Assembly (NCBI RefSeq): GCF_000209165.1
Contig: NC_009046.1
Coordinates: 868,001 to 932,000, forward strand
Origin: Scheffersomyces stipitis CBS 6054
Taxonomy: Eukaryota > Ascomycota > Pichiomycetes > Serinales > Debaryomycetaceae
DNA: 64,000 nucleotides
Direction of reading: 5' to 3'
Of the stretch, positions 1-64,000 are shown piece by piece. Positions within the stretch are counted from its first letter, which is position 1. Each line of letters begins with the position of its first letter. A model generated the notes under the pieces. That model searched no databases. It was not told the origin of the DNA and saw only the letters and a list, made by a program, of their open reading frames with translations. Made by a program: the position numbers and the translations under genes.

Positions 1-1706
1 ATTTCATTCAACGCCTTGTTGTAATAATTCTCTTCTATTAGTCCTGTCATAATTCTGTTGTAATCCTCTATTTCAATTTGATTAGATTTGCAATTCGTAA
101 TGTAGTCCCTAAGTAGTAAAATCACGTACCTCATTACAATATAATTTCCAGTGTAAAGAACATTAATAAACTCAGAAATATGCTCTTCTATCAATCTCTC
201 GAATTTTTTCTTCTTTTTATGTAATGAACTAACCCTTATGTCGTGGTCATTTGCTACTAGAAATCTCAATATTTCTATGGATTTAACCTTGTCTGCAATG
301 GTTGATTGGTCGTCAAAGATTTTTCTACACTCCTTTCTGAGCTCAGTCTTGTTACGCAGTAGCTCAACCCACTTCTCGTACTCACTCTCGAAATCAAAGC
401 AGTGCTCCAAAAGCAGCATTGAAGTATCAAAGTAGTCGAAAAGGGAGATTTGGTCATCAGTATCGTCTAGTAGCTCCTGATATTGAGGTTGCACTGTGAA
501 ATTTGGTATGTCAAGACTGTCTGCAACCAGTAACAGTATTGATGTGTTCGAAATATCGCCGCATATACTTATATTCGATTCGACAGGTGCTAGAAGCTTT
601 GATGCTGATGAAGCGAATCCGACATTTCCAAGGCTATCTGTTCCAGGGTTAATAATTCCAGGAGATGTCATGATTTTAAATGGTGTGCTTGTTCTCGGAT
701 CTAACAATAGGATGCTCTCCTTTATCTGGTTGTCTATGGTACCATGGGCAGATGCAATTGTAGTCGCTTGTAGACTAGCTGATGATTTGTGCCTATTACT
801 GTTTGGATGAAGAAGGTTAAAGACGAAATTCAGATCAGCTTTAACTATATTAGAATTAATAGAACCTTTTGTCCCCTTTGGATATATTGAACTAGAATGG
901 CCTGTTATTGATTCGACCGTGTAAGTTGTCCCTTTTCTTGGTAATTTTACCTCGCTCTCATTGTCCAAAGTGATTAAATTATCTTTTTGGTCACTAAAAG
1001 CTGAGGACGGCGTTTCACTATCCTTTACGGAACTTTGCCGCTCTACTTCCAAATCGTCCGTATAATCCAATAACAATGCCTTTGTGCTGTTTCTCCGATA
1101 GTTTGGGTTGATTATTTGAACTTTGTTGTTTACAGACTTCAAATTAACCCTTGCCACAAAATCTAGATCCTGGAGAATATAATGCACGTCTGGGTTTTCT
1201 GGCATGGGCTCTTGCGTTATGACTTCTAACGGTTCATCTCTGTTGCAGCCGGTCTCGCAGACTTCTTCTCGTGAGCTAGACGATGAACGGGTACATTCTT
1301 CGTCGGCATCATAGCATATATATATTACGCTTCCAATCAATATCAAATATATGATAATGAATATTGCGATAGAAAGAGCGAAACCATTCCCTGGGGTAAT
1401 AGTTTGTAATTCGAAAGACACACGTTGATATAAATGTGAAACTGTTTGAGTAAGGAGCTGCAAATTAAAAATCGGTTTGGGGCTCTTGCTTATAATCAGC
1501 AGCACTGACTTTTGAAATGTAGGCTCCTGTTTTTCAAAAGCATGTGGACTATCTATAAGTAGGGGTTCATGCTTATATTGCCGTCCAAATCCAGCATCTA
1601 GTAACTTTAAAGAAGAAATCTTTTTATACGCCTGAAGTTCAGAGACATATCTTGCAAATTCTGACAATTGAAGCCAAATGTAGGTGACAACATCGGCAAG
1701 GGACAT
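1..1706 (-). CDS. Unrecognised single-pass membrane protein, 3' end outside window
   Basis: Reading the minus strand from an ATG at 1706, the frame stays open for 568 codons to the window edge, so the C terminus is missing. Residues about 109-131 form one strongly hydrophobic segment rich in Ile, Leu and Tyr, the only clear membrane span. A short soluble N terminus (about 108 residues) precedes it. An acidic, Cys-containing stretch (CYDADEECTR) follows at once, then a long polar tail with Ser- and Asp-rich parts. No catalytic motif or known domain is visible, and I do not recognise the family. The position of the span suggests a membrane-anchored protein with most of its mass on one side, but topology and compartment are unknown. 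The uninterrupted length makes a real gene likely. Confidence 0.75.
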   Translation of the reverse strand, partial: MSLADVVTYIWLQLSEFARYVSELQAYKKISSLKLLDAGFGRQYKHEPLLIDSPHAFEKQEPTFQKSVLLIISKSPKPIFNLQLLTQTVSHLYQRVSFELQTITPGNGFALSIAIFIIIYLILIGSVIYICYDADEECTRSSSSSREEVCETGCNRDEPLEVITQEPMPENPDVHYILQDLDFVARVNLKSVNNKVQIINPNYRRNSTKALLLDYTDDLEVERQSSVKDSETPSSAFSDQKDNLITLDNESEVKLPRKGTTYTVESITGHSSSIYPKGTKGSINSNIVKADLNFVFNLLHPNSNRHKSSASLQATTIASAHGTIDNQIKESILLLDPRTSTPFKIMTSPGIINPGTDSLGNVGFASSASKLLAPVESNISICGDISNTSILLLVADSLDIPNFTVQPQYQELLDDTDDQISLFDYFDTSMLLLEHCFDFESEYEKWVELLRNKTELRKECRKIFDDQSTIADKVKSIEILRFLVANDHDIRVSSLHKKKKKFERLIEEHISEFINVLYTGNYIVMRYVILLLRDYITNCKSNQIEIEDYNRIMTGLIEENYYNKALNE

Positions 1707-2311
1707 CACTCACGCTCGATACCCTCTTTCATTAACTATTAACACGCTGTGCTTATGAAGAACAGAATCATATATCAATTAGAAGAGTTGCAAACTACAA
1801 CTTCTGTATTTAATCTAATTAGTGTGACTAAAAATGAGCAAAAAAATTGATCACAATAGATACATGCTTGAAATTTGATCTAGAAGCAAACTTGCAAATC
1901 ACCATAGAATATAATGAAAATTACAAAATTACTACAGTTCCATCCAATTCATCAGTCTAGAAATTGTTTATATTATTTTTATACAAAGAAAGTATCCTTA
2001 AATGTACATGTACTTGAATGAGTCATGCCTTATTCAGGAACATACTGATATAACAGCTACAATAGGTAATACCAGTCTAAGAAGAGAGATACAAATAATG
2101 GACAGAAGAGCCTTATTGATCAGTAAAGTTCGCTTAAATATGAGTGTCAATAATTACTTGACTATTCATAATTCTTACGCCTTGTATGAATGCTAGAAAG
2201 GACCAGCGCTAATGATTTGGAGTTCATTTAGAAAACAAAATTTAGCCTAGGTCCGACAGCGTAGGTGTATCAGATAAACCTCGAACACATCGCTGAATGC
2301 CTATTTGTTGA
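1707..2311. other. Intergenic region
   Basis: AT-rich spacer of about 600 bp between the start of the membrane-protein gene and the stop of the complex I gene (both on the minus strand). It should hold the promoter of the former and the terminator of the latter. A plus-strand ORF of 64 codons at 2002-2196 has no recognisable features and is probably chance. Confidence 0.5.
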
Positions 2312-2635
2312 TTACCAGTCACCTGGGACAAGAGGTTCTCTTGCAACTGGAATGTTTCTTTGGTACTTGGTACCACCTGGTCTGCATGGTGGGAAGTATG
2401 GGTCAGGGTGGGCATATTCAGCCAACTTAGCCCTGGTTGCAGCAATGACGCTTTCCAACTCAGTTGGATCAGATATGTGCTTATTGGCCTCAAATTGTGC
2501 TCTGATCTTTATGGTTTCTGCTCTATAGGCATCGAACTTCAATGAGCTGTCGAATGCGGTTCTCAAAGCTTGTCTGAACAAAGATGCCACCCTCTTAGAG
2601 TTGGCTTCTGTGAATGGTAATATGGCTCTAGACAT
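2312..2635 (-). CDS. Mitochondrial complex I LYR-type accessory subunit (NDUFB9/B22 family)
   Basis: A 107-residue protein with the layout of the B22/NDUFB9 subunit of NADH:ubiquinone oxidoreductase. The N terminus holds an LYR-type helix pattern (VASLFRQALRTAFD), followed by a conserved helical core (FEANKHISDPTELESVIAATRAKLAEYAHPDPY) and a Pro/Gly-rich C terminus ending PLVPGDW. Family members bind the acyl-carrier subunit through the LYR fold on the membrane arm of complex I, at the matrix side of the inner mitochondrial membrane. The length suits the family. A CCAAT box lies about 100 bp upstream, which fits HAP-type control of respiratory genes. Its presence implies a yeast that has kept complex I, unlike Saccharomyces. 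The assignment rests on motif and length recognition. Confidence 0.85.
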   Translation of the reverse strand: MSRAILPFTEANSKRVASLFRQALRTAFDSSLKFDAYRAETIKIRAQFEANKHISDPTELESVIAATRAKLAEYAHPDPYFPPCRPGGTKYQRNIPVAREPLVPGDW

Positions 2636-2998
2636 TTTTATATATATATTCTTCCAGGTTGCTTGGAGCTACAGCGTTTGAATTAACAAGTTATTGCTAA
2701 AAACAAGTCTGTTCATTTTTTCAATCGTATGGATATAATTGGTTGTCTCTATATGTAGGAAACATTTTACAATAGATAGCTTTTTATTATGTAAGAATGT
2801 GACTGAAATTTGGCTGCGTCTTAAAAAGTTATAATACACCAAGGAGTCTATGATAGTACCTTTTCCTCGTACGATGGGATTGGCCTCTCATATTATACAT
2901 TTCAATTATACGAAACCAATGTAACTTCATTCAAGATCCAATAATACATAATTCAAGCAATCAGTATATGATAAGAATACAAAAACATTCGACTAAAA
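2636..2998. other. Intergenic region
   Basis: About 360 bp between SAC6 (3' end at 2999) and the complex I subunit start. AT-rich; holds the putative CCAAT box and presumably the SAC6 terminator. Nothing else recognised. Confidence 0.5.
2738..2742 (-). promoter_or_regulatory. CCAAT box upstream of the complex I subunit gene
   Basis: ATTGG on the plus strand reads CCAAT towards the minus-strand gene that starts at 2635. HAP2/3/4/5-type complexes bind this element before many yeast respiratory genes. A 5-bp match is weak on its own. Confidence 0.35.
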
Positions 2999-4936
2999 TT
3001 ATAGAGTTTCGGAAACAGCCATCAAACTTCCGACAAAGGACAATATCAATCTACTTCTGACTTCATTGATATCCTCTGGAACTAACCAGATTAGGGCTCC
3101 TAATTTTCTCGCAATAGAAATGGCTAATCTGGCATTGGCGTATTTCTCTTCGTCTGATAAGTTGGCACCCTGGTAAACCAAGTCATAATCAACGTAGCCT
3201 GGCTTAAGCCCATTCAAAACATCCAAAAGGAATACACCACTAGACAAAGATGGATCCTTGAAAGATCTTACGTTAGATGACTTTCCTCCCTTAGCAACTT
3301 GGCTCAGAGCCCATCTCAAAATGTCAGCATCAGTCAAGTTAGCGCCTTTACCTAATTCAGAAAGAGTGCTAACAATATTCCGTCTCATCAATTGCCAGAC
3401 CAATCCCAAAGTTAACAATTTATTTCCATCAACAATATCGGAACCTTCGATACCAACTAACGAGAAGCTGTTTGCCTTGCCGATTTCAACGGCATAGTTG
3501 GTGTTTTCCAAGGCCTTGAAACGAGAAACTTCCCCTCCGTTAGCTGGCTTCTTGTTAACATGCTTGAAGGAAACAGAACCAGGCAACACCTTGTCATAAG
3601 CCTGTAATAAAACCAAACCATCCTTTAAGTCTTCGAAAAGAGAAACAATTGGTGGGTCCACATCCAAAGAATTCAACCACAAAGTAAATACTCTTGCTTC
3701 TCTTTCACCTTCAGCATCGAATTCTTCGATATCGATATTTTCATGCTCTTCAATAGGATCCAATCCTGGGTAAGTGTTGAATAAGTGTGCAACAAAAGCC
3801 AAGTTCAATTTAGGGTTACCAGACACCAACGAAGTTGGGGTTAAGTACTTTCTGCATCCAATCTTCTCAGCATTGTCCAATACTTTTTCGGCTCTCTGCA
3901 AGAGATCAGGGGTCTTTAATGGCAACAAATCACAATGCTCAGGTTGCAATTGGTTTAACAATACAGTATAAGCCACACCATCACTGATGTCCTTAGAGAA
4001 ATTACCTACCCTTCTTTCGGAACCTGCGTTCTTCAAGTGGTAATTAAACCAACGCAACAAGATTTGTTCAGGTGGCAATCTCAAAAATTGTTCTAAAGTT
4101 TCATCGTCTTCCAACAATCTGTACAATTCAGGATGATATTTGATGTCAACCTTAGATAACAAACCTCTTCTGATAATTTGCCATATTAAGCCTAAGATCA
4201 AATGTTCCTTACCGTCAATAATATCTTCGGAATGGACATTGACGACAATGCAACCAATTGCCTTGGCTGAATTGATGACAATGTTCGCGTTTTCAGACAT
4301 CTGGAAGTTGTTCAAAACCTTCTTTCCCTTTTGCAAATTCAAGACTCTTGTATCGATGGTGTCCGGAACAGAGTCATTGATCAACTTCGACAAAACCAAG
4401 CCATCTCTACATTCATCGAATATTTGGAAAGTCTCAGTATCAAATGGCAATCTTTCACCTATGTCTACATCGCCTGCCAAGACAGCGTTGATATGTCTTG
4501 TGAATTCAGTTCTTTCTTCGTCGTTGATTGTATGAGTAGTTCCAGAAGTTTTACCAGTTAAGTAGGTTTTTTTACTGGGGTTAGCTGTAGGAACTGGTGG
4601 CGCTGGTTTGTTCACCCTTCTTGGTGAAAATGACAGTTCTGAAGGAATAGCCACAGTGTCAGATTCATCACTCAAAGTCGATTCCTTAAGCTTTGCAATC
4701 AATTCAACGTAGTCCTCTAATTCAACATGACCAGATGCGTCCACATTTACATGCTTCAATGTTTCTCTAGCTTGATCGTAGGAGTAAGGTCCCTTCTTGG
4801 AAACCGAATTGATTGCGTCTTTTTTTTCAACCCATCCTTTGTCTTCGCCATCAATGCCTCTAAAGTCTTCGATGATACTGAATAAATCCGATTGTCCCAA
4901 CACAGGGAACTTCTTCTGAAGTTTCAATACATTCAT
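2999..4936 (-). CDS. SAC6: Fimbrin, actin filament-bundling protein
   Basis: A 645-residue protein matching yeast fimbrin in length and order. An EF-hand-like N-terminal headpiece (about residues 1-80, opening MNVLKLQKKFPVLGQ) is followed by four calponin-homology domains forming two actin-binding modules (about 130-380 and 400-640). Typical CH-domain cores are visible, such as DGLVLSKLINDSVPDTID, LILGLIWQIIRR, LTLGLVWQLMRRN and SGVFLLDVLNGLKPG. Fimbrin crosslinks actin filaments in cortical patches and cables and is needed for endocytosis and polarity. The frame is intact from the ATG at 4936. It is divergent from PEP3, with a 685-bp shared upstream region. CAP1, another actin regulator, lies far off in the same window, with no sign of linkage. 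Confidence 0.97.
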   Translation of the reverse strand: MNVLKLQKKFPVLGQSDLFSIIEDFRGIDGEDKGWVEKKDAINSVSKKGPYSYDQARETLKHVNVDASGHVELEDYVELIAKLKESTLSDESDTVAIPSELSFSPRRVNKPAPPVPTANPSKKTYLTGKTSGTTHTINDEERTEFTRHINAVLAGDVDIGERLPFDTETFQIFDECRDGLVLSKLINDSVPDTIDTRVLNLQKGKKVLNNFQMSENANIVINSAKAIGCIVVNVHSEDIIDGKEHLILGLIWQIIRRGLLSKVDIKYHPELYRLLEDDETLEQFLRLPPEQILLRWFNYHLKNAGSERRVGNFSKDISDGVAYTVLLNQLQPEHCDLLPLKTPDLLQRAEKVLDNAEKIGCRKYLTPTSLVSGNPKLNLAFVAHLFNTYPGLDPIEEHENIDIEEFDAEGEREARVFTLWLNSLDVDPPIVSLFEDLKDGLVLLQAYDKVLPGSVSFKHVNKKPANGGEVSRFKALENTNYAVEIGKANSFSLVGIEGSDIVDGNKLLTLGLVWQLMRRNIVSTLSELGKGANLTDADILRWALSQVAKGGKSSNVRSFKDPSLSSGVFLLDVLNGLKPGYVDYDLVYQGANLSDEEKYANARLAISIARKLGALIWLVPEDINEVRSRLILSFVGSLMAVSETL

Positions 4937-5621
4937 TCTGGTAAGTATAACTAGCTATCAAATCACAACAAGAACTGAAAGCTCAATTCCTTGTAATTGG
5001 CAAAATTTAGATAAATCCGTATCAGGAATTGACTTCTTATATTTGTTTGCCGTTGTATCTTCGGATGAAAGTTAGGGGTCAAGCACAAAAAACTGACTAT
5101 GAATTTTCCTGTATGTTATTGCCATCATCATAGAAACACTAGCTAAGCCTTTACTGGCTGTGAAAAATCGTACTTTCCATATAGTTGTTAACAAGAACCA
5201 TTGACACCCGATAGATGGATTAAATTAGATAAGTATATGATAACTATGTGTTAGTTTTATGAAATCCTCATACGCAAGATTTTCATAAGTTTTTCAAATA
5301 ATTCGGATTAATTGATGGATTTTGAAACAAAGAACCGAAATTTGTACAAAATTTCAAAACTTCGTTTCAATTACAAGAAGTACAAAGATATTGGTGCCAG
5401 CAAAGTATCAAGGAGAAGACTTCGTTGCATTTATATCCAAATGGCTAAAGTAACAAACCAATTTCCCTCAGAGAACCCAGTATGTTAAAGAGGTTTTAGC
5501 CTGGTCAGGAATTGAAGGAGTATGTGCAGTCACTAAGAATAAGCTTGCGTCAAAGTCTTGATTTGAGTAGAACTCAGATTTATGTGAACTAAGACGTAAA
5601 GCGCTAATGGTCTGAAAATCA
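4937..5621. other. Shared divergent promoter region of SAC6 and PEP3
   Basis: About 685 bp between the start codons of two divergently transcribed genes. AT-rich, without a convincing ORF. It should hold both promoters. No specific site can be named with confidence. Confidence 0.5.
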
Positions 5622-8600
5622 ATGAATTCTAACGGCCGGGACACTTCGACGTCCACTTATTCTGGGTCTGAAAGGTCCAATAATTCGTCAACCAACAATT
5701 ACTCTTCTACTTTGGCAGATGCTACTCTTGGCGATAATGAACATCCTACCTTCGCTGTAGAGCAAGTTCAGCTTGGGTTCGAACTCGACAATGCATTGAT
5801 CCAATTATGTGTTCAGAATAATATTATGTTCTTGATACTTCAAACACATGTCCTTAGAATTGATCTCGATAATCCTTCCACCGTTGGAAGGTATTCAGTA
5901 CCTAGTATGTCCTCTGCAGTTGGAAGCACAATCACTAATGCATGGCTCCACCCAAGTGGAAACCACTTTATTATTCAAACTAACGGAGTCAACTACTACT
6001 ATCTCAACGAGTCTTATAGTAAGTTCAAGGCCTTACCAAAATTCAAAAACTTAAATATCAGTCAAATTGCATTCCCCCACGATCAGTCTACAGCTTCAGA
6101 CAAATCAACTGGTGATTTCCTAATTGGAACAAACGAGGGCCACATATACTTGGCTCAATTAAAACCTCACGATCCAGAAACTCAAGATAGCAAACGAGAT
6201 GAGAAGTACATAAAATTGGTATTCAAATATCAGCATGCCGAAGTTCCTGTGCTTTCTGGCTTAACATTTACGAACAATAATTCCCAGATCAATGCATTCT
6301 TGAATAATAACTTATATGTTTGGGATTGTTTTGACACTTCCTATTCAGAATTAACCAAAGTTTTCAAAACAAATCCCAAAGTTGTGTCATTTCAGTCCGA
6401 TCTTACAGGCAAATCTACTCCTATTTTCGCATCCAATGGTCACCTGTACGTCTACATCTTTTCAAAGTCCAATGAGATTCTTACGAATGACGAAGAGATC
6501 TTGTTGTCACAAGCCGAAAAGCTTGACACTTCCAAGATAAATGAGAATATCAGCTTATCAAGCAACAGTATAATAGTAACTCCGCATCATTTGGTTACAT
6601 TCAACGACGCACATGATAAGTTGATATCTTTCAACAAGTTGTCTTTGTCCAATGCATCGAGCCCTCCTGTCGAGTTGAACTTGAAAAGCTTTTGTAACCC
6701 TGGTGAATATTTATTTGGAATAACAGCTGATTTCAAGAATAATACATACTGGATTTTTTCCAACAACTCTATTTATGAATTAATCATTCGGAACGAGGCT
6801 GTATCCGTTTGGTACAACTACTACAAGATGGGGAAATTCGAAGAGGCCTTGAAATGTTTAGAAGAAAATAACAACAATGGCCTGAACTCTTCAGATTTGT
6901 ACAAGATTGATCTTATCCTTATCAAACAGGGGTACAATTACTTACAAAGAGGTGGGTTTGGATTAGATTATGCAGGTGATGGGGAAGAAAAAAATAGCGA
7001 GAACGATTTTCATAACGACTTGATTGAACTTCAAATCAAAGGGGTCCGGATTTTGGCAAATCTGTCTGAACCCTTTGAGAAGGTCTGTCTCATGTTGTTG
7101 AATTTGCAAGATCATTTGAAGATCGAAACAACATCTAAGCAACAGCTTCCAACTTCTTCATTAGACATATCTACCTTAAGTATAGTTTCTCAGAAGCTAT
7201 TGCTTGAATACCTCCTCGAAAAATTCAGAATAGCGAGAGACCTTGAAAAAAACAAAATCAGAATGGTGGTCTTATCGAGTTGGATCGTGGAGCTTATGTT
7301 AAGAATGATCAATAAATTAGAGACCGACGTAAGTATTAAAACCGCTTCCCCAGTTTTGGGATTGGCAAATGGAGGTTTGAAACACAATTCATTATTTCAG
7401 TCTCACAAGAAGAATTTTGCAACCGGGTTGAATAATTCATTTCAAGAATTTTTAACCACAAATTATAAGTATTTGGATAGAGGAACAATTTATCAGATTA
7501 TGAAGATTTCCCACTGCCCGGATAAGCTTATCTATTATGCTGAATTGATCGAGGATTATGAATTCATCTTGCAGTATTACTTGGATATTAGTGATTTCTC
7601 GAATTCTTTGAGGATCATGACGAAAATTTATACTTCTTCTAGTGACGAATCAAAAGAAATTATCTACAGAGCCTCAACGGTAATGTTGGCAAATGACCCT
7701 ATGCAAACCATAGAGACTTGGTTAAAATTTAATGAGGACATCAATCATGAAAGGCTTTTACCGGCTATATTAACGTACAATAAAAACAATGAATCAATAC
7801 CTATATATGAGAACTACAGTTTACAGTTCTTGCTGAAGATAGTTTACGAGAAGTCAATAAGGAGCGAACAGATTAATAATCATTATTTATCCTTGTTAAT
7901 CACTTACCCAGAGAACGATAAAACGAGCAAGAAGCAAGCAACAAAACAAATTCTAAAGTTATTGAATTTCCTTAGCCAGGAGGCGACTAAGAAGAGACCT
8001 ACTTACAACGCAAATTTTATATTGAGATTATGTTTGACATACAAGCAATTTCAACCAGCAGTTTGGATTTTGATCAATGATATGAATTTGTATGACATTG
8101 CATTGAGTTTGGCTTTGGACAATGACTTAACAGATTTGGGAGAATATGTGCTAAGAGCATATGATAACAGTCTTTCGAAGAAAGAGCGCATCAGTATCGA
8201 ATCATCAGACAGGAGCTATGGAAGTGATGAATACGAAAAAGAAGAGGACATCAACTTCATAGGAAAAGTAAGACTAGAGGAAGAGTCTTACAATACCAGA
8301 AAAAAATTGTGGTTAATGTTTGCCAAATATTTGGTACAATTGGTATGTGAAGGCAAGATGCCGAATATACACTTCGATGACGAGGTGGATGTCGAAGAAA
8401 GCAAATCTGTTAATTCCCAAGCGGAAGTCAAGAAAACTGTTCAAGATGTTACTAATGACTTGGTTGAATCGATAACAAACGAAAAGAAAGACAAGACAGT
8501 CCCTGATGTTGATCTGAAACAACTAAACAAAGTTCTTAAATATATCATCAGCCTTTCAAACTCTGGGCACAGCTCTGGGGTGATTGGATTGAAGGATTTG

Positions 8601-9107
8601 CTTCCTTTATTCCCAGAATCAATTATGATCAACAACTTTAAGGAAGAAATCGTAAAGTCATTGAACCAGTATAACAACAAGATAAACCAGTTGACTTTGG
8701 AAATGAAGGAATCATTGAACATATCGTCAAATTTGAAGCTGCAAATTAGGGATTCGAACAAGATTTCTGAGAAAGCAAAGATATATTCTATAATAGAGCC
8801 TGGAGAACTGTGTCAAATATGCAAGAAGCTATTGATAAACAAAAATTTTATTTACTTTCCTAACTGTCATCACGGGCACCACAAGGATTGTCTTATCCGA
8901 GCTTACATTAAACTGAAGGGTAACTACAGATTCAAAAAGATATTTCTACATTTTAAAAAGAACCCATCAGCAGTGAATAAACGCGAGTTGGACGATATGA
9001 TTACTCGTGAGTGTTTATTATGCAACGATGGCAACATTCTAGTGGTAGATAATTCTTTAATAGACTCTGACCGCGACCAATCTGAATTGATAGAGTGGGA
9101 ATTGTGA
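5622..9107 (+). CDS. PEP3: Vacuolar sorting protein Vps18/Pep3, core subunit of HOPS and CORVET
   Basis: A 1161-residue protein with the Pep3/Vps18 layout. A Ser/Asn-rich N-terminal extension (about 1-40) precedes a beta-propeller-like region (to about 400), then a long alpha-solenoid with clathrin-heavy-chain-type repeats. At the C terminus is a RING-H2-like zinc finger (about 1063-1135) starting CQICKKL, with the CHHGHHKDC cluster in the middle and ending CLLCND. Vps18 is a shared core subunit of the HOPS and CORVET tethering complexes that drive fusion at endosomes and vacuoles. The protein is longer than the S. cerevisiae one (about 918 residues, from memory), partly through low-complexity insertions. 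It is in tandem with SPB1, with 146 bp between them. Confidence 0.93.
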   Translation: MNSNGRDTSTSTYSGSERSNNSSTNNYSSTLADATLGDNEHPTFAVEQVQLGFELDNALIQLCVQNNIMFLILQTHVLRIDLDNPSTVGRYSVPSMSSAVGSTITNAWLHPSGNHFIIQTNGVNYYYLNESYSKFKALPKFKNLNISQIAFPHDQSTASDKSTGDFLIGTNEGHIYLAQLKPHDPETQDSKRDEKYIKLVFKYQHAEVPVLSGLTFTNNNSQINAFLNNNLYVWDCFDTSYSELTKVFKTNPKVVSFQSDLTGKSTPIFASNGHLYVYIFSKSNEILTNDEEILLSQAEKLDTSKINENISLSSNSIIVTPHHLVTFNDAHDKLISFNKLSLSNASSPPVELNLKSFCNPGEYLFGITADFKNNTYWIFSNNSIYELIIRNEAVSVWYNYYKMGKFEEALKCLEENNNNGLNSSDLYKIDLILIKQGYNYLQRGGFGLDYAGDGEEKNSENDFHNDLIELQIKGVRILANLSEPFEKVCLMLLNLQDHLKIETTSKQQLPTSSLDISTLSIVSQKLLLEYLLEKFRIARDLEKNKIRMVVLSSWIVELMLRMINKLETDVSIKTASPVLGLANGGLKHNSLFQSHKKNFATGLNNSFQEFLTTNYKYLDRGTIYQIMKISHCPDKLIYYAELIEDYEFILQYYLDISDFSNSLRIMTKIYTSSSDESKEIIYRASTVMLANDPMQTIETWLKFNEDINHERLLPAILTYNKNNESIPIYENYSLQFLLKIVYEKSIRSEQINNHYLSLLITYPENDKTSKKQATKQILKLLNFLSQEATKKRPTYNANFILRLCLTYKQFQPAVWILINDMNLYDIALSLALDNDLTDLGEYVLRAYDNSLSKKERISIESSDRSYGSDEYEKEEDINFIGKVRLEEESYNTRKKLWLMFAKYLVQLVCEGKMPNIHFDDEVDVEESKSVNSQAEVKKTVQDVTNDLVESITNEKKDKTVPDVDLKQLNKVLKYIISLSNSGHSSGVIGLKDLLPLFPESIMINNFKEEIVKSLNQYNNKINQLTLEMKESLNISSNLKLQIRDSNKISEKAKIYSIIEPGELCQICKKLLINKNFIYFPNCHHGHHKDCLIRAYIKLKGNYRFKKIFLHFKKNPSAVNKRELDDMITRECLLCNDGNILVVDNSLIDSDRDQSELIEWEL

Positions 9108-9164
9108 TATATTTGATGGTGCTGCAAATTTTTTATATGCAATACAAAAATAATATTCTGCTCT

Positions 9165-9177
9165 AAAAAAATTTTTG
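9165..9177 (+). promoter_or_regulatory. RRPE element upstream of SPB1
   Basis: An A-tract joined to a T-tract (AAAAAAATTTTTG) about 80 bp before the SPB1 start codon. It matches the ribosomal RNA processing element that, paired with PAC, marks yeast ribosome-biogenesis promoters. The neighbouring PAC core supports this reading. Confidence 0.6.
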
Positions 9178-9178
9178 A

Positions 9179-9186
9179 ATCTCATC
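9179..9186 (-). promoter_or_regulatory. PAC element upstream of SPB1
   Basis: ATCTCATC on the plus strand reads GATGAGAT on the minus strand, the core of the PAC element. It lies immediately after the RRPE and 68 bp before the SPB1 ATG. This arrangement is typical of co-regulated ribosome-biogenesis genes. Confidence 0.6.
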
Positions 9187-9253
9187 TCCCTGCAAAAGGT
9201 TTTGAAGAGTAGTTACATAGTTTTCTTCTCAACTTTATCTTAAGCATCAAAAA

Positions 9254-11749
9254 ATGGGTAAGACGCAAAAGAAGAATAGCAAGGGTCGTTTAGATAGATA
9301 CTACTACCTCGCTAAAGAAAAAGGGTATAGGGCCCGTTCTTCTTTCAAGATTATCCAAATAAACGAGAAGTATGGTCATTTCCTTGAAAAGTCCAAAGTT
9401 GTCATTGACTTATGTGCTGCACCTGGTTCTTGGTGTCAAGTGGCATCCCAGTTATGTCCGATCAACTCTTTAATCATTGGTGTTGATATCGTTCCTATCA
9501 AGCCATTACCAAATTGTATAACTTTCCAATCAGATATTACCACAGAAGATTGTAGATCTAGATTAAGAGGTCACATGAAAACATGGAAAGCAGACACAGT
9601 TCTTCACGATGGTGCTCCAAATGTGGGTTTAGGATGGGTTCAAGATGCCTTTACCCAATCTCAGTTAACTTTGCAAGCGTTGAAATTGGCAGTAGAGAAC
9701 TTGGCGGCCGGCGGAACTTTTGTAACCAAAATTTTCAGATCCAGAGACTACAACAACTTAATGTGGGTTTTCCAACAATTATTTGATAAAGTTGAAGCTA
9801 CTAAACCTCCAGCATCTCGTACTGTTTCTGCTGAAATCTTCGTTGTATGTAAAGGTTTTAAAGCCCCTAAGAAGTTGGATCCTAGATTGTTGGATCCGAA
9901 AGAGGTTTTCGAAGAATTAGCGGCTGGCCCTGAAAATAGCGAGGCTAAAATATTCAGGCCAGAAAAAAAGACCAGGCACAGAACAGGTTATGAAGAGGGG
10001 GACTACTTGTTATATCACGAAATTCCAATTTTGGAATTCATACGAAGTGAAGATCCTATTACATTATTGAGCAGTAACAACAAGTTGGTAGAACCATCAA
10101 AAGAAGATCATGAATGGAAAATCTTGAAAAAGTTGAGACATTGCACTCCTGAATTACTTGAATGCATCAAGGATTTAAAGGTTTTAGGTAGAAAGGAATT
10201 CAAATTAATCTTGAAATTCAGAAAAGAAGCTCGTGATTTGTTGGGCTTAGAAGACAAAGAAGACCTTAATAAAAGTGATTTAGTCGAAGTTGAACCTTTG
10301 ACAGAAGAGCAGCAAATTGATAAAGAACTAGAGGAACTCAGCAGTAAGCAGAAACAAAAGGCTAAGAGAGCTAAGAAAAATGCAAACGAATCGAAGCAGA
10401 AGGAAATCGTACGAAACCAAATGAATATGTTGACAGATATGAACATAGGAATTGAAGCTGCTCAAATTGGCTCTGAATCATTATTCAACTTGAAAACTGC
10501 CGAAAAGACTGGACAATTGGATAAATTGGCAAAAGGTAAGAAAAGAATGGTTTTTAACGACGAAGAGATTGCCAAAGGAAATGACATTCATGTTGACGAA
10601 GACGCCGAAAACGTTGCAACGGATGACGAGCTTGACGAGTTGGAAGCCCAATTGGACGATATGTACAATTCTTATCAAGAAAGGAAGGCAGAGAGAGATG
10701 CAAACTACCGAGCAAAGAAAGCCAGAGGTGACGTTGACGATGAAGCTTGGGATGGTATTCGTTCAGAAGATGAGGATGAAGATGCCAATCTTGAAGAGAG
10801 AGACTATGAGATGGATTCAGAATCTGAATCTGATTCCGATGATGATGAACATATCAGATTGATCGCAGATAAGAAGAAAGAAGGTTTATCAAAGAACGCG
10901 AAGGTGTTCTTTGCTTCAGATTCTATTTTTGGAGAATTAACAGATGATACATTATTGAAAGAAATTGAAAATAAGAAGTTATCTTCAAATGTCTCCTCAA
11001 ATGGTTCAGCAAGAATCTTTAAATCGCAAGATGGACAAGAATCGGAGGATAGCGAGGATTCTGAAAGTGACGAAAGTGACTTTGAGATTATGCCAGCAGA
11101 AAAGGAACACGAAGAAGTAGAAGACGACTCTGATTCCGAGCAAGAATCAATTGCTCGCCAATATTCGAGGGCAAAATCTCAACAGCAGCGTATTGATTTA
11201 GCAACGGTCGAAGCTATGACTTTGGCTCATCAGGTTGCTTTGGGTCAAAAGAATAAGCACGACTTGATTGATGAAGGTATTAACAGGAACTCTTTTAGAG
11301 ATGTGGACAACTTACCAGAATGGTTTATTGATGATGAAAAGAGGCACTCCAAGATTATCAAACCCATAACCAAGGAAGCGGCTATGGCAATAAAAGAAAA
11401 GCAGAAGCAACTTAATGCAAGACCTATTAAAAAGGTTTTAGAGGCGCAGGGACGTAAGAAGATGAGAGCATTGAGAAGATTAGAGAAGCTTAAGAAGAAG
11501 TCCGACTTGATTAACGAAGACAGCGGCAAGTCTGAGAGAGATAAGGCTGAAGAAATCCAGAAGTTGATGAAGAAATTGACCAAGAAACAAAAACAAAAGC
11601 CCAAGACCACATTAGTTGTCGCCAGAGGTTCCAACAGAGGATTGAGTGGTAGACCAAAGGGTGTCAAGGGTAAATATAAGATGGTTGACGGTGTCATGAA
11701 GAATGAACAAAGGGCATTGAGAAGAATCGCTAAGAAGCATAAGAAGTAG
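9254..11749 (+). CDS. SPB1: AdoMet-dependent rRNA 2'-O-methyltransferase for 60S maturation
   Basis: An 831-residue protein. The N-terminal FtsJ/RrmJ-type methyltransferase domain (about 1-210) has the AdoMet-binding motif VIDLCAAPGSWCQ near residue 50, an Asp in LHDGAPNVG near 118, a Lys in FVTKIFRS near 158 and a Glu in VSAEIFVV near 194, matching the K-D-K-E scheme of 2'-O-methylases. The middle is highly acidic (runs of Asp/Glu, about 430-640). The C-terminal Spb1 domain is Lys-rich and ends in a basic nucleolar-type tail (RRIAKKHKK). In yeast, Spb1 methylates the A-loop of 25S rRNA in nucleolar pre-60S particles. The ATG at 9254 gives the conserved start MGKTQKKNSKGRLDRYY. RRPE and PAC sites precede it. 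Confidence 0.97.
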   Translation: MGKTQKKNSKGRLDRYYYLAKEKGYRARSSFKIIQINEKYGHFLEKSKVVIDLCAAPGSWCQVASQLCPINSLIIGVDIVPIKPLPNCITFQSDITTEDCRSRLRGHMKTWKADTVLHDGAPNVGLGWVQDAFTQSQLTLQALKLAVENLAAGGTFVTKIFRSRDYNNLMWVFQQLFDKVEATKPPASRTVSAEIFVVCKGFKAPKKLDPRLLDPKEVFEELAAGPENSEAKIFRPEKKTRHRTGYEEGDYLLYHEIPILEFIRSEDPITLLSSNNKLVEPSKEDHEWKILKKLRHCTPELLECIKDLKVLGRKEFKLILKFRKEARDLLGLEDKEDLNKSDLVEVEPLTEEQQIDKELEELSSKQKQKAKRAKKNANESKQKEIVRNQMNMLTDMNIGIEAAQIGSESLFNLKTAEKTGQLDKLAKGKKRMVFNDEEIAKGNDIHVDEDAENVATDDELDELEAQLDDMYNSYQERKAERDANYRAKKARGDVDDEAWDGIRSEDEDEDANLEERDYEMDSESESDSDDDEHIRLIADKKKEGLSKNAKVFFASDSIFGELTDDTLLKEIENKKLSSNVSSNGSARIFKSQDGQESEDSEDSESDESDFEIMPAEKEHEEVEDDSDSEQESIARQYSRAKSQQQRIDLATVEAMTLAHQVALGQKNKHDLIDEGINRNSFRDVDNLPEWFIDDEKRHSKIIKPITKEAAMAIKEKQKQLNARPIKKVLEAQGRKKMRALRRLEKLKKKSDLINEDSGKSERDKAEEIQKLMKKLTKKQKQKPKTTLVVARGSNRGLSGRPKGVKGKYKMVDGVMKNEQRALRRIAKKHKK

Positions 11750-13100
11750 TACTTTATAGACAATTTAATTTAACATGCATATACATTATTTTTGTACTCT
11801 AAGCAAATTAAACTGGAAAGTTTTTCACAACAAGAATTGCTGCGAACTAGAGCAAATTTGAGACGCAACTTTCTACATTTCACATTGATACATAACTCCC
11901 AAAAATGCTTCATAATATGTTTCAAGTCGTAGAACTTTTTAGGTTTTGGCGCTTAGAACATTTAGTAACCAATTGGACATCGATAAAAAGTTGAGTAACC
12001 AATTTTTAAAAAAAAGGAATAAGAAGAAGAAAAAGAAGAGGAAAAAGTAATTAATTTATGTTATCAATAACGACAAAAAGAACTATTTAGTGATACAGCT
12101 TTGATACTATGCAATGTTATATATATTACCCATAGCTACGGGAATTTCGGTATTAACAATACAAAGAATCGCAACAATGGTTAGACGACCTAACAAGGGC
12201 GAAGGGGTGATTTCGCGAGACGTGAGGTACCGAAAAAATCTCAAGTTCCGTAATGTATCTCATTTAGGTTAAATTACAGCGACCAAATTTCATGATTCAT
12301 TCAAGAATAGAACTATGATTAAACCTAACCTAAGACTACTTTTGCGAAAATGGCCAGCAGAGCAAGAACATTTATATGCTTTTTATGTGAATTAACGATC
12401 TGTTAGCACTTTATTCGTAGAGAAACGCGTTCAAAGTTTGACAGCCAAAACTGAAGAGTTTCGAACAACTTGCGCAGAGACAATAGCCTCATTTTGAGAA
12501 ACCGCAATTCGTAATCTGCAATCTCTAATCTACGAGCTTTATGTGTGTAAGATTTTCCTTATTCCGTCACAAAGTAAAAGTAAAAAAAAGATTTTGACAC
12601 GGGCAAGCAACAAGTCCTTTTGCATTAAAAAGCAATAATATTCCCGTTGATTTTAATAGAAAACAAAGTTCATTTGATTTGAGAGGTGTAAGTTCTCTTT
12701 CTGACAGTATCAAAATACTATTTATGTTTTGCCCTAAGACAGTGGCAGTAGGTACAATTAAGAGCTCGTTTCATTGATTATTTAGGTACCTACAACTGAC
12801 GGTAGCCTATTATCGTATAGCTCCTGCTACAAACTAATCCTTTGATAGCGTCCATTCTTTACAACATTGCATCAGACATTACTTAATTTTGTTTAATCTT
12901 CATTTCATCGTATTGGTGATTCGTTCAAATTAGAGCCATTATCACCCATTTTCACATCCTTTTCAGAGGGACCAACTGTAGCAAAAGTGAGCCCAAATTT
13001 CATACACGGCATATTTCATAATAATACCAACTGATACTAATCGCTATATTCGATATTATATTTCTATTTTATCACGTTACATCCAATATTCAGCAGCACA
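11750..13100. other. Long intergenic region with polypurine tract
   Basis: A 1.35-kb gap between SPB1 and the next plus-strand gene, with no ORF of note. It contains an almost pure purine run at about 12008-12047 (A/G only). The distance suggests a large regulated promoter for the downstream serine-rich gene, but no known site is clear. No tRNA-like or snoRNA-like structure was recognised by eye. Confidence 0.45.
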
Positions 13101-15440
13101 ATGTCCTCTCTTCCTACCACATCATCATTTCTTACATCACTGGCCAATAAGAGAGCCCATAGACATAAGAGATCTGCAGCGATTTCTGGAGATTTTGATG
13201 CATCTGGACTTTTTTGCTCGCCAACTCATCAGTCGTCGATATCACTTACGAGCCATAGTCCACGACAATCATTTGCAGATGATAATGCAGACTTAGAGAG
13301 AAACTACCATTTTAACAACGAAGAGGATTTTTCAAATAACGGATCAAACGATATTTTTTCATATCCAAGCAAGAATAGCGATATATTCCAACGCCCAGCC
13401 TTGAGTCCAAGACACTTGAATTCACTATCGCCTGTACGGAAACCTAACATTCAATCAAGTAGCTTTGGTTTGAATTCTCCAATTCGTTTAAACCGTAGCA
13501 GATCAGGTTCAACATCTAATTCCTTATTAAACAAGTCACGTTTGTTTTTGACCGAAGAAACAACAATAAATAGCGAGAATATCCCAGAAGCAGTTATTGA
13601 TTTAGATGTAATTCTAAATGCTAATCTCCATATCGGAGTCGAAGAAGCTATCTCTGATTCACCAAGAAATTATCATACCCATAAGAGGACAGAACTGGCT
13701 CCCGCAGAATTTGCTCAGAACGACGATTTTCTCGGATCCCCATTTTCAAATCAGACAAACAGTAAGTTGATATCTTCTTCCTTGCACAATTCTCATTCAA
13801 TGTTCAGCTCGGGTGTGAATAGTGGCGTTCCTTTGTTCAGCCAACCAATTCAGGAACAAATGACAGATTCAATAATTGAAGAGGGTGACAATGACGAGTT
13901 TGACTTCGATGGATCCAAGCTTGAATCGTCTGAGCTCGTTTCTGATACAGATTCGACACACGATATTTTTGCAAACCCTCCACCTATGATGGGTAATGTT
14001 TTTTATACAAATGCTTCAGCAAATTCATCTACTTCCAGTTTGCGCAGTGGAGGAAATACATCAAAACATCTTGTCATTGAGAAGACTTTTTCCAATTCTT
14101 CAAAAGATTCTTGTTGTTCCTTTAATGGTAGTAACGGAAATTTAACAAGTAACAAAAGATCTGGCGCTAAGGCCAACAGGTATAAACTTTTTTATGATAA
14201 GTCAAGCAGAATATCAAATGCTTTAAAGGAGAATTCTTCCGACAGCATTAATATTGTTCGATCTAATAGTAGCGGACACAGTATGAGCACAGCAAACACC
14301 GCTTATAAAGATCTCAAATTGTTAGGCCACTCTTCAAGTTTGCCGAGTCTCAAATCTGGCCCCAAGAGGATTAATTCGCAAGCTCCTAGTTCTTTGAGAT
14401 ATAGTGATAAGAGAAGTAATTCTGAAAACAGAAGAGCAGTTTCCCCTCCTGCGAGAGTATCTGAAAAAGTATATTCAGCTTCTTCTCCTTCATTGATATC
14501 AGAAAGAAAAGAATCATCTACTGGCTGTCGTTTTCTGGACGAAATTGCTTATGATTTTGAGTCAAGAGATAGGATCGTTATAGGGCAGGCAAAGAAACCA
14601 GAAGACCCAAAGATCTCTTCTACGAGTCCTATTAGTACGAAATCAATTAATTCGTCAGCAGTGATTTCTAATAGTGGCACCCTACACTCAACTGATAATT
14701 CGTCATTTTTGTCTCATCATGAAGTATTATCCAAAGAACATGCCAAGTCAGATTACAATGAACTTTCTAGAGATGCAGAAGTGGTTGTTCATGATAGATT
14801 ACAAAACATCACACCTTCAATTGTAATTAGTGCTGAACTGGAAAGTTCTTCTCCGTCGACGAATTCGACTTTCCAACAAATTGAGCTGGTGATAAGAAGT
14901 AATTCCAAGATAAAGCCGCCACACATAGAACCAAGTTTAAACTCAAGAAGTGCCTCAATTGATATAGAGAACGCATCGAAAGAAGATTTGAACACGAAAA
15001 AAGAAAGAAAACAAGATGACCAGTCTTGCTTCCTTCAAACTCTTCCAGTGCAAGCAAAACTTACACTGCCTGATTATACTAATGTAACACTTTCATCCAA
15101 AGTGGCAAGGAACTCGTGTATCGTATCTCCTATGAAAGCCGGTATAAGAAACTCACAGACTGACTCAGAGAAGAAGAAGTCGACACATTCCAAAAGAAAG
15201 TCTATTTACAATTATTCTGAAAATACCATTTCAGGAAGAAAGGGGAAGCCTACTGCTCATGTTGAGAATGAAGAAAATGAATTAATGGCAGTTGGACGTG
15301 GCAGACACTCTAAATCTAAATCAATGTCATTTACACTTTCAGATTTAAATCCGAAAGTTTCAAATACCGAAGCCGACAACGTAGATTTCCTGAAAACTAA
15401 GCGGCGAGAGAGACTATTAAATTGGTTTAGGAAACGTTAG
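13101..15440 (+). CDS. Serine-rich, probably disordered protein with NDR/Cbk1-kinase-like sites
   Basis: A 779-residue protein I cannot assign. It is very rich in Ser and Asn and has no predicted membrane span or folded domain by eye. The N terminus carries a basic block followed by a striking motif (AHRHKRSAAISGDFD, about residues 19-33). Near the C terminus are HSKRKS and KSKSMSFTLSDLNP, and the protein ends basic (RERLLNWFRKR). HRHKRS, HTHKRT and HSKRKS fit the H-x-[RKH]-[RHK]-x-[ST] pattern preferred by Cbk1/NDR kinases. This composition suits a cortical or bud-neck regulatory protein or a phosphoregulated RNA-binding-pathway factor, but that is inference. The long 5' region suggests complex regulation. 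Confidence 0.8.
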   Translation: MSSLPTTSSFLTSLANKRAHRHKRSAAISGDFDASGLFCSPTHQSSISLTSHSPRQSFADDNADLERNYHFNNEEDFSNNGSNDIFSYPSKNSDIFQRPALSPRHLNSLSPVRKPNIQSSSFGLNSPIRLNRSRSGSTSNSLLNKSRLFLTEETTINSENIPEAVIDLDVILNANLHIGVEEAISDSPRNYHTHKRTELAPAEFAQNDDFLGSPFSNQTNSKLISSSLHNSHSMFSSGVNSGVPLFSQPIQEQMTDSIIEEGDNDEFDFDGSKLESSELVSDTDSTHDIFANPPPMMGNVFYTNASANSSTSSLRSGGNTSKHLVIEKTFSNSSKDSCCSFNGSNGNLTSNKRSGAKANRYKLFYDKSSRISNALKENSSDSINIVRSNSSGHSMSTANTAYKDLKLLGHSSSLPSLKSGPKRINSQAPSSLRYSDKRSNSENRRAVSPPARVSEKVYSASSPSLISERKESSTGCRFLDEIAYDFESRDRIVIGQAKKPEDPKISSTSPISTKSINSSAVISNSGTLHSTDNSSFLSHHEVLSKEHAKSDYNELSRDAEVVVHDRLQNITPSIVISAELESSSPSTNSTFQQIELVIRSNSKIKPPHIEPSLNSRSASIDIENASKEDLNTKKERKQDDQSCFLQTLPVQAKLTLPDYTNVTLSSKVARNSCIVSPMKAGIRNSQTDSEKKKSTHSKRKSIYNYSENTISGRKGKPTAHVENEENELMAVGRGRHSKSKSMSFTLSDLNPKVSNTEADNVDFLKTKRRERLLNWFRKR

Positions 15441-15573
15441 ATGTACAGTAGTCATTTTCGATTTAATACATAATCAGACGAATTTTTCCTGCGCGTAAAA
15501 TCCAGCAAACCATAAAATTTCTGTAGTGCAAATTTATAAACAAGAAGCAAGAGGATATTAGATCAGATTAAGA

Positions 15574-16527
15574 ATGTCATTTGAAACTCCTACTAACTTC
15601 TTCCATATTCTTGGAGACAAGTATAATGAGGCTGTTTCCAACAGCAAAATCTTTTTCAACGGATCGTCAGCTACAAATGAGGTCGTCCATCAATTATTGG
15701 GAGATTCGACAGTGGATTTCCAGTATACCCTTCTTCACTCTTTGCAGCATAGGCCCGAAACGGGCTCAATTGAAAAAAATCCGTTTGCTAAACCAGAGCC
15801 AGAATTGACAGTTTTGGATTCTTACGGACCCAACGAAGAATTTAAAATTGTTCTTAACAAGTTCCCCGTTGTTGCCCAACACTTTATGATAGTTACCAAG
15901 GAGTTCAAATCTCAGGATTCCCCCTTATCCCCAAGTGAGCTTCAAGGGACATATATCATTCTTCAATCGTTAAAAGCTAGCGATAAACAGAATGATTGGT
16001 TTGCTTTCTACAACTGCGGTCCTCAGAGCGGAGCTTCACAGCCACATAAACATATTCAATTCATGTCGTTGCCAAATAAAGAAGATTTTGTGCCTTTTGC
16101 AGAACAATTGATCATGAGATCTGCTGCATTTCTTCCAAATTCACAGCAGGAACCATTGCAGAATGCAGACATTCCCTTTGCACACTTTGTCGCAAGACTC
16201 CCGGAACAGCACCAATTACAGGAGGGCGAACTTGCCCTTTACTTTGCCTCACTTTTACAAAGAGCACTCACAGTTTCACGACGCAACGAAGCCGAACATA
16301 TTTCTTACAATTTCATCTGTACAACGAAGTATATGATGATTGTTCCCAGGTCAAATGGGAAATATAAGAACTCTTTGGGCATTAATTCCTGTGGCGTTCT
16401 TGGATTATTCTTATGCAAGAATGAAGAAATCTTGGATCTTGTTAAAAAAGATGGCCCGGAAACTATTTTGCAGCATTGTGGATTTCCAAACACAGCTGGT
16501 CAAGGTTCAGATGAATATCACTACTAG
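15574..16527 (+). CDS. APA1: Diadenosine tetraphosphate phosphorylase (Ap4A phosphorylase)
   Basis: A 317-residue protein of the yeast Apa1/Apa2 family, which cleaves Ap4A with phosphate to ATP plus ADP and has ADP-sulfurylase side activity. The HIT-like catalytic motif QPHKHIQFM lies near residue 157, preceded by the family block FYNCGPQSGAS. The N-terminal domain has FPVVAQHFMIVTKEF (about 95-110), and the C-terminal domain has the conserved GVLGLFLCKNEE. The length matches the S. cerevisiae enzymes (about 320). I cannot say whether it is closer to APA1 or APA2, so the symbol is a family label. It is in tandem with QCR7 downstream. Confidence 0.93.
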   Translation: MSFETPTNFFHILGDKYNEAVSNSKIFFNGSSATNEVVHQLLGDSTVDFQYTLLHSLQHRPETGSIEKNPFAKPEPELTVLDSYGPNEEFKIVLNKFPVVAQHFMIVTKEFKSQDSPLSPSELQGTYIILQSLKASDKQNDWFAFYNCGPQSGASQPHKHIQFMSLPNKEDFVPFAEQLIMRSAAFLPNSQQEPLQNADIPFAHFVARLPEQHQLQEGELALYFASLLQRALTVSRRNEAEHISYNFICTTKYMMIVPRSNGKYKNSLGINSCGVLGLFLCKNEEILDLVKKDGPETILQHCGFPNTAGQGSDEYHY

Positions 16528-16684
16528 AACTGAGCAACTACAGGTACACCAACTCCAAACTATACGGATGCGCTTTGGTGGTGTGTGTAAAGGGTACATA
16601 CTTAGTTGTAACATATAGATTTGGGTTGCGCAACAAATGAGACTTTGAATTCCGTATAGTTCCAGATTAGGAAATCTAGAGTAG

Positions 16685-16689
16685 CCAAT
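16685..16689 (+). promoter_or_regulatory. CCAAT box upstream of QCR7
   Basis: CCAAT about 110 bp before the QCR7 start codon, at the position and orientation expected for a HAP-complex site in a respiratory-gene promoter. The short motif limits confidence. Confidence 0.4.
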
Positions 16690-16795
16690 AAAAGATTAAG
16701 AAATATTGTACAAGTCTTGAGAAAAATGATTTTTCTGAAGTATTAAAACACTAGAACACTATTAGATATACTTACCCAGAATAGATTACATAACC

Positions 16796-17226
16796 ATGGC
16801 ATCCCTTACTTCTGTTGTGAAGGCTGCTGATTTTATATTATCTAGACCAACTTTGTCTAAGATCGTAAACCCTGTAGCCAAGGCTTTTGTTGCCTATGCT
16901 GGCTACAGAGAAATGGGTTTGAAGTAAGTATATGTTTCTGGAGAGCACATTCTTTGAGGCAACTTATTAACATGATTAGGTTTGATGACTTGATATCCGA
17001 AGAGTCTCCTATTGGACAAAAGGCTATCTCTAGATTGCCAGAAGGTGAAATTTATGCTAGAAATTACAGATTCATCACTGCTCACCAATGTGCATTGTCC
17101 CATCAGTTATTACCTGCAAACAAGGCCGTCAAGCCAGAAGAGGACACCCACTACTTAATCCCTTACATTTTGGAGGCAGAGAAGGAAGCATTTGAAAAGG
17201 TCGAATTGGATAACATCCAAGTTTAA
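16796..17226 (+). CDS. QCR7: Ubiquinol-cytochrome c reductase subunit 7 (complex III, 14 kDa), one intron
   Basis: Spliced gene. Exon 1 is 16796-16923 and exon 2 is 16980-17226, giving 124 residues. Without splicing the frame stops at codon 44 (TAA at 16925). The 56-bp intron (16924-16979) starts GTAAGT and ends TTAG, with TATTAAC as a likely branch site close to the acceptor. Splicing restores a Lys codon and the continuous family sequence GLKFDDLISEESP. Exon 1 encodes the N-terminal helix, and exon 2 the conserved LPEGEIYARNYRFITAHQCALSH and the C-terminal helix. Qcr7 sits on the matrix side of the bc1 complex and is needed for its assembly. A CCAAT box lies upstream, and DIC1 is convergent downstream. 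Confidence 0.95.
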
Positions 17227-17567
17227 GTAGAGAAGTATCGATATCTGCAAGGAGCTAGTTGGCGAAAGTGAACTCCTAGATTGTGTAAATCTGCATTAAA
17301 GTGTTGGCAAATATTATATATTGGAAGACCAATTGTAGCGACACCTCCAGCATTCACTTCATTCTACAAATTGACAAGCGGAAGAAACATCCTTATATAT
17401 TTATATTAAATGATTATTCAGCGTCTAGATTATCACAAAACATGTAGGAACTGCAAATATCTCAAAGCCATCCCCAAAAATTAACATTAAGGTCTCTCAA
17501 ATGAATATATTTCTCTATAATACCTATGCAATGTATGAAAATAAACAACTGGCAAGTCTCCTTTACT
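17227..17567. other. Convergent 3' intergenic region of QCR7 and DIC1
   Basis: About 340 bp between two convergent stop codons. AT-rich, expected to hold both terminators. No gene seen. Confidence 0.5.
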
Positions 17568-18461
17568 TCACATTCCCAATTTGTATTTTCTTAGTTGTTC
17601 AAGAGCCAAGAAAGTAACAATTGTATGTGGCCCCAATCTAATAAACGATGGCAACCAGCCTCTAAACATGAAGCCCACTCCTTCATTCTTCACAGCCGAA
17701 GTCAAAATTGTAATTGGATTACCATCAGTACCCTTGGCGTTCATAATTCTTGTCTTTACTACATCCGCAGGTGAACAAACAGTTGTTGCAACTAAACCTG
17801 CTAACAATGATGCACTGAAATGAGTGGATTTTTTGGTCGGATCAAGATGAACATGATCCACAAGGAGATTCTTAGCTATGTCATAAGTAACGACTTGAGA
17901 AGCTGTCATCAAGACTCCACGAACCAAATTGGGAGCCAACCCTCTGAATAAGGAGCCAGGATTTTCCTCTTTGCAAATTCTGTAGATACCGTCAAATGCA
18001 TTCCTATAATTTCTTCTTTGCTCTACTGGCAAAGTTGAATCATTTTGCATTCTGATGTTAACGACATCAGAAGGATTACCAACCAAACCTCCCAAAGCAC
18101 CTGCAGTCATAGACATAGGAAGCAATACAGCTGTCGATGGCTTAGGGTTGTCTGTCATATCAACATATTTTTCTTTGAGAAATTCATAGACTCCAAATCT
18201 AGTAGTTGAATATGTTGCCTGCCTTAATAGGGAAGCGGTCAAACCGGAGTAGATTTTGAAAAATCCTTCCTTGCTTATAATTTGGTAAATCATAGATATT
18301 AAAGATTGTCCTGGAATAGTGGCTGTCTGCAAACGGACTTTAGCAAGGTCCAATGGATGCGTTACCAAGCATGCTATCATACTTGCAGCACCCCCATACC
18401 AAAATCTACGAGAAATGTTAGTAAATAAAGTCGACCATAATCTAGAGAACAAATGAAACAT
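17568..18461 (-). CDS. DIC1: Mitochondrial dicarboxylate carrier
   Basis: A 297-residue mitochondrial carrier family protein with three repeats of about 100 residues. The three signature motifs are HPLDLAKVRLQ (about 36), NPSDVVNIRMQ (about 129) and SPADVVKTRIMN (about 231). The substrate-contact region and the block LRQATYSTTRFGVYEFLKE are typical of the dicarboxylate/oxoglutarate branch and match yeast Dic1, which exchanges malate or succinate for phosphate across the inner membrane. The length equals that of the S. cerevisiae protein (about 298). It is the last clear host gene before the 30-kb retrotransposon block. Confidence 0.92.
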   Translation of the reverse strand: MFHLFSRLWSTLFTNISRRFWYGGAASMIACLVTHPLDLAKVRLQTATIPGQSLISMIYQIISKEGFFKIYSGLTASLLRQATYSTTRFGVYEFLKEKYVDMTDNPKPSTAVLLPMSMTAGALGGLVGNPSDVVNIRMQNDSTLPVEQRRNYRNAFDGIYRICKEENPGSLFRGLAPNLVRGVLMTASQVVTYDIAKNLLVDHVHLDPTKKSTHFSASLLAGLVATTVCSPADVVKTRIMNAKGTDGNPITILTSAVKNEGVGFMFRGWLPSFIRLGPHTIVTFLALEQLRKYKLGM

Positions 18462-20333
18462 ACGGATACTTGACCTTATTCGTATTAGGAGAACTCATTA
18501 TACCTATAACGTTAGGGATTATTTGCTAATTCTAAGAAGAAGCTCTTTGGTAGGATTTTGAATCTTATATATTTTCAAGATGAGTTCGCTAATTTTTTTT
18601 GGAGTTGCGCTAAAAGAATCTAAGGATCTCGGAATGGTAAAAGCGTCCGAGTTACGTAAAAAGTGAACAAATTGCATGTGTACGCCTAGATTTTCTATTT
18701 CTAATCATGGCTTTTGATTGGATACTTCATTTTATGGTATGTTGAGCTCCAATATCATCACCAAGGCTCTTCTCTTTAAGGTGAATTGAAAAATACTAGT
18801 CGGTAGAGACCGGAGCGATTTTCTGTTGAGCTTACCAAAAAAATATCTTCCGATCTTCTCCTGGTTTCCCCTCCTTTTAAAATTAGAGCACTGATAGAAG
18901 GCTGCGAAAAACACTTATTCACTTGCTTCCACTTGCTTAAAAAGGGGACAGAAAATCTATCAAAACAACCAGACACACAGTTCTTGGTCGAAGGAGCACT
19001 CTTCATCAGTCTGGTCGGACTGAACCTTTTCGAGAACTTCTTGGAATTTATTTTACAGAAATCATCAGCTGATGACAGCTTCAGATTGCCTTAAATTTCA
19101 AGTAATATGCTCGTTTCCGAAGTTGCATTTAAAGTATCCAAGTGACCATAGTATCACTAGTAGACCCCAGGTAGCCGGATAAGCTGTGGTTCTTTTGACT
19201 TGTTCAAACCACTTAAAATACGCCGCCCAATCCAATTTCGGAGAGATACAAGATGTATCAGAATTGGCGCAGAGAGAGAGAAGGGAATGGGCTATCGCTA
19301 CGGTAGAAAACCCGTAGTGTGGAACCAAAGTGAAAATTCCATTGGTCTATCTAAATACACTATGGAATATTAGTTAGAAAAGCAATTGGTTGCTGTCTTC
19401 GGAATTTCTATTGTTGGGCTTAACTATGAACACACGACTGTTCAGTCTGGCTTGTAACTCTCTTCTAATGGGATGCTAACATACAAGAAAAATAATCAGA
19501 CACACAATCACAGCCTAATTGAGAGGTACAGATGCTCCCCATCTAAGACAGATTTGTTACTATTTATTGCAGGAAGGTACGCTATAGATCCTCTAGAAAT
19601 TAGTTACCTGAAAAATAAAATCTTAGAATGCATTTAGGATACATTTGCTTTCCTCCCCAAGTTGAACCCCCAAAAATATCAATTTTCCTTGGATGTGGCC
19701 CGATGCATGAACAACTGAATTATTTAAGGAAAAACCTCCAAGAGTGCTGCTGTAGAAGCTTGTGAAAATGAATTTTCTCCAATCTATTTGTTCGCCTAAG
19801 AGGACAATGCTTAAAAAACACATTTCAAAAGAGAATAATGTTAGAGAAATAAAGGAACTTTCGGATCACCAGGAAGAGAAGTTTGTATCATACTTTCAAA
19901 AAATCAGTAATCACTCTTACAGATTTTGGTACTGATAAGTAAAATACTTTTGACGATCTAGTAGGAAGCAAACAAGGCAATGACTATGAATTACCTTCAA
20001 TCCCTTGCTCATCCAAAATTGCATCTATGATATAAAAAAAAGTAAAGTTTTGGCTACATTGTATATTTATTTCATTATTATATATATGCCCAGCCGTTGA
20101 TAACGGATCCATATTCTTAGGTTTGCTGACATTGTTGTCCGTTCGGTATTCACCTTCGTATTTATGTTACTATGTTTCAGCCTCCTATTTTCCTCAGGTT
20201 TTAAGCTTGATTGAGTATAAACGTACTCTATTGTTTCCAAATTCAACATTGTCCCCTTGCAAAATTATATATATTGTTCTCTGACGAGTTTTCGCTTGAT
20301 TCATTCGGTTAATGAGGAAATTATCTTCTTGCT
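18462..20333. other. Gene-free left flank of retrotransposon cluster
   Basis: About 1.9 kb upstream of DIC1 with only short ORFs (up to about 76 codons) in conflicting frames. No tRNA, LTR or host gene could be recognised. It may be old decayed transposon sequence or part of a gene-free centromere-like domain; neither can be shown here. Confidence 0.4.
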
Positions 20334-21080
20334 CTATAGTGGGTAAGTATCGGAGATTTCCACTTCTTCAAATAAAGTAACCAACCAGCGTATCTTGTGA
20401 CATAAAGACAAGCTGGAGAAGAAGTAGTGGAAGCCATTTACGTGTAAAAAACAGTACAGTGTTGTGTAATGGGGATGAACCACTAGTAAGCTTATCCACA
20501 AATAAGAAAAGTTTGTTCCTGAGGGTATAATGAATACAGCAAGTGAGGACTGAAAACAGCAGAGGAAAGAATCTGTAATAAAGCTGCAGTGAGTAGCATA
20601 TGAAGACTTGGGGATACGGCGAGTGACCTCCACAATACCCAACACGGAAAGACAGTAAACTGATGAGGCTGAGGAACATCCATTCAACTACTTGTCTTGA
20701 AAAATAATCTTCCTTTAAAAAAATTCTAAAGTAGAATGAGTGCGACCTAAGCAACGGTGAAGAACAGAGATAGCATCAATACGAGCAGGCACACGGGTAG
20801 AGGCACAAACTTGAAAAGATGAGAATCAGGAATAATCTGTCCAATGAGACCTTTATATGATGAAAAAACAGGAAGGAAGTTAAACGAGATCGAGTACGAG
20901 CAGTAGCGACAGCTGAATAGATAAGCACACACAGAAACTAACATACATCACGGTGATCAACGGTAATTCACGTGCATGAAACTCCGCCAGAGACAGAGTA
21001 GACAGGGTCGGAAACTAAAACATCCCTGCTGTTGACTCACCAGAATTTAATGTAATAGAACATAAATGACAAGGAAGGAT
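20334..21080 (-). pseudogene. Relic D1: decayed C-type retrotransposon pol with internal deletion
   Basis: Translating the minus strand in shifting frames gives a series matching element C. Protease/pre-integrase remnants come first (SAVATARTRSRFNFLP against AVAAARSKSNFNFLP of C), then GQIIPDSHLFKFVPLP and AISVLHRCLG (C: ALSVLHDRLG). Integrase N-terminal remnants TRRIPKSS and TAALLQ...PHLLYSLYPQEQTFL follow. The sequence then jumps to the RNase H segment WLVTLFEEVEI (C: WLVTLFKELEI) at about 20340-20395. The rest of integrase and all of RT are missing, so a deletion of over 2 kb relative to C is inferred. Stops and frameshifts throughout show an old, dead copy. No LTR could be delimited. Confidence 0.75.
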
Positions 21081-21419
21081 TATAGCCTCAGCACATAATT
21101 GTAATTTGTGCTCCCATGATTCTAATATGCAGAATGGCTGCAAAACCTAACTCTCAAGCGTTGAAGTGCAAGCACTAGAGCCAGGTCATAGTTGATATTT
21201 TTGCGGTAATCTCCCCATAGATGAAAACCTTTTCGACAGTATCGCTACAAAAAACATATTGAAAATTTTGTATACCTACAAGAAGTCACACTTCTATGAA
21301 ATCGTCAGCTGCTCATAAGGCACTTAACAAATACATTGACTTTACATGAAGCAACCAGAAGGGTATCTAGACAACCAAAGGATTGTCGTGGTGTACAACT
21401 TGTGATAGCCTAGCTATGG
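21081..21419. other. Unassigned spacer between relics D1 and D2
   Basis: About 340 bp between the two relics. A segment near 21135 (GAATGGCTGCAAA) resembles part of the B-type LTR and could be a decayed LTR fragment, but the match is short. No gene seen. Confidence 0.3.
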
Positions 21420-23124
21420 CCCAAAGTGTTGCAATGCCATTCTTAAGTATACTAATTTCCAATTCCAACATTGCTTCAATCCACGTCTCACGTTGTGGAC
21501 TTCGCATCGCTTCATCCTACGTGTTCGGAACGAGGTGGGCTCTGGAAACAAAGGCTTGCGCCATGACAATTTGGGTTGATATCACGATAGTCGAGGTCTT
21601 CAGAGTTGTCTGCTTCTTCAAACGTCTCATTGCTGTCATATTCAATATACTCCACTTGTTGAGGCTGCACGTTATCAGTTTTATGATACTTTAATCTGTG
21701 AGGGTGCAGAGGGTCTCGAGAGGGAACTGGTGTGAGTTTGCGCTTCAGAACAATGCGTTGTTCTCGCGCACCAAACGGAACAAGCTGCATCTTATTGATC
21801 AGTGGAGTAGGCAGCGATGCGGTAAGTGCTTTCCCCCAAGAAGCAGACACGGGGAGAAGAGCAGGATAGTTTGACTGGTAGTACTCGGAGCCACGCAGGG
21901 CCGTGGACGAGGGCGACAGTCCCGGAGTTATGACCAATGGGCTACTCGTGGGGACTGGAACTTGCGAGAACGGGTGTGGAACAGGTAGCCACTGCTGATA
22001 TATGAGCAGGTGATGATGAAGGAGCAAGAATATCGTAGAGATGAAAGTCCTCAGAGACCAGGTCATACATGTGTTCCATGTCTTCCAGAGTAATGGAAGG
22101 AGAATCAGGATGAATAAACAGATACGAGCCACTAGGAGACAGGTCATATACGTAATCCAGATCGTACAGGTCTTCCATATCGATGGAAGGAATAGATGAA
22201 TCAATGTGCATGTGGGAACGACGTGACTCCATATCGGATCCATTTTCCATATCGATGGAAGGAGTAGATGAGACAACATGCATGTGGGAACGATAAGAGG
22301 TCACATCTGATACATCCTCCATGTCTATGGAAGGTGTAGCGTATACAGAACGACGAGAACCCAGATTCGAGACTACTTCCATATCTATGGTAGGAGTAGG
22401 AGGTATAGAACGCTGATGGTAACGATGAGAGCTACCATCAGATGTGTCTTCCATAGCGATGGAAGGAGCAGCATACAGGGACGAGCGATGAGAGACCGAT
22501 GCCACAGACATCACAGCATCGGGCAGTGATGCAGCAGGAATGGACAGTGACGAACCAGGGTTAGAAGACGGACGTGTGACAGTAACCGGATGAGACGCAG
22601 AGCCACCGGTGATGCCAGGAGAAATGCTCTACATGGAGAGCAGAATCGAGTGTGGAGAACAGACTCTTCAGTTGCACAAAAGGAAATAGTTGTTCGTCGA
22701 AGCGAACATGGACAGACGTATGGACCTGACCACTGGAGAGGTCGTAGATGAGATAGGCCCTACGATGAGGGTCACATCCCCTCTCAGTGCACGAGCAGTT
22801 AACTTCAGGTCACGGTACTGAGGAGGAACGAAGGGGTAGGCAGCACATCCGAACACCCGTAGATGTTTCAAGATTGGAAGTTGTCCATGCCAAATTCAAA
22901 AGGAGACCGATTGTCAAGCACCCTAGTAGGAAGACGATTTATGAGATACGCTGCGTGCGTAACAGCATACGAGTAGAGAGAAGGAGGAAGGAAAGACTCC
23001 GCAATCATGGTGCGAGCCTTGTCAAGAATAGTACGAATTGTCCGCTCAGCCCGTCCATTTTGGTGGGAGTTGCCGGGGACAGTAAGTTGGAAATGGACTC
23101 CTTCATTGTCGAAGAACGAGCGAA
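21420..23124 (-). pseudogene. Relic D2: decayed B-type retrotransposon, integrase middle to RT start
   Basis: Minus-strand remnant in several frames. Integrase from the middle of the catalytic core comes first (SFFDNEGVHFQLTVPGNSHQ at the A1 boundary, then NGRAERTIRTILDKARTMI and AYLINRLPTRVL), followed by RVFGCAAYPFVPPQYR. A low-complexity linker carries five or six PSIDMED-type repeats spaced about 66-72 bp (22075-22470). It ends in the RT entry motif SPQRETWIEAM at about 21440-21500, after which homology is lost. It is related to element B but clearly diverged, and frameshifts and stops make it inactive. Its upstream half is absent: the right edge is the A1 5' LTR, with no continuation of D2 on A1's far side. 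Confidence 0.85.
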
Positions 23125-23582
23125 TGTTGAAATCCGGTATTAGATAAAGTTTGATCATGCATATTCATGCATAATCTAGAAAACATCGTATATGCCGGAT
23201 ATTGAAAATCTAATAGATTTGGCTGCAACTCTTGTGAGAGACAATCATATATCATAATAAGGATATGGTGGTAATAGAAAACACAATGGGTATACAGAGA
23301 GGATAAGAAAACCCCACACGGACATACGGAAATAGATGTGGTGAAAGGTCTCAACCCCACAGCTATGAAACAAATGTGAATCAGAGAACAGGATCCATGA
23401 GAACAAGAATCCATGGAGCATGTGGATGTGAAACAATACTATAAATAAGGGTAGTATCCCCTTAGAGTTAGATAGACTTTCTTAATATTTTAATAACGAG
23501 AACGAGAACAACTTACAAGTTCTACCTTTACTGTTAACAATTATTACACGTAAGACACTATGAATGCTTCTGAACTTCAACA
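23125..23582 (+). repeat. A1 5' LTR
   Basis: A 458-bp LTR starting TGTTGAAATCC and ending CTTCAACA. It holds a clear TATAAATA box at 23443-23450, where the A2 LTRs read CATAAATA, and the gag start codon at 23560. It differs from A1's own 3' LTR at many sites and by small indels. Confidence 0.93.
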
Positions 23583-26500
23583 GGTTATGAGCCGTCACCT
23601 GAAGTTCAACTACTCAATTTCGTTTCCTTCAGAGCAATTGTTGGCTTCAAAGAACAACTTTCCATTATGTAAAACCAGAATGGATCAACTTTTCGAACCA
23701 ATTGGAAAAGAATTTGTGGCATATCTTTTGCCTCTGACAAATGTTGACACTGGATACACTTCTGAGGACAGATCCGCATTCAACTCCTATATTGACTTTG
23801 TTCTTTCCAAAACCTTGTCTGAGAAAGTTCGTAGTACTCTCAGTCGTGAGCCAGTCACTGGCAGAGCACGTTGGTTACGGGTTCTTGATCTTTATGGTAC
23901 CATGGATCACCACGATGTTGCCCAATATGTCAAGTCGTTATTGACAGTGATTAGCACTCCATCTTTGACAACTGACGTGGTTAAGCCGGTTTTTGACTCT
24001 CTTTATTCCTTGAACGAATCCTATACCTTTGATGAAATTAAGGGTCTTCACCTTCTAGTTACTCGAAGTTCCCCTAATCTCATGCAAAATTACTTCCACC
24101 TGGGCAACGAATCGTTGAAGTATGATGATGTTTTCAAATTTCTAGCAAAAGCAGAGAATTCTACCGAAACTCCTACTGCTCCATCAGTTCTTGCTGCTAC
24201 CTTTTCCACTGACACCAGACGTCCTTCTGTTGATGCAAATGATCCGCTTTGGAACACTAAGTGTTACAACTGTGGTGGTCGTGGTCACAGACGTGATGTG
24301 TGTTGCTCGCCTATTCGTGTTGGTAAGTATACTGGATGGCTGACTAATACGTCCAAGAAGCGCTCCTTTAGTGACAATGAGCGCAAGAAGCAATACAAGT
24401 CAGGTGCTACTGCAAATGTTGCTGTTAACGAAAGTGCTTTCGTGCTCACTACAACCACCGGCACCACGACATCTCAGTCACCGGAGTTCATCTTTGACTC
24501 TGGTGCTTCGATTCACATTTGTCATGATCGGTCCTTGTTTTGGAATTTTAAACCGGAGTCCGGTAGTTTCGTTTCTTGTGCTGGCGGAGTTCGTCTTCCT
24601 GTCTTAGGTAGAGGGTCTATCAGGTTTAGGTCTGCTGATGAGACTATAGTCCTTCAGGAAGTATGCTATGTTCCAGAATGCACTAAGAATCTTATCTCCG
24701 TGCATGCTGCTGTTCGTGTCTCTGGTTCGCCCCTTACCACCAAATTAGACGGAATCTATCATCCACGGATTGGTCGTTTTGGTGTCTATAGGGACGATCT
24801 TGGACTTTCCGTCCTTGATATGAAACCTGTACCACCTTTAGTCTCCGCCTTATCTGTTCTTCATAACCGTCTTGGTCATCCGCATCAGGCTATTGAACAG
24901 CAAGTTCTTCGTGACAATTACTCGCTTGCTGAAATTGAGAACATTGGTGATGTAACGAAGAGTTGTGCGAGCTGTCTGGAATATAAGAAGACACGTAGTA
25001 TCCCGAAGGTTTCCCATAAATCGGATACAACAACTCCTTTACAAATTCTTCACTCGGATGTCTCCGGCCCTCATAATACGCCAGGAATCTCTTCTGAAAG
25101 CTATTTCTGTGTGCTTGTGGATGATTATAGCAAGTTTAAGTGGGTGTTCCCAATCGTTAGGAAGTCGGATGCGGCCCACCAGATTATTATCCATATTCGG
25201 CTACTACACTCATTTTTCTCTACTCGTGGTGGATATCGTGTTGGTGCTCTTCGTACCGATAATGGGGGTGAATTTGTCAACCATAGTCTCAGGAGCTTCC
25301 TTGAACAGGAAGGTATAGCACTTCAGCGTACGGTTGCTCACAATTCTTATCAGAATGGAACCGCAGAGCGTTCGATCCGCTCGGTAATCGATAAGGCCAG
25401 GACGCTACTTGGACATGCTTCTGTTCCTCAAGCATTCTGGCCCTACGCTGTTAAATGTGCCGCATATTTATTGAATAGGCTTCCCTCCAGGACTATTGGT
25501 GACAAGACGCTGTTCGCACTATTGCACCTCGAACCACCGTCGATTGATCATCTCCGCACGTTTGGGTGTGCTGCATTTGCTTATATTCCTGAACCTCTTC
25601 GTCCCCTGAAATTCTCACCTCGGGCCGTTAAAGGTGTGATGTTAGGCTATGATAGCAACCGCTCATCATACTTGATATATGAATTACATTCTCATAAAGT
25701 AGTTAGCTCCAATCAAGTTTCGTTTGATGAATCGATCTACCCATTTGAAAACTCACCTGATCATGCGCCAACTACGTCTGCTTCGACTATTCCTATGGGC
25801 GTGTCTGGTGTCCCTCGCTTCTCATCCGACGTTGCCACCACTTCACGAGCTGAACACATCTCGAGTGATGAACATGAAACTTCCTCGAGCGATCACTCAC
25901 GCGCACAATCACCTGATATGCACAGGGACGATTCTCCTGCTACCCCTGTATCTATTTCGCACAATTTGCAACCATTACATTCGTCCCCTGCTGCGTCTCT
26001 TCTGTCCTATGATTCCACGGACTCTGAACTTGCACGCATGCCATCTAATCTCCTCGCATCCGATTCTACGGGGGGTGAGGTTCTCACCAAACACTCATTG
26101 ACACCAGTGATAAGTCCTGACCAAAATCAGAGGACTGGAAACAAGAGAAAGAAAGTGCCATCAACGAAGATGACAAAGAAAGTGAGATATGAATACATTG
26201 AAGATGACAATGAGTTTTGGAACGAGACTTTAGAATCGAATAGCGATGATCCGAATGATGATACATATGATGAAGCTAATATTTGCATCCAAGGTCATGC
26301 TTATCAAATGTCGGTTGAATCTACAGAGAGCAAGAAAGTACCAAACACATACGAAGAAGCCATTAATTCTTCAGATTCTGAGAAATGGATTGAAGCCATG
26401 AATACCGAAATGGCTGCTCATTCTGAAAATGACACATGGACATTAGTGGATCTCCCGGAAAAGAAAACGAAAGTCCTTGGAGTAAGATGGGTGTACACCA

Positions 26501-27840
26501 TCAAGGATGGAGGAAAATACAAAGCTAGGCTTGTGGTACGAGGATTTCAACAAAGATATGGAGTTGATTACAAAGAGACGTTTGCTCCAGTAATTAGGAG
26601 TGAGAGTGTCAAGTTGTTACTTGCACTTGCGGCCATGTATGGAAAGAAGGTACACCAGATGGATGTGTCAACTGCATTCTTGAATGGTAAGATTGATCTT
26701 AAGATCTACATGAAGCAACCATCTGGGTACCAGGATTGTAGTGCCTTTGAGAAGGTGTGTCAGCTTAATAAGTCCTTGTACGGATTGAAACAGGCTCCAT
26801 TGATATGGAATGAAACAATGAATAGTTTCCTTGAGAAGATCGGTTTTAAAAGGTCTTTGTCAGAGTATGGACTATACACGAGAAGAAGTGTGATCATTGG
26901 ACTTTATGTCGATGATTTATTGATTGCTGGAGACAATCAGAATGAGATAAAAGAAATCAAGGGACAGTTGAGTGCCCAGTTCAAGATGAAAGATCTTGGA
27001 ATAGCTAGGAAGTTCCTAGGCATTAATATCACTCAAGGGAGTGATGGAATAAAAGCAGACTTAGGGGATTATATTGATAAGATCCTAGAAGAGTTCGGAA
27101 TGGAGAACTGTAACCCAGTATCAACACCAGGTTTGCCTGGATTGAAACTTGAAAATAACGAGACTGCGTTATTGGAGAATCCTACCTTATACCGATCAAT
27201 AGTTGGAAAGTTGCTATATGCTAGCAACACGGTAAGAGGAGACATAAGTTTTATTACAGGAGTTCTCAGTAGATACTTTAAAGAGCCAAGAGAGGAACAT
27301 CTTACAGCAGCGAAGCATGTTCTTCGATATCTCAAGGGAACCAGGTCTCTTGGGCAACGTTACTCAAAGACTGGACAACTTGAAGTATTTGTAGACGCAG
27401 ATTGGGGATCTTCAACAGACAATAGGAAATCCATCACGGGCTATGCAGTGAAGTTCGGAGGAGGATTGATTTCTTGGAAATCGAAGAAGCAAGCTATAGT
27501 CGCAACTTCTACCACTGAAGCCGAATATATCGCACTAGCAGAAGCCGTGAAAGAAGTGCTTTGGTTAAGAACCCTATTTGGTGAACTACAGATACCACTA
27601 ACATTACCTATAGGAATTCATGAGGATAATGTATCCTGTATAAAACTAAGTGAACATCCAACCGTTCATCTGAGGACTAAGCATATCGACATAAGATACC
27701 ATTTCATCCGTGAAAGGATAAAAGAGGAGACTATCAAATTAATACCTGTCAAATCTGAATTCAATATAGCTGACATATTCACAAAGGCTCTAGCAAAACC
27801 ACAACACATAAAATTAAGAGCGTTAGCAGGGATTTCGTGA
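23560..27840 (+). CDS. A1 gag-pol polyprotein (Ty1/copia, single ORF)
   Basis: An intact 1426-codon ORF starting inside the LTR. Domains in order: gag; CCHC zinc knuckle (C235-C248, CYNCGGRGHRRDVC); aspartic protease DSGAS near 313; integrase with zinc-binding LHNRLGH...CASC near 434-470 and catalytic residues in HSDVSGPH (about 500), RTDNGGEF (about 567) and NGTAERS (about 602); a Ser/Asp/Pro-rich linker (about 730-900); reverse transcriptase with HQMDVSTAFLNG (about 1035) and YVDD (about 1116); and RNase H with VDADWGSS, TTEAEY and HEDN. Domain order PR-IN-RT-RH defines copia (Pseudoviridae). It differs from A2 at roughly 20 residues. In gag, Cys37 replaces a Trp kept in A2, C and B, so this copy may be impaired. 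Confidence 0.95.
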   Translation: MNASELQQVMSRHLKFNYSISFPSEQLLASKNNFPLCKTRMDQLFEPIGKEFVAYLLPLTNVDTGYTSEDRSAFNSYIDFVLSKTLSEKVRSTLSREPVTGRARWLRVLDLYGTMDHHDVAQYVKSLLTVISTPSLTTDVVKPVFDSLYSLNESYTFDEIKGLHLLVTRSSPNLMQNYFHLGNESLKYDDVFKFLAKAENSTETPTAPSVLAATFSTDTRRPSVDANDPLWNTKCYNCGGRGHRRDVCCSPIRVGKYTGWLTNTSKKRSFSDNERKKQYKSGATANVAVNESAFVLTTTTGTTTSQSPEFIFDSGASIHICHDRSLFWNFKPESGSFVSCAGGVRLPVLGRGSIRFRSADETIVLQEVCYVPECTKNLISVHAAVRVSGSPLTTKLDGIYHPRIGRFGVYRDDLGLSVLDMKPVPPLVSALSVLHNRLGHPHQAIEQQVLRDNYSLAEIENIGDVTKSCASCLEYKKTRSIPKVSHKSDTTTPLQILHSDVSGPHNTPGISSESYFCVLVDDYSKFKWVFPIVRKSDAAHQIIIHIRLLHSFFSTRGGYRVGALRTDNGGEFVNHSLRSFLEQEGIALQRTVAHNSYQNGTAERSIRSVIDKARTLLGHASVPQAFWPYAVKCAAYLLNRLPSRTIGDKTLFALLHLEPPSIDHLRTFGCAAFAYIPEPLRPLKFSPRAVKGVMLGYDSNRSSYLIYELHSHKVVSSNQVSFDESIYPFENSPDHAPTTSASTIPMGVSGVPRFSSDVATTSRAEHISSDEHETSSSDHSRAQSPDMHRDDSPATPVSISHNLQPLHSSPAASLLSYDSTDSELARMPSNLLASDSTGGEVLTKHSLTPVISPDQNQRTGNKRKKVPSTKMTKKVRYEYIEDDNEFWNETLESNSDDPNDDTYDEANICIQGHAYQMSVESTESKKVPNTYEEAINSSDSEKWIEAMNTEMAAHSENDTWTLVDLPEKKTKVLGVRWVYTIKDGGKYKARLVVRGFQQRYGVDYKETFAPVIRSESVKLLLALAAMYGKKVHQMDVSTAFLNGKIDLKIYMKQPSGYQDCSAFEKVCQLNKSLYGLKQAPLIWNETMNSFLEKIGFKRSLSEYGLYTRRSVIIGLYVDDLLIAGDNQNEIKEIKGQLSAQFKMKDLGIARKFLGINITQGSDGIKADLGDYIDKILEEFGMENCNPVSTPGLPGLKLENNETALLENPTLYRSIVGKLLYASNTVRGDISFITGVLSRYFKEPREEHLTAAKHVLRYLKGTRSLGQRYSKTGQLEVFVDADWGSSTDNRKSITGYAVKFGGGLISWKSKKQAIVATSTTEAEYIALAEAVKEVLWLRTLFGELQIPLTLPIGIHEDNVSCIKLSEHPTVHLRTKHIDIRYHFIRERIKEETIKLIPVKSEFNIADIFTKALAKPQHIKLRALAGIS
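23583..23593 (+). promoter_or_regulatory. A1 primer-binding site
   Basis: GGTTATGAGCC directly follows the LTR end. It is complementary to the anticodon arm (GGCTCATAACC) of yeast initiator tRNA-Met, the internal half-tRNA priming scheme known from Ty5 and Drosophila copia. It lies inside the ORF, encoding part of QQVMS. Confidence 0.85.
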
Positions 27841-27864
27841 AGAGACTATTAGATTAAGGGAGGC

Positions 27865-27896
27865 TGTTGAAATCCGGTATTAGATAAAGTTTGATA
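27865..27896 (+). repeat. A1 3' LTR, left part (before B insertion)
   Basis: The first 32 bp of the A-type LTR, ending in TGATA (27892-27896). TGATA is the 5-bp target site duplicated when B inserted and is repeated at 39553-39557, after which the LTR continues. Confidence 0.95.
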
Positions 27897-28289
27897 TGTT
27901 GAACTGTTTGCTTTGGAAGCTCAGTAGATTGAATCGGATTGTTCATAATGTAGGACAGTATATTGATTAACTTATTTAAGATAGATAATTTCCATATAGA
28001 AGAAGAAAAGTTATAGAAAGTTAGAAAGGAGAAGGGGGAGTAAGACCCCCTTAAATAGATGCCAAATACAATCACAGGCTGACCCCTCATCGGGATGAAA
28101 TGAAACGACATGACCAGAATTTCAGGTTAGTCGGACATAATTGATTCTCATTGGTAGATGTTATCTTATCACATTACTGTGCACAATTATGTCTGAATGG
28201 CTGCAAATCCTGCATTCATAAAGTTTACGCATTGGATTAAAAATAGAATATAGAATATGCTTTTAGGTTTGATATCAGCATATTCAACA
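27897..28289 (-). repeat. B 3' LTR
   Basis: A 393-bp LTR, reading TGTTGAATATGC...CAGTTCAACA on the minus strand. By eye it is identical to the other B LTR at 39160-39552. Confidence 0.93.
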
Positions 28290-28300
28290 TCCCCCCTTAA
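28290..28300 (-). promoter_or_regulatory. B polypurine tract
   Basis: A purine run (minus strand TTAAGGGGGGA) adjoining the 3' LTR, the expected site of plus-strand priming. Confidence 0.75.
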
Positions 28301-30865
28301 TCCAATGGTCATTTAATTATGATAGTTGCATTCCTGATAGTTGGATTAAGTGTTGGAAGGTTCCTGGAGTTAGTCCTTTTGTAAACATGTCTGCAACGTT
28401 GTCAGCAGATTTGATTTGGCGAAGTTTGACAATATTGTCTATGATTTTGTCACGGATGAAATGATAGCGAATATCTATGTGTTTCGTACGTTCGTGGTGT
28501 ACAGGATGTTCGCTGAGTTTGATACACGAGGTGTTATCTTCCCAAATCATTATTGGTAGTGATATTGGGATGTGAAGTTCTCTGAAGAATGTTATTAGCC
28601 AGATAACTTCTTTTATAACGGTTGCGAGAGCCATGTACTCAGCTTCAGTGGTTGACAACGCTGTGGTGGTTTGTTTCTTGGATTTCCAAGAGATTAGGCT
28701 TCCCCCATACTTGATGGCATACCCACTGATTGATTTCCTGTCACTGCTATCACTTCCCCAGTCTGAGTCAACAAACACTTGTAGATCGTTTATGTTTGTG
28801 TAGTGCTGACCGAGTTTCTGTGTTCCCTTTAGATAGCGGAGAACATGTTTGGCGGCAGTTAGAGTTACCTCTGTTGGTTCGTTGAAGTACCGACTTAACA
28901 TTCCAACAATATACGCAATATCACCTCGTATGGTATTGCTAGCGTAAAGAAGCTTTCCTACTATGCTTCTGTAAATTGTTGCATCGCAGGGTTTGGATTT
29001 CTGGTTTAGATGCTGTCCCTGAATAATAGGACTTTTCACGCTGTTGAGCTCTTCAAGATTTAGTTCCTCCAACGTTTTCTTGATGTAGTCAGAAAGATTT
29101 GCTGTGATCCCATCAGGGCCCTGTTCTATGTTGATTCCTAGGAATTTGCGTGCCAATCCAAGATCCTTCATCTTGAACTTGTTCAGGAGAAGTTTCTTGG
29201 CCTCGTAGATTTCATTTTCTCGAGGACTCGCAATAAGTAGGTCATCGACGTAAAGGCCAAGAATCACATTATTTCTTCTGTAGATCCCGAACTCGGATTT
29301 TGATCGAATAAAGCCGTTATTCTCCAAGAATTTATTAATAGTCGAGTTCCAGATCAATGGAGCTTGTTTTAGACCGTAGAGTGATTTGTTCAACTTACAA
29401 ACCATATGTGGATATTGTTCATCTATGAAACCTTTAGGCTGCTTAATGTAGAGTTCTGTGTCAATCTTCCCATTTAGGAAGGCCGTCGAGACGTCCATCT
29501 GATGAATCTTCATCTTATGTACAGCCGCTATGGCTAGTAGAAGTTTGATACTTTCACTCCTGATCACAGGCGCAAAGGTTTCTTCATAGTCAATTCCATG
29601 TTTTTGTCTAAAACCTAGAGCAACTAGTCTGGCTTTGTAAGTTCCATCATCTTTGATGGTATATACCCACTTCATTCCTAGGGCTCGTTTTCCCTTAGGA
29701 AGCTCAGCAAGAGTCCACGTAGAGTTTTCCATTTGAGCACCAAATTCCTTGTTCATAGCTTCAATCCATCGTTCTCGTTGAGGACTGTTAGTGGCTTCCT
29801 CATAGGTGCGTGGCACTTGTGGAGTCATTATGGTGACCATAAATGCACTGCTACCCATAATGAGAGGTTGGCCATGTGTTTCAGTATAGTCGAGATCGTT
29901 GGGATTGTCTGCTTCTGAAAACGATTCACTATCGGTGGTGATGTACTCAATTTGTTGTCTCTGTGGATAGTTGATCAAATTTTGATTGTTCAGTTGTCTC
30001 TGTGACCGTGTTGGAACAAGTATTGGTCTGTGTGCCCTCTTGAGTGTTTGTGGATGTGTTCCATCACGCGACGGAACCGGGGTGAGTTTATGCTTAACCC
30101 CATTCACCGGAGGAGGACGCGACACAACAAGATGAGTTAGTTTGTTGTTGGTCTCAGAATTCAGAGGGACCAAGGCACGGTCAGTCAGCGATAGGATGAG
30201 TTCCATCCCCCCTGAAGCAGGCAACTCAATGAGACGAGTAGGCGAAAGACCCGGAGGGAGGAGGAATTGCTGAGGACGAGATTGAAGTGGGGGAGAATCA
30301 GGAACCTCAATAATAGGAGAGGATTGAGGAGAGTCGGATTGAACGACCCGAGGCAGTGGTTGAGGAGGAGGTGGAGGTGTAGAGGACACCACAGTCTGCG
30401 TAGTAGGAGTATGACGAGTGAGCGGCAGAGGATAAGTGGCGGAGGCGTCCTCCATGTCCGTATTAGAAGTAGGACGAATAAGCGGAAGGGGATCCATGTC
30501 AGAGGCATCCTCCATTTCCGAGTCATGATAAGAAGAAAGGTCATCCGAATCCATCACCACGATGTCCATATAGGTTGACGGATCTGGATATTCTTCCTGA
30601 TCCAGCAGAACATCCATAGAGGAGCGTGTGGAGATCAGAGGTGACGAACGTGGATGAGTACCGTATTGGTCAGGAGCATCGAAGAATTCCTGATCAGAGA
30701 CTACTTCCATGTCATAGCCATCTTCAGACATAGGCTCAGGCTCAGTAGCCGTAGAGTCTATTTCCATGGGTATGGCTGATGAAGATCCAGGGATAGGGGA
30801 TGGAGCCTCAACCGCAGGATGAGGAAGACCGAGAGGAGCAGTAGGAGCAGATGGTCTATTGCGAG

Positions 30866-31082
30866 GAACAGGAAGAAGGGAGGGTACTGTACGAGGTGCT
30901 GGAAGTGAAGGTACCGTACGAGGTGCTGGAAGAGATGGCACCTTACGAGTTGAAGGAAGGGAGGGTACCTTACGAGGAGCAGGAAGGGATGGTACCTTAC
31001 GAGGAGCAGGAAGGGATGGTACCGTACGAGGAGCAGGAAGGGATGGTACCGTACGAGGAGCAGTAAGAGTTGGTACCTCACG
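30866..31082 (-). repeat. 27-bp minisatellite in B linker
   Basis: About eight units of 27 bp, each encoding a 9-residue VPSLPAPRK-like repeat between integrase and RT. The related copy E has fewer units (46280-46420), so the array varies in length. Confidence 0.85.
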
Positions 31083-31196
31083 AGAAGAAGCAGGAGCTGT
31101 ATAGGAGTCGTCGGACAGCTCGTAGGAGTCAGAGGGAGGCAGATCGGACCTCTGAGCCAGAACAACGGCACGGGATGGTGCAGTTAGGGCCGCAGA

Positions 31197-31358
31197 AGTA
31201 GAAGGTACCAGAGTATCAGAAGGTACCAGAGTAGCAGAAGGTACCGGAGCAGAAGAAGGTACCGGAGCAGAAGAAGGTACCGGAGCAGAAGAAGGTACCG
31301 GAGTAGAAGCAGGCGCCGGAGTAGGAGAAGATACCAGAATAGGAGAAGGCACCGGTGT
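31197..31358 (-). repeat. 18-bp minisatellite in B linker
   Basis: About nine units of 18 bp encoding a 6-residue PVPSSA-like repeat. Also found, with different copy number, in copy E around 46060-46165. Confidence 0.8.
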
Positions 31359-33683
31359 AGGAGTCGACGGAGGCTGCGACAGAGGAGTAGTAGATGCAGC
31401 AGGAGAGACCGGTGCCGAAGCAGACGACAGAGCTGCAGATGAACCTGGCGATTGAGAAACAGTACTGCCAGATGGCGTGGATGGAGGCGAGGGAGATGGG
31501 GCCAGAGACACACGAGGACCCTGAGTGAGGCCTGGAGCAGGTGCCAGAATAGAAGGAAAACTGCCACCACCACTACCACCACCACCAATGGAGGTAGCCG
31601 ACACGACAGTAGACGTCAGAGGTCTTGCAAAAGGAAAGACATTTTCCTGGAACCGAACATGAGAAGAGGTAATCACTTGTCTGGTAGCGAGATCATAAAC
31701 AAGATGAGCTTTCCGAAACGGATCAGATCCAAGATAAACACCCTTGATTGCACGAGCGACCAACTTCAGTTGACGGTGATTGGGTGGAACATTCACAAAG
31801 GCAGCACACCCAAACACTTTAAGTTGAGATAAGATAGGCCTCGCGCCATGCCAGAGTTCAAATGGCGAGCGATTTTGGAGAACAGGTGTTGGTAGCCTGT
31901 TTAGGAGAAATGCAGCATGTTGGAGTGCATGCGGGAAGAGGGGCGAAGGAAGAGAGCTCGCAGTGATCATGGTACGCGTTTTGTCAAGAACGGAGCGAAT
32001 CGCTCTTTCAGCACGTCCATTTTGGTGTGAGTTACCAGGCACAGTGAGCTGGGTCTGGATCCCTTCTGCCGCAAAGAATGAAGTAAGCGTCAGATTAACA
32101 AACTCACCTCCATTGTCAGAACGAAAGTTACAGACACGGTAGCCACCACGACTGGAGAAGTGGTTTGTCCATGCCTTAATAACTTTGATAATGAAGTCCG
32201 CAGCATCCGATTTCTTGAGAATAGGGCCAACAGCCTTGAAGCGAGTAAAGTCGTCAAGTAGAATACAAAAATAAAACAACGAGGAGGGACCACCGGCATG
32301 AGGACCGGACAAATCACAGTGAAGAAGTTGCAAGGGAGCAGATGTGACTGGGCCGGTGGTCGTTTTGGGAATAACCCGAGTGCTCTTGGAGCTAAGACAT
32401 GCTTCACATGAAATCGAGTCGTGAACAGCCGTGCGAGGCATGTTCGGATATTTCAAGGCCAGACGAACGACAGTCGGGGAAGGGTGGCCAAGGCGAGCAT
32501 GGACAAGAGCAGAGGCAGAAATAGGTGCCACACCAGCGTCCGCAGCAGGAGCAGCGACCGTAACAGGAGCGGGGGCCGAGTAGGCAGAGTGGTTAACCCG
32601 CGAGACAGTCGAGGGGCGGACAATTTCGAGACACAGCAAGTAAAGATTTCTCAGGTCTCTGGTAGCAAGTTGGCCATATTTAGGGTGAACAATATCATCA
32701 TGAGAGATAACAAGCTTGTCGCCCGTAGTAGTAACAGCCAGGATGGAAAGAAGATTCTGAGTACAGTCAGGAACGTAAAGAACATTGAACACCCGAATCT
32801 TCTGACCATGGAGATCAAACACAAGAGTACCACGACCGGCAATCGAGAGAGGCTCGTGACCGGCGTTCATGACAGAACCAGAGTGAGGAACGATGTCATG
32901 GAAGAGACTTCTATCGTTACAAATGTGGGTAGAAGCACCTGAATCAAAAATAAAGCTGGCAGAGGAAGAAGAAGCCAAGAGGGCATAGTGGGTGTAGTGA
33001 GCGAGATGAGCATAATAAGCACCGGGCTGGTCAAAACCAAAAGTCAGAGCATCATCAGCGAGAGCATAATGAGCAGCAGGCTTTGGACGAGAGCCGTGCC
33101 TCCTGCGGTGCTTTCCTGGACCGCCAGGACCGAAGCGAGAAGCCATACGAGGAACTTCACCCTCACGATAAGGAGCAGGGCAGTTCTTGGCCATGTGACC
33201 ACACCCATAGCAGTTGTAGCAATCAAGCTGCCAAATCAGATCCGTACCTTTAGCCTTGATCAAGTTCCTGGTGACAGGACCCGAAGGTGAAGACAAGGAG
33301 GTAAGGGCATAAGCAGATTGAGACGAGGACAGGACCAGCAAGGCGGAGGACGTGGCAGGAGGAGAAAGTTCATCATGATAAGCAAAGAAATTGAGAACTT
33401 CGTCCGCAGTCACCGTGGGAGTCAGGCGAACTTGAGAAAAGAATAGATCTCTCACCTTGGAGTTTCCCGTACCATAAAGGAAGAGGAGCGCTTTCATGGA
33501 GTCGTTATCGTACTTCGTCATAAACGCAGTCAACTTTTCAGCAATCAAGAACCCAGCTTCAGTCGTAATAGTCGGATCAGCAAGGCGACCAAATAAGTAC
33601 TTGAGATAACCGACCGCATCCCTAGAGCTGGCGATCGCATACTTGGTTTCGACAGCTTTCCAAGTTTCGACACCCAGAGAGTA

Positions 33684-33688
33684 GTGCG
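33684..33688. repeat. A2 target-site duplication, left
   Basis: GTGCG directly beside the A2 LTR. The same five bases occur at 38907-38911 on the other side. Removing A2 and one copy restores B's reading frame. Confidence 0.95.
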
Positions 33689-34156
33689 TGTTGAAGTTCA
33701 GAAGCATTCATAGTGTCTTACGTGTAATAATTGTTAACAGTAAAGGTAGAACTTGTAAGTTGTTCTAGTTATCGTTATTAAAACATTTAGAAAGTCTATC
33801 TAACTCTAAGGGGATACCACCCTTATTTATGTTGTTGTCTCACACTCACATGCTCCATGTGATTCTTGTTCAATATCTCATGGATCCTATTCTCTGCATC
33901 ACGTTCATCTCATAGCTGTGGGGTTGAGACCTTTCTCCACATCTGTTTCCATATGTCCGTGTGGGGTTCTCCTATCATCTCTGTATACCTGCCATTGTGT
34001 TTTCTATTACCACCATATCCTCATTATGATATATGATTGGCTCTCACAAGAGTTGCAGCCAAATCTATTAGATTATCAATATCCGGTATCTACGATATTT
34101 TCTAGATCATGCATATTCATGCATTATCAAACTTTATCTAATACCGGATTTCAACA
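33689..34156 (-). repeat. A2 3' LTR
   Basis: A 468-bp LTR (minus strand TGTTGAAATCC...CTTCAACA). Because A2 lies in the same orientation as B, its promoter and gag-start region point into the remainder of B. Confidence 0.95.
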
Positions 34157-34180
34157 GCCTCCCTTAATCTAATAGTCTCT

Positions 34181-37100
34181 TCACGAAATCCCTGCTAACG
34201 CTCTTAATTTTATGTGTTGCGGTTTTGCTAGCGCCTTTGTGAATATGTCGGCTATATTGAATTCAGATTTGACAGGTATTAATTTTATGGTCTCCTCTTT
34301 TATCCTTTCACGGATGAAATGGTATCTTATGTCGATATGCTTAGTCCTCAGATGAACGGTTGGATGTTCACTTAGTTTTATACAGGATACATTATCCTCA
34401 TGAATTCCTATAGGTAATGTTAGTGGTATCTGTAGTTCACCAAATAGGGTTCTCAACCAAAGCACTTCTTTCACGGCTTCTGCTAGTGCGATATATTCGG
34501 CTTCAGTGGTAGAAGTTGCGACTATAGCTTGCTTCTTCGATTTCCAAGAAATCAATCCTCCTCCGAACTTCACTGCATAGCCCGTGATGGATTTCCTATT
34601 GTCTGTTGAAGATCCCCAATCTGCGTCTACAAATACTTCAAGTTGTCCAGTCTTTGAGTAACGTTGCCCAAGAGACCTGGTTCCCTTGAGATATCGAAGA
34701 ACATGCTTCGCTGCTGTAAGATGTGCCTCTCTTGGCTCTTTAAAGTATCTACTGAGAACTCCTGTAATAAAACTTATGTCTCCTCTTACCGTGTTGCTAG
34801 CATATAGCAACTTTCCAACTATTGATCGGTATAAGGTAGGATTCTCCAATAACGCAGTCTCGTTATTTTCAAGTTTCAATCCAGGCAAACCTGGTGTTGA
34901 TACTGGGTTACAGTTCTCCATTCCGAACTCTTCTAGGATCTTATCAATATAATCCCCTAAGTCTGCTTTTATTCCATCACTCCCTTGAGTGATATTAATG
35001 CCTAGGAACTTCCTAGCTATTCCAAGATCTTTCATCTTGAACTGGGCACTCAACTGTCCCTTGATTTCTTTTATCTCATTCTGATTGTCTCCAGCAATCA
35101 ATAAATCATCGACATAAAGTCCAATGATCACACTTCTTCTCGTGTATAGTCCATACTCTGACAAAGACCTTTTAAAACCGATCTTCTCAAGGAAACTATT
35201 CATTGTTTCATTCCATATCAATGGAGCCTGTTTCAATCCGTACAAGGACTTATTAAGCTGACACACCTTCTCAAAGGCACTACAATCCTGGTACCCAGAT
35301 GGTTGCTTCATGTAGATCTTAAGATCAATCTTACCATTCAAAAATGCTGTCGACACATCCATCTGGTGTACCTTCTTTCCATACATGGCCGCAAGTGCAA
35401 GTAACAACTTGACACTCTCACTTCTAATTACTGGAGCAAACGTCTCTTTGTAATCAACTCCATATCTTTGTTGGAATCCTCGTACCACAAGCCTAGCTTT
35501 GTATTTTCCTCCATCCTTGATGGTGTACACCCATCTTACTCCAAGGACTTTCGTTTTCTTGTCCGGAAGATCTACTAATGTCCATGTGTCATTTTCAGAA
35601 TGAGCAGCCATTTCGGTATTCATGGCTTCAATCCATTTCTCAGAATCTGGAGAATTAATGGCTTCTTCGTATGTGTTTGGTACTTTCTTGCTCTCTGTAG
35701 ATTCAACCGACATTTGATAAGCATGACCTTGGATGCAAATATTAGCTTCATCATATGTATCATCATTCGGATCATCGCTATTCGATTCTAAAGTCTCGTT
35801 CCAAAACTCATTGTCATCTTCAATGTATTCATATCTCACTTTCTTTGTCATCTTCGTTGATGGCACTTTCTTTCTCTTGTTTCCAGTCCTCTGATTTTGG
35901 TCAGGACTTATCACTGGTGTCAATGAGTGTTTGGTGAGAACCTCACCCCCCGTAGAATCGGATGCGAGGAGATTAGATGGCATGCGTGCAAGTTCAGAGT
36001 CCGTGGAATCATAGGACAGAAGAGACGCAGCAGGGGACGAATGTAATGGTTGCAAATTGTGCGAAATAGATACAGGGGTAGCAGGAGAATCTTCCCTGTG
36101 CATATCAGGTGATTGTGCGCGTGAGGGATCGCTCGAGGAAGTTTCATGTTCATCACTCGAGATGTGTTCAGCTCGTGAAGTGGTGGCAACGTCGGATGAA
36201 AAACGAGGGACACCGGACACGCCCATAGGAATAGTCGAAGCAGACGTAGTTGGCGCATGATCAGGTGAGTTTTCAAATGGGTAGATCGATTCATCAAACG
36301 AAACTTGATTGGAACTAACTACTTTATGAGAATGTAATTCATATATCAAGTATGATGAGCGGTTGCTATCATAGCCCAACATCACACCTTTAACGGCCCG
36401 AGGTGAGAATTTCAGGGGACGAAGAGGTTCAGGAATATAAGCAAATGCAGCACACCCAAACGTGCGGAGATGATCAATCGACGGTGGTTCGAGGTGCAAT
36501 AGTTCGAACAGCGTCTTGTCAGCAATAGTCCTGGAGGGAAGCCTATTCAATAAATATGCGGCACATTTAACAGCGTAGGGCCAGAATGCTTGAGGAACAG
36601 AAGCATGTCCAAGTAGCGTCCTGGCCTTATCGATTACCGAGCGGATCGAACGCTCTGCGGTTCCATTCTGATAAGAATTGTGAGCAACCGTACGCTGATG
36701 TGCTATACCTTCCTGTTCAAGGAAGCTCCTGAGACTATGGTTGACAAATTCACCCCCATTATCTGTACGAAGAGCACCAACACGATATCCACCACGAGTA
36801 GAGAAAAATGAGTGTAATAGCCGAATATGGATAATAATCTGGTGGGCCACATCCGACTTCCTAACGATTGGGAACACCCACTTAAACTTGCTATAATCAT
36901 CCACAAGCACACAGAAATAACTTTCAGAAGAGATTCCTGGCGTATTATGAGGGCCGGAGACATCCGAGTGAAGAATTTGTAAAGGAGTTGTTGTATCCGA
37001 TTTATGGGAAACCTTCGGGATACTACGTGTCTTCTTATATTCCAGACAGCTGGCACAACTCTTCGTTACATCACCAATTTTCTCAATATCAGCAAGCGAG

Positions 37101-38461
37101 TAATTGTCACGAAGAACTTGCTGTTCAATAGCCTGATGCGGATGACCAAGACGGTTATGAAGAACAGATAAGGCGGAGACTAAAGGTGGTACAGGTGTCA
37201 TATCAAGGACGGAAAGTCCAAGATCGTCCCTATAGACACCAAAACGACCAATCCGTGGATGATAGATTCCGTCTACTTTGGTGGTAAGGGGCGAACCAGA
37301 GACACGAACAGCAGCATGCACGGAGATAAGATTTTTAGTGCATTCTGGAACATAGCATACTTCCTGAAGGACTATAGTCTCATCAGCAGACCTAAACTTG
37401 ATAGACCCTCTACCTAAGACAGGAAGACGAACTCCGCCAGCACAAGAAACAAAACTACCGGACTCCGGTTTAAAAGTCCAAAACAAGGACCGATCATGAC
37501 AAATGTGAATCGAAGCACCAGAGTCAAAGATGAACTCCGGTGAATGAGATGTCGTGGAGCCGGTGGTTGTAGTGAGCACGAAGGCACTTTCGTTAACAGC
37601 AACATTTGCAGTAGCACCTGACTTGTATTGCTTCTTGCGCTCATTGTCACTAAAGGAGCGCTTCTTGGACGTATTGGTCAGCCATCCAGTATACTTACCA
37701 ACACGAATAGGCGAGCAACACACATCACGTCTGTGACCACGACCACCACAGTTGTAACACTTAGTGTTCCAAAGCGGATCATTGGCATCAACAGAAGGAC
37801 GTCTGGTGTCAGTGGAAAAGGTAGCAGCAAGAACTGATGGAGCAGTAGGAGTTTCGGTAGAATTCTCTGCTTTTGCTAGAAATTTGAAAACATCATCATA
37901 CTTCAACGATTCGTTGCCCAGGTGGAAGTAATTTTGCATGAGATTAGGGGAACTTCGAGTAACTAGAAGGTGAAGACCCTTAATTTCATCAAAGGTATAG
38001 GATTCGTTCAAGGAATAAAGAGAGTCAAAAACCGGCTTAACAACGTCAGTTGTCAAAGATGGAGTGTGAATCACTGTCAATAACGACTTGACATATTGGG
38101 CAACATCGTGGTGATCCATGGTACCATAAAGATCAAGAACCCGTAACCAACGTGCTCTGCCAGTGACTGGCTCACGACTGAGAGTACTACGAACTTTCTC
38201 AGACAAGGTTTTGGAAAGAACAAAGTCAATATAGGAGTTGAATGCGGATCTGTCCTCAGAAGTGTATCCATCGTCAACATTTGTCAGAGGCAAAAGATAT
38301 GCCACAAATTCTTTTCCAATTGGTTCGAAAAGTTGATCCATTCTGGTTTTCCATAATGAAAAGTCGTTGATGGAAGTCAACATTTGTTCTGAAGGAAACG
38401 AGATTGAGTAGTTGAACTTCAGGTGACGGCTCATAACCTGTTGAAGTTCAGAAGCATTCAT
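34181..38461 (-). CDS. A2 gag-pol polyprotein (Ty1/copia, single ORF)
   Basis: An intact 1426-codon ORF starting 23 bp inside the 5' LTR. It has the same domain order as A1: gag with the conserved Trp (LWKTRM), CCHC knuckle CYNCGGRGHRRDVC, protease DSGAS, integrase HHCC and DDE residues, variable Ser/Asp linker, RT with YVDD, and RNase H with VDADWGSS, TTEAEY and HEDN. All catalytic residues I looked for are present. With identical LTRs and intact primer and polypurine sites, this is the best candidate for a mobile copy. There is no frameshift between gag and pol, so Gag would have to be released by the protease or made in another way, as proposed for Ty5. Confidence 0.96.
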   Translation of the reverse strand: MNASELQQVMSRHLKFNYSISFPSEQMLTSINDFSLWKTRMDQLFEPIGKEFVAYLLPLTNVDDGYTSEDRSAFNSYIDFVLSKTLSEKVRSTLSREPVTGRARWLRVLDLYGTMDHHDVAQYVKSLLTVIHTPSLTTDVVKPVFDSLYSLNESYTFDEIKGLHLLVTRSSPNLMQNYFHLGNESLKYDDVFKFLAKAENSTETPTAPSVLAATFSTDTRRPSVDANDPLWNTKCYNCGGRGHRRDVCCSPIRVGKYTGWLTNTSKKRSFSDNERKKQYKSGATANVAVNESAFVLTTTTGSTTSHSPEFIFDSGASIHICHDRSLFWTFKPESGSFVSCAGGVRLPVLGRGSIKFRSADETIVLQEVCYVPECTKNLISVHAAVRVSGSPLTTKVDGIYHPRIGRFGVYRDDLGLSVLDMTPVPPLVSALSVLHNRLGHPHQAIEQQVLRDNYSLADIEKIGDVTKSCASCLEYKKTRSIPKVSHKSDTTTPLQILHSDVSGPHNTPGISSESYFCVLVDDYSKFKWVFPIVRKSDVAHQIIIHIRLLHSFFSTRGGYRVGALRTDNGGEFVNHSLRSFLEQEGIAHQRTVAHNSYQNGTAERSIRSVIDKARTLLGHASVPQAFWPYAVKCAAYLLNRLPSRTIADKTLFELLHLEPPSIDHLRTFGCAAFAYIPEPLRPLKFSPRAVKGVMLGYDSNRSSYLIYELHSHKVVSSNQVSFDESIYPFENSPDHAPTTSASTIPMGVSGVPRFSSDVATTSRAEHISSDEHETSSSDPSRAQSPDMHREDSPATPVSISHNLQPLHSSPAASLLSYDSTDSELARMPSNLLASDSTGGEVLTKHSLTPVISPDQNQRTGNKRKKVPSTKMTKKVRYEYIEDDNEFWNETLESNSDDPNDDTYDEANICIQGHAYQMSVESTESKKVPNTYEEAINSPDSEKWIEAMNTEMAAHSENDTWTLVDLPDKKTKVLGVRWVYTIKDGGKYKARLVVRGFQQRYGVDYKETFAPVIRSESVKLLLALAAMYGKKVHQMDVSTAFLNGKIDLKIYMKQPSGYQDCSAFEKVCQLNKSLYGLKQAPLIWNETMNSFLEKIGFKRSLSEYGLYTRRSVIIGLYVDDLLIAGDNQNEIKEIKGQLSAQFKMKDLGIARKFLGINITQGSDGIKADLGDYIDKILEEFGMENCNPVSTPGLPGLKLENNETALLENPTLYRSIVGKLLYASNTVRGDISFITGVLSRYFKEPREAHLTAAKHVLRYLKGTRSLGQRYSKTGQLEVFVDADWGSSTDNRKSITGYAVKFGGGLISWKSKKQAIVATSTTEAEYIALAEAVKEVLWLRTLFGELQIPLTLPIGIHEDNVSCIKLSEHPTVHLRTKHIDIRYHFIRERIKEETIKLIPVKSEFNIADIFTKALAKPQHIKLRALAGIS
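38428..38438 (-). promoter_or_regulatory. A2 primer-binding site
   Basis: GGCTCATAACC on the plus strand (GGTTATGAGCC on the element strand), directly inside the 5' LTR. It is complementary to the initiator tRNA-Met anticodon arm. Confidence 0.85.
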
Positions 38462-38906
38462 AGTGTCTTACGTGTAATAATTGTTAACAGTAAAGGTAGA
38501 ACTTGTAAGTTGTTCTAGTTATCGTTATTAAAACATTTAGAAAGTCTATCTAACTCTAAGGGGATACCACCCTTATTTATGTTGTTGTCTCACACTCACA
38601 TGCTCCATGTGATTCTTGTTCAATATCTCATGGATCCTATTCTCTGCATCACGTTCATCTCATAGCTGTGGGGTTGAGACCTTTCTCCACATCTGTTTCC
38701 ATATGTCCGTGTGGGGTTCTCCTATCATCTCTGTATACCTGCCATTGTGTTTTCTATTACCACCATATCCTCATTATGATATATGATTGGCTCTCACAAG
38801 AGTTGCAGCCAAATCTATTAGATTATCAATATCCGGTATCTACGATATTTTCTAGATCATGCATATTCATGCATTATCAAACTTTATCTAATACCGGATT
38901 TCAACA
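38439..38906 (-). repeat. A2 5' LTR
   Basis: A 468-bp LTR equal in length and apparently in sequence to the 3' LTR at 33689-34156. Followed by the GTGCG target duplication at 38907-38911. Confidence 0.95.
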
Positions 38907-39209
38907 GTGCGTGAACAATGACTGAACGTCAGGCTTCATACACTTGAGGATAAGCTCACGGAGCTTGTGGCTTAACGCCTGCTGGTCCGTAAAGGTGATG
39001 GAAAGTTCTTTCTCTGAAAGATAAGCAGCAATCTCTGTAGCCAAGACACAGCTACTGAACATACCAGTCATCCAGTCTTTCCATTCCAGAAAGTTCTCAC
39101 GGCCTCTGAGGAGAAGAGTATCAATGACCATGAGGCCGGAATTTAATTGGCTCATAACCTGTTGAACTGTTTGCTTTGGAAGCTCAGTAGATTGAATCGG
39201 ATTGTTCAT
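38907..39209 (-). pseudogene. B gag N-terminal part (cut off by A2)
   Basis: The first 101 codons of B's gag-pol, starting with an ATG (39209) inside B's 5' LTR (MNNPIQSTELPKQTVQQVMS). The frame passes through the primer site and gag residues such as FLEWKDWMTGMF, then runs into A2's LTR and stops within two codons. On the far side of A2 the frame resumes in phase at 33683, which shows that A2 interrupted an intact ORF. Confidence 0.9.
39149..39159 (-). promoter_or_regulatory. B primer-binding site
   Basis: The same 11-nt initiator tRNA-Met anticodon-arm complement as in families A and C, directly inside the B 5' LTR. Confidence 0.85.
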
Positions 39210-39552
39210 AATGTAGGACAGTATATTGATTAACTTATTTAAGATAGATAATTTCCATATAGAAGAAGAAAAGTTATAGAAAGTTAGAAAGGAGAAGGGG
39301 GAGTAAGACCCCCTTAAATAGATGCCAAATACAATCACAGGCTGACCCCTCATCGGGATGAAATGAAACGACATGACCAGAATTTCAGGTTAGTCGGACA
39401 TAATTGATTCTCATTGGTAGATGTTATCTTATCACATTACTGTGCACAATTATGTCTGAATGGCTGCAAATCCTGCATTCATAAAGTTTACGCATTGGAT
39501 TAAAAATAGAATATAGAATATGCTTTTAGGTTTGATATCAGCATATTCAACA
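39160..39552 (-). repeat. B 5' LTR
   Basis: A 393-bp LTR identical by eye to 27897-28289. It holds B's native start codon at 39207-39209 and is followed by the TGATA target duplication. Confidence 0.93.
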
Positions 39553-39557
39553 TGATA

Positions 39558-39993
39558 ATGCATGAATATGCATGATCTAGAAAATATCGTAGATACCGGA
39601 TATTGATAATCTAATAGATTTGGCTGCAACTCTTGTGAGAGCCAATCATATATCATAATAAGGATATGGTGGTAATAGAAAACACAATGGCAGGTATACA
39701 GAGAGGATAATAGAACCCCACACGGACATATGGAAACAGATGTGGAGAAAGGTCTCAACCCCACAGCTATGAGATGAACGTGATGCAGAGAATAGGATCC
39801 ATGAGATATTGAACAAGAATCACATGGAGCATGTGAGTGTGAGACAACAACATAAATAAGGGTGGTATCCCCTTAGAGTTAGATAGACTTTCTAAATGTT
39901 TTAATAACGATAACTAGAACAACTTACAAGTTCTACCTTTACTGTTAACAATTATTACACGTAAGACACTATGAATGCTTCTGAACTTCAACA
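39558..39993 (+). repeat. A1 3' LTR, right part (after B insertion)
   Basis: The remaining 436 bp of A1's 3' LTR. It ends CTTCAACA and abuts AATTAGACATTG, which is the C-type LTR minus its first seven bases. It is close to the A2 LTRs (about three differences noticed) but much less similar to A1's own 5' LTR. Confidence 0.9.
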
Positions 39994-40347
39994 AATTAGA
40001 CATTGTATATTAATAAAGATATAGTTAACTCTTGATAATGAAGTTCAATTTCAAGTTCTGATTATTCTTCTGATATTGGAGAATATCCTACCATATTTAT
40101 ATTGTTCAGAACCCCTTATCTTCCCCCTTATTCATATTCCTATCTCCCCCTATTCTTATCTCTAGCCCGCCTCCAATTTCATTACGGATAAGTTCTATTC
40201 CGTTGAGGCGGGTCTGATAAGGGGTTACTCCTATTCTCAGAGATAGGACCAGTGGAACTTCCTTATTTGTAAATTTGCAGCCGGTACTGCACATAGTTAT
40301 CTGATTGTTAGATTACAATTATAGTTTCAATTCTCTGAATTTCAACA
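39994..40347 (-). repeat. C 3' LTR, truncated by 7 bp
   Basis: 354 bp. Against the 5' LTR it lacks the terminal TGTTGAA at the A1 junction and has 16 extra bases near 40209-40224 (GCGGGTCTGATAAGGG region), plus scattered substitutions. Confidence 0.9.
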
Positions 40348-40371
40348 TCCCCCCATAATCTAATAATCGGA

Positions 40372-43300
40372 TTATTCAATATCCATCATTCCTGCTGAGT
40401 TTCGTAGTTGCTGGAGTAATGGCTTGGGAACTGCCTTCGTAAAGATGTCCGCGATATTATTTGTTGACTGAACTTGGACAACCTTGATCAATTCTTTCTG
40501 TACCTGCTCTCTTATAAAGTGATATCTGATATCAATGTGTTTTGTACGTTGATGAGTTGTTGGATGATTCGTTAAGTTAATACATGACGTATTATCTTCA
40601 TGTACTATAATTGGAAGGGTTACAGGGATTTCCAATTCTTTAAATAGAGTCACCAACCAGAGGACCTCCTTAACTGCTTCAGCAAGTGCCATATACTCGG
40701 CTTCTGTTGTAGATAGTGCAACTGTTGGTTGTTTCTTTGATTTCCACGAGATTAGACTTCCTCCGAACTTAATTGCATATCCTGTTATTGATTTTCTATC
40801 TGACAGCGAAGAACCCCAATCTGCATCAACGTACACCTCGAATTTATCCAGTTTTCCATATACCTGGCCCACAGTCTTTGTTCCTTTTAGGTACCGAAGT
40901 ACATGCTTAGCTGCTACTAGATGTCCCTCTCTAGGATTCTGAAAGTACCGGCTGAGCATGCCAGTAATGAAGCTAATATCTCCCCGAATGGTGTTACTAG
41001 CATATAATAACTTGCCAACAATGGATCTGTAAATTGTAGGATTGGCAAGAATCTTGGTTTCATCTTTATCTAACTGAGCATTTGGAATTGCTGCAGTTCC
41101 AACTGGGTTGCAATCTTGCATTGAGAATTCCTCCAAGATTTTGTCAATGTAGTCTCCCAAATGGGCTCTAATACCCTTTTCTGATTGCTGTATGTTTATT
41201 CCAAGGAACTTCTGTGCAATGCCGAGGTCTTTCATTTTGAATTCCTTCTTCAACAATTCTTTGATAGCCTTGATCTCATTTTCATTACTGCTTGCTATCA
41301 ATAGGTCATCCACATATAAACCAACAATGGTGTTCTTTCTTTTGTATAATCCGAATTCAGCTTGCGACCTAACAAACCCCACCTTCTCAAGAAACGCATT
41401 TATTGTCTTGTTCCATATCAACGGAGCTTGCTTTAGACCATAGAGTGACTTGTTGAGTTTGCATACTTTCCCAAGTTCATTTGTATGCTTGAATCCATCT
41501 GGTTGATTCATGAATATTGGTAAATCGATTTTTCCATTTAGGAATGCTGTCGTTACATCCATCTGATGAACTTTCATCCCATACACAGCAGATACGGAGA
41601 GTAGCACCTTTACACTCTCACTTCTGATTACTGGAGCAAAGGTTTCTTCGTAATCAACACCATATCTCTGTTGAAAACCTCTTGCGACTAATCTTGCTTT
41701 GTATCGACCATCATCCTTGATGGTATACACCCATCTCACACCTAACACTTTTGTTTTATCATTTGGTTTGTCTGCAAGAACCCACGTCTGGTTCATTTCA
41801 TGTGCAGACATTTCATCGTTCATTGCTTCTATCCATTTCCCAGCGTCTTGGCTTCCGACAGCTTCGCTATAGCTTCTGGGAATCTTGGGGCTACCTAAAA
41901 CACTTGTTGTAGCCGTGAACGCATGTCCTCGAATTACCACATTTGCTTCTGACATTTGGTAATCTTCATCATTTGGATCATCATTTAAAGACTCAGGAGA
42001 ACCTCCTTCGTAGTCACTTATGTATTCAATTCTAACCTTCTTGTGAGCCACAGCATTGTCATAAGAGGGAACTGGTGTAAGTTTATGTTTAGTGAGCCTT
42101 TGCTCACTTATCTCTTCCTGATTCATATTTGGTGTATCGTAAGTTCTTCCCGATGCATGAGACTTGCTGTGGATCTGAATCTGTTTCCCCCCAGAATTGG
42201 ATTCATGAGTGAGAAGAAGAGGAAGTGCAGGGCCAGCAAGACGTTGCGGACGTGAAGAAGCATTGGAAGAAGCGCGCAGAGAAACAGGAGAAATCACGGT
42301 GGTAGGCTGTATGGGAAGGGTTTCATCATCATCCGCCTCAGGAGAAATATCCGATTCATAAGAATAGCACGAGTCGTAGTCGGAACAAGATGGTATCGGT
42401 GCGAGAGACATAGTCTCATCATCCATGACATAATCATCGGACATGGCCGAATCATCAGCCAGAGCACCTTCATCAGCCAGCCTACTAGCAACAAGCAGTT
42501 TACTAGCAACAGGCAGGACGACGTCATCAATTACGGTACCATTATCAACAATAGTATCGTCATCAGCCATGGCAGCGTCACCAGCCATGGCCACATCATC
42601 AGACAGAAGATCAGAAATAGGCAGCAACATAGAACGAACAGGAAGAGGTGGGGCAGACACACCCCCAGGAAGGGACACAGAGATAGACAGGATAGGCATA
42701 GACACGGTAGACACGGGAGACACGGTAGACAGGGGAACTGGGAGACCAGGCAGAGAAGCAAAGGGGAACAACAGTTCGTTGAACGTAACAGCATTAGAAC
42801 AAACAACTTTGCGAGAGTGCATTTCATAGATGAGATAAGCATGGCGAGATCCATCGTACCCTAACATCACCCCAGTGATGGCCCTTTCAGAAAACTTCAG
42901 TGGACGGTGAGATTCAGGGATATGGGCATAAGCAGCACATCCATAAGGACGGAGATGCGCAATAACGGGGCGGATCTGGAACCAACGCTCATACGGAGAC
43001 ACGAACGGTGCTTGTAGCAGGGGTTGACGATTAATAAGATAGGCAGCACAGACAACAGCATACGGCCAGAACACAGCAGGCACCGAACCATGAGTCAGAA
43101 GGGTTCGGGCTTTATCAAGAATGGTACGAATAGCACGTTCAGCGGTACCATTCTGATGAGAATTATAAGGCACCGTTCTCTGATGAGAAATCCCTTCGTC
43201 CTGAAGGAATTTGGTCAACGTGGAATTGACATACTCACCCCCGTTATCAGTACGAATACTACCGACACGGTATCCACCACGAGTGGAGAAGAAAGAATGA

Positions 43301-44964
43301 AAGAGCTTGATGTGTCGAATCAATTGAGCGGAGACTTCGGACTTCTGTGCAATGGGGATTACCCATTTTAACTTGGTGAAGTCATCAACAATGATAAGAA
43401 AGTACTTCTCAGGACGATAGGAGGACTTCGGGAAGTGAGGACCTGATACATCAGAGTGAAGTAACTGTAAGGGAGCTGTGGTGACCGTAGCGATGGAAGA
43501 CTTAGGAACATGACGAGTGCTCTTTGCGACATTGCAACTTTCACATGCTGCAGGCAGATAAGAGGCTAGATCATATTTAGAGATAATCGTCTTTTCCAAT
43601 GCGGCATGAGGGTGACCTAGGCGATCATGAAGTACAGATAAAGCATGAACAGGAGCAGGAGGACGAACAAGTGAAAGCGTAAACTTGTAAAGGTTGGAGT
43701 CAGGAAGAACAGAGCCAACAAGTCCTAACACAGGATGAGAGACGGCAGTTGGCAGAAAGTTGAAATTAGATTTGCTACGAGCAGCAGCAACAGCAAGGGA
43801 AACGAGGTTCCTGGCACATCCAGGGACGTAGTAGACATCATGAAGTTCAACAGGAGTTTTACCGGCAAGAAACTTGACAGTACCAGAACCACAAACAGGG
43901 AGAGGGGCGCCATTAGCGCCAAAAATAGAACCAGCTTTCGACGAAACAGTGGGCTTGAAGTCCCAAAACAAGGTAGGATCATTACAGATATGATACGAAG
44001 CACCAGAATCAATAAGGAAATCAGTGGAGGCCAATAACATAGAAGGGGATACATTGAGGGAATACGCCTGGGTGGATGGGGTGGATGCAAAGGCATCACC
44101 AGCGGCAGTAGAAAAAGAATGAACACGAGGAGACAGAGAGGTACGGGACGACAGGAAATGTCCAGTACGAACAGGAGAAGGACAGCTAGTGGCCTTGTGG
44201 CCATTACCAAGACAATTGGTACACTTGAGAACAGGGGAAGTACAAACATTCGAACGGTGGCCCTTACCAGAGCACGTATAGCAACGGGTATTCCAGATAG
44301 GAGAGGTGGCAGGAGCTTTCTGGTGAGACTTCAGTCCAGCAGAGGAGAGAGTAGTCACCGTGAACACAGACCCAGGCGTGGAAGACAGTGAGGTATCGAT
44401 CCGTTTTAGGAACGATTTGAGGTCAGTGAGATCCAAGGTAGCACCAAGTTCCTTGAACTTAGACAAAATATGGTCCAGCTTACAGTGTGTAAGATAGAGG
44501 AGACCAGGAATGTCAGTAGGAGGCTGCTCAGCAAAGTAGGTAGAAAGCAGCTTGGCAGCCGATAACTGAACAGTAGTACTGACCGACGTGTCACTAATCT
44601 TAGCGACCAAACCAGTAACGTACTCGACCTTCTCAGAGTACGTCATAACCGAATAATTGACGTGGATAGCCTCCCAAAGAGCCTGACCAGAAAGATTCTC
44701 GGCAAGAAGAGAATCAACAATCTCTTTAGACACCGTCTTGTCAATAAGCAGCTGAAGCGTCAGGTTAAAAAGAATAAACAACGAAGCCTCGGTAGGTGGT
44801 TCAGATTTTTCAATGAAACCCCGGAACTCCACACCAAGAGTCCCAATAGTGACCTCCATACGCGTACGCCATTCACGATAGTTGAAACGCGAAACTAGTT
44901 TCTGGGAGTCATCAAACTTGATGTTTGAGACGGATTGGCTCATAACCTGTTGAAAATTAGACAT
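40372..44964 (-). CDS. C gag-pol polyprotein with two zinc knuckles
   Basis: An intact 1530-codon ORF starting inside the 5' LTR (MSNFQQVMSQ). Unlike A and B it has two CCHC knuckles in tandem (CYTCSGKGHRSNVC and CTNCLGNGHKATSC, about residues 229-261). Protease IDSGAS, integrase LHDRLGH...CESC with DDE residues (HSDVSGPH, RTDNGGEY, NGTAERA), a Ser/Asp/Met-rich linker with DD[ED]-type repeats, RT (HQMDVTTAFLNG, YVDD) and RNase H (VDADWGSS, TTEAEY, HEDN) follow. The frame has stayed open despite LTR divergence, which suggests that it was active until fairly recently or was preserved by chance. Confidence 0.95.
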   Translation of the reverse strand: MSNFQQVMSQSVSNIKFDDSQKLVSRFNYREWRTRMEVTIGTLGVEFRGFIEKSEPPTEASLFILFNLTLQLLIDKTVSKEIVDSLLAENLSGQALWEAIHVNYSVMTYSEKVEYVTGLVAKISDTSVSTTVQLSAAKLLSTYFAEQPPTDIPGLLYLTHCKLDHILSKFKELGATLDLTDLKSFLKRIDTSLSSTPGSVFTVTTLSSAGLKSHQKAPATSPIWNTRCYTCSGKGHRSNVCTSPVLKCTNCLGNGHKATSCPSPVRTGHFLSSRTSLSPRVHSFSTAAGDAFASTPSTQAYSLNVSPSMLLASTDFLIDSGASYHICNDPTLFWDFKPTVSSKAGSIFGANGAPLPVCGSGTVKFLAGKTPVELHDVYYVPGCARNLVSLAVAAARSKSNFNFLPTAVSHPVLGLVGSVLPDSNLYKFTLSLVRPPAPVHALSVLHDRLGHPHAALEKTIISKYDLASYLPAACESCNVAKSTRHVPKSSIATVTTAPLQLLHSDVSGPHFPKSSYRPEKYFLIIVDDFTKLKWVIPIAQKSEVSAQLIRHIKLFHSFFSTRGGYRVGSIRTDNGGEYVNSTLTKFLQDEGISHQRTVPYNSHQNGTAERAIRTILDKARTLLTHGSVPAVFWPYAVVCAAYLINRQPLLQAPFVSPYERWFQIRPVIAHLRPYGCAAYAHIPESHRPLKFSERAITGVMLGYDGSRHAYLIYEMHSRKVVCSNAVTFNELLFPFASLPGLPVPLSTVSPVSTVSMPILSISVSLPGGVSAPPLPVRSMLLPISDLLSDDVAMAGDAAMADDDTIVDNGTVIDDVVLPVASKLLVASRLADEGALADDSAMSDDYVMDDETMSLAPIPSCSDYDSCYSYESDISPEADDDETLPIQPTTVISPVSLRASSNASSRPQRLAGPALPLLLTHESNSGGKQIQIHSKSHASGRTYDTPNMNQEEISEQRLTKHKLTPVPSYDNAVAHKKVRIEYISDYEGGSPESLNDDPNDEDYQMSEANVVIRGHAFTATTSVLGSPKIPRSYSEAVGSQDAGKWIEAMNDEMSAHEMNQTWVLADKPNDKTKVLGVRWVYTIKDDGRYKARLVARGFQQRYGVDYEETFAPVIRSESVKVLLSVSAVYGMKVHQMDVTTAFLNGKIDLPIFMNQPDGFKHTNELGKVCKLNKSLYGLKQAPLIWNKTINAFLEKVGFVRSQAEFGLYKRKNTIVGLYVDDLLIASSNENEIKAIKELLKKEFKMKDLGIAQKFLGINIQQSEKGIRAHLGDYIDKILEEFSMQDCNPVGTAAIPNAQLDKDETKILANPTIYRSIVGKLLYASNTIRGDISFITGMLSRYFQNPREGHLVAAKHVLRYLKGTKTVGQVYGKLDKFEVYVDADWGSSLSDRKSITGYAIKFGGSLISWKSKKQPTVALSTTEAEYMALAEAVKEVLWLVTLFKELEIPVTLPIIVHEDNTSCINLTNHPTTHQRTKHIDIRYHFIREQVQKELIKVVQVQSTNNIADIFTKAVPKPLLQQLRNSAGMMDIE
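44937..44947 (-). promoter_or_regulatory. C primer-binding site
   Basis: GGCTCATAACC (plus strand) directly inside the C 5' LTR, the third independent occurrence of the initiator tRNA-Met anticodon-arm complement. Confidence 0.85.
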
Positions 44965-45292
44965 TGTATATTAATAAAGATATAGTTAACTCTTGATAAT
45001 GAAGTTCAATTTCAAGTTCTGATTATTCTTCTGATATTGGAGAATATCCTACCATATTTATATTGTTCAGATCCCCTTATCTTCCCCCTTATTCATATTC
45101 CTATCTCCCCCTATTCTTATCTCTAGCCCGCCTCCAATTTCATTACGGATAAGTTCTATTCCGTTGAGGTTACTCCTATTCTCAGAGATAGGACCAGTGG
45201 AACTTCCTTATTTGTAAATTTGCAGCCAGTACTGCACTCAGTCATCTGATTGTTAGATTACAATTATAGTTTCAATTCTCTGAATTTCAACA
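44948..45292 (-). repeat. C 5' LTR
   Basis: A 345-bp LTR with full TGTTGAA...TTCAACA termini. It is followed immediately by the integrase core of copy E (GTTCTGACAATGG). Confidence 0.92.
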
Positions 45293-47985
45293 GTTCTGAC
45301 AATGGAGGTGAGTTTGTCAATCTGACGCTTACTTCATTCTTTGCGGCAGAAGGTATCCAGACCCAGCTCACTGTGCCTGGTAACTCACACCAAAATGGAC
45401 GTGCTGAAAGGCCATTCGCTCCGTTCTTGACAAAACGCGTACCATGATCACTGCGTGTTCTCTTCCTTCACCGCTCTTCCCGCATGCACTCCAACATGCT
45501 GCATTTCTCCTAAACCGGCTACCAACACCTGTTCTCCAAAATCGCTCGCCATTTGAACTCTGGCATGGCGCGAGGCCTATCTTATCTCAACTTAAAGTGT
45601 TTGGGTGTGCTGCCTTTGTGAATGTTCCACCTAATCACCGTCAACTGAAGTTGGTCGCTCGTGCAATCAAGGGTGTTTATCTTGGATCTGATCCGTTTCG
45701 GAAGGCTCATCTTGTTTATGATCTCGCTACCAGACAAGTGATTACCTCTTCTCATGTTCGGTTCCAGGAAAATGTCTTTCCTTTTGCAAGACCTCTGACG
45801 TCAACTGTCGTGTCGGCTACCTCCATTGGTGGTGGTGGTAGTGGTGGTGGAAGTTTTCCTTCTATTCTGGCACCCGCTCCAGGCCTCACTCAGGGTCCTC
45901 ATGTATCTCTGGCCCCATCTCCCTCACCTCCATCCACGCCATCTGGCAGTACTGTTGCTCAATCGCCAGGTTCATCTGCAGCTCTGTCGTCTGCTTCGGC
46001 ACCGGTCTCTCCTGCTGCATCTACTACTCATCTGTCGCAGCCTCCGTCGACTCCTACACCGGTGCCTTCTCCTATTCTGGTGCCTTCTCCTATTCTGGTA
46101 CCTTCTCCTACTCCGGCGCCTGCTTCTGCTCCGGTATCTTCTTCTGCTCCGGTACCCTCTACTTCGGCGGTCCAAACTGCACCTTCCCGTGCCGTTGTTC
46201 CGGTTCAGAGGTCCGATCTGCCTCCCTCTGATCCCTACGAGCTGTCTGACGACTCCTACACAGCTCCTGCTTCTCGTGAGGTACCATCCATTCCTGCTCC
46301 TCGTAAGGTACCATCCCTTCCTGCTCCTCGTCAGGTACCATCCCTTCCTTCAACTCGTAAGGTGCCATCTCTTCCTTCTACTCGTACGGTACCTTCACTT
46401 CCAGCACCTCGTTCAGTACCCTTACTTGCTACTGTTCCTCTCGGTCTTCCTCATCCTGTGGTTGAACCTGCACCCACTATCCCTGGATCCTCATCGGCCA
46501 TACCCATGGAAATAGTTTCTACGGATACTGAGCCTGAACCTATGTCTGAAGATGGCTATGACATGGAAGTGGTCTCTGATCAGGAATTCTTCGATGCTCC
46601 TGAGCAATACGGTACTCATCCACGTTCGTCACCTCTGATCTCCACACGCTCCTCTATGGATGTTCTGCTGGATCAGGAAGAATATCCAGATCGTCAACCT
46701 ATATGGACATCGTGGTGATGGATTCGGATGACCTTTCTTCTTATCACGACTCGGAAATGGAGGATGCCTCCGACATGGATTCCCTTCCGCTTATTCGTCC
46801 TACTTCTAATATGGAAATGGAGGACACCTCCGCCACTTATTCTCTTCCGCTTACTCGTCATACCCCTACTACGCAGACTGTGGTGTCCTCTACACCTCCA
46901 CCTCCTCCTCAACCACTGCCTAGGGTCGTTCAATCCGACTCTCCTCAATCCTCTCCTATTATTGAGGTTCCTGATTCTCCCCCACTTCAATCTCGTTCTC
47001 AGCAATTCCTCCTCCCTCCGGGTCTTTCTCCTACTCGTCTCATTGAGTTGCCTGCTTCAGGGGGGGATGGAACTCATCCTATCGCTGTCTGACCGTGCCT
47101 TGGTCCCTCTGAATTCTGAGGCCAACAACAAACTAACTCATCTTGTTGTATCGCGTCCTCCTCCGGTGAATGGGGTTAAGCATATACTCACCCCGGTTCC
47201 GTCGCGTGATGGAACACATCCACAAACACTCAAGAGGGCACACAGACCAATACTTGTTCCAACACGGTCACAGAGACAACAGAACAATCAAAATTTGATC
47301 AACTATCCACAGAGACAACAAATTGAGTACTTCACCACCGATAGTGAATCGTTTTCAGAAGCAGACAATCCCAACGATCTCGACTATACTGAAACACATG
47401 ACCAACCTCTCATTATGGGTAGCAGTGCATATGTAGTGACCATAATGACTCCACAAGTGCCACGCACCTATGAGGAAGCCACTAACAGTCCTCAACGAGA
47501 ACGATGGATTGAAGCTATGAACAAGGAATTTGGTGCTCAAATGGAAAACTCCACGTGGACTCTTGCTGAGCTTCCTAAGGGAAAACGAGCCCTAGGAATG
47601 AAGTGGGTCTATACCATAAAAGATGATGGAACTTACAAAGCCAGACTAGTTGCTCTTGGTTTTAGACAAAAACATGGAATTGACTATGAAGAAACCTTTG
47701 CGCCTGTGATCAGGAGTGAAAGTATCAAACTTCTACTAGCCATTGCGGCTGTACATAAGATGAAGATTCATCAGATAGATGTCTCGACGGCCTTCCTAAA
47801 TGGGAAGATTGAAACAGAACTCTACAATAAGCAGCCTGAAGGTTTTATAGATGAACAATTTCCATATATGGTTTGCAATTTGAACAAATCACTCTATGGT
47901 CTAAGATCTGGAACTCTACCTACTACTAACAATTTCTTGGAGACGAACGGATTTATTCGATCGAAAGCCGAATTAGGATAAGCAA
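45293..47985 (+). pseudogene. Copy E: truncated, frameshifted B-type element (integrase to RT)
   Basis: Plus-strand copy very close to element B. It begins abruptly in the integrase core (SDNGGEFVNLT) at the C LTR and runs through the Pro/Ser linker into RT (QIDVSTAFLNG). Compared with B it has a 1-nt deletion in the NGRAER region (about 45410), a 1-nt deletion near 46692 and an extra G in a 7-G run near 47060, each shifting the frame. The linker minisatellites are shorter than in B. RT is further damaged (YGLRSGTLPTTNN) before a stop at 47979. The 5' half, protease and LTRs are absent. Confidence 0.92.
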
Positions 47986-48410
47986 AAAACGCAATCGTCG
48001 GTTTATATGTGGATGACTTATTGATAGCAAATAGCGATGAAAATGAAATCAATGCCATTAAATGTTAAAGAAGGAATTCAAAAAATACCTCGGCTTGCAC
48101 AGACAATGAACGTACACTATTTAGAAAAGAATATGGCCCATTTGGGAGACTATACTGATAAACTTCGAAAGAGTGCTATGGAAGATTGTAATCCAGTCGG
48201 AACTGCCGCAATTACAAACTTTCAGAATGATACCAAGATAGTTGACAATCCTACAATCTATTGATCAATGGTTCTTGAGTTTATATATGCTAACAACCCG
48301 ATCAGAGCAGATATTAGCTTCATTAATGATAGGCATTTCCAGAATCCCCGAGACGGTCATTTAATCGCAGGAAAGCATGCACTTCGGTACCTAAAAGGAA
48401 CAAAGGTATA
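47986..48410 (+). pseudogene. Relic F: C-type RT fragment fused in register to copy E
   Basis: Directly after E, at the equivalent position of RT, homology switches from family B to family C: IVGLYVDDLLIANSDENEINAIK (C: IVGLYVDDLLIASSNENEIKAIK), then MAHLGDYTDK, EDCNPVGTAAITN, NPTIY, RADISFIND, FQNPRDGHLIAGKHALRYLKGTK. Several short deletions and stops mark it as dead. Homology ends around 48410, near the start of RNase H. FIG4 ends 120 bp further on. Confidence 0.88.
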
Positions 48411-48530
48411 TTGTATGGAGAATTACAGTTGCAATTTAACTATCAAATTATTACATAGCTGCATAACAGAAGTTTACCTAAGGAAATCTTGCCTGCAAGA
48501 GTTAAATTCCTAATTTTCTGATGTATATGC

Positions 48531-51485
48531 TTATTTAAAGTAGTCGTCTTCTGTATTTAGATGCAAATACCTGTCTTCCTCCATTCTGGTGTATTTTGAA
48601 TATAGCTTAAAGTCTTCTGTTCTCAAATACGGCAATTGGCTGCTTGTGATATCCTCCAGTGAAATAGTATTTGTTATAACAGCCGAAAAGTATTTATAAA
48701 TTTCCTCATTGTCCGAACTCAATGCGTAGTCATTTGGCTTCTTGTCATAACTTGATTTGGAAATCGTGGTTATCAATCGAGGAATTTCAATTTGCGATTG
48801 ATATAATTCATAGTCCTGTTCGCTGAAAATGGGTTCAAACATTGGCTTGAGCGATCTTAATTCAAAGCCTTCGCCGATTTTAAGAATTTGCAAGCTCAGC
48901 GAATCCTCATAGTTTTCGGCCAGTTCTTGATTTGTGTTTTTCCCATTGTACGCAAACTTTTCGATTTTGTTTGTTAAGAACCTCTTTAGCTTATTCGGAT
49001 TTGTCATTTGCAAGTATGCACTTTCGTGCATGAAATCGCGGTTCTCTATTCTAGCTCCAATTTTTTTTTCTTCGTAATTCTTTTCGCCTTGAAAATGGTT
49101 TACATCGTCTTCAAAACATCCATCTAGGTACCTTATATTTGATTCTCCACTTTTAGGTTTTGAGAATGCATATTGCTCTTCCTGTTTAGATTTGCGTGAC
49201 TCAAAAGGACTGTAGTCGAAAACGTTACCTGGTTGATTGCTATTAGAAGGAAAATAGCGGGCATTGGAATTCATATTATACAGAAAAACTTCACTGAGTG
49301 ATTGGAATTTTCTAGGCACATAGCATTCATTAAACCAATTGTCATTGCAATCAGGGAACGGTTCGAGTCTCCACTCGGGGTCCCAGTACATATTATGATT
49401 AATGAAAAGATCATCCTTGAATGAAAATCTGGAGTTGGACAAGTAGAATTTGTTGAACCACTGCACATAGCTTGTCTTTATGCGTATGTTATCGATTGTC
49501 ATTTCATTGTGCAAATAGAAATCGTTCTCCAATTCCCATAATTTAGGCTTATCTGGGGCATACACATAGTTTCCCAAGAACAAATTTATGGCTTCCTGTC
49601 TGATCAGATCTATAAATGAATTTGAATAGATTCTTTTAACGCTATTTAGAATATCCCTTGTATGTGAAGACCATTGGTTGATTCTTCTATAGGAATCCAT
49701 GGTATTTACCAAATTGGAACCACCATATTGAACTGCAATCGTATCACCATGGTCGTGGAAGATCTCCGTTAGGATATTTATTAGATCTGAATCATAATTC
49801 AAAGTTTTGTCTTTCGGGATTAACCCAAGGCCCTCTAATTGGTGTGTCAAGGCTTCCTTGCAAATGATGAATTGCGCCGCGTTAGTTCTATCAAGGCAGT
49901 CAATACAGTTGGTTCTAATTATACCCTTCTGCAACTTAGTACTTGCCAAATTATGTCCATTGTGAAAGTAGCCAATCTCTCTAATAGAATGTGAAGCTAT
50001 TTTTTGCAATGGACCGATAACGTCCAAGTTTTTCTTGGAATGTCTTGACATATCAAAAGAGTGAAATCGTAGTTTGTGCTCCTCCGACAAAAACTGGTTG
50101 AGATATTTTATACAATTAGCAAAGTGCTGGTTTAATCTCAGCTCTCTTGGTTGCTTCTCTTTAGTCTTGATGAGATTTAAAATAATAATTGGCGGTCCGT
50201 ACCTTTGAAATAGATTATTGAAATGAAGTGCTGAGCTCTGGTAAAAGGGATCAGATAGATTGATTTCTATAGGTGGTTTCGGTAGTTTATTCAAATCCTG
50301 CGTCCAATACAAGGGGATAGATCCTCGATGTTGAATAAAGCTAGTGTATCTTGCATTATTGTAGAATCCAAATTTCGGATCATGAAAGGAAGATGTCAAC
50401 ATATCCGAAACTATTTGCTCAGTTTCGATCTCATTGGCAACATTTCCACGGTCATTAACACCTCTCTTGAGAAATCTTGCTCCAGCAAAATGATGTGAAC
50501 GTCGAGCAATGATGGTAATGTAGAATTTTTTGCCATATACTGAAATCTTGGCTTGATCGATGAATCCATGAATGATAGGTTGGAACCATTCATAGGCTGC
50601 AGTGTCTGAGTTTTGTAATACTGGTTTGAGAAGCATGTTATTCCAAACAAATCTTTCATTATGCTCGAATGTATTAAAGTTCTCATTGTTTTTCAATTTG
50701 ATATTGTCCTTTGCAAATTTATATTCTGTAGCTGCTCTTTTGTTTCGCATGAAATTAGTTTGCAATGAATTTGTTATATCGTATGCATAACTAAAGTAGA
50801 ATGTCTTGCCCAAGTCTAAGTATTTGAAAATCGACAAGAGCCTTTCTTCGTCGCTGTATTTTTCTGGCCGCCTATAGTTAAAATCCAATGGAATCAATTT
50901 AGTCTCATCAATATGGTACATATAATGTCCACCTAGAACTGCAACTTGACTGCACTTAGTAATGATACTTAAATAGTATCCTTTGGTGAACTTTATAAAA
51001 CCCAATAGTCCATAACCCTGAGCAATCTTGTGAATACCAGCCTCGATGCTTTCATCCAATCCATTGAGTAGCTCAACCATGTCCTTCCTCGTGTAAAAGT
51101 AACTCTTGTCCTCTAATATTACCAATTGATCCTCATTACTTTGGTCTTTACCGATTTCAAGAATTCTAAACAAGGATTCTTTTGCATTGCTTCCCACGAT
51201 ATACATCGTTGTCAAAGAATTGTAAATAGTGAACCTCTGTAATATAATTCTCTTGTTATTAAACTCGGGGAGAGAATTGGAGGTATTTTCCTCTTCTTCG
51301 TTGCTACTTTCATCATCTTCATCCTGGTTGGGAATTACATCTTCTTCGTTAGCTGGTTGTTTTGACCAATTCTCAGAGTTGTGTGTTGGATTTGTCTCTT
51401 TTCCAGTATTGTCATCCCATTCATTGAGGTTACTATTTTCAATGTTCATGCTGACGTAGTGGCCCTGACCAAGAAAATTCACCAA
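48531..51485 (-). CDS. FIG4: Phosphatidylinositol 3,5-bisphosphate 5-phosphatase
   Basis: A 984-residue Sac-domain protein. The catalytic CX5R motif CIDCLDRT is at about residue 527, within RTNCIDCLDRTNAAQ. The N-terminal Sac region has GLLGFIKFTKGYYL and VAVLGGHYMYHI, and the acidic N-terminal extension (about 20-70) is low complexity. The long C-terminal part and the overall order match Fig4, which acts with Vac14 and the kinase Fab1 on the vacuole membrane to control PI(3,5)P2. It is longer than the S. cerevisiae protein (about 879). The true start may be Met13. It is the first host gene right of the retrotransposon block. Confidence 0.93.
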   Translation of the reverse strand: MVNFLGQGHYVSMNIENSNLNEWDDNTGKETNPTHNSENWSKQPANEEDVIPNQDEDDESSNEEEENTSNSLPEFNNKRIILQRFTIYNSLTTMYIVGSNAKESLFRILEIGKDQSNEDQLVILEDKSYFYTRKDMVELLNGLDESIEAGIHKIAQGYGLLGFIKFTKGYYLSIITKCSQVAVLGGHYMYHIDETKLIPLDFNYRRPEKYSDEERLLSIFKYLDLGKTFYFSYAYDITNSLQTNFMRNKRAATEYKFAKDNIKLKNNENFNTFEHNERFVWNNMLLKPVLQNSDTAAYEWFQPIIHGFIDQAKISVYGKKFYITIIARRSHHFAGARFLKRGVNDRGNVANEIETEQIVSDMLTSSFHDPKFGFYNNARYTSFIQHRGSIPLYWTQDLNKLPKPPIEINLSDPFYQSSALHFNNLFQRYGPPIIILNLIKTKEKQPRELRLNQHFANCIKYLNQFLSEEHKLRFHSFDMSRHSKKNLDVIGPLQKIASHSIREIGYFHNGHNLASTKLQKGIIRTNCIDCLDRTNAAQFIICKEALTHQLEGLGLIPKDKTLNYDSDLINILTEIFHDHGDTIAVQYGGSNLVNTMDSYRRINQWSSHTRDILNSVKRIYSNSFIDLIRQEAINLFLGNYVYAPDKPKLWELENDFYLHNEMTIDNIRIKTSYVQWFNKFYLSNSRFSFKDDLFINHNMYWDPEWRLEPFPDCNDNWFNECYVPRKFQSLSEVFLYNMNSNARYFPSNSNQPGNVFDYSPFESRKSKQEEQYAFSKPKSGESNIRYLDGCFEDDVNHFQGEKNYEEKKIGARIENRDFMHESAYLQMTNPNKLKRFLTNKIEKFAYNGKNTNQELAENYEDSLSLQILKIGEGFELRSLKPMFEPIFSEQDYELYQSQIEIPRLITTISKSSYDKKPNDYALSSDNEEIYKYFSAVITNTISLEDITSSQLPYLRTEDFKLYSKYTRMEEDRYLHLNTEDDYFK

Positions 51486-51847
51486 ACCCTAGAACTGCAA
51501 CAAGAAAGACTTGGTCTACAAGAAGGTTGTTATATTCTACGCACAAACTAATCGTCGTGGCCTGTATATAGAAGTATTCTTGGTCGGTATATTTTGAAAT
51601 TTTAACTCCCAAGCATATAAATCTTCTTTTTTCTCGGAAGTAATATCTTGAGACTGAACTTTCAAAGGACTAATTGTATGTCTTTCACCCATACTTGTCT
51701 CCTGCTCATCCTCGGTCTATCTACATCCTGTCTTTTTGCAACTTGGTCTTGGTCGCGTGCTAACCTATTTATCGGATCCATATCTTCTCGAATGTTATCC
51801 TGTATCATTATGCGGACTATACATGCACACCATAGAAGCACCTACTT
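51486..51847. other. Intergenic region upstream of FIG4
   Basis: About 360 bp between FIG4's start and the stop of the F-box gene (same strand). AT-rich; no gene or clear motif seen. Confidence 0.45.
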
Positions 51848-53185
51848 TCATAATTCTCCCAATATCGGTATTTTCCACTTGAGGCCCAATTTGTCATACG
51901 TACACACTTTCTCTTTCTCTTTCTCATTCTCATTTTCATTCTCGCTCTCGTTTTCTTTAAATTCAATATTATCAGAACAATCCAATTCAAAATTACCAAA
52001 CCTGTTAATAAATTGCCTTCTTTGGTAGACCGTATTAAACTTAAAATATCGATTGTTAAAATTCTTGCGGTAATAAAAGGCTGCATACTTCTTCAATGCA
52101 TTTTCTTGTGGCAATATTTTCCTATTTCCATTCACGTCATTTGGCTGGGCATCTTCGGAGTATTCTAGTAGGAAATTATCATCGTAACATTCGCGGATAT
52201 TAAATGGGTCGCCTTCTCCGTACATTTTCAAAGACTGTTGCATGCTCAAGTTGTCCAGCGACCCCCCATTTTGAACGTAATTAAGTGCTTTGTATAAATT
52301 TTTTAAAGGCAAGTTGATGAAATGTTTGTATTCCGTTTCTTTGACAGCATAGTAAAGCAAGTCATAGTCGTTAAAGAGTAATGATGGTTGGGAGATATCA
52401 ATAAAATATATTCGAAATCCAGATTTCAAGTAAAGGCCTATCTCTTCCATAACCAACTGTACCTTGTGTAGTTTGTTATGCCTTTCAAGTTTATTCCCTA
52501 CTTTAGTCAGATCTTTCCAGGGTGGGATATGAAATTCTCCAATTTTGAGAAAACAGAATTGTTGTTTCGGTAGAATATCGTTAATATTGGTTGGTGGATA
52601 AAATGTTTGTATTTCTGCCTCGTCATCCTCGTTAAAATGCTTTATCTCAAATTTTGTAGTTCCAAGTCCTCTTCCGTATTTGATAACCAAACCAATGTTT
52701 AAGTTGTACAGCCCTGGAGCCAACCATAATGACTTCGTATACGAAAGAAGATATGTCCTATTAATTTCGACAAAATGATTGTAGATGTAACTGGTAGGTT
52801 CATCTATCTTGTAATCAGAATATTCCGCAAAGAGACGTTTGTTCTTTAAAATTGAATATACATATCTCCAAGAATCTCTGATATATATTGAATTCAATGG
52901 ATTCGGATCAGTAATATCAACACCTTCAGGATCGAGATTAAGTCTGGAAGCAATAGCATTACGTGATTGATATCGAAACGTGTCTAATGTTTTGATATAA
53001 GTCTTGATCCAAGGAATTATCTTAATGATTACTGAGATAATATCATCACCAAAAGTTGCCAAAATCTTGTCAAAGAACAAGTCGTTATACAAGATATAGA
53101 AATATGAATTCACATATTTCAATGATGATGACGGTGTGAGATGAAGAAGTTTGATCTGTATTTCCAAAGGCAAGCGCTGCAACAT
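51848..53185 (-). CDS. F-box protein, probably MFB1/UCC1/DAS1-like
   Basis: A 445-residue protein beginning with a degenerate F-box (MLQRLPLEIQIKLLHLTPSSSLKYVNSYFY, about 1-45), which would bind Skp1 in an SCF ubiquitin ligase. A central region with SYTKSLWLAPGLYNLNIGLVI (about 160) resembles the PP2-like fold seen in a small group of yeast F-box proteins (Mfb1, Ucc1, Das1). That group assignment is tentative. Near the C terminus, a hexanucleotide-like repeat (51908-51955) encodes an alternating Glu/Asn/Lys/Ser stretch, a likely site of length variation. It is not clear which substrate it would recruit. Confidence 0.72.
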   Translation of the reverse strand: MLQRLPLEIQIKLLHLTPSSSLKYVNSYFYILYNDLFFDKILATFGDDIISVIIKIIPWIKTYIKTLDTFRYQSRNAIASRLNLDPEGVDITDPNPLNSIYIRDSWRYVYSILKNKRLFAEYSDYKIDEPTSYIYNHFVEINRTYLLSYTKSLWLAPGLYNLNIGLVIKYGRGLGTTKFEIKHFNEDDEAEIQTFYPPTNINDILPKQQFCFLKIGEFHIPPWKDLTKVGNKLERHNKLHKVQLVMEEIGLYLKSGFRIYFIDISQPSLLFNDYDLLYYAVKETEYKHFINLPLKNLYKALNYVQNGGSLDNLSMQQSLKMYGEGDPFNIRECYDDNFLLEYSEDAQPNDVNGNRKILPQENALKKYAAFYYRKNFNNRYFKFNTVYQRRQFINRFGNFELDCSDNIEFKENESENENENEKEKEKVCTYDKLGLKWKIPILGEL

Positions 53186-55024
53186 GAATTAGTGAACATC
53201 AATGGTTTAAATAAGAATGATGATAGTACATCAATTTTTTTGTGTGGAGTAAAATAACTTGTTATTATACTACATGTCATGTGAACAGATAAGTAATTAA
53301 AGATCAATTTCGACAGTACTTAACTTAATTCCGACTTGAATTCCGACCATTTGTACACAGTTTAAATAAGCTTTAACTAATTTTTGTAATATTCAATTCT
53401 CAACTATAAAGTGAATTCTAGTTTGCAATGGTGAAATTAGACAATATTTTCCCTATCATGAGAAAACGAATTTTGGTCTAATTTGTTTGTTACTAGGTTA
53501 ACTCAAAGATCATTAACATTTCAGGGAACTCCTGACATGGTAACTGTCCAGCATATGATAATTCCCCTAAATCAATTGTGATTGATAACACCTATTTTTT
53601 CAATATTATCTGTATTCAAGAATATAGGAATCAACCACTCTTATATTAGGCGGATTATGGCTGAGTACTAATGTTTATGACGATCGTCCGCATTCAGATA
53701 ACGATCCAGCTTACTGAGAGGCTAGGTTTTTCTCTTTGATTTCTTGTAGAACACACTGTTTGGAAAAACTTCGAAAACGAAAATGTTAACACCTGGGGTC
53801 TAGTTTGGAACTGGCAAGGCTTTAATAGATATTTGAAACCACTCTTCTTAACTACTCATCACAAGGGTACCCATTAAAAAGCTAACTCCTAAAATTGGAC
53901 CTATCCACAATGTGTGTATTATGCAAGAATTTTGGAGAAATGAGTCCACACATGCGAGAATCTCTTGATTGGCTCATAGAGACCAGAAAAGAGTTGTTAA
54001 GAATGGAATTTGACAGAGAGGCTATAACACAGGGATTCTATTGCTTGAAATACTTTCTCTTTTCATATTGTGAAATACGTGGGGATAAAGTATCTTGTCA
54101 AGGGGAATGGGAGTTTTTTGTTTCTTCCTGGTAAAGGGACAGCTTATGTCAATTGGTTTAAATACACGAGGAGCGTATTCACTTGACAATCCTGACCATG
54201 TAGGTTATTTTTCTACTAAAGCTGTTGGATGATTTCCTATTGGTTCAATTTTCATACCCAGGGAATATCGTCGTGCCCCTTTAATTACACGTTGCACGTC
54301 TCTGAAGTGAGAAGTGCAATTATAATTGCGGTCTGCTGTCTTTCTTGAGCTACTCGTGAGCTACTGAGTGTCTTTATGATAACTATTGTGTAGATCTTGA
54401 TGGGCACTTCACAAAAATGAACTAATCCACAGAGGTATAACGTCAAGTGCCCTCAGGTATATGGAGAGTTGTAAGCATATGATAGCTGTTCAAAGTTGAA
54501 GAGCTTGTTTCCCGCAATATCAAATATATGAAGTCAATTGAATTGAGTTGTAGTTACAACTTGCCTCGTTAGAACGAGTGGTCGCACACCTACTGAAGTA
54601 TGTGTTTGGCAGCTCATGTCTAGTAACATCCATGCCAGCGAAGAAATAACTTTTCTGAACATGAGACACATCCATTCCTTGGAACCAGTATAAGAAGACA
54701 CTGTTTTAGGTATTTTGAAGTCATACTATAAATTTTTGAAGACACCTACCAAGACTATCCACAATTTAATCTCACGCTTATGGGTGTGTCCAACATATTC
54801 CATTTGACTCGCATGTATAGCCAATTGCATCGTCGTGTTTTGCAGCTTATTTACCACGAGAGTTTTTTTGTCTCTCTGAATAGTAGCACGTGAGCATACT
54901 CACATTTATTTTTCTGCGGAAGATTCCAGAATATTGTAAGTTAACTACAAAAAGTGAGGGTGGATGAAATATACTAAGTTTCGTTCACTTTTCTTTCTTT
55001 ATAATCGAATTTTAAATATTTATA
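53186..55024. other. Long intergenic region upstream of SBA1
   Basis: About 1.84 kb between the start of the F-box gene and SBA1. One plus-strand ORF of 74 codons from an ATG at 53910 (to 54134) has a CxxC near its start but no recognisable family, and is probably chance. The proximal end holds the SBA1 heat-shock element. No RNA gene or LTR was recognised. Confidence 0.45.
54919..54931 (+). promoter_or_regulatory. Perfect three-unit heat-shock element upstream of SBA1
   Basis: GAAGATTCCAGAA fits the nGAAnnTTCnnGAAn pattern bound by Hsf1 exactly. It lies about 95 bp before the SBA1 ATG, a typical position for an Hsp90 co-chaperone gene. Confidence 0.75.
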
Positions 55025-55693
55025 ATGGTATCTGTTACACCAAATGTTTTATGGGCACAACGTTCTAATCCTAGCGATGCTTCTAAAAACATTCTCTATT
55101 TAACAATTGATGTACTCGACCCAATCAATACTAAGTTGGACTTGACCTCCACGCATTTAAAACTCTCAGCTGATTCCTCAGATAGTGACACACACTATGA
55201 ATTGAACATAGAATTCTTTGACGAAGTAGATCCTGAAAATTCTCACAAGAATACAGAAAACGGTTCTCACATTTACTTGGTTGTAAGAAAAAAGACCGCA
55301 AAGGAGGAATTCTGGCCAAGATTAACAAAAGAAAAGTTGAAATATCACTACATCAAGACTGATTTCGACAAATGGGTAGATGAAGACGAGCAAGATGAGA
55401 GCCCAGAACAGGAAGAGGATATGTCGAATATGATGAACATGGGTGGAGGTGCTGGCGGTGCCCCAGACTTTTCTCAATTATTGCAAGGCGCGGGTGCTGG
55501 TGGTGCTGGTGGTGCCCCAGACTTCTCTCAATTATTGCAAGGTGCTGGTGGTGGTGCTGGAGGCCCTGGTAATTTTGACATCAGTGCATTGGCTAGTCAA
55601 TTGGGACAAGCTGGCGGTTCTGGTAGACCGGAAGACTTTGATTTTGATGACGAAGACGAAGGTGACGATGATGAAGTAGAAGAAGTTAAGTAG
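55025..55693 (+). CDS. SBA1: Hsp90 co-chaperone p23
   Basis: A 222-residue protein. The N-terminal CS domain (about 1-125) carries the p23 signature, including PNVLWAQRS and EEFWPRLTKEKLKYHYIKTDFDKWVDEDE. The C-terminal part has two copies of a Gly/Ala-rich repeat (GGAPDFSQLLQGAG), then an acidic tail. Sba1 binds the ATP-bound Hsp90 dimer, slows its ATPase and stabilises client complexes in cytosol and nucleus. The length equals that of other yeast homologues (about 216). The promoter has a perfect heat-shock element. It is convergent with the next gene, 62 bp apart. Confidence 0.96.
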   Translation: MVSVTPNVLWAQRSNPSDASKNILYLTIDVLDPINTKLDLTSTHLKLSADSSDSDTHYELNIEFFDEVDPENSHKNTENGSHIYLVVRKKTAKEEFWPRLTKEKLKYHYIKTDFDKWVDEDEQDESPEQEEDMSNMMNMGGGAGGAPDFSQLLQGAGAGGAGGAPDFSQLLQGAGGGAGGPGNFDISALASQLGQAGGSGRPEDFDFDDEDEGDDDEVEEVK

Positions 55694-55755
55694 GTAATCC
55701 CTTCTTGTATTGACTATTTGGTTTGATACGTACGTCTAGATATGGGTGTATAAAA

Positions 55756-56535
55756 CTATCTGTTCTTAAGTTCAGTCGACCACTTGGACAACACGATTCC
55801 CAAAGGGACGAGTTTGTTTTGGAATAGTAAATCAACATCCAGATCATTAGATTCTGAAGTTGACGAAGTAGCAGTTGAAGGTGTTTTTTCAAATGGCTTG
55901 TCTACTGCCAGACTCGGAATCATTACATTCCATAAATCAATTTGGAAAAGCCGCCCTTCGACCAGAACAGATGATGTAGCCAGATCATTGAATATAACTT
56001 CTATCTTTCTCGTGACATGTACTTGATGTAGGATGTATCCAAGATAATTCAAATGCATTGCCGAATAATCATGTTTGTTAACAAGCAATCTCTTCGTGGC
56101 GACTTCATTCAGCTGAAAGTCGCTCTGCAACAGCGTTGAGTAAATGAAGTCCTTGAATACACCAAAAAGACCTATGATTGCTAGTTCATCTTCTTTCAAA
56201 GGAAAAAATTTCGTGTAGCTAGAAATTAATTCCACGAATTCTGACCATGTCTCAATCAAACATACTTCAACCCTAGAGATGAGCGTTATTTGATTTACAG
56301 AAAACTCACTATTCTGCACCACAAAATTACAAGCTTCATATAGATCACAATTAGTAATAAAGATTTTTGCGGTGGAAGAGGAAGAAAAATTCTTCAACAA
56401 TTCGATTATAATGTTCACAAACTCCACAAATGTAAGATTTTCGCTACAGCATTGGAGCATGAAGAAAGCGTTTGGATTGGTGGTCAAATCAAAAGTATTG
56501 AAATCGCAACATGTTTGTAAGTAGTTCAAGCTCAA
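55756..56535 (-). CDS. Unrecognised 259-residue protein
   Basis: An intact ORF with normal yeast composition, wedged between SBA1 (convergent) and MRP4 (divergent, 138 bp apart). It has alternating hydrophobic strands and helices suggestive of a globular protein: an N-terminal Cys-rich start (MSLNYLQTCCDF, then MLQCCSENLTF), a helix FVEFVNIIIELLKNF and the strand AKIFITNCDLYEACNFV. No Walker or other catalytic motif is clear, and there is no membrane span. The pattern near the N terminus loosely recalls small Rad51-like subunits such as Psy3 or Csm2, but I would not claim it. The tight spacing and uninterrupted frame support a real gene. Confidence 0.7.
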   Translation of the reverse strand: MSLNYLQTCCDFNTFDLTTNPNAFFMLQCCSENLTFVEFVNIIIELLKNFSSSSTAKIFITNCDLYEACNFVVQNSEFSVNQITLISRVEVCLIETWSEFVELISSYTKFFPLKEDELAIIGLFGVFKDFIYSTLLQSDFQLNEVATKRLLVNKHDYSAMHLNYLGYILHQVHVTRKIEVIFNDLATSSVLVEGRLFQIDLWNVMIPSLAVDKPFEKTPSTATSSTSESNDLDVDLLFQNKLVPLGIVLSKWSTELKNR

Positions 56536-56673
56536 AAATAGATTGGAACTTGAAGGTCGTGCGCACCTAGCAAATATTTAGTGAGGTGAAAAATTTCGAA
56601 TATAGAAATCTTTGAAGTTGACGTTCAAGTTAAAGTAACGAGAGACAACAATTTAGGCTGAGCAGAAATCGAT

Positions 56674-58044
56674 ATGGTTGTGTTGTCTAAGTTCCATTGG
56701 AATCCAGCCAGGTTCTCAAGACACTATTTGAAGAGCTGTAGAAAATATTCCCTCAGCATTGCTGAAAATGTCGAGCAGATGTCGCAGAAAGAGTTACGTG
56801 AAAAGGCTATTGCTGATGCTCTTGCTAGAGAAGAAGAGGAATACGCGAAGATAAAGGCCATGCGCGAGTTAAACAACCAGACATCCGAATTAATAACTTC
56901 TTTAAACAAAATTCCATCAAATTTGATCAATTCGAGATTGCAAAAGTTGCAGCAAGATTTGCAAAACTTGCCAGAATACAAAGTGAAGGAATTAGATGAA
57001 GAACTAGAAGAATTTATGTTCTCCCACATGAAATTGCCATATGGTGAAGTGTACAACAGGCCATGGAGTGGAATCTCAAACGAAGAATCATCTTCTATAT
57101 CCTCTAACAAAGATGAAGTGATACAACAGAGACTTGTTTCAACAACTTCGAGTTCATATTCCACTCAATTTCCAAACTTAAAGCCAACGCCAGACTATAG
57201 AGGGTACTCTGAACAAGAGTTATTTTTGAGACAACTCGCACATTCTCGTCATTCTGGTTCCTTGGGATCTAAGTTATCAAATGTATATAGACCACAAGAC
57301 GACATCAAGAACCCAACGAAGTTAAAGGATGTCTCTATAGCTACATTAATGGCAGCAGGTTGTCATTTGGGACACTCCAAATCAAATTGGAGACCAACAA
57401 CCCAGCCATTCATTTATGGTGAATATGATGGTATTCATTTAATTGACTTGAATGAGACCGCTGCCGCCCTTAAGAGAGCTAGTAATGTCATCAAGGGAGT
57501 TTCTAAAAAGGGAGGTATCATTCTTTACGTTGGCACCTCAAAGAATGTATTCCAAAACAGAGCGTTGGAAGAAGCTGCAATCCGTTCTAATGGTTACTAT
57601 GTTACCAAGAGATGGATTCCAGGTACGATTACCAACTACACTGAAGTCACTAAGCAAATCCAGGGAACACAGAAGATCGAAGTCGATATGGAAAATAAAC
57701 CAACTGGACGTAACTTAGGTGTTGAACAGGGCCAGCTTGTGAAGCCAGACTTAGTCGTGATCCTTAACCCTGTTGAAAACAGAAACTGTATCAACGAGTG
57801 TATCTTGCTGAGAGTTCCCACTATTGGTTTGTGTGACACTGACATGGAACCATCCTTATTGACTTACCCAATTCCATGTAACGACGATTCCGTCAGGTCA
57901 GTAACCTTTATGACGGGTATTTTGTCCAAGTCTGCTGAAGAAGGTTTGTTGGAAAGGTTGGAAGAAGTAAACAAGTACAACCAATCCAAAGTTAAAGGTC
58001 TGATTCAAAAGAGAGAATTGAAACATAGCAGACGTTCCAGCTAA
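56674..58044 (+). CDS. MRP4: Mitochondrial small-subunit ribosomal protein uS2m
   Basis: A 456-residue protein. The N terminus is basic and Ser/Arg-rich (presumed mitochondrial presequence), followed by a charged, coiled-coil-like extension (about 40-130). The C-terminal half (about 225-430) is a bacterial-type S2 domain with MAAGCHLGHSKSNWRPTTQPFI, GIHLIDLNETAAALKRA, KKGGIILYVGTSKN, TKRWIPGTITNY, PDLVVILNPVENR and VPTIGLCDTD. It belongs to the 37S subunit of the mitoribosome. The length is somewhat above that of S. cerevisiae Mrp4 (about 394) because of the N-terminal extension. It is convergent with the small coiled-coil gene. Confidence 0.95.
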   Translation: MVVLSKFHWNPARFSRHYLKSCRKYSLSIAENVEQMSQKELREKAIADALAREEEEYAKIKAMRELNNQTSELITSLNKIPSNLINSRLQKLQQDLQNLPEYKVKELDEELEEFMFSHMKLPYGEVYNRPWSGISNEESSSISSNKDEVIQQRLVSTTSSSYSTQFPNLKPTPDYRGYSEQELFLRQLAHSRHSGSLGSKLSNVYRPQDDIKNPTKLKDVSIATLMAAGCHLGHSKSNWRPTTQPFIYGEYDGIHLIDLNETAAALKRASNVIKGVSKKGGIILYVGTSKNVFQNRALEEAAIRSNGYYVTKRWIPGTITNYTEVTKQIQGTQKIEVDMENKPTGRNLGVEQGQLVKPDLVVILNPVENRNCINECILLRVPTIGLCDTDMEPSLLTYPIPCNDDSVRSVTFMTGILSKSAEEGLLERLEEVNKYNQSKVKGLIQKRELKHSRRSS

Positions 58045-58117
58045 GTTTGGTTTTTCCATAAACACTGTAAATAGAATTAGTCACGTAAATACACAAATTC
58101 GAGAAGATGACAAAATA

Positions 58118-58483
58118 TTAGTAGTTTAGTGGTGCTTTCTTGGAGCTCGAAGAGACTGACTTTCTCTTCCCCTTCTTCAACCTCAAGCCTTTCTCTTCAA
58201 TTTCGATATAAAATCTTGCCAAATGAATCTTTTGCAAATTTATGTACTGTTGATAGTCAAAATTATTCAATAGAGCATCTCTGTTTTTTTCTATTCTTTG
58301 TTCTAAGGTATGAACATCTAGCTCCAAGTTTGATATATCTTGACTCGTGCGTACTTCTTGTACTAGCTCTGAATCAACAAATGCCAAATTTCCGTACAGG
58401 TTAATAAAATTCTTCAAGTTATTATCCTTAGATTGCATCATCTTATGATACTCTAACAACTCTGATTTGGTTATGTTTATCAT
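58118..58483 (-). CDS. Small coiled-coil protein of unknown function
   Basis: A 121-residue ORF with a central heptad-like helix (VHTLEQRIEKNRDALLNNFDYQQYINLQKIHLARFYIEIEEKG) and a basic, Ser-rich tail (KKGKRKSVSSSSKK). Size and architecture suit small subunits of coiled-coil assemblies, for instance BLOC-1-like or kinetochore subunits, but no specific family can be named. It lies tail-to-tail with MRP4 (73 bp). Confidence 0.6.
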   Translation of the reverse strand: MINITKSELLEYHKMMQSKDNNLKNFINLYGNLAFVDSELVQEVRTSQDISNLELDVHTLEQRIEKNRDALLNNFDYQQYINLQKIHLARFYIEIEEKGLRLKKGKRKSVSSSSKKAPLNY

Positions 58484-58596
58484 TTGTGATGACTAGAATG
58501 ATAATGAATTACGAAACACAGTCGCATCTTTGAACTACATCGACACTATTTAGATACAGTACCCAAAAATTTTAAGGAATTAAGTATATAGAACTA

Positions 58597-58690
58597 CTAA
58601 GTTATTAGGTTTAAACTATTAAATTAAGTTATTAGGTATAAACAATTATTGAATTAAGTTATTAGATGTAAACGCAATTAAGTTATAATG
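58597..58690. repeat. Imperfect tandem repeat 3' of LAG1
   Basis: Three to four AT-rich units of about 25-31 bp with the core TTAAGTTATTAGGTNTAAAC, just downstream of the LAG1 stop codon and upstream of the small coiled-coil gene. A local slippage array; no function apparent. Confidence 0.7.
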
Positions 58691-58735
58691 TATTCAATCA
58701 ATTGCGCTCTGATTGAATGTCTAGATTGTTGTCAA

Positions 58736-60034
58736 TTATTCGTACTTTTTGGATTCTTCTTCACTACTTTCTTCAGTTTCAGATTCGTCGTCACTTCTTT
58801 CATCCTTTGCGACACCTCCAACGGCGTATCTCCAAAGAATACGAAAGATTAAGAAGAGCCAGTATAAGTTAACTATCTGCAATGCACCAATCAAGAAAAA
58901 GACGATTGGTTGGGAAATGTAGCACTTGTATTGTTGCGTATCCCAGTTTAATTCCCATTCACCGACAGTTCTGAATTCAGTTAAAACAGACCACAAGATA
59001 CGGATGTTCACGTAGTGCCTGAGGTAAATCCAAATGAAGACAAAACCAATGAAGAATGGACCAGCAATGGCGTAGTCTAAGTAGTTCAAGGTCTTCGATG
59101 TAGCTAAGAAGAAATCAGAAACATCCATAGTAACAAATATTTCTAAGCCCATCCAAGTGAAGTGAAATCTGTACGAACACCAAATCAATGCAATAGTGAT
59201 AATGTGATGCAACACTAATTCTTTGAAATCCTTACGAGGCTTTTCTAATTGTAAAATCAATACAACCGACTGTTGAACCCAGAAAGCGGCTTGACCTAAA
59301 TAATAGATCTTGAAATAGAAATCGTGAGTCTTGTGCGGATAGTTAACATAGAACGGAGTAATCTCAAAGAACCAAAGTGGTAAAGTTGACATTATCCATA
59401 ATCCGGCTGGACCCGATATCCCGTAATAAAAGATAGCATAGGCCTGCTCCATGAATCTTTTTACCTTAGCCTCCTTTTTAACACCCAAAATATGTGCCAA
59501 AGGTCTCAAGGCGCACACCATTACGAACTCTCTTAAGAAAGTAAAAAATATAGCGTAGAAACCAACGAAATAAAAGTCATTTTCACCCTTTCCATATTGA
59601 TCAGTTCCAGGAATCTTGTAGGATGGAACAACTAAAGCTTCTAAGAAACGATGAACTGGAGTATCGACACCAGACAACCAGTAAGTACTGTATGATGCAA
59701 TTAATACCAAGAGTGGAACTATCCAAGTATGTCTATAACACAACTCCCTGGAAGCAATGACAATTTTCTTCAATATTGCAGTATCTGAACTTGATTCGCG
59801 ACTCAAAGCAATAATTCTTGCATCAGACATCTTTCTCTGTCTTTTCGAAGTATGCATAGTGGAAAGACCTGGAGAAGCTGTATCACCAATGTTTATTTCT
59901 CCAACAGAAGAACCCCGGCGACGGTGGATATGCGTATCCAGGCCGCTTATTTGAGGGGAAAGATGGGATACTGGATCTGGTTTGCTCATGGTGATGTTTT
60001 CTACCGTCCGAGACTTTGTAGTTGTCGAAGTCAA
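58736..60034 (-). CDS. LAG1: Ceramide synthase catalytic subunit (TLC domain)
   Basis: A 432-residue polytopic ER protein. After a Ser/Thr-rich cytosolic N terminus (about 1-90) come several membrane spans and the TLC/Lag1 domain (about 150-390). The Lag1 motif includes the paired histidines in ELVLHHIITIALIW and FVTMDVSDFFLATSKTLNY. Ceramide synthases join very-long-chain acyl-CoA to sphingoid base. The C terminus is highly acidic and Ser-rich (DDESETEESSEEES), resembling the CK2 sites reported for yeast Lag1/Lac1. I cannot decide between the LAG1 and LAC1 paralogues, so the symbol is a family label. It is divergent from HSE1. Confidence 0.93.
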   Translation of the reverse strand: MTSTTTKSRTVENITMSKPDPVSHLSPQISGLDTHIHRRRGSSVGEINIGDTASPGLSTMHTSKRQRKMSDARIIALSRESSSDTAILKKIVIASRELCYRHTWIVPLLVLIASYSTYWLSGVDTPVHRFLEALVVPSYKIPGTDQYGKGENDFYFVGFYAIFFTFLREFVMVCALRPLAHILGVKKEAKVKRFMEQAYAIFYYGISGPAGLWIMSTLPLWFFEITPFYVNYPHKTHDFYFKIYYLGQAAFWVQQSVVLILQLEKPRKDFKELVLHHIITIALIWCSYRFHFTWMGLEIFVTMDVSDFFLATSKTLNYLDYAIAGPFFIGFVFIWIYLRHYVNIRILWSVLTEFRTVGEWELNWDTQQYKCYISQPIVFFLIGALQIVNLYWLFLIFRILWRYAVGGVAKDERSDDESETEESSEEESKKYE

Positions 60035-60694
60035 GTGTCAAAAGAAAATCTTATTCTTGAAGTATCAAATCTTCAGCCAGCGCTGAGTGTTGTTTGCATT
60101 TTTCGGTACTGCATAAACGCGTTTCTTGAAATAGGGGTCTCAGATGCTGCATAAAACGGTAACCCAATTTGCAATCAATACTACTTCACAAGCAATTGCC
60201 CAATAAACTTGTTTCAAAATTGTTTATTAATTGCTATAGATCCTGCTTCCCATGGTAAATTTGGTTTTTGAAACTCTTTTCCGATCTTGTCTCCAATTTT
60301 TTGATGAAAATTACACACTCTTTCTACATAATGTTCAATTCTGTCAATTATTTTCCCGAAATATTCAAAGATCCCTACTGAATAATCGTTGCACTCCTAT
60401 TGTATTATAAAAACATATTGACTTTTTACTGAATCACGGTAGATCATAGATGCAAATCTTTTTTCTAGGGTAGATCTTCAAAACATGTACACTTTAAACT
60501 ACTCTCAGGTTACGGCGGTATGGATTTTTGAGATTTTATTTGGATGTTTGCACGTGCCTATATTCACAAGACCGTCATACATGCTACTAGGTTAAGCTAC
60601 AGAAAAGGAGTGATTGCTGGAGGTGGCGATTCATTACTATTTCAACGGTATTACGCATCACGTATAACCTATATATTTGGCATCAACCGACAAT
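60035..60694. other. Divergent promoter region of LAG1 and HSE1
   Basis: 660 bp between the two start codons. AT-rich, with no gene recognised. A short plus-strand ORF at 60544-60756 overlaps the HSE1 start in another frame and looks like chance. Confidence 0.45.
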
Positions 60695-62122
60695 ATGTAC
60701 AAAGCAAAGAAGACAACAGATTCACTGTTGGAACTGTTAATCAAGAGGGCTACTGATGAAACCTTGACAACCAACAATTGGGAGTATATCATTGCTGTTT
60801 GCGATAAGGTGAAGAGCGACCCAGAAGTGGCAACTAAGAAAGCAATTACCATCTTAACAACACGATTACAGAGTAAAGATGCCAATGTGTTGTTGAGAAC
60901 GCTTTCCTTAATAATTGCTCTTGGCGAGAACTGTGGATCACGAATGCAGCAAGAAATTGCTTCGGAAGCATTCTTGAAGCCGTTAACCAAGAAGCTAAAG
61001 GAGAAAAAGTTGCATGAAACGGTGAAGGTTGAAATTGCCAAACTTATCGAACAATTGCACCAGTCTTTTAAGTCTGATCCATCGTTGAAGCCAATGTCAG
61101 ATGCCTATAACAAGATAAAACAGGAACACCCAAGATACCTTGAAAGAAATGTACCAGCTAAACCAGAGAAGCATGATGTCAGCTCTAAAACACAATCGGA
61201 AGAGGATGAATTGCAAAGGGTCATCAACTTATCCTTACAGGAGTACGAAAGAGAGCAGTTTTCGAAGAGTCTTCAGAAACCACTTCCAGATCCAAAAAAG
61301 ACTTCTCCTAGAAATGCAAACATCGCCCAAGAAGACTCTGATGACAAGAAGCCTGAAATAAGCAAGGTTAGAGCAATGTTCGACTTGGTATCTCACGAAA
61401 AAGATGAACTTTCCTTCAGAAAGGGTGATCTAATTAATGTGATTGAGGTTGTGTACCGTGATTGGTGGCGTGGTTCATTGCCAACTGGAGAAGTTGGAAT
61501 ATTTCCCTTGAATTATGTTGCGCCTGTTTATGCAAAATCACTGGATCAAATTGAAAAGGAATTACAAATTGAAAACAGATTGCTTAACGTGGAGCTGAAG
61601 AAGATTGATAAAGTATTGGCTATGTTGTCTGCAGCTACTAATGGCAACGAAAACATAGACGATGAAGAGTTGGAGAATTTATACGGGCAGGTTAGTGGAT
61701 TACGCTCACAGTTGGGCCATCTTATCATGAAGCATACCCAGAGAGAAAAGGAATTGAAACTATTAAACGAACAGTTGGCAATTGAAGACAAAGCATTCCA
61801 TGATTTGTTGGATAAACTGATATCGTCATTTAGTAATAGGAACTCTTACATTTCTCTGGATGTTGTTCCATATCCAACTGGAGGCAATGGTTCAGTCAAC
61901 AGTGGATACCCCGCCGTGCCTAATGCATACTCTGGTTACAATACCTACAACGGCAATGGTACTCCTTTGGCCATGCAACCAACGAGTCTCGGTTTCGGAA
62001 ATTCTATTTATGCTCTGCAACCCCAGCAGCAGCCCCCACGACAAGTGAGTCAGCAAATGCCACCGCAAGATTATCAACTGTATCTGAACATAAATAGTTT
62101 CCCAGAGGTAGATAGAATGTAG
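60695..62122 (+). CDS. HSE1: ESCRT-0 subunit Hse1 (STAM homologue)
   Basis: A 475-residue protein from the ATG at 60695; the open frame extends six codons upstream but without an ATG. The VHS domain (about 1-135) includes NNWEYIIAVCDKVKSDPE and ALGENCGSRMQQEIAS. A ubiquitin-interacting motif (EEDELQRVINLSLQEYE, about 168-185) is followed by an SH3 domain (about 222-278, VRAMFDLVSHEKDELSFRKGD to GIFPLNYVAP). A coiled-coil GAT-like core (about 285-400) and a Pro/Gln-rich tail complete it. Hse1 and Vps27 form ESCRT-0, which sorts ubiquitinated cargo at endosomes. PEP3 and FIG4 act in the same endosome-vacuole route but are not clustered with it. Confidence 0.96.
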   Translation: MYKAKKTTDSLLELLIKRATDETLTTNNWEYIIAVCDKVKSDPEVATKKAITILTTRLQSKDANVLLRTLSLIIALGENCGSRMQQEIASEAFLKPLTKKLKEKKLHETVKVEIAKLIEQLHQSFKSDPSLKPMSDAYNKIKQEHPRYLERNVPAKPEKHDVSSKTQSEEDELQRVINLSLQEYEREQFSKSLQKPLPDPKKTSPRNANIAQEDSDDKKPEISKVRAMFDLVSHEKDELSFRKGDLINVIEVVYRDWWRGSLPTGEVGIFPLNYVAPVYAKSLDQIEKELQIENRLLNVELKKIDKVLAMLSAATNGNENIDDEELENLYGQVSGLRSQLGHLIMKHTQREKELKLLNEQLAIEDKAFHDLLDKLISSFSNRNSYISLDVVPYPTGGNGSVNSGYPAVPNAYSGYNTYNGNGTPLAMQPTSLGFGNSIYALQPQQQPPRQVSQQMPPQDYQLYLNINSFPEVDRM

Positions 62123-62275
62123 TTTAATTACGTATGGCGCATAATGCAATGTTAATGATATCCTCAACTTTCTAGTAAATGTGCACTCCACAGAAAAAAA
62201 CTTGAGTTGTAAATAAACCATAATCAATTGATAGAAGTTTATGTAGCAATCTGACTTCACACCACCAGGCAAAAA

Positions 62276-62572
62276 ATGTCCGATTCATTGTACGCACATA
62301 GAGAAGATCAAAACAATCAGAGATTTGAACAGCTTGCACAAACTTTGCATCAATTTCGCAATACAGTCAATAATGATATCCATGGGTCGATACAGCAGGA
62401 GAATTCCATCTTAGATTCGTTGAATGACAGCTTCGGTCTGTTAATGCAACAAGTTAAAAGAACAAGCGGTGATTTGAGATCGGTGATTAATAGAAATGCT
62501 AGTTTATCTAGAATTGTAGGGATGATCTTACTTGGTTTCTTTGTTATTTGGATGTTGTATAAACTTAGATGA
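62276..62572 (+). CDS. SFT1: Golgi SNARE of the Bet1/Sft1 type
   Basis: A 98-residue tail-anchored protein: a SNARE helix region (about 10-75, RFEQLAQTLHQFRNTVNNDIHGSI and LMQQVKRTSGDLRSVI) and a C-terminal membrane span (IVGMILLGFFVIWMLYKL) with almost no lumenal tail. Length and organisation match S. cerevisiae Sft1 (97 residues), an intra-Golgi retrograde SNARE. A CTG codon in FG-CTG-LMQQ falls where I recall a Ser in S. cerevisiae Sft1, which would suit CTG-Ser decoding but is weak evidence. It is 153 bp downstream of HSE1 and convergent with CAP1. Confidence 0.88.
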   Translation: MSDSLYAHREDQNNQRFEQLAQTLHQFRNTVNNDIHGSIQQENSILDSLNDSFGLLMQQVKRTSGDLRSVINRNASLSRIVGMILLGFFVIWMLYKLR

Positions 62573-62682
62573 TGCCCAGTCGAGCGACATTTACAACTGC
62601 AATGAAGATGACAAGAATTCATTTGAAAATTTTAAACATATGATCAGAATGTCACTTGGTATTTAGATCTATTGCTAATTAA

Positions 62683-63483
62683 CTACTTTTTGTGAACGAC
62701 ATCAGATCCTAACCTATAGTTACCAATTGCACTACCCCAGTTTATCTTTGATCTTGTCACTGGCAATAATCTTCTTAAGTTCTTGAAGTACTTTTGATTT
62801 AAGTCATTAAAGTTTTCCACTATTTGCATAGTGATCTTGTTTTCCAAATCGTTTATAGCATTGATAATTGCACTTGCGTTTGCAGAACTCAAGTTTTCTT
62901 TAACAGCTTTATTGAAATTCAAGCGAACGTTACCATCTTCATAGTAATGAATATCCAAGGAGACTTCTCCACTTATTGACGTGTTCGAAATAGTGTAGAT
63001 CGATTTCCATTGACCAGTAAAGAAGTTTTCGTGGTTCAAACGTTGTCCAATAATGATAATTTCCACCTCATCTGAGCTCTTTGGAACAACCGTGAAAACA
63101 AATGTAGAAGGGTAGTGATCTTCACCATACTGACCTAACTTCTCAACCAAATCGTTATAGTATTCCGGATACTCTACAAGCGGTGAAAATGGTTCAAAGT
63201 CAATTGCTCTTTGCGTATTGATATCGATGTTGAATTTCTTTTTGCTAATAAAATCGATATACTTCGATGAGCTGGAGTCTTTATTGTGTTTGGACGCGAT
63301 GTATGCAGAAGAAAAGACCGCTGCTTTCTCATTAACAAATTCTTCAATCGAATCAACCACCGTCGAGGAATTACTACCTGATAACAAGATGGACAAATCC
63401 TTACTTACGTAAGGCAATTCTGTTGGTGCTGCGGATTCAACCAATGAGTTGACAAGAGAGTCTAATTTAATAGCTGATGACAT
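62683..63483 (-). CDS. CAP1: F-actin capping protein alpha subunit
   Basis: A 266-residue protein matching yeast Cap1 in length (about 268). The C-terminal block KYFKNLRRLLPVTRSKINWGSAIGNYRLG is the hallmark of the CapZ alpha subunit, and the mid-region has NFFTGQWKSIYTI and GEVSLDIHYYEDGNVRL. With Cap2 (beta) it caps barbed ends of actin filaments in cortical patches. Convergent with SFT1, 110 bp apart. Confidence 0.95.
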   Translation of the reverse strand: MSSAIKLDSLVNSLVESAAPTELPYVSKDLSILLSGSNSSTVVDSIEEFVNEKAAVFSSAYIASKHNKDSSSSKYIDFISKKKFNIDINTQRAIDFEPFSPLVEYPEYYNDLVEKLGQYGEDHYPSTFVFTVVPKSSDEVEIIIIGQRLNHENFFTGQWKSIYTISNTSISGEVSLDIHYYEDGNVRLNFNKAVKENLSSANASAIINAINDLENKITMQIVENFNDLNQKYFKNLRRLLPVTRSKINWGSAIGNYRLGSDVVHKK

Positions 63484-63858
63484 TGGATATACGACTGATG
63501 GACGAATGTAGGCTTTTCAATGGCTTGGTATGATCTGTGTAAGGAGCAATTCTCTATCTCAAGTTTGGTTCCATTTAATCCATGTCGTGTAAAGGTGTAA
63601 ATTAAGTGAAGTGCATACAAACAGGCTAAAGGGGATACAGTTTTACTAATTGCATTTTAGCTATTTCCAATGAGTAATAAAGTACACTTTTAGTAGGTTT
63701 TGATGTTGCCATTGACATGAGTATAGGTACGAAAACCCAACCTTTTTGAAATAGCACCGATATATAAAAATTGTAAATTGTACGTAGGTTCTCTACGAAA
63801 TCATAGCTGCAAAATATAGTATTAATGCGATTTTAACTTCCACGTACTACATATACAA
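63484..63858. other. Intergenic region between CAP1 and UFD4
   Basis: About 375 bp holding the CAP1 promoter and UFD4 3' end. AT-rich; nothing further recognised. Confidence 0.45.
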
Positions 63859-64000
63859 CTAGGAGAGCAAGAAAGCACCAGCGCCTTCATTAATAGCTTG
63901 AAGCAATCTTTTCCTCATGAGGTCTTCTGATGAATAATTCGGGAGCTTGAGGTAATTTGCACAAGTCATCACACTCGGTAAGTAATCATCATCCTTCAAG
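63859..64000 (-). CDS. UFD4: HECT-type E3 ubiquitin ligase Ufd4, C-terminal end
   Basis: Only the last 46 codons and stop (TAG at 63859-63861) lie in the window. They encode the HECT C-lobe tail: [18 protein letters not shown], then [18 protein letters not shown]. The catalytic Cys sits in [10 protein letters not shown]. This ending is characteristic of the Ufd4/TRIP12 branch, which ubiquitinates ubiquitin-fusion and N-degron substrates together with Ubr1. The rest of the gene extends beyond the right edge. Confidence 0.9.

Follow-up and report, generated by a model that had tools for sequence, protein, structure and literature searches.

The centromeres of Scheffersomyces stipitis Y-11545, a strain with a 15.4 Mb genome in eight chromosomes, are described in the part of PMC8546629 consulted here as the only regions that carry a large cluster of Tps5 retrotransposons, about 20-40 kb in size. 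The species is also named in PMC12711049, again in the part consulted, among those with Ty5-cluster centromeres, and low-GC surroundings of its centromeres were reported by Lynch 2010, as cited in the sections of PMC7263194 used here. Conservation of centromere position has been described across Saccharomycetales, Saccharomycodales and Phaffomycetales over about 208 Myr (PMC12711049), and within the CUG-Ser1 clade partial synteny has been noted between the surroundings of C. albicans CEN5 and those of an S. stipitis centromere (PMC7263194). Serinales are mentioned four times in the consulted part of PMC12711049, always in the Introduction and without such a comparison of position. The genes that neighbour these clusters bear on the question of whether Ty5-like elements give rise to centromeres or settle at existing ones: if it is true that Serinales clusters share sites with the centromeres of S. 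cerevisiae, the position would be older than the transposons.

The window analysed here is a 64-kb stretch of contig C6 (C6:868001-932000; C1 to C8 denote the eight contigs of the assembly of 15,441,179 bases), in which a block of retrotransposons lies between the genes DIC1 and FIG4. Judging from the sequence, we read the block as the regional centromere of chromosome 6, made up of kinetochore core and pericentromere, with a probability of roughly 0.93 that covers the epigenetic CENP-A and Ty5-insertion account given below. It is almost certainly the chromosome 6 centromere that has already been described. Published work has already assigned these clusters as regional centromeres, so that the finding is correct without being new; the centromere is in print and is here confirmed from raw sequence.

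Content and structure of the block

The initial annotation described a stretch without convincing host genes, gene-dense on both sides, and both statements were borne out, the latter by the gene content of the flanks. All ORFs of at least 120 aa between the end of DIC1 and the start of FIG4 were related to retroelements: the four that were searched against Pfam are copia proteins, and the remaining ones lie inside or overlap the element and relic stretches listed in Table 1. At least 26,858 of the 30,069 bases (89%) are retroelement-like, a slight undercount because positions 20274-20449 were matched in the blastn comparison only. The longest part of the block without retroelement similarity borders DIC1. 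A search for a shared non-transposon core gave a weak negative result, in which the query 18462-20300 was unmatched in 48 of 51 loci, the three that overlap its own cluster having been left out and the other seven clusters being covered in part; edge matches in this search fell mostly on retroelement-similar stretches.

Table 1. Features of the window, with positions counted from its first base.
Feature	Position	Strand	Remarks
DIC1, mitochondrial dicarboxylate carrier, left boundary gene	17568..18461	-	Mito_carr 210.9 bits; close homologues named DIC1 or dicarboxylate transporter
Stretch without similarity	18462..20273	.	no ORF of at least 120 aa; no match to the elements or to 48 searched loci
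Old C-like relic	about 20274..20887	-	blastn 69-72%; tblastn 29%, E 1.8e-5
Old A-like relic	21400..23124	-	tblastn 33-61% identity to A, best E 7e-37
B1: 5' LTR and uninterrupted 1426-aa ORF (23560-27840)	23125..27896	+	primer site at 23583
A 3' LTR	27897..28289	-	100% over 394 aligned bases with the other LTR; last aligned base outside the LTR
A pol part, 1796-aa frame (integrase, RVT_2)	28317..33707	-	first 19 nt lie in B2
B2, inserted in A near the A 5' end	33689..38906	-	LTRs 100% over 469 aligned bases; 5-bp target duplication GTGCG
A Gag N-terminal piece, severed by B2	38901..39374	-	PF17241 Ty5 Gag 20.8 bits, cut-off 23.5
A 5' LTR	39160..39552	-	primer site at 39151
B1 3' LTR remainder beyond A	39553..39993	+	only 90% identity to the B1 5' LTR
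C, 1530-aa ORF (40372-44964)	39994..45292	-	Ty5 Gag above Pfam cut-off
A-like relic (81-94%), then C-/A-like sequence	45304..48405	+	ends 126 bases from FIG4
FIG4-like SAC-domain gene, right boundary	48531..51449	-	Syja_N 301.2 bits; name FIG4 from the initial annotation
MRP4 (mitochondrial uS2)	56674..58044	+	best solved-structure match named MRP4; Pfam S2
LAG1/LAC1 ceramide synthase	58736..59989	-	best matches LAC1 and LAG1
HSE1-like	60695..62122	+	VHS, UIM, SH3, GAT
CAP1-like	62683..63483	-	F-actin capping protein alpha

The block had been said to hold four elements, full-length or nearly so, from three families, and these were recovered as B1, A, B2 and C, where the letters are labels coined in the present analysis and not mapped to the published Tps5a-c. 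The presence of relics was upheld as well, while their number was not, as three stretches, possibly four, were found instead of at least four. The insertions are nested and recent. B2 lies in A and A lies in B1: A, which spans 27897-39552 and is split by B2, interrupts B1 about 33 nt into the B1 3' LTR and has the target duplication TGATA at both ends. Signs of recency are the fully identical LTR pair and 5-bp target duplication that A and B2 each possess, and the ORFs of B1, B2 and C are uninterrupted. B1 is without a target duplication (GCGAA at one end vs AATTA at the other), and its LTRs are in addition only 90% alike; recombination between two copies is therefore its probable origin. The LTR pair of C differs by five substitutions and one 16-nt gap, with the left LTR lacking its outermost few bases. 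A protein named from S. stipitis matches 67% of the queried part of C with 97% identity.

Membership in the Ty5 type was examined through the primer-binding site and the encoded domains. In all four elements GGTTATGAGCC follows the 5' LTR, as a Ty5-type primer-binding site, and GGTTATGAG was absent elsewhere in the 64-kb window; the site was called against the tRNA-iMet sequence. The copia order rve, SH3_retrovirus, RVT_2 was found in all three proteins (B1, A and C), the rve of A scoring under the cut-off (29.9 vs 32.6), and the integrase-RT linker in the pol part of A is long and repeat-rich. The Ty5 Gag family PF17241 matched C with a score of 31.3 (cut-off 23.5), while the A piece scored below the cut-off and B1 gave no match. 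A Ty5-type initiator-tRNA (tRNA-iMet) primer site is described in the consulted part of PMC12711049.

The opposite orientations of B1 and B2 allow the block to be drawn as a centromere with inverted repeats, like those of Komagataella or Candida tropicalis, with arms at 23412-27896 and 34125-38609 around a core. These arms are real (4,485 nt, 98%), and arms in inverted orientation also occur towards the ends of the C3 cluster (99.4% over 3.2 kb) and the C7 cluster (94% over 2.4 kb). In this window, B2 with its own target duplication sits inside A, and A inside B1, which indicates two separate insertions; S. stipitis centromeres are moreover described as being without IRs in the consulted part of PMC7263194. 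The inverted-repeat reading was rejected for this window, because its arms are B1 and B2, which were inserted separately and are nested, and we hold it to be very improbable. As for the mirrored arms of the other two clusters, both C3 arms are without the same stretch of A and both C7 arms have a C-like piece beside A sequence, in each case with an A-type LTR at the outer end. The missing stretch of A is common to the two C3 arms only, the C7 arms having a different composite, and the sequence of the mirrored arms would be compatible with two insertions of one non-autonomous derivative as well as with an inverted duplication.

Point centromeres were once reported for S. stipitis, and the title of Coughlan and Wolfe 2019 says that these are LTRs; a sequence-defined point centromere might be sought within one LTR of the block. 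Against it, A-family LTRs recur in a single cluster, so that one LTR motif would occur many times. We give a point centromere in this block next to no credence.

One cluster per chromosome

The initial annotation had proposed a search for one such cluster per chromosome and named many equivalent clusters per chromosome as a finding that would speak against a centromere. DNA searches of the whole assembly, in which the best 40 of 54, 40 of 51 and 40 of 70 candidates were scored, gave 50 (B2), 53 (A) and 52 (C) matches, with rows that overlap between searches. Among these best-scored candidates, all 155 matches lay in a single cluster on each of the eight contigs, and a second equivalent cluster was found on none of them. 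Copies nearly identical to those of the block are present in other clusters. By these matches the clusters measure 23-43 kb each and together make up 1.8% of the genome, and with 155 of 155 family matches falling within that share, the clustering is not due to chance.

A search with RVT_2, in which 62 of 62 candidates were scored, placed 44 matches in the clusters and 18 at scattered positions, the latter representing other copia families; two of these 18 are less than 50 kb from a cluster (C1:2241338 and C4:1103043). The integrase-RT linkers examined in three of the 18 scattered matches differed from those of the cluster families. KHxLTPV, present in this linker in A, B and C, was missing from the linkers of the three dispersed copia families so sampled, and LTPV or LTPI was seen in one of 240 listed proteins (120 of them copia homologues), which is from S. 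stipitis. KHxLTPV is not claimed here as a centromere-targeting motif, because the dispersed families are too distant to serve as a fair control.

A silent, gene-poor insertion sink for Ty5-like elements that is not a centromere would also accumulate such copies. In S. paradoxus, Ty5 is directed to heterochromatin at subtelomeres and HM loci, according to the consulted part of PMC7175516, and DIC1, a former MAT anchor, stands at the border of the block, with SLA2 at another cluster. Against a sink are the presence of a single cluster per contig on all eight contigs, located away from the contig ends (at 0.25-0.78 of the length), and the assignment of the clusters as centromeres in published papers (PMC8546629, in the part consulted). 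Altogether, we consider a sink very unlikely, and favor the centromere.

The base composition of the flanks agreed with a centromere. Codon-weighted GC3 was 0.37 in 48 ORFs of at least 200 aa beside the C1, C2, C4, C5, C6 and C8 clusters and 0.48 in 6 ORFs of at least 150 aa at four far sites (one-sided Mann-Whitney p 0.002, with a small control of 6 ORFs). When the limit of 150 aa was applied to both sets (54 vs 6 ORFs), the means were the same and p was 0.001; the range of the far ORFs, 0.35-0.59, overlaps the near range. The flanks of six of the eight clusters, compared with this small control, thus show the low GC content expected around S. stipitis centromeres.

The orientation of A-family sequences in the clusters is a separate observation. 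At the left end, every one of the eight clusters has its outermost A match (own-family, at least 75% identity) on the minus strand; at the right end, seven of the eight have it on the plus strand. The outermost A matches thus point outward in 15 of 16 cases, a post hoc count in which the mirrored C3 and C7 arms are not independent. Counted as merged units, 24 of 32 for A, 7 of 25 for B and 12 of 23 for C point outward, and the bias is weaker for full-length A copies (11 of 17).

Neighboring genes and possible ancestral centromere sites

SLA2-MAT-DIC1 is described as the ancestral mating-type arrangement of budding yeasts in the consulted parts of PMC13148404 and PMC6692504, and in Ogataea polymorpha a centromere lies beside an SLA2 fragment (PMC6692504). 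DIC1 adjoins the C6 cluster, and SLA2, encoding an ANTH and I/LWEQ protein, adjoins the C7 cluster and has RER1 as a neighbor. The literature searched, as far as its accessible parts go, holds no statement that SLA2 or DIC1 is at S. stipitis clusters; one may be in Lynch 2010 or Coughlan and Wolfe 2019.

Other flanks also carry genes of interest for ancestral centromeres. IPP1, RAD57 and MAF1 stand left of the C4 cluster, and UTP20 stands left of the C8 cluster beside an HMG-box gene, tentatively NHP10, with a histone H2A gene on the right; by these flank genes, C4 and C8 would represent the two arms of ancestral CEN3. In the window itself, MRP4, LAG1 and HSE1 correspond to the 4th to 2nd ORFs left of S. 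cerevisiae CEN8, and CAP1 to the 7th left of CEN11. The other named genes of the window, SAC6, PEP3, SPB1, an APA1/2 gene, DIC1, FIG4 and SBA1, are not known to be centromere neighbors in S. cerevisiae. The pairing of S. cerevisiae centromeres with ancestral ones follows Table 1 of PMC3141009, consulted in part, where CEN8 and CEN11 derive from ancestral CEN2.

Seven single-copy families were listed beforehand as centromere-proximal in S. cerevisiae and located with a radius of 50 kb, with HYM1, predicted from O. polymorpha, added later. Two of them turned out to be close to a cluster, RER1 at 4.8 kb (C7) and EFB1 at 3.9 kb (C3). The other genes were far from the cluster of their own contig, with distances of 0.56-1.44 Mb for MRP17, OST1, RRP6, WBP1 and NIC96 and of 367 kb for HYM1. 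Within 50 kb of a cluster there are therefore two of the seven families (P 0.05), or two of eight once HYM1 is counted (P 0.06); a radius of 5 kb, which was set when the distances were already known, gives P 0.0006 and P 0.0008, respectively. For the forward count, the nameable flank genes were grouped by hand into 31 blocks by their S. cerevisiae systematic names, with unnameable genes dropped and the C3 and C7 flanks partly covered. Four of these 31 (AIM21; RAD57-MAF1; MRP4-LAG1-HSE1-CAP1; UTP20-NHP10) are at most 7 ORFs from an S. cerevisiae centromere, with P 0.02-0.07 depending on the background assumed. AIM21 matched no Pfam family, and excluding it leaves 3 of 31 (P 0.09-0.20). Both the proximity of the listed families to clusters and the enrichment of flank genes near S. 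cerevisiae centromeres are suggestive and not proof, and the gene neighbors and MAT anchors at the clusters are possibly new, with statistical support that is modest.

These observations could be accommodated if the Tps5 clusters occupy sites at which the common ancestor of Serinales and Saccharomycetales already had its centromeres, a proposal that, taken jointly with a MAT split and colonization by transposons, we judge to be evenly poised between true and false. Under inheritance of sites, chromosome 6 would retain the neighborhood of ancestral CEN2 (MRP4, LAG1, HSE1 and CAP1), and one arm each of ancestral CEN3 would be on chromosome 8 (UTP20 and the probable NHP10) and chromosome 4 (RAD57, MAF1 and IPP1). 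RER1, from ancestral CEN1, would have been kept on chromosome 7 and EFB1, from ancestral CEN4, on chromosome 3. Additionally, arm exchange at centromeres would have split SLA2-MAT-DIC1, sending SLA2 to the chromosome 7 cluster and DIC1 to the chromosome 6 cluster, and the transposons would have colonized old centromeres, not created them.

A model of the chromosome 6 centromere

The claim that the block is the centromere or pericentromere of its chromosome is supported by the single cluster per contig, the published assignments and the GC3 of the flanks, and more weakly by the neighboring genes. We infer that CENP-A occupies the block and that epigenetic specification by CENP-A, and not a DNA motif, probably determines the kinetochore; the cluster could also mark the pericentromere, with the true core nearby. 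Ty5-like (Tps5) families would continually insert into the chromatin of the centromere, the likeliest reason being some feature of it that their integrase recognizes. Older copies would decay, recombine and get buried by newer ones, so that the block would stay gene-free and transposon-built while its chromosomal position remained unchanged.

Comparison with described centromeres

The inverted-repeat centromeres of Komagataella phaffii and Candida tropicalis are regional and gene-free like the block, in which inverted arms can likewise be drawn; unlike in those species, the arms in this window come from separate transposon insertions. Debaryomyces hansenii, in which low-GC regions with retrotransposon clusters have been proposed as centromeres (PMC7263194, in part), can be likened to it by description. 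Closer still in their elements are Cyberlindnera sargentensis, Ogataea polymorpha and two Wickerhamomyces anomalus isolates, which according to the consulted part of PMC12711049 have Ty5-like clusters in large intergenic centromere regions and the same tRNA-iMet type of primer site. The Ty5 copies of C. sargentensis are all pseudogenes, whereas the ORFs of B1, B2 and C in S. stipitis are uninterrupted, and the Ty5-cluster centromeres of PMC12711049 have Hi-C support. The nested order, the LTR identities and the comparison of gene neighbors are absent from published descriptions of S. stipitis as far as the accessible parts of these go. The closest system is that of the Tps5-cluster centromeres of S. 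stipitis itself (Jeffries 2007, Lynch 2010, Coughlan and Wolfe 2019, as cited in the consulted part of PMC8546629), which share with our assembly the species, the genome size and the chromosome number and are also alike in their size of 20-40 kb, their occurrence once per chromosome and their three kinds of full-length LTR elements. The block shows no difference in kind from these published centromeres and represents their chromosome 6 example.

Structure of the probable centromere clusters

Orientation of the Ty5-like copia families was compared post hoc across the clusters taken as regional centromeres, one on each of eight contigs (C1-C8), and at 15 of the 16 ends the outermost A-family match was oriented outward, with B-family units leaning inward (18/25). 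Mirror-image composite relics were found near both ends of the C3 cluster (99.4% over 3.2 kb) and of the C7 cluster (94% over 2.4 kb), consistent with either a derivative inserted twice or an inverted duplication.

Within the window, the LTRs of element B1 are only 90% alike and the target duplication is absent, which suggests that B1 arose by recombination between copies. The left relic resembles none of A, B and C as closely as it does the C1 cluster's right end (78%), and perhaps belongs to an older fourth family. The long, proline/serine-rich integrase-RT linker of element A contains tandem repeats of 27 bp (about 8 copies) and 18 bp (about 9 copies). The motif KHxLTPV, common to the linkers of all three families, was not found in three sampled dispersed copia families, which are too distant for a fair control.

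Genes bordering the clusters

GRC3-like and RIX7-like genes lie beside two different clusters, as if arms had been exchanged there; in S. cerevisiae GRC3 and RIX7 adjoin each other. The two genes that anchored the ancestral MAT locus of budding yeasts, SLA2 and DIC1, each border a different cluster (C7 and C6).

Features of the window and of other clusters and their flanks (L loci)
Feature	Position	Remark
DIC1	window 17568-18461	adjoins C6 centromere cluster
Left relic, matching part	window 21707-22068	
Relic match	L012:4163-4516	right end of C1 cluster
B1 LTRs	window 23125-23582, 39553-39993	
A pol part	window 28317-33707	KHxLTPV
A linker	window 30843-31360	
Within B2	window 34181-38461	KHxLTPV
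C ORF	window 40372-44964	KHxLTPV
C3 relics	L031, L032	
C7 relics	L033, L034	
SLA2	L033:718-3852	adjoins C7 centromere cluster
GRC3-like	L034:7034-7999	right of C7 cluster; Pfam CLP1_P
RIX7-like	L041:6666-9194	left of C5 cluster
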